DNA of 64,000 nucleotides. Origin: Ischnura elegans (lineage: Eukaryota > Arthropoda > Insecta > Odonata > Coenagrionidae). This document shows positions 1 to 64,000 of the stretch, in pieces (the stretch's first letter is position 1; every line of letters starts with the position of its first letter). Made by a program: the position numbers and the translations under genes. The notes beneath the pieces are model-generated. The model was given only the letters and a program-made list of their open reading frames with translations. It ran no database searches and had not been told where the DNA came from. The stretch is from positions 87,468,566-87,532,565 of the forward strand of contig NC_060251.1 of the NCBI RefSeq assembly GCF_921293095.1, given 5' to 3'.

Positions 1-128
1 ATTCGTTGCAGCATGGTGCCCTCCACAAAGATTACAAGATGGTACAGAAAGTCTTTCATCTACAGGTTCCAACTTCACTCGTGAATTAACATGGATGGGG
101 TTTATAAACATTCTTCTCCGTCCAGGAT
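1..128 (-). CDS. Last visible exon of the zinc-ribbon gene, cut by the window edge
   Basis: After an acceptor (TTCTTTTCAG on the minus strand) the frame is open for all 128 bases. It reads PGRRRMFINPIHV early and ends SCNLCGGHHAATN. The CxxC-GG-HH pattern resembles a second zinc-binding finger whose remainder would lie outside the window. Phase agrees with the donor at 2871. Confidence 0.5.
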
Positions 129-3100
129 CTGAAAAGAAAAATGTTATAGTCATGAAAACACAGCTTCAGCAGCCATTGAATGATTCATAGTTGATGGTGA
201 TTTTAAGATTCGAAAATACATAAATATACAGCAGGAGTTTGTTATTGTGAAAATGGTATATAACTTGATCAAGACCCTGAGGGTGGGTCACATGGGGGAT
301 ACCCTCCTGAGGGACTGCCCCCCTGGGGGGCAGTGCTCTAGTCAATGATGGCAAAAAGAGTCAAGTATGTGGCAGGAGTGCAATTTATTTCTATGTTAAA
401 AGTATACTCTCACCTAAGTTCCTTTTATTGTGCATTAAGTCTTTTGCATAAATGTGCTATGAAAACTATACATCTACTGGATTCTAAATAAATATTTGAT
501 TAGTAATTGTTTTTAATTTAACTACCACAATGTTACTCATTTGGTTTTTAGTCATTATTCTAATTATTATTTTAAAGTTACCGATTTGGGGACGTTAAGA
601 ATAGGTTTATGGATCCAAGGGGGTGGCGGTTCGAAAGACTTTGGGAAACACTGGTTCAACACCTACCAATGACCATTCAAATATTTCGACTTCCTAAGTC
701 TTACGATAACTGTCCAACTGCCTCACCCGAAATAAAATCCGATACCTATAGGTAATATGAAACCATTTTAGTGGAGAACATGGAGCTCCACTAAAATTCC
801 ATGCTCCACTAAATTCACTCCATTATTGCCCCAGTGAATGTAAACCAATACAGAAAGAAATCTGAGAGGATTTACAAGGGGAAAATTGAGTTCCATCCTA
901 ACAACCTGCACTTTGGCCAACCCAGAAAGATAATCCGTTAAGATTATCAAGTGAAAATGTAAGTAGAATTGGGGAGGAGGGAAAGCTACCATTTTAAGCA
1001 CACACGCCACTTTTTAACGAAATTTAGTACTGAAATTTAGGAGAAGGTTGGAGCAGAGCAATAGAGGGATCCGTGGCTTTTCTTGCACATCTTGTGGAGT
1101 GGTAAAGTGGATTTGGCCATGGCCTTCACAGAGACAGAGCATTAGGTTTCCTTCATGCCCTCTGCTCTGTAGGTCTTGGATCAAAGCTCAAAGCAAAACG
1201 GTTAAGATGCTATACCCTCCGCTGTGTATCCACTTCCTGCTTTTTAAGTGAAAATTGATGGAAACAATTACTTGTCAACTCAAATTATTACTGGAAGTAA
1301 GGAAATAAAACTTTGTAAGGTTCACTGTTATTTAATTATGGGCACGACCCGGGTTTCGTAACTTGGTTACATCGTCAGGTGACTGATCTTGCATGCATCC
1401 TACATTTATACACAAAGTACAAAAGTGACAGTGAGGACATCTATCGGAAAGGAAAAGGACTGGTTGAAAGGGTAGGTGAGGGTTAAACATGGAATGGAAT
1501 AGGGAGAGGGGGGGGGGGGGGTAAGGGGGCAGCCTTGATTTGGGACAAGGGTTTTTCCTGTGACGATAGGTATCTGACCAGCCAGGGGAGGGCGGGGTTA
1601 AAGTGGGTGAGGAGACGAGAGCTAAAGAAGGTGGCGGTGTTGGGGAAGAAAGAGAGGATTAGCGGGGTACATTGTGTTTTCTAAATCACAATAGTCTATG
1701 GAAGGTCGTTGAGTCCGGCTGTGGAAGGTGCTGGTATGGGTTAATGATTTCCCCGAAAGGACATGGGTCACTGGGGGAATTTTGGTAAAAGCACTGCGTA
1801 GTATTCGTTCTAACGGCATGATGCATGCAAGATCAGTCACCTGACGATGTAACCAAGTTACGAAACCCGGGTCGTGCCCATAATTAAATAACAGTGAACC
1901 TCACAAAGTTTTATTTCCTTACTTCCAATATGGAGAGGTTTCACAAAGTACAGCCTGAAGTAATAAGTCAAATTATTATGTTTTTTTTCTCAATACATAA
2001 TTTGTTCTAGGGGCAACTTACATGTTTTGGGCCCAAAAGCAGACTTTGTGGTAGGGAGTTTTTTTGTAATTAGAGAGGTTTGCTGAGGGAGGTTGTTTGT
2101 GTGCTCTGTCCATTAGAAGTTTACAGGATCGGGCCAATGACTTTGAAATAGGGAGTTTTCCTTAACCCACGAGCGGGTGCGATGGTGTTTAAAGCATGCC
2201 AACCTTCGAAAACAAAGAATTTCAACATTGTACGTACACTCTGGTCTAGGATGGCCTCGTGTATTCTTACATTGAACTTTGATTGTCAATAGTAGCAATA
2301 GTATGATCTCTAAGTATTGTAGCTAATTTATTTTTAGACCGGCAAGGGGAACCAACACCTGTGGCGTACAAAATACGCCGTGCGACCGGCCCTGTACCTC
2401 GAGCTTTGCTTTTCTTGAATGGCCGCCTGTATTCTCAAAATGTTATTTTGACTGCCAATGGCATGAGTTTTTAAAGCACAAATATTGTAGCAATATTTTT
2501 TTTTAGATCGGCAAGAGGAACTCGACACCCGTGGGGTATAAATTATGCCGCGCGACAGGCCATGTACCTTTGTATCTGTATTGCCTATTAACGTACAAGC
2601 ATGAACTAATTTTTACAAATAAAGATAAATTTAGACAAAAATTGAGTGTTATCATATAAATGCATATGCAAATCGTGGGCTAAGTACGCCACGTGCCCGG
2701 TTGTGTAAAAATATCAGGTGCGCCCGCTCGAGGGTTAAAATTTCACTGTATAGGGGTTCATTGTATGCAGATTTCACTATTTCATTTGTGAAGTCAGCCC
2801 ACCCACAGCAATTGATCCTGCCATTGCTCTATGAGAAAAAAAACGAGCATTATGAGAAAAGCATACTTACACACTCCCAGGCATTCCACCTCATCATCGT
2901 CATTTTTAGGGACAATTTGCTTCCAATCCATAATGATCCATTTTGAATGACATCTGGGACAGTGATTGGGGGGCCAATTCCCTGGTGTATACAGTTTGTG
3001 CTCAACTGTATTCAAGCATGATGGACATTTTGTGGTAGCCTAGAAAATAATTTATTTAAATAAAGTAGAATGTTGATGATCAGGAAATCTGTATAATAGA

Positions 3101-6100
3101 AGCATTTAAAAGGAGGGCTTCCCATAGTGTATCAAAATTTCTATTTAAAAAAAAAAAACTGCATTGCCAAAAATACAGCTGTCTAAGTAGTTTCATTTTC
3201 CATCTCAGAGCCTGGCTGTCTTCACACTAATCCTGCGAGAGCAAGTCATCTAATTTGCCGTTTTATTCTGGAAACATTTCATTACGTGACTTGGGATACA
3301 CAGAGGTAGTGATTTTGCACAACATAATTCATAGCATCAATCTACACTATCTATTCCTCGAACTTTCGGGAATTAATTAGGAGAGGAACAGAAGCACTTT
3401 GAATTTCCGTTGAGCATGCTGCATGCCAAAATTACTTTAAATCTATCTGAGGAGATCTGCAGTTTCATGAAAAATGTGTGGCATATGAACAATTATTGCT
3501 CATTTTTTTCCTCAAAATATGATTGCCTAGTTTTCAATCATTGAGCTTCAACCATCACAAAGAGGAATTTTACTGACATCTTTAATCTAAATGTACTCAT
3601 TTGGTAGCAGTGAGAATCAATATGTTGCTTAAAACATTTTTCTTCAGTTGCTGTTTTCGCTCGAGAAAATACTCTTCTCCATTCAAAAGTTCACATTTTC
3701 ATTATGAATACAAGAAATAAATAGCCAGTTGCATCAAACATGGGCCAAAAATTGGCCCATGTTTGATGCAACTATTATCTGTTCACTTTATCTTTGCGGG
3801 TGAGCTGGTGTGGCTTAACCGAGTTGGGGTGAGAGGAGGGAAAGTTTATCTACACGTGACTTTCCCTCTGCCAATCAGCAGACAGTAGGCGTGGTCTAGC
3901 ACTTCGGAACGTCAGTCGCTCTCAGACCTCCGTCGTGTCAACTTCGTGAATCTGCTAGCTGTGTTGCCAAATCCTTTTCCCTTGCACTCCCCGTTTTTAA
4001 AAATGTTACGCCTATGTATGCCTTTCACCAGCGGTCTCGCATTTAGCGGACAATATCCTGGCTTCTGAGATGGGATTATTCTCAATACATTGTATGCATT
4101 GTTTCGCCGCCGGGCCCAAAATATCTGTGGCCACGTGTGAGTCACACCTTTTCAGTGAGACACAAGGGCGGCTATGTACATTTGGCAACGTTAAGGTCGC
4201 TCCTGCTCTCTCTCTCTCTCGGTACTACCCCTTCCCCTTCAGCGAGGCCCTCCGAGAGTGTCCGGGATCTCACGAAAGTTGACCCGCAGAGATAAAATGA
4301 ACAGATAATAGCTATGGGGCCAAATATAAGAACACAGCTTGTCTAACGGGCGAAAGAAAAAAAGAACAATGCCCAGGGGTATTATGATTAGGCCCAGTGC
4401 GAGATGTCCAAAAAAGTAGAGCTAATGGGATGATGGATAGAGTCATGTACATATTCCCAGAGAAGAAAACACAAAGACTGTTTCCTGGCAGTGTCCACAA
4501 GCAGTGCATTGAAACGTTTCATTTACGGAGTACAATATAAGATTATCTACTCAGGTTTAGCATCAACTTCACAACGCACCCATCAGAGCAAGAAGGAACA
4601 CCTTAAAGTCTTTGAATAGCAGGGAAGGGGAAAGTCACTAAAAGTAACATGTTCCAAAAGGAAAAGTTTACGTGTGCATTACTTAATGAAACTGAACAGC
4701 GAGTACTTCCAGGGGGAATTCATGAAAGGGCAATAAGGTTAAATGGAAGAAATGAATATTGAAGCACAACCACACACTTTTGTTTTAAGCGTTGACGTTT
4801 GTCACTCAAGTAAGACATACTAATTATCAGCATTTCTTAGGTTACACTTGAAACTTGCACCTAAAATGTATATGTCAGTTTTACCATAACTGTGAAGCAA
4901 CTGGAAAGGAAAGCAAGATACTATTGCTCCAGCTATGCCAAGCTGAAACGAAAAGAATACATAAGAAATAAGAGTATGACTTAGCGTGCAAATAAACTGA
5001 AGGGTCCATTTACCAAAATATGCGCTCCTTCTTGGTGAACCAAATTTTGTGGTATCTGTACAATATCCGGAGCTGGATGTGAGGCATTTGAAACTGCTGG
5101 GGAGTAGGCTGGTTTAGGTAATAAGTTCCTTCCTCTTTGTGGCTCAGGAAGGTATTTCGTCCTTGGTTCTGGGGCTGAGCTGCATCCGGGAATTTCTCTT
5201 GGTTCTTCTACAGTTCTCTCATTCATTTTCCTCGTACTAATAGATCTTTGCTGAAAGATATGAGCCAGAAAAAAATTAATGTACATTTTTTCACTCACTC
5301 TGTATATCAGGTAATACTTTTTCCCTCCATCCTGTCCATTCAGTTTTGATTTCCTAAGGGAGTTGGAGGGCTATACCAAAACTTTCGTTATCATTCATTT
5401 TGATATTTTTCAAGTTATATGTATTGGTTCGAAGTATATTAATGGTCCAAGCATTATTATGACAGAGTGAGAAAGAAACAGTGCACCGTGTACACTTCAC
5501 TTGATTGTCTTTCTCGTAATTGTCAGGAAGACAAGAGCAAAAATTGACCAAATGGTACTGAAATTTGTTTTCAGTTTCAGACCAATAACAAAATATTTTA
5601 GCTCTTCCTGCTTCTTTTTCCCTGTAATCAGGATGTATTCTTGGTAAATACGATCGGCAGACAGCAAATCCCCACTACCCTTCATGTTTGTACTTCGAGA
5701 GCCTTTCCCAAATTTTTGGATTATCAAGTTTCTCAACAATAATGCCAGCATATAAAAATGCTTCAGTAGTTGCGACAACAAACTCCACTTTCTCCCCCTT
5801 CCCTTTCTTTGACTGAGTAACTGTCTGTTCAAATGATAGCCATCGTTCTGTGGGTCCCCTTTCTTTCCCACGTTTTTATTTCTTCTTGCTGTAAAAGTCG
5901 ATGACTATATGTTCTATCCCCAAATACTTAGAAGGAGACCGAATTTCAAAAGATACGCACAAATGAATCTTACACTCCAGGCGTGGGTGCGCGAAATTTT
6001 GGGGTTCAATTGGTTCCAAATTATAAAATGCATTGTATGCATAGTACCAGATTACGCAGAATTTACCACTGTTTTATTCTAATTATTGATAACATCCATA

Positions 6101-9100
6101 GAAATCTTTACATTTAAAGAAATAAATGGGTGATACATTAAAAAAAACGGATTTCGTTTTGCGTTCGCCTCCAGCAAAGACTAGAATACTTATTTATTCT
6201 TACATGATGTATATATGAAAAATTTATTTCCTAATTATCCATGTTGTGTTATTACAAATATTTCCTGACATTATATATCATTCTTTTCCTTTAAAAATCA
6301 ACACGAATTGTTTTTAACAACTTTTTGAAACATTTCCACCAGCATTACGTTTATTGATTTTTTCCAATTTAGTATCGTGCGGTCTCTCAGACTGCTAATT
6401 GAATTCAGTTGCAAATTTACAGAAATTGATAATAGGAACGTTCAATTTTTAGAGTACGATGTCTTTATTATACAAAAATATGAAGCTATCGAGAATTATA
6501 GATAATATGAAATAGTAATTTTGAAAATATTCATAATTTTAGAAACGCAGCGGTCTCTCAGACTGTCACTGGTTAAGGGTTAAATAAGGGTGCGTCGTAT
6601 ATGCCATCAAATATGGTATTATGGTGCTTAAGAAGATTTGCATATGATTTATCTTCCTTTATGATGGCATATTTGAAGCATATTACCTGAAGTAACTACA
6701 AAACGTTGGAACTTACCTTTATCTTCTTTAGCCGGTACGAGTCCCTCCGCCCTCTTATCACATGGCTGCCAGGGTTCTTTGATGCTACTTCACTACTTTC
6801 GATAATTATTTGGGTAATCGATGTTACTTCCCCATTCACCTTAGAGGGACCTTCCCCAAAATTTCTACAGGGAATGGACATAAAGGTATCAATAAGATAT
6901 TATTAGTACAATATTAAATACAGTGCAACCTCGATATAACGACACCCCACGGTGCACTAATAAACACTCGCTATAGCGAATTGTCGCTTTACCGGAGGTG
7001 GAGCAAATAATAGCTAATATACCTGTTGCGAACAGATATACAGGAATAGGAGTGGTGCGGCGACAGATAAACATCTATCCGATAAACGTAAAGCATTAAT
7101 CCAGACAAAAGGCGATGTTTTTTTTGCATCACTAAATTTCCTTACTCAAATAACGACTAACTATTCAAACAATTTATAAGCGCCGCACTGAATAAAAATC
7201 ATGCAAAGCATTGTTTCGTCAATCATTATATTTATCGAACGACAGTTTACCACATAAATTTGAGACTGAGCACTCCATTAACTTCATTTCTAACAGATCG
7301 CTAGCAATTACAGAGGTTAAGGAGTCTTGATGAAAGTCTTCCGGCGGTGAAACCCTCGCTATGGCGAGAGCCAACACCGAAAGGGTCTCGTAAAAACGAA
7401 TTTTTTAACACGCTTATTATAGGGTCAATTGACGGTGCATCGGCTATCTCTCGTAATAGCGGGGGTGTCGCTATAGCCCGTACTCGCTTTAACGAGGTTC
7501 CACTGTATAACTAGAAATATAGGAATCACTAATTTTGTAAAAGATAAAAATGACAATGAGAATAGCTCATCAAAAACCAATCGTAAAGATACATGTAATT
7601 AAAATAATGAAACCTTCTGCATATCCATAAAGAAAACATGATGAAAATTTATTCCAAATGAAGGGACACATATCTAGCGAAGACACACAAGCACCCTATC
7701 ACTAGAGGCCCATGAAAGTGGTTTCATTTTTTGCTAAAATTCGTTTTAAAACTATGTGATTTTGGTTTTATAAGAAATCTTGGTGGTTATTGGTATAATG
7801 TTACAATTTTTGCACATTTCTAGGCATTTTATTATAATTTGGCACACATTTTGTTTATGCTTATACTTTAACTAAGCATTTTACATAACATTTAATACAA
7901 TTTTGATAGTAAAAAAATTCTCAACTAACAATTAGTATCTGTACCAGTTTTATAGTTTTTATTTTGGTGTAAAATGTAGGACTATATAATGCTTAAACAT
8001 CTTTGTTAATTAACAACAAAATACGCATTTTAAAAATACAAACAAAAGCTATTTTATCGATCTTCATGAATGTTTGCAACTTATTGTGGAAGATGAATGA
8101 TGTAGGCGTAGTAGTTTTCCATAGGTTGAGTTATAAAGTTCATGAAGTTGACAACATGGTTAATTTTAAGGTGCGCAGAGTAATTTATTGCACTGGGGTG
8201 TCTAAATTTTTGAAATTTTCTTTAAACAAAAAATAAATCAGAACTTAGAATAAAATTTTCTTTTAAGCAATGTATCATTCATTATTTTAGCATTCACTTA
8301 AGCCCAGATATAAATTTGATAAGTACAGTGGCACATCATTTTGACGCCAACAGTAATAATTGATAACAAGTAGAAAGAATAGGTAGATGCTAAGTAAAAT
8401 CAAAAAGATGTCACTATGCTGTTTGGGAAGCAGTGACAACCTGGATAAATCGAAAGACATCACCCCATATGTAGAAAACTTATTAACACGTTTCTCTACC
8501 AGGCATCAATGGAGTTAACTATTACATAAACTGAGCAATTTATTAAGCATTGTCATGCGAGACTTCATCTTTCAGTGCATGGCAGGGAATGAGTTAAAAC
8601 TTGGTGCCCCATGCACAGACTTGTTTTGGGCTTGGATGAATCTATTTTGAAGAAGTACTGTTTTGAGGAAGATTTGAAGAAGTGTAGGGATTAAGGCGAA
8701 TAAAGCATTATCCTCCCATTGGACTTCATTAGAAAAGGGTAAACATGCAACTAGGTCTACAGGTTAAACTAGTAGGGTAGGAAAAATGCACAGGTAATGA
8801 CCAGTCTATACAAAAACTTAGCAATAAATTTTAATTCAGCTATTAACAAAAAGAATTGCTTCACAGCAGTAGGGTGATTATAGAAATAATTAATACATAC
8901 TCGACACCATTTATCATTCTTCCACAGAATTAACAGCAAACTACTGGGCATAAGGTGTTAAAATTAAGCCGAGTTGTTTCTTAGCAACATAGATATCTTT
9001 TCCAGATTGTACATCTTAATAGGGTAGTTTCCTTCATCAAAGAAAATGTAAGGCATTGATTGTGATTCGTTACCCACCATTAGTGTATTCATAATATACA

Positions 9101-12100
9101 AATTATGTATTTGGTTTTAGAAATCTCATTTTAGAAGACTGATATTGAAGAAGGCCATATTGGCAGCCATGCGATGCCACTCCACGTGATGTCACAAGAA
9201 CCCAGATGCTATACGACTAGTCAGGAGTTTTACATCATTTAAGCTTACCAATGTATGCATAAGGCACACAGCTCAGGGAAAAATCTGTTAATAGTAACCT
9301 ATTAAAATTGCCTATGGTCGGAAAATTTCATTAGCTTGATAGGGTATTAATAATCCTTATTTAAGCCAAGCGCTACCTGCTAGCAGGGTACTCTGCTGCC
9401 TGCTAGCAGCCTGCATCATGGCGGCACTCATAGTCTCGCACCAAGGTGGCATCACACAGCAGCAGCCGGAACCATAGTGACATTACACAGGCTTTTCCCA
9501 GCATCCGTTGCGTTTTCGCTCACTTGAAAATTTTCACTTTTCATTTAATCGAGAAAAATAGATATCGTCATTTAAAAATCTAAAAGGATGAGATACGTTC
9601 TCCAGGAGTAATAATCTTTCGATTTAGGCAATAAAAAAATAGGAAACCACCCTATTCCTCATTATATTATTCTGTGATTTTTCATCTTGAGACGTCTTTT
9701 TCCATGCCTCATAGGTGGCGCTAACAGAATACAGATGAAAAGTGCATGAAATAAATTGCATACCACCCTGTGGGTTCCACGTTACATGATGATTTTCTCA
9801 TGAATTCAAAATCTATTATCTAATTCCCATTAATTGAGCTGAGGCACAGTTCCGCCGCAACACTGTTCAACGACAAATCGGACGGCCCGCGTTCGATTCC
9901 TGGCACCGGCCTTTTCAGAGAAAATCCAGAATGTTCCAGGAAGTTCCAGTGCGGCATTCAAGAGAGTTCGCCGTCACTATATAAACAAGCCATCCCGGCC
10001 AACAATTAGTCAGTCTGTACTTCGAAGTGGCAGTAAATGCTCCACTACAGGAACCACACCAGTGCGTTATTCAGCGTAGTAATGATTACAAAAGTGTTAT
10101 TCAGCGTAGTAATCATTACAAAAGTGTTATTCAGCGTAGCAATCGCTACAGAGCCAGGTTCTGAGCTAATTCTTTCATTGGATACCACGATTGAAGCATG
10201 GGTGCTGGAATCTCATGCTAAGAGCTCCGTAAAGACATTTTATAGCTAATTTTTTCTATAAACTGGCCTTAAATACAACAAATTCAGTTCAAATTACTAA
10301 TAAGTTCAACAGATTCAGGCTTCAATTGGTGGAAGTTAGACATATTTATTATCTGTTCATTTTATCTCTGCGGGTCAGCTTTCGTGAGATCCCGGACACT
10401 ATCGGAGGGCCTCGCTGACTAGGGAGGGGCCTCGCTGAAAGGGAAGGGGTAGTACCGAGAAAGAAAGAGCAGGAGCGACCTTAACGTTGCCAAATATACA
10501 CAGGCGCCCTAGTGTCCCACTGAAAAGGTGTGACTCATACTTGGCCACAGATATTTTGGGCCCGGCGGCGAAACAATGCATACAATGTATAGCTACTTAT
10601 TTAGAGGGGATTGAGGATAATCCCATCTCAGAAGTCAGGATATTGTCCGCTAAATGCGAGACCGCTGGTGAAAGGCATACATAAGCGAAACATTCTGATA
10701 AACGGGGATTGCAAGGGGATTCGTGAGGATGAGGATGCAAAAAGAATGGAGAAAAGTAGCACGACGGGTATTTTATTACATAATTTATTTTGTACTTATT
10801 GTTGGAGTGGTGTGGCTAATAAATCAACCTCCTCGTCTTCCCTCCCGTCAGTGTCCATATTTTTGGACTCACTTTCAGAGCCTTCAATAAACACGCTTGG
10901 ATGTTAATCTTTTAAATCAGAGGTATACAAAACTATATAGGTTGTAATACCCAAAAGTAAATACGGAGTTGAGGAAAAGGGTTAGGGTTTGTTAATAAAG
11001 GGATCGGAAAAGTACTGAGAGGGAATAGGTGGAGGGAGGGAGTCGGTGCTGATGGGAATGCAAAAGGTGAATAAAACTTTTCTGGAAAGGCGATGGAAAA
11101 GGATTGAAGTGGAAGAATAAGGAACAGAAAGTTATAAGTTGGATTTAAATGGAAGAATCAAAGAGCACCAAGAGAACGCGCGAGATTTGGCAACACAGCT
11201 AGCAGATTCACGAAGTTGACGCGACGGAGGTCTGAGAGTGACTGAAATTCCGAAGTGCTAGGCCACGCCTACTGTCTGCTGATTGGAAGAGGGAAAGTCA
11301 CGTGTAGATAAACTTTCCCTCCTCTCACCCCAACTCGGTTAAGCCACACCAGCTCACCCGCAAAGATAAAGTGATCAGACCTTAAGTAAATGAAAGATCG
11401 TAGCACTTTTCCACAAGAAATTTTAATGCGTACAACGTGTTTCGGCTCACTGAGCCATCATCTGGTACAAGACACTTGAACACATGTGAAGATCCCTTTT
11501 ATACCCTTGAGAAGGAGAGGATTTGACATCTTTGAGGATGGGTGGGGGGGGTGGGAACGGGTGTACAGAGTAGAGACAATGGGGAAAGATACAACTACGG
11601 GATGTGGAGAACCCACGTTGGAGGGAGGGTTCTAGTCATAACTGTAAAATGACTACACGTGGGGAGTCCCCCCATCCTCATCCCTTTTTTATCCTTTCTC
11701 AAGGGTATAAAAGGGATCTTCACATGTGTTCAAGTGTCTTGTACCAGATGATGGCTCAGTGAGCCGAAACGCGTTGTACGCATTAAAAATTCTTGTGGAA
11801 AAGTGCTACGATCTTTCATTTACTTAAATATTCAAATTACTACCTTAGCAGTCCCAGCCCAAAGTGCTTTGCCTCCACTCCACACTTCCCTAACCACAGA
11901 CACTTACCCCTCCACTCGCTCAAGTTCTGCCCACTCAGGGGCAACAAAGTTTTAACCAGACTGTAATTACATATGAGGATTAAATGGATCAACCAATTAA
12001 AGAATGAGGAAGTACCAAGAAGAGGGGCAGAAAAGAGAAGTCTTCTAAAAACCTTAAGGAGAAAACGGAATAACATAGTTGGTCACATTATAAGGAATGA

Positions 12101-12974
12101 CAGCTTTATGATAACAATTTTAGGATAGGTGAAAGGGAAGAAGAGCAATGGATAGCCCCACATGAGTGACATAGCAAAGGTTATAAATAGGGCTGTAAAA
12201 GAGACAAAATAAATCACTATGAAAGGGCTGGCGGATAGGAGAGAGGAATGGAGAGCCATTAAACCAATCTAAGGATTAAATACACCAAAGGATGAAGTTC
12301 GCCATGAAAAAATATTTGACTTAGCCGGGATTCGAACCCGGATCTCCCGATTGCCGGTCAGGCATCAGCACGCCTGACCGGCAATCGGGAGATCCGGGTT
12401 CGAATCCCGGCTAAGTCAAATATTTTTTCATGGCGAACTTCATCCTTTGGTGTATTTAACTTTGCACCCGTGCGCGTGACTGCGTACAAAGTCACTTGTT
12501 CCTTCAGTGCTTTGACAATCTAAGGATTGTTGACTAATGATGATGATGAATTATAGATACCTTTTGCGGGATGAATCTCTGCCAGGAGGTTTTTGGCATC
12601 GTCCAAACCTGCTGCTAGGTAAGAGTGTGACATGTGACGACGAGGGATTAGATGCTGGAGAAGATCCGCGCTGCTGAACTTCATCGAGGGCCACTACATC
12701 CCTCTCTTCCTTCACAACTGTGCACTTCCCTGCCTCTCCATCATTAGCCGCAGGCAGTTCTGGTATTCTATTTACCAGCATGAAATCTTTCGTGCTAATG
12801 TTCATCAAGTCGTCTGATGAAATGTGCTGACCTCCTTCCTCAGCATCACCATTTGTTGGGGTAGTGTAGATTTCCAAAGACCGCTTTTCTTCGGGGGAAT
12901 CTGCCAGCATTATCTCTGGCTCGTCCAAGTATACGTGTCCCAGTTCAAAGAAATTATCTGTATTCATCATGCTG
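1..12974 (-). CDS. Unrecognised zinc-ribbon protein gene, multi-exon, 3' end beyond window
   Basis: Seen: a chain of minus-strand exons with consensus borders and compatible phases. Exon 12561-12974 (ATG at 12970, preceded by TTTCACAG) gives 136 acidic, Ser/Pro-rich residues and ends in phase 2 at AAAAG/GTATCT. Exon 8901-8943 (tentative) begins with one base and ends in phase 0. Exon 5501-5824 is in phase 0 but contains a TAG. Exon 5014-5250 gives 79 Pro-rich residues. Exon 2871-3039 gives 56 residues with a CPSC..CPRC zinc ribbon. Exon 128 to the left edge ends in CNLCGGHH, a second metal-binding-like motif. The phase-1 end at 2871 joins the two-base start at 128, and 5014 joins 3039 in phase 0. 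I do not recognise the family; a nuclear or nucleic-acid-binding role is inference from the two zinc motifs. The 3' end lies left of the window. The exons at 5014-5250 and 2871-3039 are the best supported; the start and the two middle exons are less certain. Confidence 0.6.
129..1291. other. Intron sequence with a diverged repeat
   Basis: Intron of the zinc-ribbon gene. The minus strand of about 760-960 can be read as a peptide beginning RMELNF with LVYIH further on. A similar peptide can be read from the plus strand at 43,740-43,930, so this is a copy of a dispersed repeat rather than a gene. Nothing else is evident. Confidence 0.3.
1292..1927. mobile_element. Foldback element with long terminal inverted repeats (about 105 bp)
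   Basis: The left end (1292-1400, beginning TGGAAGTAAGGAAATAAAAC) is repeated in inverted orientation at 1820-1927 with very few differences. The 420-bp interior holds a poly-G run and no credible ORF. Each arm contains the string CTGACGATG, a short GTAAC/GTTAC hairpin, then GAAACCCGGG. The arrangement recalls the inverted terminal copies of Penelope-like retroelements, but no reverse transcriptase is present. No clear target-site duplication. Confidence 0.7.
2310..2580. repeat. Tandem dimer, period about 172 bp
   Basis: The segment TTTTTAGACCGGCAAG.. followed by a CpG-rich block (CGCCGTGCGACCGGCC) near 2330-2400 recurs diverged near 2505-2575 (GATCGGCAAG.., CCGCGCGACAGGCC). A third, weaker trace (CACGTGCCCGG) lies near 2690. 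It sits in an intron of the zinc-ribbon gene; no function is visible. Confidence 0.5.
2871..3039 (-). CDS. Zinc-ribbon exon
   Basis: Acceptor TTATTTTCTAG and donor GTGT/GTAAGT are both strong. The 56-codon peptide holds CPSC near residue 5 and CPRCHS near residue 27, a four-cysteine zinc-ribbon layout with a Trp/Pro-rich loop (YTPGNWPPNH) between the pairs, then an acidic stretch (KNDDDE). Ends in phase 1, which suits the exon that starts at 128. Confidence 0.65.
3040..3727. other. Intron sequence, nothing recognised
   Basis: AT-rich intron of the zinc-ribbon gene between the exons at 2871-3039 and 5014-5250. I see no ORF, repeat or structured element in it. Confidence 0.4.
3728..3772. repeat. 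Perfect palindrome, 21-bp arms and 3-bp loop
   Basis: Arms 3728-3748 and 3752-3772 are exact reverse complements (left arm begins GTTGCATCAAACATGGGCC) around AAA. The right arm ends exactly where the inverted-repeat element at 3773 begins. Confidence 0.9.
3773..4310. mobile_element. Non-autonomous TIR element, TA-flanked (copy 1)
   Basis: Begins TATTATCTGTTCA and ends with its exact reverse complement TGAACAGATAATA; the inverted ends extend about 27 bp with two mismatches. If the outer TA pair is the target duplication, the element is 3775-4308. A second, inverted copy lies at about 10,349-11,381 and shares both ends but carries about 400 bp of extra interior, so this copy is an internal deletion derivative. 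A CT microsatellite lies near 4,205. It carries no credible ORF. Confidence 0.8.
4311..5013. other. Intron sequence, nothing recognised
   Basis: Intron of the zinc-ribbon gene just downstream (minus sense) of the exon at 5014-5250. No supported feature. Confidence 0.4.
5014..5250 (-). CDS. Exon of the zinc-ribbon gene (Pro/Ser-rich linker)
   Basis: Bounded by ATCTTTCAG at the acceptor and TTTTG/GTAAAT at the donor, this exon has 79 codons and is in phase 0 at both ends. The peptide is rich in Pro, Arg and Ser, with many charged residues near its N-terminus, and has no recognisable domain. It looks like a disordered linker between the upstream exon and the zinc-ribbon exon at 2871-3039. Both neighbouring phases fit. 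Confidence 0.6.
5501..5824 (-). CDS. Candidate exon of the zinc-ribbon gene with an in-frame TAG
   Basis: A 108-codon frame runs from a TTTGAACAG acceptor to a CAA/GTGAAG donor in phase 0, matching the phase-0 start of the next exon at 5250. The peptide looks coding on both sides of the stop (for example EFVVATTEAFLYAG before it and GRAKIFCYWSETENKFQ after it). Codon 50, at 5675-5677, is TAG. Explanations: a 57-base intron from GTAGTG to a GATTACAG acceptor at about 5620, which would remove the stop and keep the frame; a null allele or pseudogene; or a base-call error. The acceptor is only moderate, because the frame stays open upstream to a TAA near 5,873. Confidence 0.4.
5875..6920. other. 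AT-rich intron with a duplicated 16-bp motif
   Basis: Mostly AT-rich and non-coding. The motif GCGGTCTCTCAGACTG occurs near 6,379 and again near 6,550 in the same orientation. A related form, in an inverted-repeat setting (GCGGTCTTGGAGACCGC), lies near 33,435. This looks like a dispersed repeat. Confidence 0.35.
6921..7505. mobile_element. pogo/Tigger-like MITE with TA target duplication
   Basis: Ends are CAGTGCAACCTCGATATAAC and, inverted, CAGTGGAACCTCGTTAAAGC, flanked by TA on both sides. TIRs starting CAGTNNAACCTCG with TA duplications are typical of the Tc1/mariner pogo/Tigger group. At 585 bp with no transposase ORF it is non-autonomous. Confidence 0.8.
7510..8900. other. AT-rich intron, nothing recognised
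   Basis: Long AT-rich stretch in the largest intron of the zinc-ribbon gene; no ORF, repeat or RNA gene could be supported. Confidence 0.35.
8901..8943 (-). CDS. Tentative micro-exon of the zinc-ribbon gene
   Basis: A 43-base stretch between CTTATGCCCAG and a CGA/GTATGT donor. It starts with one base and ends in phase 0, exactly what is needed to connect the phase-2 donor at 12561 with the phase-0 exon at 5824. It would encode SLLLILWKNDKWCR. The agreement of both phases is the only support; a chance match is possible. Confidence 0.25.
9018..9656 (+). repeat. About 650-bp interspersed repeat, copy 1 of 3
   Basis: Starts AATAGGGTAGTTTCC and ends with its near-complement (GGAAACCACCCTATT), giving about 15-bp inverted ends. 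Two further full-length copies in the same orientation lie at 28377-29035 and 46535-47202. I could not fix a target-site duplication, so the superfamily is open. Confidence 0.8.
9838..9915 (+). repeat. tRNA-like sequence (SINE head or tRNA pseudogene)
   Basis: The string GCGTTCGATTCCTGGC fits an internal B box of a tRNA-type pol III promoter, with a degenerate A-box region about 50 bp upstream. No intact cloverleaf can be drawn with confidence. It immediately precedes the heat-shock-like promoter at 9929. Confidence 0.35.
9929..10014 (+). promoter_or_regulatory. Heat-shock-type core promoter (HSE, TATA, initiator)
   Basis: Seen: GAATGTTCC followed by GGAAGTTCC near 9929-9948 (inverted GAA/TTC units as in heat-shock elements), TATATAAA at 9978-9985, and an arthropod initiator TCAGT at 10010-10014. 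The TATA box lies about 30 bp from the initiator A. This is the layout of an inducible hsp promoter. No hsp coding region follows, so it is either a dislocated promoter copy or drives the short ORF at 10037. Confidence 0.5.
10037..10249 (+). CDS. Short ORF with three 10-residue repeats downstream of the hsp-like promoter
   Basis: The ATG is 25 bases after the predicted initiator. The 70-residue frame contains three near-identical decapeptides built on LFSVVIITKV. They are encoded by an exact 30-bp tandem repeat in the DNA (about 10,062-10,152). No homologue is recognised and the reading frame may be incidental to the DNA repeat; translation is inference only. Confidence 0.2.
   Translation: MLHYRNHTSALFSVVMITKVLFSVVIITKVLFSVAIATEPGSELILSLDTTIEAWVLESHAKSSVKTFYS
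10349..11381. mobile_element. TIR element, longer copy (copy 2, inverted)
   Basis: Starts TTATCTGTTCATTTTATCTC and ends with a degraded complement (GCAAAGATAAAGTGATCAG). Its two outer thirds match the element at 3773-4310 in inverted orientation, while about 10,735-11,155 has no counterpart there. No transposase reading frame is visible. Its right end abuts the next foldback element at 11,382. Confidence 0.65.
11382..11827. mobile_element. Foldback element with about 125-bp terminal inverted repeats
   Basis: Left arm 11382-11510 and right arm 11698-11827 are near-perfect inverted copies. In each, GATGATGGCTCAGTGAGCC is followed by GAAACG and a short hairpin, then an A-rich segment. The interior is G-rich, about 190 bp, and non-coding. 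Structure resembles the element at 1292-1927. Confidence 0.7.
11985..12275 (+). mobile_element. Degraded LINE 3' coding tail
   Basis: Translation with frameshifts gives a run of Lys/Arg-rich residues, then GHIIRNDS, and later an RREWRAIN-like ending, the pattern seen at the C-terminus of many non-LTR reverse transcriptases of the RTE/jockey type. Stops interrupt it, so it is a dead 5'-truncated copy. Confidence 0.5.
12276..12459. repeat. Perfect 88-bp-arm palindrome made of a tRNA-derived SINE
   Basis: Arms 12276-12363 and 12372-12459 are exact reverse complements around an 8-bp loop. Each arm contains the 3' half of a tRNA-like sequence with a B box (GATCCGGGTTCGAATCCCGG) and the start of the SINE body. 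Related SINE copies are at 48,810-48,985 and 40,133-40,175. Confidence 0.9.
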
Positions 12975-12975
12975 C

Positions 12976-13560
12976 TGTGAAATAAGAGATTAAAAAATAA
13001 AAAAATGTATAATGTAAATGGGTTCTTTTCACACGAAAAGACATATTACGGAAACCTTAATTGCATTAGTGCTAGAGCACTGAGGGTACTACCGAAGCCG
13101 CAATCAAAACATCCAGACAACATTGTCGGCGTTAACATATGACATCCTTGCGATATCCATGTTAATCCAATTAACATTGCATGGATATCTGTCAAATATC
13201 CATAGCACTTGCCAAACAATACTGTCTTGATATCCAACAGTGGACATGGAGATCTATAATACAACATCTCTTACATATCTTCACAACTAAGTTTACAAAT
13301 TATACACTACTCTCAAAAATCCACTTTTTTAGTGACCAATCATATTCAGTTCCTTCATCATATTATTTAATGATATAAAATGTTGAAATTGTTTTTTTTT
13401 TTTAATCTTCCCATCATTGAATAATAAAGAAATGAGTACCAATTCATAGAAATAGAATCAAATAATTTCCAATTTCCTGAAAGTATAATGTATTTTTAGG
13501 GGAGAAGAGCTAAAAAGACTTCTCAGGTCATTGCGCGTTTCCACGTAACATTTTGATTGC
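12976..13560. other. Non-coding upstream region with a short inverted repeat
   Basis: 5' side of the zinc-ribbon gene. GATATCCATG near 13,152 is inverted as CATGGATATC near 13,180 around a TTAAT..ATTAA core, possibly part of a degraded MITE (about 13,110-13,235). No promoter elements were recognised. Confidence 0.3.
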
Positions 13561-13860
13561 ACGTTCCGGAGGGTTAAGATGCTAAAATGTGGATCCTTAG
13601 GAGCAAGGAGGAGAAAGGACATGAGGTGTAAGAGATGTGTGTCTGATGGAGAATGAAGAATTACAACAGATAGACTGGAAATAAGAAACAGGAACAGGAA
13701 GTGCTAGACATGGTGGGTGAAGAGAGAATATTTACTGAAAGTTTTAAGGAGACAGAAGGCTTGGATAGAGCAAGTATTAAGTGAGGAGGGGATGCTTCCC
13801 ACTGAGTTAGAGGGTAAAATATCGGATATGTGAGGAAGGGGATGGAAGGCGATTCGGTCA
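13560..13860 (+). mobile_element. 5'-truncated LINE fragment
   Basis: Purine-rich sequence with the segment encoding a 'VLDMVGEE..' type ending and a downstream 'GRK' region, matching the better-preserved fragment at 17,500-17,860. Frames are broken. Confidence 0.45.
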
Positions 13861-14409
13861 ATGAATAGAATGAAAGGAAATAGGCCTTACTGTGATAGAT
13901 CTGCTCGCAGTAGAATTCACTCTGTAGGGACAATGATTGCCAATGACAGTGCACCGAATTATTTCATTCAATTTTGGATATACATTTGGATGTTGCCACC
14001 TACGAATTCTACGGTCCGAACAGTCTGTTGTGAGCAAAAGTGGAAAGTTGAATGCGTGATGAGGTCAGACTGGGGCTATTGGTTACTGGTAAAATACTTA
14101 ATAATAATAACCACAATCATACACTACAGAAAAAAACACCACGACCTGGGGTGGATACGACTCTCTTGAAGAGGGGACACGACTCTAGGAGAAGATGGCA
14201 CTCACTGAAAGCATGGAAGTAGGATCCAGGTAAATACCCAGCAGTAAGAACATGGCTTGGTGTAAGGCAACAAGTGCCAGTTTAGACCCGCCATTTCCCA
14301 CAAACATCACCAAATAACAGCAGCACCCACATGGGTATACCACAATTAACATAGCCCATCATTAAGGCCACCAAGGAACTAGCCAGGTAGGAAGAAAAAT
14401 ATCTCCGTT

Positions 14410-14480
14410 GTTACTAGCACAACGGCTCTTTGTAAACTCATCGCCGATTAGAAAAATCAGGGTTCGAAGCCAGGAATTTA
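14410..14480 (+). repeat. tRNA-related SINE remnant
   Basis: Contains CAGGGTTCGAAGCC, a good B box, about 45 bp after an A-box-like TAGCACAACGG. Body and tail are not definable. Confidence 0.3.
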
Positions 14481-15480
14481 TCATTATTGAGCTGACCTGC
14501 CAATCATATACCAATGATGAGCGAACAGATTCCTTGTGGATCAGCTCCTTTGCGCTTCCTCAGCCACTAAATGGCGAGGATACACATTGCATTCGTGAAA
14601 ACAAAGAATAGACCAATATGCCACGGAGTGAAGATAGAAAAATCCAGTCCACATGAAGGTAATGTTATCATTGCAAGGTTACAGCAGCCACTAATTATTT
14701 TCGGTGAGTGAACAAAATTTTTATACACGACGACTCCGGAAGTTGTCATGTCGTTCCGAGAATTTATGGATAAGCCCAGTACACTACATACCAAAGGCTA
14801 TGCTTATCACGTGCTCGTGTAAGTGTATGCTCAAACATTTCTGGGCTTTCAGTGCTACCCCTGTTTTTCAGATGTTATAAATGGGAATACTTTTAAGTTG
14901 ACACGACATTTTAACTTTAAATTTGGAACAAAAAAATCTATCGGATAAGTTAAAAATGCTGTCCGGTTGGCAGCGGAATCAAGATTAAGCAATCGCTGGA
15001 ACATTCGTCTTTAGTAATAAATTATAGACCACCTATAGTCTTGGCAATGAACTACACCACTAATAATTGTCGACTTCATGCTTATGATGGCAACCAAAAT
15101 GAAGCTTCAGCAGTAAGTCATTTTGTATTGTATATGCCTGAGGAAGTAACAACATAACTACCTCCAAATGACATGCGCCAGTGACCTACCAATAGCCCAT
15201 GTGACGGTGTCGTATCAATTACTCGACGGCTACCCAATTGAGAATATCACCAAGAATTCCTACGAATTCACTCAAATCCAAATGGAATGACTAAATAATT
15301 CTAGAATTCAAGCTACTGGCAGTGAGTAAAGAGATGCATGGGGTTGCTTCAAGACTGCGCAATTATTTCTAACTTCATTATGCTTTAAATTCGGGAGTCG
15401 CAATACACGTAAACCAAAATCGCCACAAAAACATTTCCCATAGTACTTCCGAATTGAAATTGGTCAAAATTTGATTACAA
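14481..15480. other. Intergenic, nothing recognised
   Basis: No ORF, repeat border or RNA gene could be supported in this kilobase. Confidence 0.35.
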
Positions 15481-15860
15481 ATACTCAACTCTGTCATCTG
15501 CGGCAACTTTAATCCCTTCCCGAGACTCTCCGAAGGTCCTCCGCGGTGTCAACGTCGAATGTAGGCGCTGAAGTAAAGGGTGCCGCTACGCTCCAATAGG
15601 TGTCTCCTTGGTCAAAATGTCCACCCCTCCCCACCCGCCTCTTGCCTCCTGGCTCCTCTGGAGGGGGTCAAGGAGCGCACTTTTAAGCTTCTGATACAAA
15701 GTTGCTGGACGTGACGGCGGGAAAGGGCCGTAGCCATGGGAATCGGCTGCTTCAACCGCCCGAGGAAAGACAAATTGTGTATATTGCGTGGAGGGAGGAG
15801 AGGCAGAAATGTATGCAACGAAAGCGAAGAATTGAACTGAAGGAACACGTGATATTTTGA
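15480..15860. promoter_or_regulatory. CpG-rich segment, possible promoter of the zinc-ribbon gene
   Basis: GC and CpG content rise visibly against the AT-rich background. On the minus strand a CTTCAGTTC initiator-like string lies near 15,830-15,840. Its position upstream of the first coding exon at 12,974, which is preceded by a splice acceptor and so needs an upstream leader exon, makes a promoter or leader exon plausible. No TATA box. Confidence 0.25.
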
Positions 15861-15941
15861 TTTTAGCCTCTACTAAAGGTGCCTCTCAAAGTAATTTATA
15901 CCTACTAACACCGAAATACACCGTTACCCAAGAGCAGTGGC

Positions 15942-16279
15942 GGACCCCGGAAGGGGGATACTAGGTAGGGGGGCTTCGAGGCTTGTACCAACACTTTAAG
16001 GTCGTCTCGGGGCTCTCCTCTCCTGTATATTGCGACAACTGAACAAAATTACCATTTTATTTAGAGTACATTGGATATTCGGGAGGGGGCTATAGGCCCC
16101 CTGCAGGGGCGGATCCAGGATTTATTTCTGGGGGGGGGGGGGCACAAAGATACCTCGTAAGACAAAACGAACCCAATGATAATGGGACCGTATTAAAAAT
16201 CTTCCATATTTTTTAAAAGTCTGGGAGGGGGGAGGGGGGCACGCCCCCGTGCCTTCCCCCCCCCCTAGATCCGCCTATG
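15942..16279. mobile_element. hAT-type MITE pair (second unit 16104-16279)
   Basis: The second unit begins CAGGGGCGGATCCAGGATT and ends CTAGATCCGCCTATG, with poly-G and poly-C tracts just inside. Flanks are GCCCCCTG and GCCCCTTA, a poor 8-bp match. A further CAGTGGCGGACCCCGG start at 15942 has no clear partner end. Confidence 0.5.
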
Positions 16280-16395
16280 GCCCCTTAGCCTCTCTCAGGA
16301 TCGGTCACTGCCTTACTCTTTCACTTTCCTAATTACTGCATGTAACAAGTAATTTTGAAAGCGGACACGCGCTCGAATGCACCCGAAGGTGCATT

Positions 16396-16719
16396 CAGGG
16401 GCGCCGACTTATAAAAAATATTGGGGGGGCCCACATCGGAGGTCTTGCACCAGGAAGAGGTTAAATTGAAAGTGTGTCGCAGCACCGAAACACTACCATG
16501 ATTCACACCACTTGATTCAGTTAACCTGCTTAACCTTATAATTATTTATTTCAACACTCATTGTTGAATTTATTTTAAAAGGTAACTATCGTCAAGCATG
16601 GGAAATAAAAATCACCATTATATTTTTGTGATTTCACAAAGCATAATATAACTTAATTATTTTCTTGAATTATTGAGGGGGCTCCGCCCCCCTCAGGCCC
16701 CATGGAGTCGGCGCCACTG
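16396..16719. mobile_element. hAT-type MITE, 8-bp duplication GGTGCATT
   Basis: Ends CAGGGGCGCCGACT and, inverted, CAGTGGCGCCGACT; exact direct repeats GGTGCATT at 16388-16395 and 16720-16727. It shares its ends with the family at 18305, 29663, 30833 and 56551, in opposite orientation, but its middle differs from theirs. Confidence 0.85.
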
Positions 16720-16996
16720 GGTGCATTAGTATTACCAATTGGTATTTACACCAAGGATGAAATTCAATATGAAGATCAAAATCATTTGGCTTCGCCGTAA
16801 GACTATCTCCAAGCACTATGGGGAAGAATTGTTCTGCAATATGGACTTCCTGCCACTAATAATATTGGGTCAAATTTTCACTGTGTGTAGTATGTTACCT
16901 TTTAAATATTTATTTTAATTTTTAAGGTGGATCTACATTATAACATAAGTTTTTGTTTCACCTACTTAACAATGTTTTAAAATAATTGATGAATTA

Positions 16997-17300
16997 CAGG
17001 GGCTGATTTCGGGGAGTATCAACGGTCATGACCTACCCAAATTTTACCAAAACTTTTCATTTTTATTAGTTTAATAGCTTTTTATGCTCGTAAAAGAGTA
17101 AATGGAGTGTATGTGCAAATGCAAGTCCCAACTACAAGTGACAAACGTGAAAGACGTTTGTGTTGTAATTATCACAGAGCATAGCACTCCCTACAAAATA
17201 TTTTATACGGGAGAACGCTCCTCTTTCCCATAGAGTATTACATACTCCCCGTTCTCAGGTTAAGACCCACCCCCCAAATTTGATGCTATATCCACCCCTG
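16997..17300. mobile_element. Probable hAT-type MITE
   Basis: Begins CAGGGGCTGATTTCGGGG and ends CTATATCCACCCCTG. The left flank GATGAATTA and right flank GATGAATA suggest a duplication with a one-base slip. Confidence 0.5.
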
Positions 17301-17499
17301 GATGAATATTGTCTACTCATGTCAGGCTTCAGACACATTATCGCTGCTGGGTATTGCATGCAACCAAGGCGCCACAGTAAGAAATGAACCACCACCCCCA
17401 AAGCAAATGCCAAAATTCGCCCCTGCCCGACCTTCTCATCGGGTGATGGTTTATGATGACTCCGACGCTGTCAAATAGTACATATGTCATGGACAATAC

Positions 17500-17860
17500 G
17501 TGGACGCTTTGAAAGGAGGACGAGAGAAGACTGAAGGCGATCGAGATGTGGGTGTGGCGAAGAATGGAGAAGGTGAAGTGGACGGAGAGGAGGAGAAACG
17601 AAGAAGTGCTGGACTTGGTGGGTGAGGAGAGTCGGCTTTTAGATGAGATACGGAGGAGAGAGAAAGTATGGATGAAGGGAATACTTAGCGGGGAGGAGAG
17701 GTTGAAAACGGTGTTAGAGGGAAGAATGTTAGGTACACGACGGAGAGGAAGGTAGAGAATAGAATTTTTATATAGAATAAAGGGGAGTAGGCACTGTGAA
17801 TTGACAAGGGGATTCCATGAAGGAGGGGAGGCTGCCAGCATGCATCTTAAGCACTCCATG
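17500..17860 (+). mobile_element. 5'-truncated LINE, C-terminal coding tail
   Basis: A 69-codon open frame (17,546-17,752) begins MWVWRRMEKVKWTERR and continues with NEEVLDLVGEE, ending in RRGR, typical of the region downstream of the reverse transcriptase in many arthropod LINEs. The frame then breaks. Copies of the same tail are at 13.6, 29.1-29.4, 37.8-39.3 and 40.9-41.3 kb. Confidence 0.7.
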
Positions 17861-17879
17861 CAAATCTACCTTAATTGGT

Positions 17880-18296
17880 GGAATACTTTATTAATAAGCT
17901 GAGGGGTGCATTGCGCACTTTATTTCATGGTACTCTAGCCAATCGGCAATCCACTCCAAACGTGTTCTCATAATTTAACGAAAAAAAGCCCTTTAAATTG
18001 CGCCATGACACTACAGGAAGACTTTTTGGGTGAAGAATTGGCATTAAATGTACGCGTAAAATAAAATCCGTGATGTTGTCATGCGTCCGCTTCTTTTGTC
18101 TGTCCACGCTCGTAAGCATCAAGTTCATTCGTTAATGAGTGTAAAGTGAAATTCGTTCATGAGATGTTTTGTCAGAATAAAGTAAAATTCATTTAGTAAG
18201 TACTCATACAATGCTTCCTAGATTTTCGTAAGCATAAACAATGCTTAGAGACTTGCAGTTTATGAATACATGCGCGCTTGAATTTTGCGAGCACAT
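17880..18296. other. Intergenic, nothing recognised
   Basis: No coding or repeat border supported. Confidence 0.3.
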
Positions 18297-18304
18297 GATA
18301 CAGT

Positions 18305-18576
18305 CAGTGGCGCCGACTCCATGGGGCCTGAGGGGGCCCGAGCCCCCTCAAAAATTCCTTACGGGTGTGAGGAAAAAATGTATCAGGCTTGTCGATTTTT
18401 CCCCGGAGTGCCAGGTATCGAGATTCGAGTTATCAGGGCTTTAATGTTGATCATATGACTCTTATGTAATTCTTAAAAAATTCTTAAAAAAACTTAAAAC
18501 TCACTACTTATAAAATTTCCCGGGGCAAGATCCCCGGTTCGGCCCCCCCAATATTTTTTGTAAGTCGGCACTCCTG
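18305..18576 (+). mobile_element. hAT-type MITE, 8-bp duplication GATACAGT
   Basis: Ends CAGTGGCGCCGACT and, inverted, CAGGAGTGCCGACT; direct repeats GATACAGT at 18297-18304 and 18577-18584 are exact. Poly-G/C tracts lie just inside the ends. Same family and orientation as 29663-29903, 30833-31091 and 56551-56776. Confidence 0.9.
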
Positions 18577-18785
18577 GATACAGTGTGCCGGCTGGTCGTC
18601 GATGATTACAATTTTCTATTCTTTCCTAATTGTGTCGCGTCGCCCCTTCGTTCTCAAGATTGAGTATAATGAATTAGAATATTTCCACAAAAATTTGAAA
18701 TGCATCCTCAAAAGGCAATGACAAAAGTGCATCACATTCAAAGTGCAAAATGTATATTTTCAAAATTCATTTTCATTCTGTTATT

Positions 18786-19018
18786 AAGGCGTGTTTACTC
18801 GATACATTAACACGTACGAGTTAATGTCTGTTTGCATGAATGATTCTTGTGGACCGGAACGGAAAATGTACGAATGCCTGAACCAAATTAGAACAGGTTC
18901 TATTTTCTGTCCATGCATTCGCACAAGCTGGGTGGTTACACGTTGCATTATGGCGTTCATTCTCGCGATCATACATTTAGACATTATTCCGCACGTGTTA
19001 ATGTACCGTGTAAACAGG
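18786..19018. mobile_element. Short TIR element (GTTTAC..CATTAACACGT ends)
   Basis: CGTGTTTACTCGATACATTA at the left is matched by the inverted GTTTACACGGTACATTAAC at the right. Inner motif GCATGAATGATT and neighbours recur near 42,760-42,900, so it is dispersed. Confidence 0.5.
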
Positions 19019-19164
19019 TCTTTAGAGTCATATCAGTTTTATTTGATTCGCTAGGCAAGTTTTTATGTACCTACATGTGTTTTTTTCTGAGGGAAAATCA
19101 CCCCTTTCCATCCGAAATTGAATGCAGGGGTCTGACATGTGTATGCAGTGGAGGAAGCAGGGGG

Positions 19165-19860
19165 GGGCATCAATTAATTACGTGAGGCGATTTTTGGACA
19201 TTTCCCTTCCCCCGAGATATCGTGAGATTTGGCTCGACCCCCTCCAATCTCACATGAGATTAAACGATTTTAATTTCTCCTGGTGAATTACAATGATTGA
19301 TTCTTTTCGGGTTCTCTACCAGGTTAACTCAGTCGTATATGACGACGTTTCGCAAGACGACTTGTTAATCCACTACTCAGGTCAATAAACTATTTTAGGA
19401 AATTCGAGACTAATATGACGCCATCAATTAACAAGCGTCCAGATATTTACATGTTGAAATATTGCTTATTAGGATAGTGAAATAAAAAAATACATAGGAG
19501 GGCCACCATGAAGATTACTATATTTAAAAAAAAAAGGGAGAAAAGTCGTCCTCCGAAACGTCGGCCTATACGACTGAGTTAACCGAGGAAGAATTCATCC
19601 CGTGAGATTGTTCAAAATGCGTATTGTCAGTGTAAATATATTAATCAATGCTATAAAAAAAACAATTTGTTAATAATTATTTACATTTAAAATTAGTTAA
19701 GACTAGTAATTAATATTACTAAGTCCGCAATTCTACACTTTCTTGCGGAAAAAATTACGTGATACTTGCCAGGACCCCCCTAACCCCCACGTGAGATTGG
19801 GTGAGAATCGGCTTGACCCCCTCCCCCCCCGTAAACGCCTCACGTAATTAATGGATGCCT
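19165..19860. mobile_element. TIR element (ATTAATTACGTGAGGCG ends) with nested inverted repeat
   Basis: Left ATTAATTACGTGAGGCG is inverted at the right end (CGCCTCACGTAATTAAT). A second inverted pair inside, GGTTAACTCAGTCGTATA at 19,322 and its complement near 19,582, marks a nested insertion of about 260 bp. A related shorter copy is at 46,250-46,530. Confidence 0.55.
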
Positions 19861-20283
19861 CCAAGGGTCGTAGTTCTTTTCGGGCTGAGGGGAGCGTATA
19901 TTTCCTTTCCGCTGAGCCTTGGTGGTATACAATACCCCTCATCGATATTGCAATTGAGGTTTGATATGCGTTGACGGCTTTTAGACTTTCATTAATAATG
20001 TTTAAATATTGCTCATTAAAATGGTGAAAATAAAAACATACATTGGAGGGCCACCATCAAGATTACTATATTTTCAAATTTTCCAAAAATTACGCGGGGA
20101 GCTCCCCTCTCCTTCTCTCTCCTGCGTTAATTCGCCGTTACCGTAGCAATGAGCCCTTCAAAGTGATCCGTTACTCGCGAGGGGCAGGCGTTCACTCATT
20201 GAACTTCCAAACAATGCCCCTATTTGATCAAACATGTGACGTCATCCGAGTTGGAGCCCGAATTCGGAAATACAGAAGTATAC

Positions 20284-20550
20284 ATAGGCGGATTTAGGGG
20301 GGGGATCAAGTGTCCCCCCAGGCGCTGAAAAAATGGACAAATTTTTGGAAAACGGTTATCATTTCGTTCGTTTAGCTCTGTGTATTACGGAACAACAATC
20401 ATTTAATTTCATATTTATAAATTTTACATTAAAATAAAGAGAATTTTTCGTTCAGTAATCGTTAGTTCTTGTTTTTCATCTCGAGTATTAGAGAGTTTGC
20501 CAGTCAGACACCCCAGCCCCCCCAGAAAAAAATCCTGGATCCGCCCCTTG
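20284..20550. mobile_element. hAT-type MITE, duplication AAGTATAC/T
   Basis: Begins ATAGGCGGATTTAGGGGG and ends CTGGATCCGCCCCTTG. Flanks AAGTATAC (20276-20283) and AAGTATAT (20551-20558) differ at one base. Confidence 0.7.
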
Positions 20551-20567
20551 AAGTATATACTCACAAT

Positions 20568-20868
20568 CAGTGGTGGATGCTGAGAGGGGATAGGGGGGGC
20601 ATAGTACCCCTGGAGTTTGGACCATTTATAATAAGGAATAAAAACGTAATGCATTATAAAAACTTACAATGAGGTAAAATTACAAAAAATGTGACATAAT
20701 GTTTGCTCGAAAAACTTAATTCCTCGGAAAATTAGTCATGATGCAACCTTCAAGTGTTGTCGAAATTCTCAACATTTTCGTAACCTCTCGGACCCACACT
20801 ACTGCTGGGAGTTCACCCCTACCCTCCCAACTAGTTCCCCTCTCGTCCCTATCCTGGGTCCGCCACTG
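20568..20868. mobile_element. hAT-like MITE
   Basis: Starts CAGTGGTGGATGC and ends GGGTCCGCCACTG. Its internal sequence (20,640-20,815) recurs at 41,935-42,060 and 42,335-42,385, where it is split by another insertion. No matching 8-bp flanks were found. Confidence 0.5.
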
Positions 20869-20869
20869 G

Positions 20870-23800
20870 AAGTACCCCAGAGTATGGGCGCCGTCAACTG
20901 CAACACTGTCTGAGGAACCTGTCTCCTCGCACAATATAGCATTCGGCCGCTTTTTGTAAAGAAAGAAGTAATTTTACGACCCAGCGATTCCATTCTAGCA
21001 TTTCCGTTGCGGCGTGGAGCATGCATGGATTGACACAAAAAATGAAACAAATTCTAGGTACAAATCAATAGTACAAAAAACCATGCTAGACTCCATCGTT
21101 TATAGGAATGATTACATCACGAACGATCTTTCATTGGCTGGTCTAATGACTGGTTCGTACTCGCTCGTTTTTATAATTACCGTGGCCGAGCATGACCTTT
21201 TCCAAGGCTACGATGAGTGGGGGTGTCAAGTTCAAACCCCCGGAAATTTGTAAATATGTTCTACAAAAATACTTCTCCACTTCAAATAACTTTTCATTCA
21301 CATTATTTTTCCTGGCTACGGCCTTGACCAATGCTATCCTAATAAGTACATCAAATTTTTCGCAGCTAGGTTTTCGCGAAATGATTATAAACGTTAATAA
21401 GTGATTATAGGTTATTATCGCATCCATAAAGTTCACCTAAATAAACTTGGGTAAAAGGGAGCAATTAACATACTTTCTATAATAACAAGGGATCAGGAAG
21501 GGATTTCTCCAATTTCTTCAAAAATTCCGTAATTCATACCTCAGTAGCAGTCGAGCATTCCAGAATATTTTCCTGCAGTTACACCCTGGATTTCTAAAGC
21601 CACATCGACACCACTGCCTCAGCGTCATAAGGATTCAAATTGTTTGTCGCATCCTTTTTTGTACAATCTAGTATATAAAACGAAAGAATGGGAAGGGCCC
21701 CTATTAATTGTCAAGAAATCACGACGATAAGTGTAATCGCAGTAAAGAATGCCTAAAAGTTTAGAGAAGAAGGTAGCACCGATTTAAGTACCATCATACT
21801 AGAGTAATTTTTTTCTGATCCTGAACGGAAGTAGAAAGCAGTCGTCTTATCTTTTAAAGTGTGCTTTAAATTATTTATTCGTCTATTGAGCTATTGCTAG
21901 CTGATTCGTCTTAAATCATTGTTGTGCGAGGAATGCCCTCATTTTATCTCGTTCGATATTGGGAAGAATATTTTCCTCGGCAGTCGGCAGATCGCATGGT
22001 AAACTATTTTAATCGACGAAGACACCACCCCCTAGAAGACAATACTGGAAACTCATAATTTGAAAAACTACGACTCTAGCTATTATTGACGGACAATTTT
22101 TATCTCGTTACCTTGATAACGGTACAACAATGCCGTAGAGTCGCCAAGGAGGCGACTTTCCTGCTGTTTTCAATCAAGAACGGGAAAATCTTGTCCACCT
22201 CAGTGATTTCATTTATCGGTCGCTCACATCGATGCGATGAGAAGATATTTTTCACAGCAGATTGTGAAGGACTTAGGCGAAAATGCAATTGATTTACGGA
22301 TTATTTATTTACCATATTTTTACAATACAACAATAATTTTTACTATTTTCAACCTGAAAAATGTGTAAGGCTAAAGTAGTTAGGTAAACGGGTCAGGGAG
22401 ATGGGATTAGGATTAATTGATAGAATAAAATACAATAAGGCTTTATGTGAATGAAATAAGAAGTTCAATGTGGGAGAGTGGAAATATTGGGGCGATTTCC
22501 AATTTTTTCGAATAAATCCACATTTCAGAACACCTTATATAACAATAAACTAATCAAAATGATAATAAATGCCATTATGTCTTGGTCAGGAAGATTTCTA
22601 TTACTTGACCAACCCACTAACTCCGCATAGCCCATTTCACACGGCTAAAAAAAACTCACTACGGACCCCATGATTATGATCTAATGACCCTATTACCCAG
22701 CGCTAGGGAAAAGGATTTTGTCATTTACTGAAACTCCATTAATGCTGTTGAAAATGCTAAATGATGATGTGTGACAATGGAAACAACGTAAAATAGAAAC
22801 TCGTAACTAATTATGCAATGGTCGCAAACTAGTACACGTGGAAAAGTTCCACTGTTATGGCAGAGCCAAAACTCAAAGCAGGCAGGGCCTTAGAGAAAAA
22901 CGGACAGAACAATAAGGATATAAGAAAAATGACAGCGTTTGAAAAGATGACGTGCACGAGTAAGAAAGAGTTGATGAAAAGATCGCCTTGCAAGAACGTT
23001 TAGAGAAGGCTGGAGAAGAGTTGAGCTCGGCGCTATATTGCGGAAACGTAGGCGCTGATGAAGGAGGAAAAAAGGAAAACGAAAGTACTAGAGGTGTGGG
23101 AAAAATATTCGATTCGCAAATTCGGCTTCCAAAAGAGAAAATGTGAAGTGATGCCATACGCAGCCAACATTGGGGTTGCATGCACTCGAGATTTGTTGTC
23201 CATTATTACGCAACATAAGATCATATAACCCTTTAAAAGAACTTCAATGTCCGTCTATATATACCGAGCGTTATGATAACCATTGGTTGGTACCAAAAGG
23301 ACCTTATTTACGGTGAATTTTCGCCATGCGTGTCTCCAAATTCCGCCTGAATTTTTGAATTAAGGACCTCGGGCGGCTATGGCTAATATCATTCGATTTT
23401 GCAAAAAATTCGAATTTGAGGTCCTGATATCAGTACACAACTTTTTCACATAGGGAAAATATGATCGTGAAAAAAATTCTTTTTTTCGACCATCCATATG
23501 GGCACGGCAGAAGGAGAAGGGAGGATGGAGGGGTTGCCTACCACACAGGATACACACACAGAGAATCGCCCTCCATCCGTAACTACAGCCTAAATTTGAC
23601 TCTAAATTGATGTAGAATAAAGGAACGAGTAACTTATAAACGCGATGGAAGACGAAAATTATAAAAGAGACCAATAGAGCCAAGTACTAGACGGAAAATT
23701 GAAAACCGTGATAGAAGGCTGTTGGAATAGTATAGTGGAAGAGAAAAGCACTCTTCAACAGAATAGTGGCAATGGCGTATGGCAGTAGGAAATTCAGTAT

Positions 23801-24480
23801 GAGAAATAAAGACACGCTGAATTACCCCTCTTAATGTGTCACTGTGGATGTAATAACTCGGACATTTACAAAAAAAATATATTAAACTGGTTTATCTGAG
23901 TCATAAGACCAACCAGTTTTATGTATGCTCTTTAGGTGTCAATTTTACGTCCCTTTGTCGCTCAATCGGGCATTTATCAATGCTGACAATTGCAAGAAAA
24001 AGCCAATATGAAACGCGTTCACGAAAAAATGAATCATTTTGGTTTTTCTCTTGAAATACCATCGTTGTAATCCAAAGCAAACCCACAATGAATTAGACGC
24101 GTAAAAAATATTAATATCCATTTGATAGTGGGTGAGATCGGAGTAAGACTATATTTCATCGATAAATGTATGATTGTGATGAAAGAATTGATGGTAGCTG
24201 TTTTTTTAGCTGAAAAGCGAAGTCCATGAACTAAACTAACACTTCATTTCGCCGTATCTCACTTAACTATTACGAGCTTCCAGTTTTCTGGTGTATTCAA
24301 AACAACACCTGCGAATATCCCAATGGAAATGTCCAAATCAGGAGTTATCTCCATCAATCACCTCTCCAAGAGATGAGAACTTGAGAAATTCTGATTGCTT
24401 TTACGTGTCTCCTGCCCTTATCTAAGGACCAAACTAAGGTATAGAAAGCTTTTTGCGACTTGAGATTCAGGTATGATTTT
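20870..24480. other. Intergenic, no supported gene
   Basis: Several open frames exist (for example 21,143-21,436 minus and 22,873-23,181 minus) but none resembles a known family or has splice signals that fit a neighbour. Long purine-rich runs near 22,880-23,100 account for some of them. Confidence 0.35.
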
Positions 24481-24514
24481 TTTCCCTCCGTAGATTAAGC
24501 TCTCATATCACGGC

Positions 24515-24611
24515 TATAAATCCGAAGGATCAGTTCTTGGGGAGACAGCGAAGGAAAGACTCACCTCAGGCAGATTTTCCGTTCGAGTTGGAAATATTTT
24601 TTGTTCTCTAG
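24515..24611 (+). promoter_or_regulatory. Candidate promoter and untranslated first exon of the group 7 allergen-like gene
   Basis: TATAAA at 24515-24520 is followed by about 65 bases of leader ending in TCTCTAG/GTAAGT, a near-ideal donor at 24611/24612. The first coding exon at 29,503 is preceded by a good acceptor (TTTGTTTTCAG, ending 29479), so an upstream leader exon is required. The fit is inference; about 4.9 kb separates the two. Confidence 0.35.
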
Positions 24612-24619
24612 GTAAGTAA

Positions 24620-26540
24620 AAATCACCCTGTATTGTAATAACTCCAAATTACAGTATTAAGATTAATCCTCTATGTAAAATGTCTCTTTCATCTCCAATT
24701 TACGCGTAGTTAAATTACGCGTTACGGGCAATTACGCGTAATTAAATCTAATTTTAATGGAGAAAGTGTAATGTATATCCAGTCAGCTATACATTACGAT
24801 TGCTTATTAAATTGAAAGTTACAGTGAATTTTCCAGGATTGAGAAAATTTTGCGAGCAAATTTTAATTTACTTATATGTAAGAATTATACCAGATGATGT
24901 AGAATGAGGCAAAATCATTCAAAAAGCAAAATTTTGGGATTTTGGGATAATAATAAGAAGGACAAATTCTCAAATACTATTATTAATGAAAAGTGGTAGG
25001 TATACGGTAAAATGAAATTATGTATTTAAGTAGTCACATATATGTAGTCACTATTTGCAATCATATTTTAACATTTCCATTGATTTAAGGAACTCTAAGT
25101 ATTTGAAATGTGGTTTTAAAACATTATGTTAATCATTATTGTAAACTTGGCTCTAAACTTGCAAGGAATGTAATATTTTCGGGCATACAAATTATAATCA
25201 TTATTTTTCCGGAGAATAAAATGTTTTGTTAGGAAGCATTCTTTCAGGGACAACGTGGTGGTCCTGAATAACGTCAATGATGATTTAAAAAGTTTCCACG
25301 GAGTAATTTTAGTCTCGGTTCGCGTTCCGCAGCATAACCTCCGTAGCTACCTTAAATTTACACCTAAAAGCCTTTATATTCCATTAAAAATTCGGAGAAA
25401 AATGTATTTTTATTATATTTGGTTCATTATGAAATATATTAATTGATCTCAATCCATAAGTGAATGTCTCCTGATGGCAATCAAAGAATAACGTACAATA
25501 TTGAGAATATATTTATGGAAAAACTCTTGCATTGAACTAAATCTTGGAATGTAAACGACATGGGTATAAGAAAATCGGAAACAAAAGGCGGCTGGCATAA
25601 TCGAAGCAGAACGAAGCGAGAAGCTGGATTGAGACACCGCTCGAGCCACATTGCCCACAATCTAGTCAAAAAGAAATGTGTGCGAAATAAAAGCTGGGAT
25701 TTAGAGTATATAAAATAATTTTACACATACTTCTACGTGATAAGTTAGCTATTGTGAACAAAAAAGCTATCTAGAAGTATCAAGGATCGGTGAGCTCGAT
25801 AAAATTATAAGGGAAATTAGGGTAAAGACGCATTGTTGAATGCCTGTGAAATAAATGAGAAAGAATCTACACGAAACAAATATTGATGCGGATGTTAATT
25901 TACTACAAGAATCAGTTGTTAGTTTAAATATAAGCGGATATTACAGAGATAAAGTCTACATGTTTTTCACAGCAGGGATTAGTTTTTTTTGAGAAGGTGG
26001 TGATTTATCAAAGAAATCGAGGATTCTGACTTTGCTCTTCAGTTATGTGGCACGTGATAAGTATTTTTTCTGCTCTTTTAACATGAAGATTTTAACCAAA
26101 TACCTTATCTTTTATATCTGTGAAATTTTTTCATATTGGCCAAGGATAGGGATTGGCCTCCGTTTGGCGTAAATGTTGGCGACACCTGAAAATTTATCAG
26201 CACGAACCATCTTTATCTCAATTGTACGTATTTTTCTCACTTATCACGTTATCGCTTGACGTGTTTATTTGATTGAAATACTTAATCTCCGCTATCCATC
26301 GGAATGAAATCGTTGCTATTGTTTTTAGACCCTTTTTATAGTTTATCATTTGTAAATCATCCTTTAATACAACGATGTCCTGAGTATAGGAAAAATGTGA
26401 AAAACCGTGAATTCTGAGGATATTAGATATAAATGAGATTAGTTGTTTTAATTGATACACAGCAGATGTCATACCGCGATGAAATTTGGAATCTTACTCA
26501 AGGGTTTATTCGAGCTAAGAGTTTTTCATTCGCTAATTTA
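24620..26540. other. Intergenic or leader intron; ACGCGT cluster at 24.7 kb
   Basis: No gene supported. Around 24,700-24,745 the motif TTACGCGT recurs three times in about 45 bp, twice within palindromes (TTACGCGTAA type), in otherwise AT-rich DNA. Confidence 0.3.
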
Positions 26541-26544
26541 TCTG

Positions 26545-26796
26545 AGGGGCGTATACACATGGGGGGCGCAGGGGGCCCTTGCGGGCCCGTCCGCATTGCC
26601 TAACATTGCAGAATCGCAATAATAACTTTTTTATACCATATGATGGCTTTGTCTTAGATATGCGTATTATCAGTTTAGATAAAACTTTTTAAACTTTGAA
26701 TTTGACTTAATTATTTGTAATTGAGACAAAATTAAAAGTAGCTCAAGATTCCTTTTGCGCCTCCCCCCCATAGAATTTTTTCTGTATCCGCTACTG
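26545..26796. mobile_element. hAT-type MITE of the CAGTGGCGGATACAG family, damaged left end
   Basis: Right end CTGTATCCGCTACTG and a GGGGGGCGCAGGGGG left subterminal block match the intact copy at 53711-53974. TCTGAG occurs on both flanks, consistent with a duplication partly lost together with the left terminus. Confidence 0.65.
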
Positions 26797-27074
26797 TCTG
26801 AGCTTGGGTTACTTTTAAGTAAAATTTCACATTGCCTTCTGAGTTCCAGTACGCTGAAAATATCCTCAGTAGCAAAGTTTATTTCATATGCATAATACCT
26901 GGAAGGAGAATGGTAGATGTCAAAACCGACATAACATCCGCCTGCGATAGCCGAAGTCATCGAGGCAGCGCGTCTTATCTTCGTATCGCCGAAGAATTTA
27001 CGCTTGTGTGGCATCAAAATCGTAGAGCCAGAATCTTTAGCGTTGGTAGCAAAAAAAATGTGGGAGTAAAGCAA
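26797..27074 (-). CDS. Unrecognised open frame, possible exon
   Basis: About 90 codons upstream of the MITE read as a plausible peptide (with GDTKIRRAASMTSAIAGG and an aromatic YHSPSRYYAYEINF stretch). A CTTCCAG/GTATTA donor lies inside, and a T-rich run followed by GCTAAAG could serve as acceptor. The frame continues into the MITE, which is chance. No family recognised. Confidence 0.2.
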
Positions 27075-27482
27075 CAGGGGTCAAACAAACAACCATGCAT
27101 AAGATAAAAACAGCCGCCATGAAGAAATTTCTATTCGCCGTCATGACATGAACTACCTGAGATAGGATAACGTGGAAATGAGTGGCATCAGGAATTTCCT
27201 AATGGTAAAGTAAACTAAACTAAAATTATAGATAACTGATAACTCAAAGTTAAATACCTTCGATACTCCCTGAAATATAGGTTCTCTCATGGACGGTCTG
27301 GCTAGGTCGGCGGCTTATGGAGCCTCGGCAACAACGATCGCGTCTATCGTGATGCGTACATGAAAAGTGTAATAAAAAAGACTGATTACTTGAGCCATAA
27401 TTTTTTGCAATTATAAAATTCTACAGTTTCATTTAGTAGCTTAATTTACAACATACTCGGTGTACAAATAAAAAATAAAGAA

Positions 27483-27665
27483 GCCGGCCTCGGTGGCGGC
27501 GGGTAAATTCCCCGCCTGCCAAACAGAAGGTCGCGGGTTCGAGTCCCGCCAGAGTAAGTGAACCCTATCCAGGGCATGGTGGTTTGTGTACGTTAAACTT
27601 TAACGTGCTAATAAACCCGATGTAAAAGGCCGGATAGAGCTGTTTTCAGTGGTATGGAAATAAAC
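27483..27665 (+). repeat. tRNA-derived SINE
   Basis: The head GCCGGCCTCGGTGGCGGCGG has an A-box-like segment, and a perfect B box (GGTTCGAGTCC) follows about 50 bp later. The body ends in a short A-rich tail (GGAAATAAACAAA). Confidence 0.75.
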
Positions 27666-28376
27666 AAATATTTAAAATAAAGGTGTCAGAAGATAAAAGA
27701 AAACAGCGCGGAATCAAAAGAGATAAGTTTTAAATGAATAAGAAGAATATCTGAAAAACGTGATTATGATACAACTGGAAATTCCTATGAGACGTGTTTA
27801 TAGAAAATCAAACGATTGAATACATATCCTGAAAGGAGATTTGAATGGTTAACTACCATGCAGTGTTAAAAAGGAATTCGCTTACTCAGGTGTCATGAGT
27901 TTCCTTACTTAGATTCAAATTGTGATTTACATGGGTACATTACGCATTCCTGCCGAAAAATAGCATTTATATAATTAATATCAATTAAAAATTGCCTAGT
28001 CATTAAATTAAAAACCAAAATTAGATAGAATAAATTAACGCCAACTGTAAGAGGTCTTAATCAAATCAAATATCTGGTTCTGCGACTAATTTGCTCCATA
28101 ATAGGATAATGAAAGGAAGTGGGTGTCGCGTGGGGTCCAACCTGATGAGGCACGAGCGATGTGTGACGTCAACAACTTTCCTTCGAAGAAAAAGAGATGG
28201 AGAAATGTCACTTTTTATAACTCACACTCCGTCAGGATCACCCGTCAAAAATCAAATTGAACCCATTATTACTATTATTATTAAGTATTCTACCGATTAA
28301 GTTAGGTTTCCATGGAATACTTAAGAAGTATCATTGGAGCCTTCCCTTTCTTCATGTTTTTCCTTCAATAGGGTAG
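27666..28376. other. Intergenic, nothing recognised
   Basis: AT-rich; no supported feature. Confidence 0.3.
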
Positions 28377-29035
28377 TTTCCCTCATCAAAGAAAACGAAA
28401 GGCATTGATTGCGATTCGTTACCCACCATTAGTGTATTCATAATATACAAATTATTTCGTTTTAGAAATACCGGTTTAGACGAATGGCAATGGTCCATTT
28501 TTATCCTCATTTGAAAAGGGCCAGATTGGCGCCCATGTGATGCCACTCCACGTGACGCCACAGGGACCTAGTTTCTATAGGAGAAGATAGGAGTTATACA
28601 TCGTCTGAGGTTACCAATGCATGCATGAGGCGAAGAGATTAGGAAAACATGTCTTAATAATCACTTATTAAAACTGGCTAAGGTCGGAAAGTTTTCTTCG
28701 TTTGATAAGGTATTAATAATCCTTATTTAAGCCAAGCTCTACCAGCCAGCAGGGTACTCAGCTACCCGCTAGCAGCCTGCGACGTATCAGCGCTAAGCCT
28801 CGCCTCAAGGTCACCTCACCGGGCGGGAGGGGGAACCAGAAATACGACGTACGGAGAGATTTCCCGGCATTCATACTTACGCGTCGCGTTTTCGCGCGCT
28901 TGAAAATGTTCACTTTTCATTTAATCGCGAAAAATAGATATTGTAATTTAAAAATCTAAAAGCGTGAAATACGTACTCCAGGAGTAATAATCTTTCGATT
29001 TAGGCAATAAAAAAATAATAGGAAACCACCCTATT
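28377..29035 (+). repeat. About 650-bp interspersed repeat, copy 2 of 3
   Basis: Same ends as the copy at 9018 (AATAGGGTAGTTTCC and GGAAACCACCCTATT). It shares with the copy at 46535 a minus-strand frame of about 65 codons with few replacements (see finding). Confidence 0.8.
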
Positions 29036-29049
29036 CATTATTTGGCCTA

Positions 29050-29430
29050 TCCCCTTTCTTTCTAACTAGAAATCCCTCCTCCTTCTTCCTTCTAGAAATC
29101 TTCCTTCTTCCTCCTTCTTCTAGAAATCTTCCTTCCTCTCCTTTTTTTATCTAACATTCTACCCTCTATCACTATTTGCAACATCCCTCTCCACAGTGGT
29201 GAATCTATTTTGGGGGGGGGGGGTAGCCTCCCCCTTGGGTATCCAATTCGCTCCATTCATACCTTCTGTCTCCTCCTTATCTCATAAAGAAGCTGTCTCT
29301 CCTCACCCACCATGTCCAGCACTGCGTCGTTCCCACTTCACCCCGTCCACTTCACCTTCTACATTCTTCATCACACCCACATCTCAATTGCAACCAGTCT
29401 GCTCTCGTTCACCTCCCTAAGTGTAGTGTA
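29050..29430 (-). mobile_element. 5'-truncated LINE fragment
   Basis: The minus strand gives the same C-terminal LINE segment as 17,500-17,860 (VLDMVGEERQL.. region) with frameshifts. It lies about 70 bp upstream of the first coding exon of the group 7 allergen-like gene. Confidence 0.55.
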
Positions 29431-29502
29431 CACATTGCATGAAAAAAGTATGTTCAATCGATTTCAATTTTGTTTTCAGCTCGTCTAAGTTAGCTGCCCG
29501 AG

Positions 29503-32500
29503 ATGAAGCTCTTGTGCGCATTGGCCCTACTCATCGTCGCCACCTTGGCCAACGGGAGGACTGTTGTTCACAGTAAGTATTTAATATCTCATTTGACTGT
29601 TAATGCATGTGTCTCAAAATGCGTTTCCGACACCTCATTACTATCATAGCTAATCTTACGATCAGTGGTGCCTACTCCATGGGGCCTCAAAAATTCGTTA
29701 TGGGTGTGAGGAAAAAATGTGTCAGGCTTGTCGATTTTCCTCGGAGTGTCCAGATATCGAGATTCGAGTCATCAGGGTTCAAATGTTTATTATATGACTA
29801 TTATAAAATGCTTAAAAAACTTAAATCTCACTACTTATAAAATTTTCCGGGGCAAGATCCCCGGTTTGGGCCCCCCAATATTTTTTGTAAGTCGGCATCC
29901 CTGCTTACGGTCAAAAACGCACATCGATCTTGTGGCAGGGGACAATATCAATGCAATCTAAATTAGGACACCCAAAAATCTATTCAATATAAATGAGACA
30001 TTTTAGAAATTATAGGAAAGAACGATGATACTTGTATGCGGATGGGAAGTACAGCGATAGCACTAATTGTAAGTGGTGGGCTGGACAGTAAAACGCCTAT
30101 ATTTATGCAACCCGAGACTCACAAAAATAACGTGATATAATGGCAATAATGCCCCATTCACATTTACGAAGACCTTTCTTCTTTGTTGCAAACAAGAGCG
30201 CGGAAGGGGCAATATTGCCGAGATATATATAATTGCATTGTATTGCTGCAGTATTGTAATATCGAGGGTTGCAAAAATATAGGCTTTTTGCTGGTGCTTG
30301 CCATCGATAATGTTTCAAAAACTAAGGCCTGTTGGGCGCTTGAATAAAAAAAATATTTACAATTCCATTTTCTATCACATCGCGAAATTTGAACGCGATC
30401 TGGTGGTGACACTTAGGTACCTTCTCTTGTTTGTACCTTTGTAATGTTCTGACAACCCCCTACATATTCACCCCGATTACCATTAGTAATTTTAAACATA
30501 ATTTTGGCCACAATGCAGCGCAAAATATTAGGCGAGTATAGAAAATGAATTTATTCGTGCTCGAAAATATTCATCTTAAAAATTGCACCGGGCTTTTTTG
30601 CAATCTCACGTCCAAGCATTCTTGCATGCGTTTTTAGCAACTCTCTGCTTTAAGGTCGTTTTACACGGGGCACGTAATTGCACAATCAGACGTGTGTACG
30701 AAGGGGCAGTCAAAAATGGGTCGTGGAAAACGGTGAATTGCTAGAACACATGCGAGAATGCGTAGACGTGAGATGTCAAAATAGCCCGTTCCAATTTCGC
30801 TCATGTATTCAGGCAATTCCACACCATTTTAGCAGTGGCGCCGACTCCATGCGGCCTGAGTGGGCCCGAGCTCCATCAAAAATTCGTTATGGGTGTGAGG
30901 AAAAAATGTGCCAGGCTTGTCGATTTTCCCGGGAATATCTAGATATTGAGATTCGAGTTATCAGGGTTCTAATGTCGATCATATGATTCTTCTAAAATGG
31001 TTAAAAAACTTAAAACTCACTACTTATAAAATTTCTCGGGGCAAAATCCCCGGTTTGGGCCCCCCAATATTTTTATAAGTCGGCATCCCTGTATTTTAGA
31101 AATTAATGCAGTTCTAACCTGCGCAATTCCGTACCCCGTGTAAAACGGTCTTTAAAGTAGTGAATTGATAGAACGCATGCGAGAATGCTTGGACGTGGGA
31201 TTGCAAAAAAGCCGTCTAAAAAAGCGTTCTAATGCATCCGATAATTAGCGTAATTCCACGCCATATTTAGAAATTAATACAGTTCTACCCTGCGCAATTA
31301 CATGCCCCGTGTAAATTCCACGCCATATTGAGAAATTGATACAGTTCTAACCTTCGCAATTACAGGCCCGTGTAAAAGGACCTTAAAAAACCTAAAATTG
31401 CGCAAATGTACGAATGCATCCCCTAGAAATAGCTCATGCTCTAATTTCGTGAATCTGTCCCAGCATTTGTCCCGCCGAGCAACTGCGCGGGTGAATGCAT
31501 CGCGTAAATACGGCTTCAATGACGAGAGGTGACCGCACTTTTCAGGAAACTTCAAGAATACTATAGTCAGTGGCGTAACTATGGGGGGAAAGGAGGATAG
31601 ATAAAACCTCAGAGAAATAAATAAAACAAAAAAAACTATTGTTTAGTTTTGATGTATAATAACTGTATCTGCTCCATGTTAAATTTAAGCGCCAAAATTA
31701 TGTAGAGTGTATTTCAAAGCATGCCATTTTTCGAAAATTTTCCCGGACCTGCCCTTGCCTGAGGGGGGTCGCCCCCTGAGGCCACCCCATCCCCCCAAAG
31801 CATATTCCTAGTTATACCACTGACTATAGTCAAACTCATTTGGGTGATTTCGGACCTTCAGGTGTTCCTCTCTCCATCCCTAACGAGTCCCATGCATTAG
31901 AGAGTGGCAAGATCAATTTAAGGTTAGATTAACTCTTTTAAAGAAGTTAAACAAATGATATTTTATATTGAAATACATAAGACTGATGACACTGCATATT
32001 GCAGCAATGCTCTCGTCCATTATAAATTAAACCAATTCACATGGGCGTTCCCAGAATCAAAACAAGGGGGGGGGTCAAAACTAGATATGGTCATTCAAGT
32101 TGTAACTTTTTTTTGCACAGAAAAGGTTAATGAAACCAAAATTTTAGGAAATTATGACAGGAATTTATTAGTTTTTATAATTATTTGCTTTAAAAAATAA
32201 TGATTTTTATTTTAGTTCCATGTCTTATACTAATATCATTTTTCTTCAATTTGTTCATAACTTTTGTTTTGACCTAAATTTATTTTCACTTCTGGGGGGA
32301 GGGGGCAGTTGCCCCCCCTCCACCCCGCTAGGTATGCCCATGCTAATTCAGACTAAACGGTACTTCATTTTCTTCCTTTTCCTCATCTTTGTGGTGGCTT
32401 CCTTATACCCTTATACAATCTAAATTACGATACAGTGGGGAGATGCGATTTAATTTTAAACACGCTGAGATAAAATTTTGCAAAGTAACTATTTATCACC

Positions 32501-35500
32501 CAAAATGGCTGAAGAGGCTTAAAATTTTGCATGCATCACAGACATTTTGATTTTATTGGCCCTTGCTACGATTTATTTTTATTTGTGGATATTCTTTGTA
32601 AAAACAGGTAGCCATTAATTTTTAGAAGTTTGCGCTCACCATAGGAATTTTAAAGCACCAAGTTGAGGCATTTTGTTACCCATATATTCCTGAATAAATA
32701 AAATTACGGTAAGAAGGGAGGGATCAGTGGCATAGCAAGGGGGTGGTCTGGGGGGTCCAAACCTCCCCCCCCCAATATATAAAAGCACACTCACTTTGCA
32801 TCACAAAAGAAAACCAAATAATAAAATATCATGAATTTACAAAAAGATTTATTTGAAAAATGAAGTTCTTTTGGCATGAAAAGTGCTAAAATTAGTTTAA
32901 AACCCTCTACTTAGTATGCTGTTTTTCAAAAATTTTTCCCCTGGTTTTGGACCCCCCCCAAACAAAATTCCTGGCTATGCCACAGTGGATCACCCCAAAA
33001 TATAAAAACAAAATTTCTTTCCTTCATAAAAGGAAACAAAAATATTGAAAAATTATGAATTTACAAAAGATTTATTTGAAAAACGAAGTTTTTTCTATTA
33101 TGAAAAGTGTTATATAATATAATTAGCCAAATGCAATATTCATAAATATTGTCTACTTTCCATTACCACAGGAAATGGAATTCAACACCTCCCTGCTGTC
33201 CGCCCAAGGCATGACGTTCTGTAAGTGAAATTTTCATCAAAAATGTATGTTACTAGCTTTTAGAAGTTAGCATTTTAAACAAAAATAGATTTTTTTAACG
33301 TTGCACAGCACTCCATTTGATGGATGGCAAAACCTGTGTTCCAACCATGCAAAAAGAGAGAGAGAAAACATAAATTTTAATTTTCCATTCTTAACCGTTA
33401 ACCAGTGACGTGAGATATTTGTTACACTACCAGTGCGGTCTTGGAGACCGCAATAAATCAAAAATTCATAAAATGTTGCAACGCCATTGTTATTGTTTTG
33501 TTTAATTTTTGTTTGAATGCTTAACTATTCTTAAACTTACATTAAAATTTTTACACTCCCAATACGAACCAATTTGTCATTAAAAATTGTGATTTGAAGC
33601 AGGCTCAAAAAACTGATGGTTTACCCTTATAGAGGTTAGGAGCTTGGTGGTCTAGTGGGTAGAGTGATTGGCTACTGAAAATGAAAATAAATCTTGTCAT
33701 TCACACAGCAATATATCACGATGGTGAGGAGAAATACAGCCATTGCATTATTGAGTTTTCACTCCACTAGTAATTCCTGAGACATTAATGTTCATGCCTT
33801 TCATGTCTTTACTTTTAAGGTTTATTTTTCTACATTGTTTCCTTTTTAAATTTGAAATACCCTTTTACTAATTGGTGAGGTAACTGCAGAAATTATTGGC
33901 AAAATTGCCATTATCATTTCCATGTCATGCGATTTTCAGTTTTGCATACTACAAGCTAATTATTAGGTTAAGCTTAGATTTTGTGGTAGGTACTTAAGCA
34001 AGATAAATTAATATTTATAAAGAGGGGATTGGGTTGATGTGGTGGCTATAGTGTGTTGGGCTCCCGCCAAGATTATTAGAGTTCAAATCTTGGCAGTGGC
34101 AGAGATTTTTCAAAATCTCTCCTGCTTGAGTACTGAGTGGCAGGCACTTCAGTATGATCATAAAGAACTCTGTCTATCAGATGGGACGTTAAGCCAAGGT
34201 CCCTTTGGTGTCCTTCAATAGTAGCAGGCTAATGCCAATGCTGGGTTTTTCTCCACCCTTTCCTCCTAACTCTTCCTTTATGGTGCAAATCACCTTAGCT
34301 GATGGTCACCTCCTCCAGTTACCATTCCATACCACTTAATAACAAATATGATTTCAGTGTCTACAATCGAACTCCGAGGGCAAACATGAATGAATATGTT
34401 GATAAACTGCTTGAGAACGCAAAGAAATTCATGATCGAGAATGGACTGGACCCATATCAACTGGATGACATCACCCAGTCTTTTAGTGCCACGGTAAGTA
34501 TTTTTATGGCAGCTATGCCCATCTATTCTTCATTTGTGGACAAAATGACTACCTACTTCAAAATTCTTTAATGGCACATGGCCCATTGTGAGAAAGTAGA
34601 TCAAAGACTATGGAAAAAATTAATTTCTCAATATTCTTAAAAAGTTTAAGACCTTTGAGTCATTATTTAGGGCTCTTTTGCACCTCTTATCCCTGTGAGC
34701 ATCTCTAACATCCACAGGAATGTAATGAGTAAATCATGTGAAATAAAACCATTTTGGAAAATTCTGATTTTGACAAAAATATCAGTCCTAATAGCATTTA
34801 TTCTCAATGCACTCATATAAACCATAATTATAATAGATGATACTTTGATACTTTTCAAATATTTTTTATTAATATTATAATAATGTGAACTTACCAATCT
34901 AAAAAGTGAATAAAGAATAGGTAGTAGGAAAGTGCTGGAACTTTGTGCTGACAAAATAATCCAAAATTTTCATGAATTTTTCAATCATTTTCATTTTTGT
35001 AAGTTTAATTAGAACATCAATGTTATTATTCTATTTGATCTCAATGGACTCATTCACTATTGTTTCACTATTTGAATGCAAGAGAGCTTAAAGAAACCTA
35101 AAATTTTCAATTCTTCAATAAATTGACTAATTCGGGAACCATTTATGAGGAAAAATTGATGTGGATAAGTTAATGATGCCACAAACTCATGGCTAGTGGG
35201 TCACCACTTCTCAGATACTCCTCTCATCTTTGCATGGGTGTCACATGTTTCATTGCCATTAACATTCTTATGAGCGACTCCGTCCCTCAATGGATGGTTC
35301 TCCCTGAATTAGCTTATTATTAACTGAAATGGTATCACCAACTCATCAAAAGTGGGAGAAAACTTTAGCATTTTCTTATTTTAAACTTACAAGGGAATGG
35401 CTGAATGGGAAAGATTTTGCATCACAGAAAAAAAATTAAACGTAGGTATATTTTTTTCCAATTCATTCAACAAATTGTGATTTTGGGTTAGAGTGAACAA

Positions 35501-38500
35501 CCCCATAGAGACAAATGATGTACATACTTTATGGTGTAGAAATGCTTAATCATCCAACATAACGTTTGCAGGATCTGATTGGTATTGTCTGGCATGGGGA
35601 GCTCAAACTGACCAAAGGTTGGGCTCAGGATCTGTCCACCATTTACAGAAGTGGAGACGTAGATGTGCAGTTCAACAACGAAATAGTTAGCATCACTGCT
35701 AACCTTGGTTTCATAGATATCACGGTAAGATTTCCATTTTAGGTTTGAATCTTTTTTTCTCTTTCCATGCAGTAGGTACCAATTTTGGGTGCTAAATGTA
35801 ATAGCGATGATTTGAAATGAGAATAATGGTACCGATTAAGGTCCACCTTTCTATCATTCAGGCACAAATAAAGGTGCCAGGCTTTATGTGATTTTCATAG
35901 GTCTGGTCTTCACTCCCCAACATGAGAATAATGATAATTGTTGTATATTTTAGGTTTAGCCATTTTGCTCATATGCTCTTAAATTAACCATAGCATTCAC
36001 TAGCGAGTTGCTAAGATAATCACAGCATTTTCTCCCTCAGAGCATTGCTAGTACGGGCTTCACTGCTTACCGTATCTCACTTCAAAAACTCAGAACTTTC
36101 TTTTTTTATGAGATTACATGGTAATAATTAAGTAAAACTTACTCTAAATCTTCCGCAAATATTCTGATTTTCCTTTCATGACTAGCTTAAATGCATTTTG
36201 TATAATTTTCAGGCATCATACTTTGTAAAATTTTTATTGAAACTGGTTGTGAAAGGAAAGTTTAAGTATTTTTGGAAAAATTCCAAAAACCTTTAATAAA
36301 CTGATATGTGTGCTGACGGGCGTAATAACTTAAGACGAATTCCTTGTGAGAACTCAGTTTATTGCAGAGAGCGAAAAACAGAGTAACAATCTCGTAACAG
36401 TACAACACGACAACTCCTCGCTCCGCCGTCAGCCCGCCATATTTATACACGTTGGCTGACACCCTGGGATGAAGGTCGCCCTGTTCGACCGCCAGAGCTC
36501 GAACCCACCATAATATGTTACAATTCCTGGAACAACTCTCTATAGCTTACAAGGTTTAGTTTTCAATCTTGGCAAGATGGGAGAAGACCCCCACAAATCT
36601 ATTGGTGCCATTTGCCCGAGAGTAATTAATGACTGACCAAGAATAATGACCAGCTATACCCTTGCTACCAGTATGAATGATGAGTTATGGATGAAAAAAA
36701 AAATGCAAGAGCTCAAACTAAATTTCTGGGGCATATACATATCGACCTTAAAAAAAAAATGATGACTTATTTTGATCTTGTTTGTTGTCAAGAATGTTAT
36801 GAGGACATTGCCAAGGGAATAGCTGGTTTTCTTTTGTGTGAAAAATGACAATGGTGAGGAAAGAGATTATCTAATTTTCATTAAATTACGGAATTTCAGT
36901 AACTCTGACAAAATTAGTAAATTAATATGTTTTTATGTTAATGTTGGGATAGTCTTGCATTTCTACAATGAGTCTTAGATTAGGTATAACCATAATCATT
37001 CCATGAGTTAAAAAAGATGTAACAAATTAAAACAATTTCATTGCCTTTTCAGTTTGATTATGACTTCAGTGCACAGTTCATGAATATTGGGCCAACTGGT
37101 AACCTTGATGGGAAAGCTAATCAAGTACAGGTGGTGCTAAAGGTTGATGCAGATTTGAACACCAAGAAGGTAGAATTGAAAGACTTCTCCATTGCTAATG
37201 TTGGGTAAGTGTTTGTTTTGTTCAATTTAGATTTAAAGGTCATAAAAGGGAAGTTACCATCAGCCTTCTACTTGGGGGCTAAAATTAAATGATTTATTAG
37301 CAAATTAATAGCATTTGAACATTCCTGAGCTACAACATATATCACCCAAGGGTAGATCCAGAATTTTTTCTGGGGGGAAGGGTGGCATGGCACAATGTTC
37401 TGACAGGCAAACGGTCTTCTCATATTAGAGATTAAAAACAACATGCAACAATTAATGCATGAAATATTCTCTTTATCTGAAAGTTATTAATATGTAAGTC
37501 AAATGGTTGAGGTTCCATAATGCACGTAAATGTAAAAAAACGGACATAATGATAACCCTATTAAATATCTTGTCTACTTTTTAAGCATCTGGGGGGTGCA
37601 CATACCCCCGTAAATCCACCTATGATATCACCTGTAATTTTGCAGCAGTAAAGCGTTGCGAATAGGAAACACTCTTCATAAAATTCATTCTAATCATAAG
37701 TATTCCACCAGTTATAACGTAATATACAGTATTTTTTATACAGTACGTTTGAATAAAAAAATAAAACCAGGATGATCGCTAACCCATAATCTTTTCCTTT
37801 CTTCGGTTTAACATTATGCTAATGCTACTATCCACTCTATCCATCAACCCTGTTCTCTTATTTCCCTTGACCTGCTTACCTGAAATCCTTTCCTATCACA
37901 CGGTTTTCAATGATTCTTCCCTGATTAATATTCTCTCCATTCACAGGCTCTGTCTCCTCCTTATCCCCTCAAGAAGTTTCCTTTCCTTACTCACCATATC
38001 TTGAAAATTTCACCCTCCTTTTTTCTCTCCATCCATTTCACCTCCTCCATATCCACATCTCAAGTACACATCCCACAGTGTTTTCTGATCCTTTATCAAA
38101 AGAATACATATTTCTGCTTCAGTGTAGCATTAGTTAAGTATTCTACCAGTTAAGGTTAGTTAATTCTAGGTTTACATGGAGCAATTTGCTGGTCACCACA
38201 TCCTGTCTCCTCTCCCATCTTGGACTTTCCCCTTCATTTTCACAATCAGGCCTGCTCCCTAAATACTTTTTCTGTTTCTGAATTGTGAAGTGCTTCACTT
38301 CAGATCAGACTCTTCACTGGCCTTTTCATTAAACTCTTACCCAATCATCCTCACATCAGCTCCTTCCAGTTCATGACAGCCTCCTTTGCTGACACAATTC
38401 TCTTCCTGATGTCCTTCCTAGGTACTGTATCTGTTTTCCTCTAATGTGCTGCCTAAATAGTTGAATTGCTCTACCTGCTCAAGCTTCTCCCCACCTTCTT

Positions 38501-40568
38501 TTATCTCGAGTCTCACATTCCTCACTCACGATGCTTTACACAACCACATTACCTTGGTCTTATTGTGATTAATCCTCATCCTATACTCCTCGCACCGCTC
38601 GTCTAGTGCATCTACTAGAGCAAGGGTACCCAAACTTTTTTGTACCACGCCCCCCCCCCCCGCTACACATATCAGCTTTCTATTTTGCAATATCCTATTT
38701 CCACGGTGCCGTACATACCAACTCCTACTTTCGCAAGTACTTGTACTCGTACAAGTATGTGCCTACTTGATACGGTGAGTAGGTAGATTTTTTTGTTCAC
38801 TGTTGAATGCGGTAATGCAGAATAGAAAGATTCAATAATTGTACATATGATGAAAATTAAAACAAGTATTACATGAAAAACGAATATAATTACCTGTAAC
38901 CTTCTTTGATAAAGTTTACAACTTTATTGAAACTTTACAAAAACAATTATGAAAACTTAGAAAGACTTTATTTCAAAGATCTGAGGAAATTATTTTTGTA
39001 ATTTTTTATTTATTTCATTTGGGTGTCACGCCCCCCCTAGAGTTTCTCCTAAGGGGGGCGCGCCCCCCAGTTTGGGAACCCCTGTACTAGAGCCTGCAGT
39101 CCCCTCGCTGACTGGCTGATGAGTGCCTGATCATACGCAAACGTTACTGATTTAAACATCATTCCTCCCACTTTCACTCCAGCTTCCAACTTGTTCCACT
39201 CTTCTCTTACCATCTCCTCCTTGTACAAGTTAAAAAGCAGTGGCGATAGAGGACAGCCTTGCATCACCCCTCACTTAATGCTTGCCCATCCAGATTCTCC
39301 AACTGCTATTCACTATACCAGGGGCGCAGCTAGGAATTAAGGCTGGGTGGGGGGGTTTAGGTGCAACCAATACCAGGGTGTTTGGGGGCATGGTATACCC
39401 ACCAGGATAAGTGGTAGGTGCGAGATTAATAAATTGTGGAATTTTAAGATAAATGATTGAAAATGGTGAGTTTTATGGCTTTCTGAGGGATATTTTATTA
39501 ATCCTTACATTATTCTATTAGTAATATCAATCCAATTAAGTAAAATGGATTAAACTTAAAAATTTCTCTGAACTCTGGGGGGGGGGGGGGGGTTTATCCC
39601 CAAACCTCCCCTTGCTGCGCCACTGCACTTTACAACTTCATAATTATTATTATAGCCAACAGGAGTGTTGAGTGTCATGGTTTTCTGGTGGACTTTTTCC
39701 TTGGTAAAGCCTGAATTAGCTTGAATCACACAATTATTTTTCACAAAAATTCAGGGGCGGTGGCAATTAAAACCCTAATGATGGCTCCAGGACACAATCA
39801 TACCCAGAAATTGTGATGATAATGAGGCAACGCCTCATCTAGGGAAGAGTTTTTGGGGGGTAGGAGCTCATGTGGATGGGGTACATTTAAGACTGCATCT
39901 CCTAAACTATTCTGCAGTAATTTTTAATGGATGATAATTAATTTAATATATGAGGTAGCAACAACAACTAGATGATGTAACTGTCTTTTGTATTCTATCC
40001 ATCTGTAGTAACAAATTCCTACATTACTTCTTGATAAATTTCATGTTTTCAAGGCCATTGCAAATTGGGGGAGTTCAGAGATTCAAATAGCCCAGAAATG
40101 CATTCCCCCTCTCTGTAAAATGTCTATTCGTAGATCCAGGTTGGAATCTTGGCTAAGCCAAATAATATTTTCCAGATAAATATGCAACATACTCTCTTTC
40201 CACATAAACCTTCCACCTATAAAAATTTTCAGACTCTAGCCATGGTTTTGTTAAGTGCTGAGACACAATTACTGCAAATAAGTTTTTTGCTTGCAACTTG
40301 TCTAAAAAAATTACTCTTATGCCATTTACACCATTCATTATGCTGACAGATTTCTTCAATATTTCAACCCTTATTTTCCAGTGATGTTAAAATTGAGTTC
40401 AGTGGAATGGGAACAGTGGGTGATTGGATCGTGGACCAACTCAGCAAGGTCGTGCTGGACCTGTTCAAGGGACCGATCATTAGCAAGGTTCAGGATGTAT
40501 TGAAGGGTTCAATCGAGGACGCCCTGGCCAATATTGACATCAGCCACTTCTTGCCCGGCCGTTATTAA
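29503..40568 (+). CDS. Group 7 allergen-like secreted lipid-binding protein, complete, six coding exons
   Basis: Coding exons: 29503-29572, 33172-33220, 34358-34493, 35572-35724, 37053-37204, 40382-40568. All use GT..AG and the phases join without a stop, giving 248 residues. Residues 1-18 form a signal peptide (MKLLCALALLIVATLANG). Residues about 50-85 are an amphipathic helix (VDKLLENAKKFM). Residues about 86-187 are beta-rich (GIVWHGELKLTKGW, then FDYDFSAQFMNIG). Residues about 188-248 form the closing strand and C-terminal helix. This order and the DLIGIVWHGEL-type strand fit the group 7 mite allergen-like family, whose members adopt half of a BPI-like super-roll related to JHBP/takeout proteins and bind hydrophobic ligands outside the cell. 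Length is slightly above the usual 210-230. Ligand unknown. A leader intron precedes the ATG exon (acceptor at 29479). AATAAA lies at 40676, 108 bases after the stop. All five coding introns are intact; the first, third and fifth hold mobile elements. Confidence 0.88.
29663..29903 (+). mobile_element. hAT-type MITE, duplication CTTACGAT/GGT
   Basis: Ends CAGTGGTGCCTACTCC and GTCGGCATCCCTG; flanks CTTACGAT (29655-29662) and CTTACGGT (29904-29911). It lies in intron 1 of the group 7 gene, 90 bp after the signal-peptide exon. Confidence 0.85.
30652..31156. mobile_element. TIR element with TTTTACACGGGG ends, carrying a nested MITE
   Basis: Left CGTTTTACACGGGGCACG is inverted at the right end near 31,135-31,150. 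The MITE at 30833-31091 interrupts it. Fragments of the same right end are repeated at 31,265-31,390. Confidence 0.6.
30833..31091 (+). mobile_element. hAT-type MITE, duplication C/TATTTTAG
   Basis: Same family as 18305-18576. Flanks CATTTTAG (30825-30832) and TATTTTAG (31092-31099) differ at one base. Inserted into the TTTTACACGGGG element. Confidence 0.8.
31095..31390. repeat. Three partial tandem copies of the TTTTACACGGGG element end
   Basis: The segment TTTAGAAATTAATGCAGTTC..CGCAATTCCGTACCCCG recurs at about 31,265-31,310 and 31,327-31,380 with small changes, giving a stutter of element termini. Confidence 0.6.
31568..31822. mobile_element. hAT-type MITE, duplication ACTATAGT
   Basis: Ends CAGTGGCGTAACTA and, inverted, CAGTGGTATAACTA; exact 8-bp repeats at 31560-31567 and 31823-31830. 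Poly-G and poly-C subterminal tracts. Confidence 0.9.
32040..32342. mobile_element. hAT-type MITE, duplication CC/TAATTCA
   Basis: Ends CATGGGCGTTCCCAGAAT and GGTATGCCCATG; flanks CCAATTCA (32032-32039) and CTAATTCA (32343-32350). Sister copy at 45962-46240. Confidence 0.8.
32725..32986. mobile_element. hAT-type MITE of the CAGTGGCATAGC family
   Basis: Starts CAGTGGCATAGCAAGG and ends CCTGGCTATGCCACAG, with poly-G/C inside. The sister copy at 42066-42331 has an exact 8-bp duplication; here the flanks have decayed. Confidence 0.65.
33637..33680 (+). repeat. SINE head fragment
   Basis: GGTGGTCTAGTGGGTAGAG is a typical tRNA-type A box; the B box is missing, so this is a truncated SINE. Confidence 0.35.
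34028..34270 (+). repeat. tRNA-derived SINE
   Basis: A box GTGGTGGCTATAGTGTG and B box GAGTTCAAATCTT are correctly spaced. The body contains GATGGGACGTTAAGCC, a conserved-looking central block. Ends about 90 bp before the third coding exon of the group 7 gene. Confidence 0.65.
35725..37052. other. Intron 4 of the group 7 gene, nothing recognised
   Basis: Mostly AT-rich with a short GC-richer patch near 36,410-36,500; no element border or ORF supported. Confidence 0.3.
37347..37624. mobile_element. hAT-type MITE, duplication ATATCACC
   Basis: Ends CAAGGGTAGATCCAGAATT and TAAATCCACCTATG; exact 8-bp repeats at 37339-37346 and 37625-37632. Confidence 0.9.
37795..39300 (-). mobile_element. LINE fragment with reverse-transcriptase remnant, split by a hAT element
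   Basis: The minus strand at 39,060-39,267 encodes QGCPLSPLLFNLY and later FAYDQALISQS, the conserved reverse-transcriptase blocks (the second a decayed form of the catalytic YADD-type box, with FAYDQ in place). The segment 37,800-38,610 holds the downstream C-terminal tail in broken frames. A 464-bp hAT element at 38621-39084 separates the parts. Lies in intron 5 of the group 7 gene, antisense to it. Confidence 0.75.
38621..39084. mobile_element. hAT-type MITE nested in the LINE, duplication TACTAGAG
   Basis: Ends CAAGGGTACCCAAACTTTTT and, inverted, CAGGGGTTCCCAAACTGGGG; exact TACTAGAG at 38613-38620 and 39085-39092. The interior has long C and G runs and no ORF. Confidence 0.92.
39319..39625. 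mobile_element. hAT-type MITE, duplication CACTATAC/CACTTTAC
   Basis: Ends CAGGGGCGCAGCTAGG and, inverted, CAGTGGCGCAGC; 8-bp flanks at 39311-39318 and 39626-39633 differ at one base. Family members at 49017 and 50054. Confidence 0.85.
40133..40175 (+). repeat. Fragment of the SINE seen at 12.3 and 48.8 kb
   Basis: TCCAGGTTGGAATCTTGGCTAAGCC matches the B-box region and start of body of that SINE with a few changes. Confidence 0.4.
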
Positions 40569-40675
40569 CTTCCATTCTCAGGAAATGAGAAATCTGATGC
40601 ACTTGTGAACACAATAGAAATACCCATACATGTCAGACCAATGTGGAAGGTTGGTTGTGTTTAATTACATGGTTG

Positions 40676-40681
40676 AATAAA
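40676..40681 (+). terminator. Polyadenylation signal of the group 7 gene
   Basis: AATAAA lies 108 bases after the TAA stop, followed within 40 bases by a GT/T-rich segment (GCATGTTTCCTTG). Confidence 0.7.
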
Positions 40682-40869
40682 TAATATGGAAAGAGCATGT
40701 TTCCTTGATTTAATACATTGGGTGATATGATGGAGTCATACACGTAGGCCTGGAATCAGTAATTGTAATCATAGTATTCTACCGATTAAGGTAGGTTTCC
40801 ATGGAGTACAGAGGAAGTAATCTGGGAGCCTCCCTTTCCTTCCAGCACTGCCTTCTTCAATTCACTGTA

Positions 40870-41280
40870 TAATAATTATAATAATAATTTTGTTTATTTT
40901 CATGAGACTAAGGCCCATGAGAAAATAAATGTACAGATTATTAAATTTTCAGCATTGGTACATAAATAGAAGAAAATAAAGAAATGAATAGAATAACTGT
41001 AAGGCCTACTCCCTTTCAAACTATCTAAAAATCCTATTCTTTTCCTTCCCCTCCCTTGTTTACCTAACATTCTACCCTTTAACACTATTTTCAACATTCC
41101 CTCCCCACTAAGTACTCCGTCCATACCTTCTGTCTCCCCGTATCTCATCTAAAAGCTGCCTCTCCTCAACCACCATGTTCCTCCTCCTCTCCGTCCAGTT
41201 CACCTTCTCCATTCTTCTCCATACCCACATCTCGAACGCCTCCAATCTTCTCTCATCCTCCTTCCTTAGTGCCCACGTTT
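40870..41280 (-). mobile_element. 5'-truncated LINE fragment
   Basis: The minus strand reads GMDGVLSGEGMLK, then GRMLGKQGRGRKRIGFL, the same C-terminal tail as at 17.5 kb; upstream codons appear in other frames. Just past the polyadenylation site of the group 7 gene. Confidence 0.6.
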
Positions 41281-41711
41281 ACAAAATTTAAGATAATTTT
41301 ATTTAAACTGATTATATGCGTATACAAGACAATGCTATCTTACGATATAATTAAGTTACAATTGTGGATCTGCAATGTTTGGCAATGCGGGCAGCCCCGT
41401 AATGGGGGTGGGGGGGTATGTGCGTGCCCCCCATATGTATCCGCCACTGCCTAGAATCTCAATTTTTGATATAGGTACAATTTAGAAGATGTAAGGGTAA
41501 GGAAAATTACAAAAAAATATGTTGCTTCTTTAGCCATTCCCTCATAAGTTAAGAGGAGAAAAAAGACAAGTTGCAGCCTATTTTTCATGAGTTGGTGACA
41601 TTATCATAGTTCAAGTTTGATAATTTACCTTGGGAGAGGTACTCATTAAGGTAAGAAATCAGAAGGTAAGCAACTATGAACAACGTGAAGCCAATGCACA
41701 AGACAGAGGTG

Positions 41712-42393
41712 CAGTAGGGAGCAGTAGCATATCCAGAGAGGGGCTGGGGAGAGCTATAGTCCCCCTTTTGGATATCCAATTTACACTAGATATAATGGTA
41801 ATATTTTTCAGTTGTTGAATATATTAAGGAGAGAAGAGCCCTGAAAACCCAAAAGTTCAGAGATACCTCAGTGAGCCGTGGCACTGATGTGATTATGCCA
41901 CTACTGAGCACCTGTCCAAGGTCATTCACTATTTGTAATGCATTATAGAAACTTACCATGAGGTAAAATTACCAACAATGTACATTAATGTTTGCTTTAA
42001 AAGCTTAATTCTTTTGGAAAATTAGTAATGAGACAACCTTAAAGTGTTATTACAAGCCTCGAAATCAGTGGCATAGCCAGTAATTTTGTTCGGGGGGACC
42101 AAAACCAGGGGGGAAAATTTTTGAAAAATAGAGTACTAAGTAATGGGTGTTAAACTAATTTTAACACTTTTCACAATCAAAAAAACTTCATTTGTTGAAA
42201 GAATACTTTGTAAATGCATGGTTTTTCAATAATTTGTTTTCTTTTATTAAGGAAAATAATTGTGCTTTTATATTTTGGGGTGGGGGGGTGGGTCCGAACC
42301 CCCCTCCCCCCGCCCGCTGGCTATGCCACTGCTCGAAATACTAAAAAATGTTGTAACCTCCTGAACCCCCACTACTGCTGGAAGGTTATATTT
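41712..42393. mobile_element. MITE related to 20568-20868, interrupted by a second MITE
   Basis: Segments 41,935-42,060 and 42,335-42,385 match consecutive parts of 20,640-20,815; the 266-bp gap is the element at 42066-42331. The outer ends are poorly kept. Confidence 0.55.
42066..42331. mobile_element. hAT-type MITE, duplication CTCGAAAT
   Basis: Perfect 13-bp inverted ends CAGTGGCATAGCC; exact CTCGAAAT at 42058-42065 and 42332-42339. Nested in an older MITE. Confidence 0.93.
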
Positions 42394-42398
42394 GAATG

Positions 42399-42753
42399 CA
42401 GGGCCAGGACTAGGAGTTTTGTCAGGGGGGGCAAAGATTAGTTTGCCTCTCCTCCCTTCCCAGATTACCCCCACTCACTCTCCTTCTCCCCCTCTCCCTC
42501 ACCACTAAAACATAATACATCTGTAAGCTATTTCTTTGAGATGCGATAGTTGAAATTACACACTGTATGTTCACTATTAAGAAGACTTACTAATATTTTT
42601 GTTCAATAACTTTCACTTTATTATTTATTGTAGTATAATTTAATTATGAAAATTAAAGAACTTTTTTAAATAGAATTTTTCAAATTTTGCCGCCTCCCAA
42701 AATCTGCTGCCCGCGGCACGAGCCTCCTCAGCCCTGCCCTAGTCCTGGGTCTG
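42399..42753. mobile_element. hAT-type MITE (CAGGGCCAGGACTAGG ends)
   Basis: Left CAGGGCCAGGACTAGG and right CCTAGTCCTGGGTCTG are inverted copies with few changes; flanks TTTGAATG and CGTGAATG match at six of eight positions. Confidence 0.7.
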
Positions 42754-43324
42754 CGTGAATGCATGAACGATTTTGGTGGACCGTAAAGGAACATGTACAA
42801 ATGCATGAACCAAATGAGAACTGGTTCTATTTTCTGCTTATGCATCAAGTTGCGTCGTAACACGGTGAATTTTCATGTTAGTTCATGCATTCAGAGTCAT
42901 ACATTAAGACATCATCTCACAGTGGCAAGCAACTTTCGGGTTTAAACCCACCTCTTGAGCCTTTAAAAGAGGCATCAAAAAGGAGTAAGATGGCCTCAAG
43001 GAATGAAAAATACTTTATTTCAATAATTACTCATACAAAATTACTGTTTTTGAGTCCTAAAAATCATGTTTTCAACATGAAAAATCCCAAAAATCTCCTG
43101 GCCCATTTTTCCGTGGGGTGTTTTCCATACACACCGGAAAGGCCCCAAAATCTCCAATAAACACCCCCCCCCCACCATTTCAAAATCCTGGCTATGTACA
43201 CTATACTGTTATCTCGTACGGGTCAACATGCATTAGGAGACGTCTGGCCCCTTTGAAGTATCTGTTGTACATACACACATCTCCCTCATTGTAACGACAG
43301 AATTGAGTACAGATTTTAATCAAC

Positions 43325-43420
43325 ACCAGGGACAGATCCAGGATTTCTTTTGGGGGGGGCACGAGCAAGACCATATCCAGGATTTTGTTCTGGGGGGGCA
43401 CACCGATACCTCTTAATACA
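43325..43420. repeat. Two MITE left ends in tandem
   Basis: CAGGGACAGATCCAGGATTTC and, 45 bp later, CCATATCCAGGATTTTG each match the left end of the element at 16104, followed by poly-G. No partner right end is seen. Confidence 0.45.
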
Positions 43421-43689
43421 AAACGAACAAATCTTATTACTTTCGATGATTGGAACAATTTCGTCGGGGGAGGTCAAGATGGAAAAATAATTGGAAAAAT
43501 ATAGGTTTAGGAAATCAAAATGAAATAGGAGAAAGCCTCCTGGAATTCGGAACGGAAGACAAGTTAACGGTGGCCAACACATTCTTTTAATATCACATGA
43601 GAAGAAGATACACTTGGAAAATGCCTGGTGACGAAAGAACCCAGTCGGCATAGAAAATCCCCATTCCGCTGACATTTTCACTTGATAAT

Positions 43690-43940
43690 TTGATCAGATT
43701 ACCTTTCTGTATTGGGTTACGTTTGCGAAGGCGCAGGAGTTTAGGATGGAGCTCAATTTTTCATTTGTAAATCGTATCAGATTACTTTTTGTATTGGTTT
43801 ACATTCACAAAGGCTTTGATGGATTGTATATGGCTAAATTTTCTCTTCGAAAAACATATCGCATTACTTTTCCGTATGGGGTTATATTTCCGGAACCCCT
43901 GGAAAGGGACGAGCTCCATGTTTTTCTCTGAAATGGTTTC
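43690..43940 (+). repeat. Diverged tandem repeat, period about 80 bp
   Basis: The block ATCAGATTACCTTTCTGTAT followed by GGGTTAC recurs three times (about 43,692, 43,776, 43,858) with changes. A related sequence is inverted at 760-960. Confidence 0.45.
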
Positions 43941-44330
43941 ACATTACCTTTTAGAATCCGATTTCGTTTAGTATTGTTAACGTAAGACTAATGAGGTTGA
44001 AATATTCTATATTTTATCGGTAGGTGTTCTACCAAAGAGCACCAATTTGTGTCTGTTCCGTCCCCACCTAGCAGGAAAATCTGGAGTAATCTAATATTTC
44101 AAGTACCGTCGTATCCTTGAAGGATGGAGTCTGTTAACCTGCAAATGGTTCGTTTACTCGAGCTCGTCCAAATACGTATGTGCTCGATTGTTTGAGGATA
44201 TTATCCTCATTGTGTTTACGGAGTGCCCTTATCTCGATGAATATCGTATCCATGTGGAAGAATTTCTTAGCTGTACAGGATTTCACGTCAATCGCCAATA
44301 AATTTAATATGTACTTGTGATGACGGATAA

Positions 44331-45290
44331 CAGGGCCGGATTTACCGTAAGGCAAAATAGGCACGTGCCTAGGGGCGTCGCACAGAGTCCTCCATATAAA
44401 GACTACTAACTACATGTACGTGATTAGTGTTGAGAGAGCAACCTAGAGGACTGGGCGTCGCAGTCCAAGGGGCGCCTTCTGTTAGGCAACCGGCAATGAT
44501 CTGTACTGGAGGTGATTGGAGGCGCCTCGAAGTGCACCGCCGTCAGCAGGCTTATCATGTGGGTTTCGTCTGCCTGCAAGTGTCCACTTTGCTAGGCCTT
44601 TAAATGTGCTATGTTAGGATTATAACAGAACTTGAACTGTGATGCCATAATTAATGAATTTTTCGAAAAAAAGACAGGAAGGAAACGTTTGAAGTAGTTC
44701 TCGTTGTGCTAGAGGCAGGCCCCGTTATGTCTTCATTCATGTTTTTTAATCTACACTTTAATTTTTCTAGAGGATATTGCAGGAAGATATGCAGTTGGCC
44801 GCATTTGTATTTTTGGGGCTTTGTTCTAATGAAAATGTAGTTGGTACCACTGCTCTCCATGCGGTTTAAAATTAGTTAATTTGTACTATATTTCGTGCTA
44901 CCGCAGTTCATTAAGTTACAGCAGTACGCAATGTTTTTATTTTTGAAGTTACTCTTCTTTTTTGCTGTATGAATTGCAGCTAGACATTATTTTTGGAAAG
45001 GGTGTTCATAAAGTGTTTCAATTGCATAAAAGAAAAAAAGTTGAAGTGTTTCATATAGTTTTATTCCGAGCTGTTTTTTTATATAGAATTGCCTATGTTT
45101 TCCCTGCGTAAAAATTCAAGCATAAACTTATGCTGTCAGCCATATATCTGTTTATTCCTTTTTTCCGAACCTTACCTCATGCCAGTGGCTATGCCTTATC
45201 AAAAAAATCGGGGATGGGAGTCGGGGGGGCTTAAGTGAGGGGCTCAATGGAGAGGTGCCCATAGCGTAACTTTAGGTAAATTCGGCACTG
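44331..45290. mobile_element. Longer hAT-like element with CAGGGCCGGATTTACC ends
   Basis: Left CAGGGCCGGATTTACCGTAA is inverted at the right end (AGGTAAATTCGGCACTG). Flanks ACGGATAA and GCGAATAC match at five of eight bases. At 960 bp it has no transposase frame; old and non-autonomous. Confidence 0.6.
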
Positions 45291-45803
45291 GCGAATACGC
45301 TTCGGCAGAAAGGCAAGACTGACAGCATTCTAGAATTTTTTTATGATTCTCGAGCAGTTTCATCACAACGTCACGAAGAAATTATTTTGAGAAGAGATAT
45401 AAAAATCATAGCAAACTTGGCTTAAAATTTTCTTCACTGGATGAACGGCGACAAGGAATGGATTAAAACATAACCTGGCGTAATCAACGATTGTAATGCG
45501 TTTTGGCAAAGAAAAACGGGCATGCCAACAGAATACCGATGTGTCCAGCATCTATGAAGGCATCATGAATGCATTATCATCTGAGATTGCTATTGTGACC
45601 TCGGTTCACTGCCGACTGCCCCATTTTTCCTCGTGGTGACTAGTTAGCCCCACATAAGTTCCATAGTCATGAGCCGTCCCTCACTCCAATGTTTGTCGTT
45701 AGAGCAGCTTGGCGGTTGGTGTAATATGCAATCCTCCGCCTTAATACCGGGCAAGACACCAGTCAAAATGGGGCCTAAGATATCTGAGGGAAAATGGGCC
45801 CAA

Positions 45804-45927
45804 TATATAAAAAGCGGCGTTGTCCCGCGAGCACTGGGTATTCTTGTTTCGGTGAGGCTCTCGTCGAGTGCTCGGGAGACGGATCCACGGCACCTTCTTG
45901 AAGACCACCGCTACCTCCGCAGCCAAG
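45804..45927 (+). promoter_or_regulatory. Candidate TATA promoter and first exon ending in a splice donor
   Basis: TATATAAAAAG at 45804-45814 lies in a GC-richer segment, followed by about 95 bases of CpG-containing sequence that ends GCAGCCAAG/GTAATG at 45927. An open frame from ATG 45669 crosses the region but starts upstream of the TATA box, so it may not be used. No downstream exon was found on this strand. Confidence 0.3.
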
Positions 45928-45961
45928 GTAATGACGTACCCAAAATTCCAACCTTCCCTTA

Positions 45962-46240
45962 CAGGTGCTTACCCAGGATCAAAATTAGGAGGGGGGGGGG
46001 GGGCAAGCCATGGTCGTTCAAGTTGTAACATTTTAGCATAGAAAAGTTTAATGAAATCAATTTTTTAAGAAAATTATGACAGCGATTCACTAGTTTTTAA
46101 AATTATTCGCTTGAAAAAATAATTATTTTTATTTTAGTTCCATATATTTTAATAATATCATTTGTCTTCAAAAGAAACTTTGTTCAAAACTTTCGCTTCG
46201 AGGGGGGCAAGCAGCTGCCCCCCCACTGGGTACGCCCATG
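45962..46240. mobile_element. hAT-type MITE, duplication TTCCCTTA
   Basis: Ends CAGGTGCTTACCCAGGAT and GGGTACGCCCATG; exact TTCCCTTA at 45954-45961 and 46241-46248. Sister of 32040-32342. Confidence 0.88.
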
Positions 46241-46249
46241 TTCCCTTAG

Positions 46250-46530
46250 ACATCCATTAATTACGTCAAGCGTTTAGGGTGGGAGGGGGTCAAGCCGATT
46301 CTCACCCAATCTCACGTGGGTGAAAGAGAGGTTCCTGGCAAGTATCACGTAATTTTTTTTTCCTAAGAAGCAGCGTAAAATTGCGAGAAAACTGGGTTGA
46401 ATTGAGCAGAACGTATGTACGATGAGAATCCATTTTGATCAATCTCACGTGAGATTATAGGGAAGGGGTCGAGCCAAATCTCACGATATCTCACTGAGGG
46501 GGTGGGTCCAAAAATCGCCAAAATCACCTA
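46250..46530. mobile_element. Copy of the ATTAATTACGTGAGGCG element
   Basis: CATCCATTAATTACGTCAAGCG at the left and an AATCGCC..TCACC right end resemble 19,165-19,860; the AATCTCACGTGAGATT palindrome lies inside. Confidence 0.5.
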
Positions 46531-46534
46531 AGGT

Positions 46535-47202
46535 AATAGGGTAGTTTCCTTCATCAAAGAAAACGAAATGCATTGATTGCGATTCGTTACCCACCATTAG
46601 TGTATTCATAATATACAAATTCTTTCGTTTTAGAAATGCCGGTTTAGACGAATGGCAATGGTCCATTTTTATCCTCATTTGAAAAGGGCCAGATTGGCGC
46701 CCGTGCGATGCCACTCCACGTGACGTCACAGGGACCTAGTTTCTATACGAGTAGATAGGAGTTTTACATTTTCTGAGATTACTAATGCATGCATGAGGTA
46801 CAGAGCTCATGGAAACGTCTCTTAATAATCACACATTAAAAATACCCAAGTTCGGAAAGTTTCCTTCGTTTGATAGGGGAATAATAATCCTTATTTAAGC
46901 CAAGCGCCACCTGCTAGTAGGGTACTGAGCTACCTGCTAACAGCCTGCGTCGTATCAGCGCTCAAGCCTAGCCCCAAGGTCACCTCACACGCCGACAGCT
47001 GGAACCAGAAATACGTCACACGGACTTTTCCCATCATTCCTACTTAGCCGTCGCGTTTTCGCGCGCTTGAAATTTTTCACTTTTCGTTTAATCGCGGAAA
47101 ATAGATATTGTCATTCGAAAATCTAAGAGCGTGAAATGCGCACTCCAGGTGTAATAAACTTTCGATTTAGGCAATAGAAAAATAATAGGAAACGACCCTA
47201 TT
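46535..47202 (+). repeat. About 650-bp interspersed repeat, copy 3 of 3
   Basis: Begins AATAGGGTAGTTTCC and ends GGAAACGACCCTATT; 668 bp, same orientation as the copies at 9018 and 28377. Confidence 0.8.
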
Positions 47203-47339
47203 AATGAACGTCCCCTTATCTCTGGTCCCGAGTCTGGTTACCTTTCTTAAGCAGGTCTCAAGGAGGATTGTTATTACATTATATTTGTTTTTAATCGGTT
47301 TTTCTTTCTACCCCTAAGCTTTATCGCACTACTCGGGCC

Positions 47340-47800
47340 TGTACACATGTTTCAGTCGTTTATAGATATCAAGTATATAACGGTCACGCGAACATAGTTA
47401 TTGAACGGGATTTCAATGGGATTCCAACAATACCTTTTATTTCGTAAGTCTTTCAAGCAAAATTGCTGCATAAAGCTGCAAATACCCCTCGCGCGCATAC
47501 CGATTGTTGACGGCCGGTAAAGAACGCTAATTTTTTTTACCATTAGAGCGCTACTTGCACACACGTCGGTTTTGAACCGGTCAAAAGATGACTTGCTTGG
47601 TTGTTGTGCCGGCGCCGGTATCCACAGTGGCAATGCCCGGCAGGCTTTTCATCGGTGCCGGCGCATGGTCGGTCAGTGTGCAAGCTCCCATACCCTCTCA
47701 CTGTTCACGATTGGAATGTGCACGGCTGATACGATGCACGGCCAGCCGTCCAAAATCGGTGGTAATGGAAGGGACCCTAAATAATATCGACTTACATTAT
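47340..47800. other. GC-richer patch, unassigned
   Basis: CpG-containing sequence with repeated GCCGG blocks. A plus-strand frame from 47,588 is open for 104 codons but does not resemble any family known to me. Could be regulatory DNA or a decayed element. Confidence 0.25.
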
Positions 47801-48435
47801 TGCACTAAAATAAATTCAACTAGACAATCAGGAAAATTATGGAGGAATTTAAAAATACGTAATCCAAAGGTATTATTTTTTTGGAGTTCCTTTAATAACT
47901 AAAGTAATCGATGAGGTGTATAGTGGGATAAATTCGTGAAATGCTTGTTAAATCCTAATTTTGAGGAAAAATTTGTGAAAAGTGTGCGGAATGTTTCCGA
48001 TGTCTGCGAAAGGCGTGCCGTTATAAATTTCTGAAAGTTTGGGAAAAGCTTGCGCTCTTTCGAAAATTTCATACGCTATGTCAGGGAAATATTTGTGTGA
48101 CAACCAATGACGGGAATGAAAACTTTTTTGAAATGCGTGAATTAAGTGTTCTGAATGAGGAGTATGTGAAATCAACGACACTGAAAATGAGAAAAAAATA
48201 ACGAATTTTGTAGTATATTGAGGAGCCAAAGTTTTATTTCTGAGTAATTTTTTAATGCTGCTTCGCTTATTCTTAACAGACTTCGGGTTGAAGCGCTTAT
48301 AAAAGAGCGATACTCATGAAGATTCATTATCTGATCAATAGCTAATTTCGTCCGTTGTCTCATTATCGTTTTCTAATTCATTTATAATTAAGTCAAATTT
48401 CAGTTTTTTCCTTATCTTGACAACGTTTAATTCAT

Positions 48436-48693
48436 GTTAAAATAGTTCTTGGAGTGTAGGTCAATGTATGTGATGCAAAAAAGTTTTAGCTAACGTTTCT
48501 GTTTATTTTAAACCATCCTCAGGGCTTAACTTTGTACATATTTATTGATTTTTTGATAAATATAAATAATAATATGAATATCAATAAATACGTACAAAGT
48601 TAAGCCCTGAGGATGGTTTAAATAAATAGAAACGTTGGCTAAAACCTTTTTTGCATAACATACATTGAACTACACTCCAAGAACTATTTTAAC
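48436..48693. mobile_element. Foldback element with about 105-bp terminal inverted repeats
   Basis: Left arm 48436-48541 and right arm 48593-48693 are inverted copies with few differences and only about 50 bp between them. Each contains CTGAGGATGGTTT and a GAAACGTT block, a layout shared with 1292-1927 and 11382-11827. Confidence 0.75.
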
Positions 48694-48809
48694 GTCAAAT
48701 TTCATTTTATATAAAGTACTAATGCCTTTTATGGTAAGCAAATTCATTACCTATAGCAAACGCTTTGTAAAATATTTGTTTAAGGTTTTATTCACCTTTA
48801 TATTAAGGA

Positions 48810-48985
48810 TGGAATTCTTCATGAAAAAAAATTTGGCTTTGCCGGATTTTGAACCCGGATCTTCCGACTGCCTGGCAGGTATGCCACCAGTGACATCACC
48901 AAGGTGCCATCTTCAAAGGCGAATCTCAGACTGCGCATAACTGCGTAAAAAGTCGCTTGTTTCATGCAGTGCTTTGTTATTGAAG
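48810..48985 (-). repeat. tRNA-derived SINE (same family as the 12.3-kb palindrome)
   Basis: On the minus strand GATCCGGGTTCAAAATCCGG is the B-box region, preceded by CACTGGTGGCATACCTGCC and followed by a T-rich body. The flank CTGCGTAAAAAGTCGCTTG also matches the right flank of the 12.3-kb copy, so it belongs to the element. Confidence 0.6.
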
Positions 48986-49016
48986 TTTGCTTAAAACATA
49001 AGACTACTTCCGCGGT

Positions 49017-49309
49017 CAGGGGCGCAGCTAGGAATTAAGGCTGAAGGGGGGGGGGGGGGGTTGCAACTAATACCGGGGTGTGGGGGCATAGAATACCCAC
49101 CAGGATGAGCGGTAGGTGCAAGATTAATAAATTGCAGAATTTTAAGATATATGGTTCAAAATGGTGTGTTTTTACGGCTTTCTGAGGGATATTTCATTAA
49201 TCCTTACAGTATTCTATTAGTAATATAAATCCAATTCAGTAAAATGGATTAAACTTAAAAAATTCTTTGAACTCTGGGGGGGGGGGGTCGTTGTAAGTCG
49301 GCATCCCTG
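49017..49309. mobile_element. Chimeric MITE: left end of one hAT family, right end of another
   Basis: The left part CAGGGGCGCAGCTAGG and about 230 bp follow the family at 39319. After a poly-G tract the last bases (GTAAGTCGGCATCCCTG) are the right end of the family at 18305. The 8-bp flanks do not match. Confidence 0.7.
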
Positions 49310-50053
49310 GTCATCCTGCCGGGTAAGCAAACCTCTTGACACGATCAAAGGGGAATCATAATTCTTAGGAATCTGCACTTCACTATTAATCTTCTCAGTG
49401 CAAATATTTTTACTGGGGAGTGCGTCACTCAACGTTTTTGGTCTTCGCACGTATGGACACAAAAAATGATCAATGTTGTGGAGTGGGGTATAAGCTGATC
49501 CCGTGCGCGGTATACGGAAACAGTTTTTTTCCATTGTTTGCTGTTATCTTACATGCGTATACCTAACCTATGCGTACGCCTATCATCAAATCTATTAGTT
49601 CCTTCACCTAAAAATCCTGCCATGTGACTATGAATTCCAACTTCCAAGATTCCCACTTCTCTCGGTACTTCTCCATCCTTCCCGATCAACGTCGGCTGGC
49701 CTACCATTGGTTAATATTTGTCATATATTTGCCCTTTTCATCCCAATGAATGTAAATTTTGAGCATACCCATCACTCTTGGTAATTTTTATTTCGTCTCA
49801 CGCCTTCATGTACCGAATCACGTTACCCTCTTGGTTTTTCGCCGAAGTTTTACCCCCTGCAAGTCCTTCTACTCTACCTCCCTGTCATTTTTTCGCTTCT
49901 TATTCTTCTCTATTTTCCCGACTTATTCCCCTGAGATCCACAAATTAAATAATCCTCCTCAGTCAAATGAATCCTATTATGTTCTCGATTTTTTTTATCT
50001 CCGCTTTTTCATGTTTTGGTTTCTTCACCCATTTCTTCACATAATACCCTATC

Positions 50054-50357
50054 CAGTGGCGCAGCGAGGGGGGGGGGGATTTGGGGGATAACCCCCCCCC
50101 CCAGAGCTCAGAGAAACTTTTAAGTTTAATCCTTTTTACTTCATTTTATTAATATACTTATAGAAGAGTGTAAGGATTAATAAAATATCCCTCAAAAAGC
50201 CGCAAAACTAACAATTTTGAACCATTTATCTTAAAAAATTCCTGTGGGAGGCCCCCGGCACCTCCCGCTTATCCTGGCGGGTATACCACACACCCCAGAT
50301 CTGGTTGCGCCTAAACCCCCCCCCCCCCCCTAGCCTTAATTCCTAGCTGCGCCCCTA
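50054..50357. mobile_element. hAT-type MITE, inverted copy of the 39319 family
   Basis: Starts CAGTGGCGCAGCGAGG and ends CCTAGCTGCGCCCCTA; flanks ACCCTATC and ATCCCATC match at six of eight. Confidence 0.7.
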
Positions 50358-50399
50358 ATCCCATCATCTCATCCTATTTAACCCATTCAAATGATTCTA

Positions 50400-51780
50400 T
50401 ATTTATTCTACAATATCTGCGTGCATCCCGGTGTCATATGTGTTCGCTGATCAATAATTGCCTATTCTCAATTCAGTGCAGAGTATTTTCTCCGAGATAC
50501 ACGCAGAATAGTAGTGTGGCTTGCTCGTTTTGATGGTAAATAGCAACTTTTTATTATGCGGAATAAAGGGTGGGACATTCTTCAGCACCAACTCATGTCA
50601 GGAATCCGTGGGTACGAAGAGCCTATAATTTTAGTTTTGTAAGTCATCTAGTGTAACTCCCCTGGACATGATATCACCAATAGAATAAATAAATGTTTAT
50701 TATTTGTCAAAATATTTAATTATCATTCTTTTACATCATATAAAAATCACACCATTCACTCATATACAAAAACACACAACTATACACTTTTTTGAATTAA
50801 ATTCATTTAAATTAACTGCCACACCGCTAACTTCGAATGTGCACAATTCTTGGACTAAGGTAGATTACAACGAACAAGTATTTTGGAGTATTATTCTTTG
50901 ATTTCATTGCTTAGACGACAAGAATTTTCTCCTTTGTGCACGACCGCGATGTTAGTGGATGGATTCATAAATACGGGATATAGGTATCATTTTTATTGAA
51001 ATATAAAGTTTTCTTTTCTTGATATGGAGATTGGTTAATTGGGATGTATTTATAAGGTATTGTTAAGGAGGGTGTTGCTGAAGTTAGGCTGCGTTGAGCA
51101 CCTTTTCTATGCAACGTAATAGTCCTAGCTTTATCACTGCATACACCACTTTGAATGTCATAGTATTCTGTTCGCCAAAAATGATGCTTTAAAATGGAAA
51201 TGTTTGGAAACATCATGTCCTAAGGAATGCTGCATCTAGGAGAAGTTTTGAGTTATTTTTGGCAAAAAATGGCGAAGCAATTTCATTCAAAAATACAAGA
51301 ATCAACTCCATAAAATACAAAAGGCATAATTGAGTTATTTAAAAATATACTGTTCATTTTTTGTCAATTTTCCCCGGTAAATTTCCGGAAGCAGCTCGGC
51401 TGTCATTTTGAAGGCTCTTCGAATGCTGTGAATATCTGTGCACAGTGAGATCCGATGGTAATTGCTTAAGATGGCTGGGTGCATCCGTTGGGGAATTTAT
51501 TGACTGGAGGGATCATTTTTCGGCACCAAAATGGTGCCTCAAGTCTTGATGAATAGAGACTACTCATCAGGCACTATATCACAGTTCAGAACAGTTCTTT
51601 TCCGGAACTGTTCCTCAATTAACTAGAACTAAAACGAAGAGTGAATCAAGGGAGCAGTTCGGTGTGCACCTCTTTATACATATGCATCTTTTTTCTTAAA
51701 AAAAAGCCGTTTGTGATGTGCGATGCACACTGAAATGGCGTCAATTGCCAAGCTGATGCTGCAACATGATCACAAGATCA
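50400..51780. other. Intergenic, nothing recognised
   Basis: AT-rich; short frames only, no supported gene or repeat border. Confidence 0.3.
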
Positions 51781-52480
51781 CGGGCAATAGCTCATCAATG
51801 GGTCTCTTCACTCACGTCTATCGGAACACACCTTCCTACAGTGCATGGTGACCTCTCCTGAGTGTACAGGCGCACTAAGGAGCGGTGGTCTGGACCGCTG
51901 ATCAGGAATCAGTGAAAGTTTGTCGTCACTTCCGAAAGTTCGGTTTCGCCTGTCCACTCGAAATTGTTTTTCACATTCGGTCGTCGTCAAGGGAACGGCA
52001 GCAGCAATTTGTCCCTCTTACGTCGCGGCGCAATAACAAACTCTTTGTCAGTGGTACTCTTTAACCTCTCTGTCGCGACCCGTAGTAGTAGCGTCTCCTT
52101 GCCTTATCGCTTTGGTTGTCGGAGGGCCACCGGCGTCTGTTTCTGAAATGGCTGCGACGCTTTGGGAGAGAGGGCATCGGCGATCGCCAACCACCAGGTG
52201 GCGGGGCAATCCGTGCCACCAGGTCGGATTGGGTGGCCGAGGGGTTATCGGGTCGCGAACGAGTTAGGTTAAGAGCCGCTGTCATGAAAGAGGAATGGAA
52301 AATGTTAAGGCCTCGGAAGAATAAATCGGAGCGCGGCAAGTGCTGCAAGCATGTTGAGAGTGGTGTGGTAAAAGTTGGTGACGTGTGCCGCTCCGTTACT
52401 TCCGACGCGATCTCGCGAATCGCGTTTTCCTACTCCTTCACCAGTGATTCCTACATTAAGAGACAGAGAGCAAGTGAGAA
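51780..52480. promoter_or_regulatory. CpG-rich region, candidate promoter or first exon
   Basis: About 700 bp clearly richer in GC and CpG than its surroundings, open in several frames on both strands (plus strand 52,116-52,538; minus strand 52,061-52,348), as expected for GC-rich DNA. CACCAG/GTGGCG and CACCAG/GTCGGA could act as donors on the plus strand. No protein family recognised. Confidence 0.25.
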
Positions 52481-52699
52481 GATGTTTCCATTCAATGAAA
52501 AAACACAGACAGTGCATAAAGATCATGCTTCAAGATGAATACTCTTACCATAGGTTTGCTCGAAAAGTAAAGTCTCATTCACGAATTGAATGTGGAAGCA
52601 AAGGATTTGTGCAAGTAAAAAAAGTTTTTTTTTTCAAAGATTCAGTCCCACGGACCAACATAAAGAATGTGTTTTTAGGCAAGTAAACATTAATTTTGA

Positions 52700-53700
52700 C
52701 TTTGAAAAATCAGTGATACGATATTGAAAGAGAAAGTGATTTTTATATTTTTTGAAGTCTGAAATATGTAGGCTTTAGTAAGAATTGATTGCTTTAGATC
52801 GACAGATTCCTGAATAGAAAACACAGAGAATAGATTTACCTTCTATTTGAACATTAGGCAGGGAAATAATGCATCCAGTTTTATATATTTCCCGTAATCA
52901 TTATTGCCATTTTTTGCAATGCGTCATGCAGCGCATTATTCATGCACCGTTTTTTAGTGAATTAGTTAGTATGTTAAGCAATTGATATCATTCTCGAGAC
53001 TTTGGAAATATGAAATTCCCCTCTAGTAATATAGTTTAATGTGCCACATTTTGGTTCAGATTAAGCGTTATTTACCGGAAAGGAAACGATTTTGTTAAAC
53101 ACACATGAAATATACACATTTTAAACCAGAGAAAAGACTTGACAAGATTTGATGAAAAAGGTATAGTGAGCCTTGTTAATAGTCACATGGGTTAGCACTC
53201 AAACGGTAATCATGATCATCGCAACTAAGCCGATGGCATCCCCATTTCCGTATAGCGGGAGGATAAAGCATTGAACATAACACTTCCACCATTTGGAGTT
53301 ACAAGCACTAGTACTAATAGGCAAAGCAGAAAATCAAGCGCGTATTTGATTTGTTTGGGATTGGAAGTGGTTTCTTTAATGTTTTTAATTACATATTGTC
53401 TCAATTGGATCAATGTTAGAGTAAAAGTGTTAGAATTTGTCCTTTTAATTCCTTAATATGTAGTATAATCATCAAGTTTCGCGTAGTTTTTTTGCAGTAA
53501 TCAGTAGTAAAACAGTCTGAAACTTTACAGATAATATTAAAATTTGTTTAGAATTCTCAGGGAAGATACTTTTTTTTAAGGTCATGCTTGTTAAACCAAC
53601 AAATTCCTTTTGCTATGTTATGATTTAAAAGTGCCACATATAACGGAGTTGCATTCTCATTTGTGCTAAGAATATGCTGCGGATTATTTATTCGAGAAAT
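52700..53700. other. Intergenic, nothing recognised
   Basis: AT-rich; no supported feature. Confidence 0.3.
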
Positions 53701-53710
53701 TAACCACGAT

Positions 53711-53974
53711 CAGTGGCGGATACAGATGGGGGGCGCAGGGGGCGCGCGCCCCCCCCCTTGCGGGTCCGCCCGTATTGCCGAACATTGCAAAACCACAATT
53801 GCAACTTTTTCATATCATAAGGTGGCATTATCTTTTACATGTTTACAATCATTTTAAATAAAATTTTCTTATACTTTGGCTGTGACTTGACTGTGATCTT
53901 TTATTACGATAAAAGTAAAGACAACTCAAGATATGTTGCGCCCCCCCCTTGAGTTTTTTCTGTATCCGCCCCTG
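53711..53974. mobile_element. hAT-type MITE, duplication ACCACGAT
   Basis: Ends CAGTGGCGGATACAG and, inverted, CAGGGGCGGATACAG (14 of 15 match); exact ACCACGAT at 53703-53710 and 53975-53982. G and C runs lie just inside. Confidence 0.93.
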
Positions 53975-53989
53975 ACCACGATCAACACT

Positions 53990-55640
53990 GTTAGTAATTT
54001 GTGCTGATTCAAAAGCTATTTAGGCATACATTATTCTCTGCTTGCTCAAGCTAGTTATTGAAATTCTTAAATTTGAGTAGAACATAATTTGACATTGATA
54101 ATCTTTATCTGACATAAGGTTAGCAGACGTTTCCGAATGATCAGAAAATGCACACCTATGGTAGAGCTTCTTGTTGCACGAGTCACTTATTTTTTTAACA
54201 AATATTCATGGTTAAAGTATTATTATATTATTATTAAAGCGTCAGTCGAGTTTGATTAAGTCATTAGTCAAAATATTTTATGTCGTCGTGGTGGCGGTGA
54301 TAGAAAATCACGCGCTTTGGAGGCTGCATTTGTTAGAGATTTTGTTAGCATTTGCACTTAAAAGTCATGCTCGGGGATGGATTTCAATGATAATGCTCGT
54401 TACATCAACATTTTGAGGACTAAATTTAAGTATAAGAACTAAATAAATGGTAAATGTTATTTTTGTTACTGCTAAAATTACTCATTGTTTTCACCCATAA
54501 AAAACAAAACTATAAATACTGCACTGAGATGAAAGGCATTATATGCAGACTTAAAGGAGTTTATTTTCAGAAAGTTTTTCCCTTCGGAGCATAGATTGGA
54601 AGCGTAACGTTTGTAAATATTTAAATTCATATAAATGTACGAATGAATAAAATAATGAAGAAATTGTATAATTTTTTTCGTGTTTCTTGGCTGTTCCAAT
54701 TATGCTTTTTGTTTAAAGTTGTCTGCTCCATTGATATTCTAAAAGTATCCTTAAAAAATTTTTTTTCTCAGAATCTTCAGGTCATTTGTGATGTGAGGAT
54801 AATGGGAAGATTTCTAGTGAAACCGTAGTGATAAAGTACCCAGTTACGTTGAGAAAACACGGAAAACTAAGATTTTGTTCTATCCATCGTGGAAGTCTTC
54901 ATCAATTCGCTTCCATAATGATCATGCCCAGCTTTTTGAATGTTTACTTGAGGTTTACGACTCGTTATATTGGTTTTAAGCGACAAATTATGATTATTTT
55001 GCTGTGAATTCATATGATTAGTAGCAAAATTATAGAATCAAAACCTACTCCGCTAGGAATTAATCAATTACTGCGTAATTGTCAGGATGAGATTCAAATG
55101 GCATCGTCGATTAATGTCCTTGGGGTGCCTCAAAGTGATAAGATTTGGAAATTAAACGTTCCATCTCGAGAAATAATCTATCATTAGCTTAAAATCGACA
55201 ATTAGGTTACCCTTAGCTAATAATGATAATATCCCACTCCTACCGCTGTGGACTTTCCATCAAAAAGAATACGAAATACGAGTGATCCACGGAACATGTA
55301 CGACATTGCTTAATAACACTAATTACGAATTGAAAATAGGAATTCAAACAAGCGAATTCCGTTATGTTAATTTTATTTAAAGATTCACTTTTGGCTATTT
55401 GCCTACTTTTTAGGTACGCATTTAAAATATCATTTAGTCACATAAATCCAGAAACATCTTATCATAAAGTGTTAGTATCACCCTACACCATTGAAATAAA
55501 TAATTAAATCTAATTTGTACATCTTTGTTACTCTTGGTTCTTCCCCGTCGAAGTTACTTAACGTTCAAAGTACTTTTACACTTTGTGTACATACGCACTC
55601 TTGTCATATAATACATATGTACACAGATTATGGATAGCAT
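53990..55640. other. Intergenic, nothing recognised apart from a possible MMP poly(A) signal
   Basis: AT-rich. TTTATT at 55372-55377 reads AATAAA on the minus strand, about 665 bases past the metalloproteinase stop, and could be its polyadenylation signal. Confidence 0.3.
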
Positions 55641-56040
55641 TACCAAATTAGTCGAGTACAAAAGAAAAGAAATTCCGGCTAACATCAATGTGTAGCTCCA
55701 TAAGGTCTACAATCACAACAATAAAGCATTTATGACAAAAACTAACACTAGAGGAAGAATTGATATGTACATGGAAACCCAGTAGGCATTTGGTACAGGA
55801 GGGGTTTAAACAATTTTCTACGGGCGTTAGCAACAAGCGCTTCAATATTTCCTTCACATGAATGGGAACAAGTCGAAACATTCTTCACTGCAGATAACTT
55901 AACCAATGATTTTCATGCAGGTAAGGACGAATACAACTAAAGGAAGCGTATTTTGGCTCCAAAATGTTAACGTAACGAGTTTTTTTTAGCATTGCACTCC
56001 TTCCCCAATATATTTTTAAGCATTGGAAGCAAGGAATTTT

Positions 56041-59000
56041 TTAGTCGAGAAAAGCAGCGATTTTTTTCATCACATTTCCAATCACCGCCTCACCTGCGTC
56101 CAGTATGGTGTCGTCCACATCCGAATTTCTCTGTGAATTCAGAGTCGGTTTGGAGTGTTCTACTATCAGTGTACCATTGTTCTCAGCGGAATTACCCACT
56201 CCTTTAGTCATGTCGTCGTCACCATTCTTACGAAGAATAGGATCATTACCGAACTGTCCCTTGGAGGCGGATCGACAGCCAAACCACCAGTAGCCGGCAG
56301 GACGGGGGAACGGAGGATCTGCGGGGTCCACCTGTAATAATAGACGAAGGAAAACGGTCAGAAAATAGATTTAGAGGATACCAAAGTATCAGAATCGCAT
56401 CCAGACGGTTGGCCTACTGTGTATGTGCTAGTGCTGTTTTGTTCTTTCCATCTGGTTTATTGTTAGAGCCCCGAGAGTTGAAATCACTGAAGAGGATCGC
56501 ACCAATTTTTATGAGGTGAATCCTATCATGAGCGAATAATCTAGACCAACCAGTGTTGCCGACACCATGGGGCCTGAGGGGGAAAAGGAGTGTCAGGTTT
56601 GTCAATTTTCCCCGGATTGACGAGGAATCGAGAGTCGAGTTTTCATGGTTCTCATGTTGATCATATGACTCTTCTAAAATGCTTAAAAAAACTTTAAAAC
56701 TCACTATTTACAAACTTTCCCGGGGCAAGACCCCAGTATGGGCCCCCCCAATATTGTTTATAAGTCGGCAGCCCTGAGACCAACTAAAGAAGAAATATAT
56801 AATCACGGAATGATTCGTTTCGACTTACGTTAAACTTCCCGTAAAATGTAGAATTAGTGTTAAAGCAATTAAGGGGGTTTATCACCAGGGCCGATTAGCT
56901 TTCAACCAACATGTTGTAGAGAGTCTTGGGTGGTATATGAAATGGAAGAGTTAGGTTTCCATTCATTGCCTAAGAAAAGGTTTTATGCTAATCAGTAGAG
57001 ATAAAAAACTGTAGATGTTAAAAATGAGGTACATGAAGAGTTTTTATTATGTTTGAAAAAAAGATCAAACGTTAAATAAACCTCTCAAAAGTGTCATGAT
57101 ACGAAATGCAACACAATAATTCAATCGATGCAGTAAAGTTGGTGTTTTCCGGCGATACTCTGTTATTCATCCAAAAAGTTAATCAAATTCCACCAAGTTT
57201 CATTGTATTCATAAAAAAAACGATGCAATGTCTATTACGGATCACTTCTTATCTGAAGGTTATCGAATGAATTCGTTCAAAGACATTGGAAGTTTCTATT
57301 ATGCTGATGCGAGAGATATACATAAATAATTAATTATTATAAATTATTATTTGTCGCAATTCAGTTCAAATTGTCTTTCAAGTAAAACTTTTCTGCGAAT
57401 AACGCAAACTTGCATTAGTTATGTACGTATGAAAATGTCCTGCATAATCAGATCATAAATACATTGAAACCAACATCGCTAATTTTTTATGAAACCTATT
57501 GAAATTGTACGCAACATCGGAAATATCGTAAACACTTGACGGTGGACGTTATATTGAATAGGAAATTCCTTTAGTACTATTAACTGTAATGTGTGGGATT
57601 TTATGTCAACATGTTTGATTCAATTCATTCTAGTGGGGCGTGGTTCACCATAACATGATTTGGTGGAGTTGTGTTTCAATTACCATGAACATGCTGTCGC
57701 TAAAGCGATAGTAGAGACCGTCCTTGAAGAAGTAAGTGTAGCCATTCGTGTACTGAAGAGCAGCGTCGAGGTTGTCCGGAACGCCTTCCCAGTTGCCAAT
57801 TGGCTTTGGATACGTTGACTTGACGGGAGGACGCTGCGATGGGTCGAACCTCCAGAACTTTGAGCCTGTAAATAAATCATAATAAAGTTTTACACATTCC
57901 ATATGATAGTAGGTATTTGTTGGGTGGTATTGTTACCTAGTGGATAGAGTATAAGGGTATAGACCAAGGGTTAATAAGAATCACAGTGGTGAATCGGAGG
58001 GAAATCTGTTGCAGAGAGAAACATTCTTCTGAAGATCTTAGTACCATTTCATACAGAAGGACAATGTAGGATTGAAGGGAATAAAGAGTTACTGCTACTT
58101 GATGGGAAAGATGGCATAAGAACACGGACACCGCCATTGTGTTGTTGTTCTATATATACTGAGACGCCAGTGGTGTTTTTTTAGCTGCTTTTTATTGGCT
58201 TATGACACGGTTTTGGAAATCGTTCCACCAATAACTTTACCCCGTTAAGGGGTACTGCAGTCATAATGATAGAGCAGTCACCATTCATGCCTAAAAATCG
58301 CTCCTTGTCTTCTGCGGCGCCAGAAATCCACCTTACTATCCTAAATACATATTTGCTATTATAAATTAATATTGATTTGTTAGCAGTCTATTCGTGGCCG
58401 GTCACTATGGCCGGCATGGCATGGTGGGAACTATCATTGGCAATCACTATGACCGGAGTGGCGGTCAACTTGCTAACTGAGGTTAAGGGATCGATAAATA
58501 GCTCCGCAGGGGTATGTGCAAAGAATGGGCGAGGGAAGATTTTGTAAAAAAAATATTTTAACCCTTTAACTGCGCAAATAAGCTGAAATAGAGCTCCCCA
58601 GAGGCGCAAAAAAATGATAATAATATTTTTTATTTTTGAATTATTTTATTAATTATAACTTTTTACTTAAGGAAAAAATGTTTCAAAAATATTTAGGGCA
58701 ATAAAAAAGAAAAGAGGCCTAAAAGATGTCCGCATGACATTTACTTGTCAAAGGAAGAGCTTCTAAGCATATACTGGGAGAGTAGAGGAATAGTTCAAAT
58801 CGTCAATAGACGATGGGAACAGTCTGCTAAGGTGATCGCTTATAGATGGGGGCAGGTTAAGAAAGAAAAAAAATATAGAAAGACCCAGGAATAGATGCGT
58901 GGAGGATGTAGAAGAGGATTTGAGGCATCAGCGATTCGAGAGATGGAGAAAAGTATTAGAGGACCAATAAGGATAGAAGGTAGTTGTGAAGAAGGCATGA

Positions 59001-62000
59001 GTCCTAGTTGGGCTATAGTACCGTAGGTGATGGAGATGGCCAAGGTTCTAAGGTTAAAATCTCGGAAATAGCCCTCGGACTCTTCAACCTAAGATTCCAG
59101 AAAAGGATCTGGCCCTCACACCTTGGTGGATCTCATATGCCAATTGCTCAATTAGATTCTAAAGAGCAGTTAAAAATTTTGAATTTTATTTAATAACATG
59201 GACAACACTCTCATTAACTAATATATTTACCCAAATATTTCCCCTATTCGGGCTTCCGTTGAAAATCCATCTCTTACACCTTTATGTAACTAGGTTACAA
59301 TAATAAGACAAATATATCATAATTTACGCCTTTTGGTAATGATTAATTATATAAACCAGGGTCGCTTTATTTAAAAAAATAAATGTTATAAGTAATATTT
59401 AACTAACTAAGAAACCTTGTAATGGAATACTACACACTTTAAAATGAGTTTGTTAAGTAAGCATTATTTCAATTTAAATTACAGAAATACAGAATAACTA
59501 TAGGGATGAACCCACATTTTCGCTGGAGTATTTTTTTTACACAGCAGCTCCATTCAAAATTAAGATCGCCTTACATTTGATTTCTTTCTATGCATTTCCA
59601 ATAAAAATGTGCTTTAATTGGAGCCGCATTCATGTCAATTTATTTCTATTTAAAACTTTTTAGTTCTCATCGTTGAGGCTTGTTAACTAAAGGAAAATTT
59701 TCTTACCCTTAAAGAAGTAGATCTTTCCGTTTCCTCCCCACACCATAGCGGCATCAACATTATCAGGAATGCCAGTGAATCCTTCGGAGATGTCCATTGG
59801 GTAGTTCTCATCCATGCGCTTGCCGGTGTATCTCCAGTATTTGGATCCCTGAAGCGTAGAAGAGGAATGATGAAGTAAATGTTAGTACTTCCCTGTCACT
59901 CTTCTAAGGAACTACTATGTGCTGGATTATCTATTAATTTATTTTAATGCACTATTGAATTATGTAAATTATACGTATATTTTCCAATGAAACAAACTAT
60001 AAAAGTTAAAAAGATAAATTTTTGTTGTGGAGCGATTTACCTATTTTTTTAGTTGGTGTACACTTATGGATTTTCATCCTTACAATCCACGTTACATTAT
60101 GGAAATACAGCAATAATTGGAGCGTTTATTCATTCATAATTTGAAATATTTACCTTGAAGAAGTATGTTTTTCCATTTTTGTAGGTGAAAGCAGCGTCAA
60201 TATTTCCAGGAAGACCCGGCCAGCTAGCCGAAATCGGTCTTGGGTATCCGCGATGGATTCCTTGCTCGCTGAGTTTCCAGTAGTGATCGCCTGAAAATGG
60301 ATCACAGACATTGAATTACTTTACGATCAAAGAGAGAGTTTTCAAGAGATGAAAAAAACATTTTAATTACTAAAGTGAAATGTTACCATTGTACAAAAAA
60401 AGAAATATGCATGGTTCAATCTAAAACTTATGTAACATTAACCAGCGTGCGTAAAATATCACAGATTTCCGTGAATTGAGAATTTTCTGATAGTGCAATA
60501 GAAAACTATAATACAATATGGGGTATTTAAAATTGCGCTATTTTGAGTAATCTAATAGCAAACCGTAGAATTACTGAATGGCAATAGATACTAGGAAGCG
60601 AAACCAGATGATTCCCAGGGGTAAGTTAACTCTAAAAGACCCAGATGGGAATTCAAATGCAACAGCATTTCATTGCCGAATGTACCAGATTGCTCAGATA
60701 GACGATTGCCTTAATTGGTTTCATGAAATGAATCATCTAGGGCTGTCCTCCTTCCTATATTGAAATTCCTCCCTCAGTCACGCCTATTACTCTACCTTCT
60801 ATCCGCTGACCTCAATACTATAAGACTGAGATGGCGTCTAGGCTGTTTTATAATTAGAGACACGAGTGGCAATGATATTTCAATTGTATATTCTGCACTT
60901 CTCGCCAGAGTGCATATCGCCGTTGCTGTATTACCTTTGAATGCGTAAGTGGCGCCCTCAGCTGAGTTGAACATGGTGTCGATCGTGGCGTCCGTGCACA
61001 GCTCGACGTCTTCCCCGGTCGGAGGCTCTTCCGGTTCCGGTTTCTTACCGCCACCGCCAGATCCGGGAGTTCCACCGCCCTTGGTTCCACTCGGGTCCTT
61101 CTTGCCGTATAACTCCTGTTAGAGACGGAAAATAATGAGTTGAATACATCTTGTGATATTCACGCAGGAAATGATGTTATATGCGAAGCCTTTTCGAGCA
61201 ATTTCGGCACTGAAGAAGTTAATTTCACCGTCTTGGCATTTGGAATAGCTTCAGAAAAATTTGGCCTCCACTTAAACATGGAAAAGAATTTGACCCACTC
61301 TCTTTTTTTGCAAACTAAATTGAAGTTGCATTGTAGTAAATAAGAGATTTTCGTTAGGATTATTGTTACTGTATAATTAGACTACCTATATAGTTAGATT
61401 AGACATTATATTTAACATATGCTCCCTTAGAATCAAATACTTCCAATTACTTCATAGTAGTCATATGAGTGAACGAATAATGTAAAAGTAATGATGTTTT
61501 CACATACTTATGATTTCTTTTAATTTATTAACTATGGCTTAAATTATTATTTTTTAAACTCTTCTACAAATTGAATAAAGACTGTTATGTTGGCATCGTT
61601 TAAATGATAAACTGATAGAGCTCTTATTCATTAATGCTTATGTCAAAAGAATTAACGAGAATCCTTCGTATTTTAGTTCAAAGCGAGTTTGATGAGTAAA
61701 ATATACAGTACAGCAGGTTTGGTCCAGGAATAGGTTTCCGCCCAATAATTTAACCCGATCAGCGATGACATAGAGAGGCTATAATTACGTTGAAAATTTT
61801 ATTTCACGTGCTTTTAATTTTTACCGTTTTTCTCTTGCTAGTCTAGTGCCAGGTTTGGAAATTTAAAAAAGAAAGCATCGCTGGTAGGGGATGTTTGTGC
61901 TTGAGTAACCTCTTACCTGGATGGCGATAATGTCGTCGTTGTCGAGTGTAAAGGTGGGGTTGTAGCCTCTGTAGAAGGGTGCCATGAGAGCCGACTTGAC

Positions 62001-63568
62001 GTCCGAGTGGGAAAGACCCAGGGAGTGTCCGAATTCGTGAGCTGCCACTTGGAAGAGATTTGTGCCTGCGAAAAAAAATATTGGAAATTACTTAATGCTT
62101 CGGCGATTCACTTTTTCGCATGGCCATGGCGGCTTTATTTGTTAAAAATCAGTAAACATTCAAGAACCGTTCAGAAACTTGACCTATGTAGAGAGATGAT
62201 AAGCATTAATGACGGATTTGAAGAGGAGAGCAAAATATGTAATAGGCAGTAAGGGGATATAAAAGATAAGGGAGATACGGAAGAAATTATTAGGAATGAG
62301 GCGGAGCAAAGAAAGTGGATGCTAACATTCGGAGAATGCGTAGACATATATTGAGTTGGAAAGGCTAGTTTATGGGAGCGTTGCATATTAGGTAAGTCTG
62401 TGGAAGACAGTACAGATATTGATAGCCTATCTACGGCTCTGATGAATACTTGGGTAACCTAGTGAACTCGATTGAACACATGAATTTTAGAATGAAAATT
62501 ATGTCGGCAATGATTAATCAGACATTTACCACGGCAACTACATGATTATTATGTGATCCCACATATGTGATCTCAATAATCATGAGTATTTATTGATGAC
62601 AAGCCCGTAGATAGGCTATCATTATCTGTATTTTCTTTTACAGACTTGTCGATAATGCAACCCTCTCATCAGTTAGCCTTTCCACCTCAATCTATTTCTA
62701 CGTACGTATTCTCCGAATCTTCGCACGCATTCGGGAACGCATTTCATTTTTCCACCTTATTACATACTAATAATTTCTTCGGTATCTTCCTTATCATCCA
62801 TATCCCTTTACTATGTAGAACATATATACAGGGTGGATAAAAATTGTGTCTCAAAATTTTGACCCTGGGTAGCTGTAAATCAAGATTACTAATGATGTTT
62901 ATGTCGAAAAGCACAAATTTTAAACCACAGAAACTCGAGCCATGCGCTCCGATTGGCCGAGAGTTTGCCTTGTTGCCAGATGCTCGGGACAACTCGAACT
63001 GCACTTCGAATGCTTTGCCTGCTGGAGATCGAGATGTATTCAGGACATCCGGCAATAGGGCAAACTCGCAGCCAATGGGAGCGTTTGGATCAAAGTTCCT
63101 GAAGTTTAAAAATAATGCTTGTTCGACCAAAACATCCGTAATTGGTTTCTTAAGGCATCAGCTATTCAGGGTTACAATTTTGTGGCAACATTTTTCTCCA
63201 CCCTGTATATTGCTCTCACCTTCAAATCATTGCTTTTGGCACACCATTGATATCGCACTCACCTCTGCGGCTCCTTACGGTCCATGACTCGGAGTCGTCG
63301 AAGTGCGCGTCGCCGCCGTAGACTGGGAAGTAAGCGTGGGCGAGGGTACCTCCTGGCCCGTCAAATGGGTCTCCGTCTCCGTGTTCGCCCCGCTCGAAGC
63401 GGATCTCGATGTGCACTTGTCCGCTCTTCTTGCGGATGAAGTTGAGCTTCGTGTGCTCGGACCACACTTGGAACGATTTGGCGACCTCCCTGTCCACCTC
63501 CTCCTGGCTCAAACCCCTCGGGTACTTAGAGATCTTGTAAGTAAGCTCCCTGACGCGCCAACGGCTCC
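56041..63568 (-). CDS. Mmp1: Matrix metalloproteinase, catalytic and hemopexin domains (5' partial), Mmp1-like
   Basis: Exons (minus, in order): 63263-63568, 61917-62065, 60935-61115, 60154-60290, 59707-59848, 57684-57865, 56041-56331; all GT..AG, phases continuous, 462 visible residues. The first exon starts the catalytic domain ([16 protein letters not shown]) and holds the structural zinc/calcium region ([26 protein letters not shown]). The second holds the catalytic site [11 protein letters not shown] at visible residue about 112 and the Met-turn [11 protein letters not shown] short Gly/Pro linker ([17 protein letters not shown]) follows. Then four hemopexin blades, opening at [11 protein letters not shown] and closing at YWWFGC, whose two cysteines would form the family's disulfide. 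Such enzymes cleave extracellular-matrix and cell-surface proteins. The sequence around the active site is closest to insect Mmp1. The signal peptide and cysteine-switch prodomain are beyond the right edge. The tail after WFGC is about 75 polar residues with no GPI or membrane segment, so a secreted form is inferred. Confidence 0.93.
56551..56776 (+). mobile_element. hAT-type MITE, duplication AGACCAAC
   Basis: Ends CAGTGTTGCCGACACC and AGTCGGCAGCCCTG; exact AGACCAAC at 56543-56550 and 56777-56784. Same family as 18305. Lies in the last intron of the metalloproteinase gene, antisense to it. Confidence 0.88.
56785..57683. other. Last intron of the metalloproteinase gene, nothing further
   Basis: AT-rich; no additional element or exon recognised between the MITE and the exon at 57684. 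Confidence 0.3.
57925..58000 (+). repeat. Possible SINE head
   Basis: TTACCTAGTGGATAGAG resembles an A box, with a degenerate B box (GGGTTAATAAGAATCAC) about 35 bp on. Low certainty. Confidence 0.25.
58830..59035 (+). mobile_element. Degraded LINE 3' tail
   Basis: Broken frame gives [19 protein letters not shown] and then a W..L..EDQ segment, the usual C-terminal pattern of RTE-like or jockey-like elements. Lies in a metalloproteinase intron. Confidence 0.5.
62315..62715. mobile_element. Inverted-repeat element (about 110-bp arms)
   Basis: About 62,325-62,445 and 62,595-62,710 are inverted copies with moderate divergence (AAGGCTAGTTTATGGGAG against its complement; GATAGCCTATCTACGG is well kept). 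Lies in the first visible metalloproteinase intron. Confidence 0.55.
62824..63210. mobile_element. Fully self-complementary MITE (ATATACAGGGTGGA ends)
   Basis: Ends ATATACAGGGTGGA and its exact complement TCCACCCTGTATAT. The inner sequence is also largely complementary up to a short centre near 63,000, so the whole 387 bp could fold on itself. It ends about 50 bp from the splice donor at 63263. Confidence 0.75.
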
Positions 63569-64000
63569 CTGATAGATGAATAAACAAGTGACATCGAAAT
63601 CAGTTACAGAGCGTGGACGCTGGATTAATATTACAATGACAAATTCGTATTCAAAAGTGGTGCTTCAGGTATGGCAAACAATGCAATATAAATCAGGAAT
63701 CATTAATCGAATTCATAAAATGGTAGAGCTGTAAAACATTGTATGATAGCAAAGCAAAAATGACACTTGTTGAAATAATAGGAAGGACCTCCAAGAATGG
63801 TACCATTGATTCCCACATAGGAGAATGAAGTACTAGTATTCGGAGGAATGGCACATGGAACCATGCCTCCGAGTATGTCGCTACTGCATGCTAATGCTTA
63901 ATTTTAATTACTTATAAATAATAATCTAATATATAAATAAATAAATAATAAGTTCTAAATAATAATCTTATTTTTATTTTGCTCTTATACGTGTGCAAAG

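Follow-up and report, generated by a model that had tools for sequence, protein, structure and literature searches.

Probable Tip-group hAT MITEs with unequal, G-tract-bearing ends in an Ischnura elegans locus

The terminal inverted repeats (TIRs) of hAT transposons are short, 10-25 bp (PMC3942097), and 100 bp of each Tip100 end is enough for transposition (PMC12511174). In Hermes, a housefly hAT, a palindrome in the left end is bound by two BED domains and the right end by none (PMC10368747). In Herves, a hAT of Anopheles, a subterminal motif common to both ends suffices for transposase binding, which is asymmetric (PMC3143072). The text portions returned by a full-text literature search held no study of end binding in the Tip group. 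We analyzed a window of 64,000 nucleotides from I. elegans (NC_060251.1, positions 87,468,566 to 87,532,565, forward strand) and catalogued in it 20 near-complete elements, 5,602 bases in total. These are, in our judgment, probably non-autonomous Tip-group hAT MITEs, each end of which carries a family-specific unit, U, with a putative role in binding. Their mobility would depend on DUF4371-type hAT transposases acting in trans from elsewhere in the genome; family F1 supports this by its matching ends and its deletion structure, and for the other families we presume it.

A sequence-only reading of this DNA had described at least 14 such elements, nine of them with exact 8-bp flanks. The cohort stands, but 14 was an undercount. 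All nine (starting at 42066, 53711, 38621, 31568, 37347, 45962, 18305, 16396 and 56551) are flanked by exact 8-bp repeats and have inverted ends within a limit of 4/12 TIR mismatches; a tenth row of that scan, 41510-42016, was excluded as an A-rich pair built differently. Their inverted ends measure about 14-15 bp, with 0-4 mismatches in the first 12 bp. As a control for chance, we counted pairs of CA...TG ends at a spacing of 60-3500 bp that had no more than 3/12 TIR mismatches and were flanked by an exact repeat of length k. The window holds 8 such pairs at k = 8, against 0 in each of six offset controls; in the same window scan, the counts at k = 5, 6, 7, 9 and 10 (6, 4, 2, 0 and 0) were never above the highest offset control. 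The empty site of the 42066 insertion is present in its relative at 20568, and this comparison supports the 8-bp repeats as duplications (TSDs). Among 30 loci that include three copies from the window itself, TSDs were exact and all different at 19/20 F1 and F8 loci and exact at 7/10 F5 loci. The empty site and the all-different exact TSDs together indicate real insertions. At least 40 genome copies each were scored for F1, F8, F5 and F3, and far more candidates were left unscored; the 40 scored F8 copies are 96-100% identical. The genome measures 1.72 Gb, and the catalogued copies are MITEs of 176-464 bp. Coding capacity is nil, as had been proposed: the longest complete Met-start ORF among the catalogued elements is 53 aa.

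The plan of the elements had been called constant. A shared layout is there, but its two ends are not equivalent, which the earlier reading missed. At the near end the first G-run starts at bp 15-21 and usually opens a G...C palindrome; at the far end an AT-rich spacer comes first, and the G-run starts at bp 25-31. Runs of four or more Gs occur at both ends in 18/20 window elements, and the 15-21/25-31 pairing holds in 18/18, within position limits chosen after the data had been seen. Eighty other loci (300 kb) gave 32 exact-TSD pairs, against 0, 1, 0, 0 and 2 in offset controls. Two pairs were left out, one spanning two neighbours and the other (L083) without a G-run at one end; all 30 scorable pairs, including three window copies, followed the end plan. 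Since the families share ancestry, the elements are not independent events. Genome-wide, the pattern CAGTGGCG..G7 occurs 7,312 times forward and 73 times reversed, and CAGGGGCG..G7 4,560 and 126 times. Among the matches listed, the former starts at 15-16 or 26-28 in 37/44 and the latter at 26-28 in 30/36.

We sorted the elements into families, giving the strand as + where the near end lies on the left. F1 (GCCGACT) has five MITEs: 16396..16719 (-, 324 bp, exact TSD GGTGCATT, near, palindrome-bearing end on the right), 18305..18576 (+, 272 bp, exact TSD GATACAGT, near palindrome TGAGGGGGCCCGAGCCCCCTCA), 29663..29903 (+, TSD in place with one mismatch, near-end palindrome absent), 30833..31091 (+, one in-place TSD mismatch, near-end palindrome eroded by substitutions) and 56551..56776 (+, exact TSD AGACCAAC, half of the near-end palindrome missing). 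F2 (GGATCCAG) comprises 16104..16279 (-, flanks alike at 6/8 positions), 20283..20549 (+, exact TSD GAAGTATA, beyond the nine and missing from the earlier list) and 37347..37624 (-, exact TSD ATATCACC). The first of these sits within the near-end palindrome of an outer, older CAGTGGCGGACCC element that it splits (15935..16312, +, placed by eye, right end at about 16312, no good TSD). F3 (GCGCAGC) MITEs lie at 39319..39625 (-, TSD in place but for one mismatch) and 50054..50357 (+, flanks alike at 6/8, near palindrome of 11 pairs), and at 49017..49308 (no strand assigned) a chimera without a clear TSD passes at a G-tract from an F3 far end into an F1 far end; neither the chimera nor the outer element enters the counts of 20. 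The F4 (TACCCAG) copies are 32040..32342 (-, one TSD mismatch, in place) and 45962..46240 (-, exact TSD TTCCCTTA, unit GGGGGGCAAGC at both ends), and those of F5 (CATAGCC/GTAGCC) are 42066..42331 (-, exact TSD CTCGAAAT) and 32725..32983 (+, without a clear TSD). F6 (GTAACTA; 31568..31822, +, exact TSD ACTATAGT) is an exception, with its palindrome deeper in the far end, and in F7 (CCCAAACT; 38621..39084, -, 464 bp, exact TSD TACTAGAG) a C-tract replaces the far-end G-tract. F8 (GGATACAG) is represented by 53711..53974 (+, exact TSD ACCACGAT, unit CAAGGGGGGGGCGC at both ends), a degenerate relative with approximate ends at 26545..26797 (+) and a partial copy, a near end, at 41282..41449 (-). 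F9 is 20568..20868 (+, no recognisable TSD), and F10 is 16997..17300 (+, flanks GATGAATT/GATGAATA, shifted by one base). By eye, partial ends lie at about 15935, 29194, 41449, 42400, 43180, 43327, 43376, 45183 and 49017. The interiors had been called unrelated. They do differ, but the families are not wholly unrelated, as TIR letters of the CAGNGGCG type are common to them.

The hAT-type assignment held up: besides the empty site and the 8-bp TSDs at other genome copies, there is a transposase-bearing element with matching ends. This element, L104, is 4,460 bp long, with TSD CTCATGGG, ends like those of F1 and an open frame of 730 aa, which matches DUF4371 (E 1.8e-24, 87.4 bits) and the hAT dimerisation domain PF05699 (E 1.4e-6, 28.4 bits, cut-off 21.4). 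DUF4371 scores in three further elements are 76.7 (L102), 83.7 (L105) and 44.4 bits (L128), with a cut-off of 32.1. No zf-BED domain appeared in a Pfam search of L104, L102 and L105 (E up to 0.1) and L128 (E up to 0.01); the only zinc-finger match in L104 is a weak one to zf-C17orf113 (E 0.039). The five F1 window MITEs, 16396 among them, match L104 at both of its ends and lack its middle, in two arrangements, with 74-100% identity in the matched parts. Derivation of MITEs from an autonomous element by loss of the middle is thus supported, via L104, for F1. The search for a transposase element with matching ends, which the earlier reading had proposed, succeeded for F1 alone and, among the genome regions covered, gave no partner for F2-F10. 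Four of four autonomous elements (L102, L104, L105 and L128) have the first G3+ run of the gene-downstream end at bp 27-28. The 5' ends of L102, L105 and L128 contain no G3+ run anywhere, so the near-end G-run characterizes L104 and the MITE families but does not extend to the whole group. In another DUF4371 region, L129, the candidate pair of ends is weak, with 3 mismatches in the TIR and 1 in the TSD, and lacks G-runs; if real, this pair departs from the plan.

The G-run is part of a unit that is specific to the family and occurs as one copy at each end, the two copies in direct orientation. Direct repeats of this unit scored 10.08 within the own family and 7.48 against other families (permutation p 1e-4); the p value was 2e-4 with better-preserved copies and 5e-5 with homopolymers cut to 4. 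F6 fails this test, at rank 12 of 12. The position of U is mirrored within 4 bp in 13 of the 25 rows compared. We propose that U consists of a G-tract between an AT-rich stretch and a short suffix, lies inside the TIR, and would point the same way along the element in both copies, although the TIRs are inverted. At the far (3') end it would directly follow the TIR, which would put the G-run at bp 25-31; at the near (5') end it would be flipped and, in G-tract families, would usually have a second, partial copy ahead of it, and this doubling would create the G...C quasi-palindrome from bp 15-21 onward. U may be the site read by the N-terminal region of the transposase. The flipped, often doubled near-end site might load the enzyme first, and the single far-end site would then complete a synapse that joins one end of each kind. 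On this view, G-homopolymers would represent the core of U, lengthened and shortened by replication slippage, rather than forming a structure of their own. More tentatively, and with the odds against it, this may amount to an end code of the Tip group. A near-common TIR would be combined with a family-specific U whose copies at the two ends change together. U would be single and lie roughly one helical turn deeper at the 3' end and be flipped, often doubled into a palindrome, at the 5' end, with the copies mirrored about bp 36 in many elements, and the transposase would take only one near plus one far end. We rate this lower because three of the four autonomous 5' ends lack a G-run. Such a restriction to unlike ends would formally resemble the 12/23 rule of V(D)J recombination.

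The G-tracts could instead be mutational baggage of hAT MITEs, ancestral end Gs that slipped longer and whose position is fixed by descent only. We regard this as unlikely, though it is the best of the alternatives. The earlier reading placed G/C runs just inside the ends, and this is where they are: of 69 runs of at least 6 in the window, 48 lie in the 20 elements within 62 nt of an end (2,480 nt) and none in the interiors (3,122 nt). The remaining 21 fall in 58,398 nt, against 4.7 expected from shuffles, and about half of them, by eye, are at partial element ends. The absence from interiors speaks against mere baggage, as does the far-end position, which is conserved among elements with 22-25% transposase identity (L104: 25% to L102, 22% to L128). 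So do the letters of U, which vary among elements and match between the two ends of one (L102, GGGGGTTCA; L105, GGGTGTGCA). In favor of baggage, tract lengths in window elements run from 5 to 16, the shared TIR letters imply some common ancestry of the families, and three autonomous 5' ends do without a G-run. The F5 near-end tract region is also the least conserved part of that family, with a mean pairwise identity of 0.739 over ten copies, compared with 0.934 in the interior. Tract length is therefore not conserved in F5, an outcome that the earlier reading had named as one that would refute it; tract position is. A strictly needed site would not predict this hypervariability. Nor is the homopolymer essential, since the far-end layout is preserved in L102 and L105 with just GGGGG or GGG, and their 5' ends have no G-run. 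The suggestion that G-tracts matter for binding or DNA structure is partly supported, by their strikingly constant position but not by their length. The G-homopolymer appears to be the core of a subterminal site, in expanded form.

Less probable still is a hairpin function of the near-end G...C palindrome, at the DNA or RNA level, in place of a paired protein site; extrusion might stimulate excision, for instance, or read-through transcripts might yield small RNAs. Stems of 6-11 pairs do occur in the near ends of better-preserved copies of F1-F5, F7 and F8, and the loss of all or part of the hairpin in 29663 and 56551 would fit a replication-unstable structure. However, the stems exceed dinucleotide shuffles only moderately: over ten families the Fisher p is 0.0013 for near ends and 0.86 for far ends, where most families have no hairpin, and single p values run from 0.007 to 0.55, reaching significance only when combined. 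F10 has no palindrome, and that of F6 is on the wrong side. Among autonomous elements, the 5'-end palindrome exceeds shuffles in L104 (p 0.02) and L102 (p 0.007); no such stem was found at the 5' ends of L105 (p 0.49) and L128 (p 0.82) or at the 3' end of any of the four. That the cohort is a mixed bag of chance inverted ends and unrelated repeats with coincidental 8-bp repeats is almost certainly wrong: six copies (16104, 16997, 20568, 26545, 32725 and 50054) do have a TSD that is imperfect, shifted or without a clear match, but the results contradict this account through the 8 pairs against 0 in offset controls, the empty site for 42066, and the 32 exact-TSD pairs at other loci against at most 2 in controls.

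Probable Tip-group MITEs with a unit at each end are in themselves ordinary elements. The end plan, if real, would give a sequence-only handle on how hAT ends, and left and right, are recognized, and MITEs could be paired with transposases by U and not by TIR. It would also explain why long G/C runs cluster at transposon ends. In this AT-rich window, most long G/C runs are at such ends, which is relevant to repeat annotation and to mononucleotide-run variation.

TIR, TSD and transposase all agree with membership of the Tip hAT group. The far ends of F2 (16104) and F8 (53711) carry CAGGGGCGGA, and the Tip100 TIR printed in PMC12511174, CAGGGGCGGAG, agrees with it at 10/11 bp; in the other families the TIRs deviate, most of them beyond CAGNGGC. 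Tip100 of Ipomoea thus has the TIR CAGGGGCGGA(G), as here (PMC12511174), and BuT2 combines an 8-bp TSD with a transposase of DUF4371 and hAT-dimerisation type, also as here (PMC3942097). The passages available on Tip100 and BuT2 mention no subterminal unit or end asymmetry, unlike what we find in this window. The mar element and other insect hAT MITEs are, going by their description, likewise short, non-autonomous and hAT-type (PMC3517528). Most likely the cohort consists of ordinary Tip-group hAT MITEs with asymmetric sites that would bind transposase. In Herves the motif is CG/AATTCAT, without a G-tract, and the passages available describe no single/flipped layout (PMC3143072). In Hermes, as in these elements, a quasi-palindrome immediately internal to the TIR occurs at a single end (left in Hermes, bp 11-27), but Hermes relies on an AAGT motif and zf-BED (PMC10368747), whereas here no zf-BED was detected in the searched transposases and the other end also has one unit.

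The genome to which the window belongs is 1.72 Gb in size. Our catalogue of the window holds 20 near-complete hAT-type MITEs in ten groups, F1 to F10, plus partial ends; the groups were drawn up manually, using terminal words and cross-matches in blastn, and element 15935 (elements are named by start coordinate), the chimera 49017 and every partial end stand outside the 20-element counts. The 8-bp flanks cited in the sequence-only reading are exact in all nine elements concerned (TIR limit 4). A scan of the window for CA...TG pairs separated by 60-3500 bp, allowing up to 3 TIR mismatches in 12, found 8 exact 8-bp flank repeats, versus 0 in six controls with flanks taken 1-13 bp further out. 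Repeats of other lengths never rose above their highest control in the same scan.

One element also has an empty site. Element 42066-42331 is inserted into sequence related to 20568-20868. Once the element and one 8-bp copy are removed, its two flanks align across the site with this relative (177 columns, 79% identical, a 9-nt gap adjoining the site), which carries a single target copy with 7 of 8 letters identical. Elsewhere in the genome, among loci that were the best-scoring of 40 scored per family and that in each set include the window's own copy, exact target-site duplications (TSDs) flank F1 at 7 of 8 loci and F8 at 12 of 12, all mutually different, and F5 at 7 of 10. The 8-bp duplications are real, as the sequence-only reading had held. 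An automatic scan of 80 fetched loci (300 kb) returned 32 different exact-TSD pairs, one of which spans two neighbours, versus 0, 1, 0, 0 and 2 in offset controls; the 32 include elements that had not been searched for, at L058, L083, L100, L123 and L127. At L123 (1501-2444) an F5 and an F3 MITE abut, with the same 8-bp repeat, ATCTCACT, present three times, which suggests repeated use of one target by two elements. An F1 element is nested within this F3 element. In the window, 49017-49308 is a chimera without a clear TSD, in which the far ends of two hAT families are joined at a G-tract, and G-tracts may on this example be recombination points.

The two ends of these elements are laid out differently. 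At the near (5') end, often palindromic, the first G-run lies at bp 15-21; at the far (3') end it follows an AT-rich spacer and lies at bp 25-31. Eighteen of the 20 window elements have a run of at least four G past bp 13 at both ends, and in 18/18 of these it starts at 15-21 at one end and 25-31 at the other, limits that were chosen after the data were seen. The chance of this is 0.5^18 = 4e-6 with the elements taken as independent, and 0.002 counting nine families only. Genome-wide, forward matches outnumber those of the reversed pattern by 7,312 to 73 for CAGTGGCG-N4-34-G7 and by 4,560 to 126 for CAGGGGCG-N4-34-G7; because matches were listed repeatedly, the reverse-strand totals (23,134 and 13,900) are too high and were set aside. 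Among the matches listed, which come from about 100 rows per pattern (the first 9-10 Mb of one contig, the final row of each possibly truncated) and are dominated by a few families, the G7 run of CAGTGG ends starts at 15-16 in 21/44 and at 26-28 in 16/44, and that of CAGGGG ends at 26-28 in 30/36 and at 15 in one. In the 80-locus scan all 30 scorable elements comply with the position rule, 27 of them being of F1, F5 or F8 type, three the window's own copies and five bystanders; this count left out the spanning artefact at L123 1501-2444, and L083 was not scorable.

In F1-F5, F7 and F8, near ends that are better preserved contain stems 6-11 pairs long; TGAGGGGGCCCGAGCCCCCTCA and GGGGGGCAGCTGCTTGCCCCCC are examples. 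Individual tests against dinucleotide-shuffled sequence give p between 0.007 and 0.55; when the ten families are combined, with the worse row used where there were two, p is 0.0013 for near ends and 0.86 for far ends. F6 and F10 are exceptions, and in the F1 copies 29663 and 56551 the hairpin is absent wholly or in part.

Each end also carries one copy of a family-specific subterminal unit, U, made of an AT-rich stretch, a G-tract and a suffix. Comparison of far ends without their TIR to near ends of their own and other families shows that U in the near end is flipped relative to the TIR, and so runs direct along the element. It reads CAAGGGGGGGGCGC in F8, GGGGGGCAAGC in F4, and TTTATTTCGGGGGTTCA and ATTTATCTAGGGTGTGCA in L102 and L105, respectively. 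These two autonomous elements have nearly identical TIRs and different U, and in each of them U agrees between the two ends. For 12 hand-picked representatives, F10 not among them, the mean U score is 10.1 within a family versus 7.5 with other families (permutation p 1e-4). Using better-preserved copies for two families gives p 2e-4, and shortening homopolymers to four gives 5e-5. Results of the inverted comparison are weaker, with p 0.03-0.04 and, once homopolymers are compressed, 0.28. F6 does not pass the U comparison, and F5 and the autonomous L128 rank 3-6. The far U end and the near U start are at most 4 bp apart in 13/25 rows, with the near start at bp 35-38 in 11 of those 13.

We searched the genome with hAT profiles and obtained 150 scored matches for PF05699 and 125 for PF14291, of which 16 and 19, counted from the listings, are in frames that run for 600 aa or more without interruption. 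The DUF4371 element L104, obtained in these searches, is 4,460 bp long and has CTCATGGG on both flanks. Its ends are CAGGGGCGCCGACTTATAAAAAATATTGGGGGGG and CATAGGCGCCGACTCCATGGGGCCTGAGGGGG (differing by two letters from the usual F1 near tip), and its open 730-aa frame contains both DUF4371 and the hAT dimerisation domain. Five F1 MITEs correspond to the two ends of L104 without its middle, at 74-100% identity in the matched parts. Since 16396 retains 61 bp of one L104 end and about 290 of the other, and 18305 about 209 and about 56 bp, these MITEs arose from an element like L104 through two or more distinct internal deletions. The proposed search for a hAT transposase with matching termini thus succeeded for F1, and no partner was found for the other families. 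An F4 autonomous element was considered at L083-L091, where a hAT domain and an F4-type near end are 1.0-1.4 kb apart. By eye, this near end is paired with an F4-type far end some 200 bp inward and so belongs to a MITE, and the nine loci, which have the same flank, look like segmental duplicates. Six further hAT transposase regions were inspected, and three of them, L130-L132, gave no end pair. L129, from the DUF4371 search, has a weak end pair only, without the end plan, and was not counted. Another hAT, L133 1497-6405, has a 633-aa frame with no DUF4371 match, TSD CTCTCATC, CAGGGACCTGGAGC ends and GGAGCGGAGC repeats, and does not follow the end plan.

Orientation could be read in the DUF4371 families with both ends obtained: L104, L102 (L103 is a second copy of its family), L105 and L128. 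In 4/4, the first run of at least three G in the end that lies downstream of the transposase is at bp 27-28 (lengths 7, 5, 3 and 8, respectively), preceded by an AT-rich stretch (AT 0.55-1.0 at bp 15-25). Because transposase identity is 25% for L104/L102, 22% for L104/L128, 56% for L102/L105 and 46% for L128/L105, these represent two deep lineages, not four. At the upstream end, only L104 has the near G-run; L102 has a palindrome without a G-run, and L105 and L128 have the flipped U only. Pfam finds no BED finger in these transposases, and phmmer of L104 against PDB sequences gave no hAT match. By eye, L104 and L102 have a CxxC...HxxxxH-like pattern on the N-terminal side of DUF4371 or where it begins, and this pattern may be of the TTF type.

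The idea that G-tract length is conserved more than the interior did not hold. In ten F5 copies, averages that include L122 and L125, whose ends are misplaced, mean pairwise identity is 0.934 for the interior, 0.933 for the far spacer, 0.803 for the far tract and 0.739 for the near tract region. Several F5 copies retain a GGTCCGGACC-like core, and the far tract of F8 is 8 G long in 10/12 young copies (7 and 11 in the others). The tracts are maintained as a class, with lengths that drift fast.

The window has other repeats. A perfect palindrome at 12276-12459 (88-bp arms, 8-nt loop, TTAA on both sides) has a tRNA B-box-like GGTTCGAATCCCGG in each arm and an Rfam tRNA score of 28.9 versus a gathering score of 29; it is possibly a TTAA-target foldback element with captured tRNA-like sequence, or an assembly artefact. 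Nothing in the window reaches the Rfam gathering score, and ARAGORN finds no tRNA. A 446-bp element at 11382-11827 is bounded on the outside by TTAA on each side, and its arms of 132 bp are 98% complementary. A dispersed repeat of about 650 bp has three copies (9018-9662, 28367-29038 and 46535-47205; parts 79-96% alike), and 3759-4316 and 10341-11398 form a long inverted pair that is broken into several pieces, with 91-93% complementarity and a distance of about 6-7 kb. Pfam (E up to 0.01) found no hAT gene in the 10 ORFs scanned, out of 14 in the window that span 120 aa or more from stop to stop; the sole match among those scanned was a matrix metalloprotease exon at 63222-63599 on the minus strand (Peptidase_M10, E 3.9e-33).

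hAT MITEs with CAGNGGCG ends and G-tracts are common in invertebrate repeat libraries, and as elements the MITEs here add new members to a kind already known. Their asymmetric end plan was not found in print in a full-text literature search, mostly at listing level, and search listings for G-quadruplexes and G-tracts contained nothing we recognised on hAT ends. An IMG/VR scan for CAGNGGCGGATCCAGG gave 53 matches, taken for chance, with a run of at least six G in bp 15-60 in 0/53. Four longer patterns had no match in four scans of IMG/VR and one of GTDB genomes; the end plan was therefore tested in one genome only.

Across the 37 distinct TSDs, the third base is T and the sixth is A in 38/74 (p 0.0002), after four position pairs and two letter orders were tried on a list in which families are unevenly represented and from which some known TSDs are absent. 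This hints at a weak symmetric target preference, nnTnnAnn. PMC3942097 states that the target preference of the Tip group was not investigated there, and the Hermes target is printed as nTnnnnAn in PMC10368747, unlike the nnTnnAnn here. As for the ends, our comparisons show the position of the subterminal features and their agreement between the two ends; the most economical reading, in which we infer function, is that U would be the site on the DNA for Tip-group transposases, and that one end often has it in doubled form. At most 100 bp of each end is needed in Tip100 (PMC12511174). In Hermes a pair of BED domains holds the left end at a quasi-palindrome (bp 11-27), and the right end is bound without BED domains (PMC10368747). 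In Herves a common subterminal motif is bound at both ends, asymmetrically (PMC3143072).
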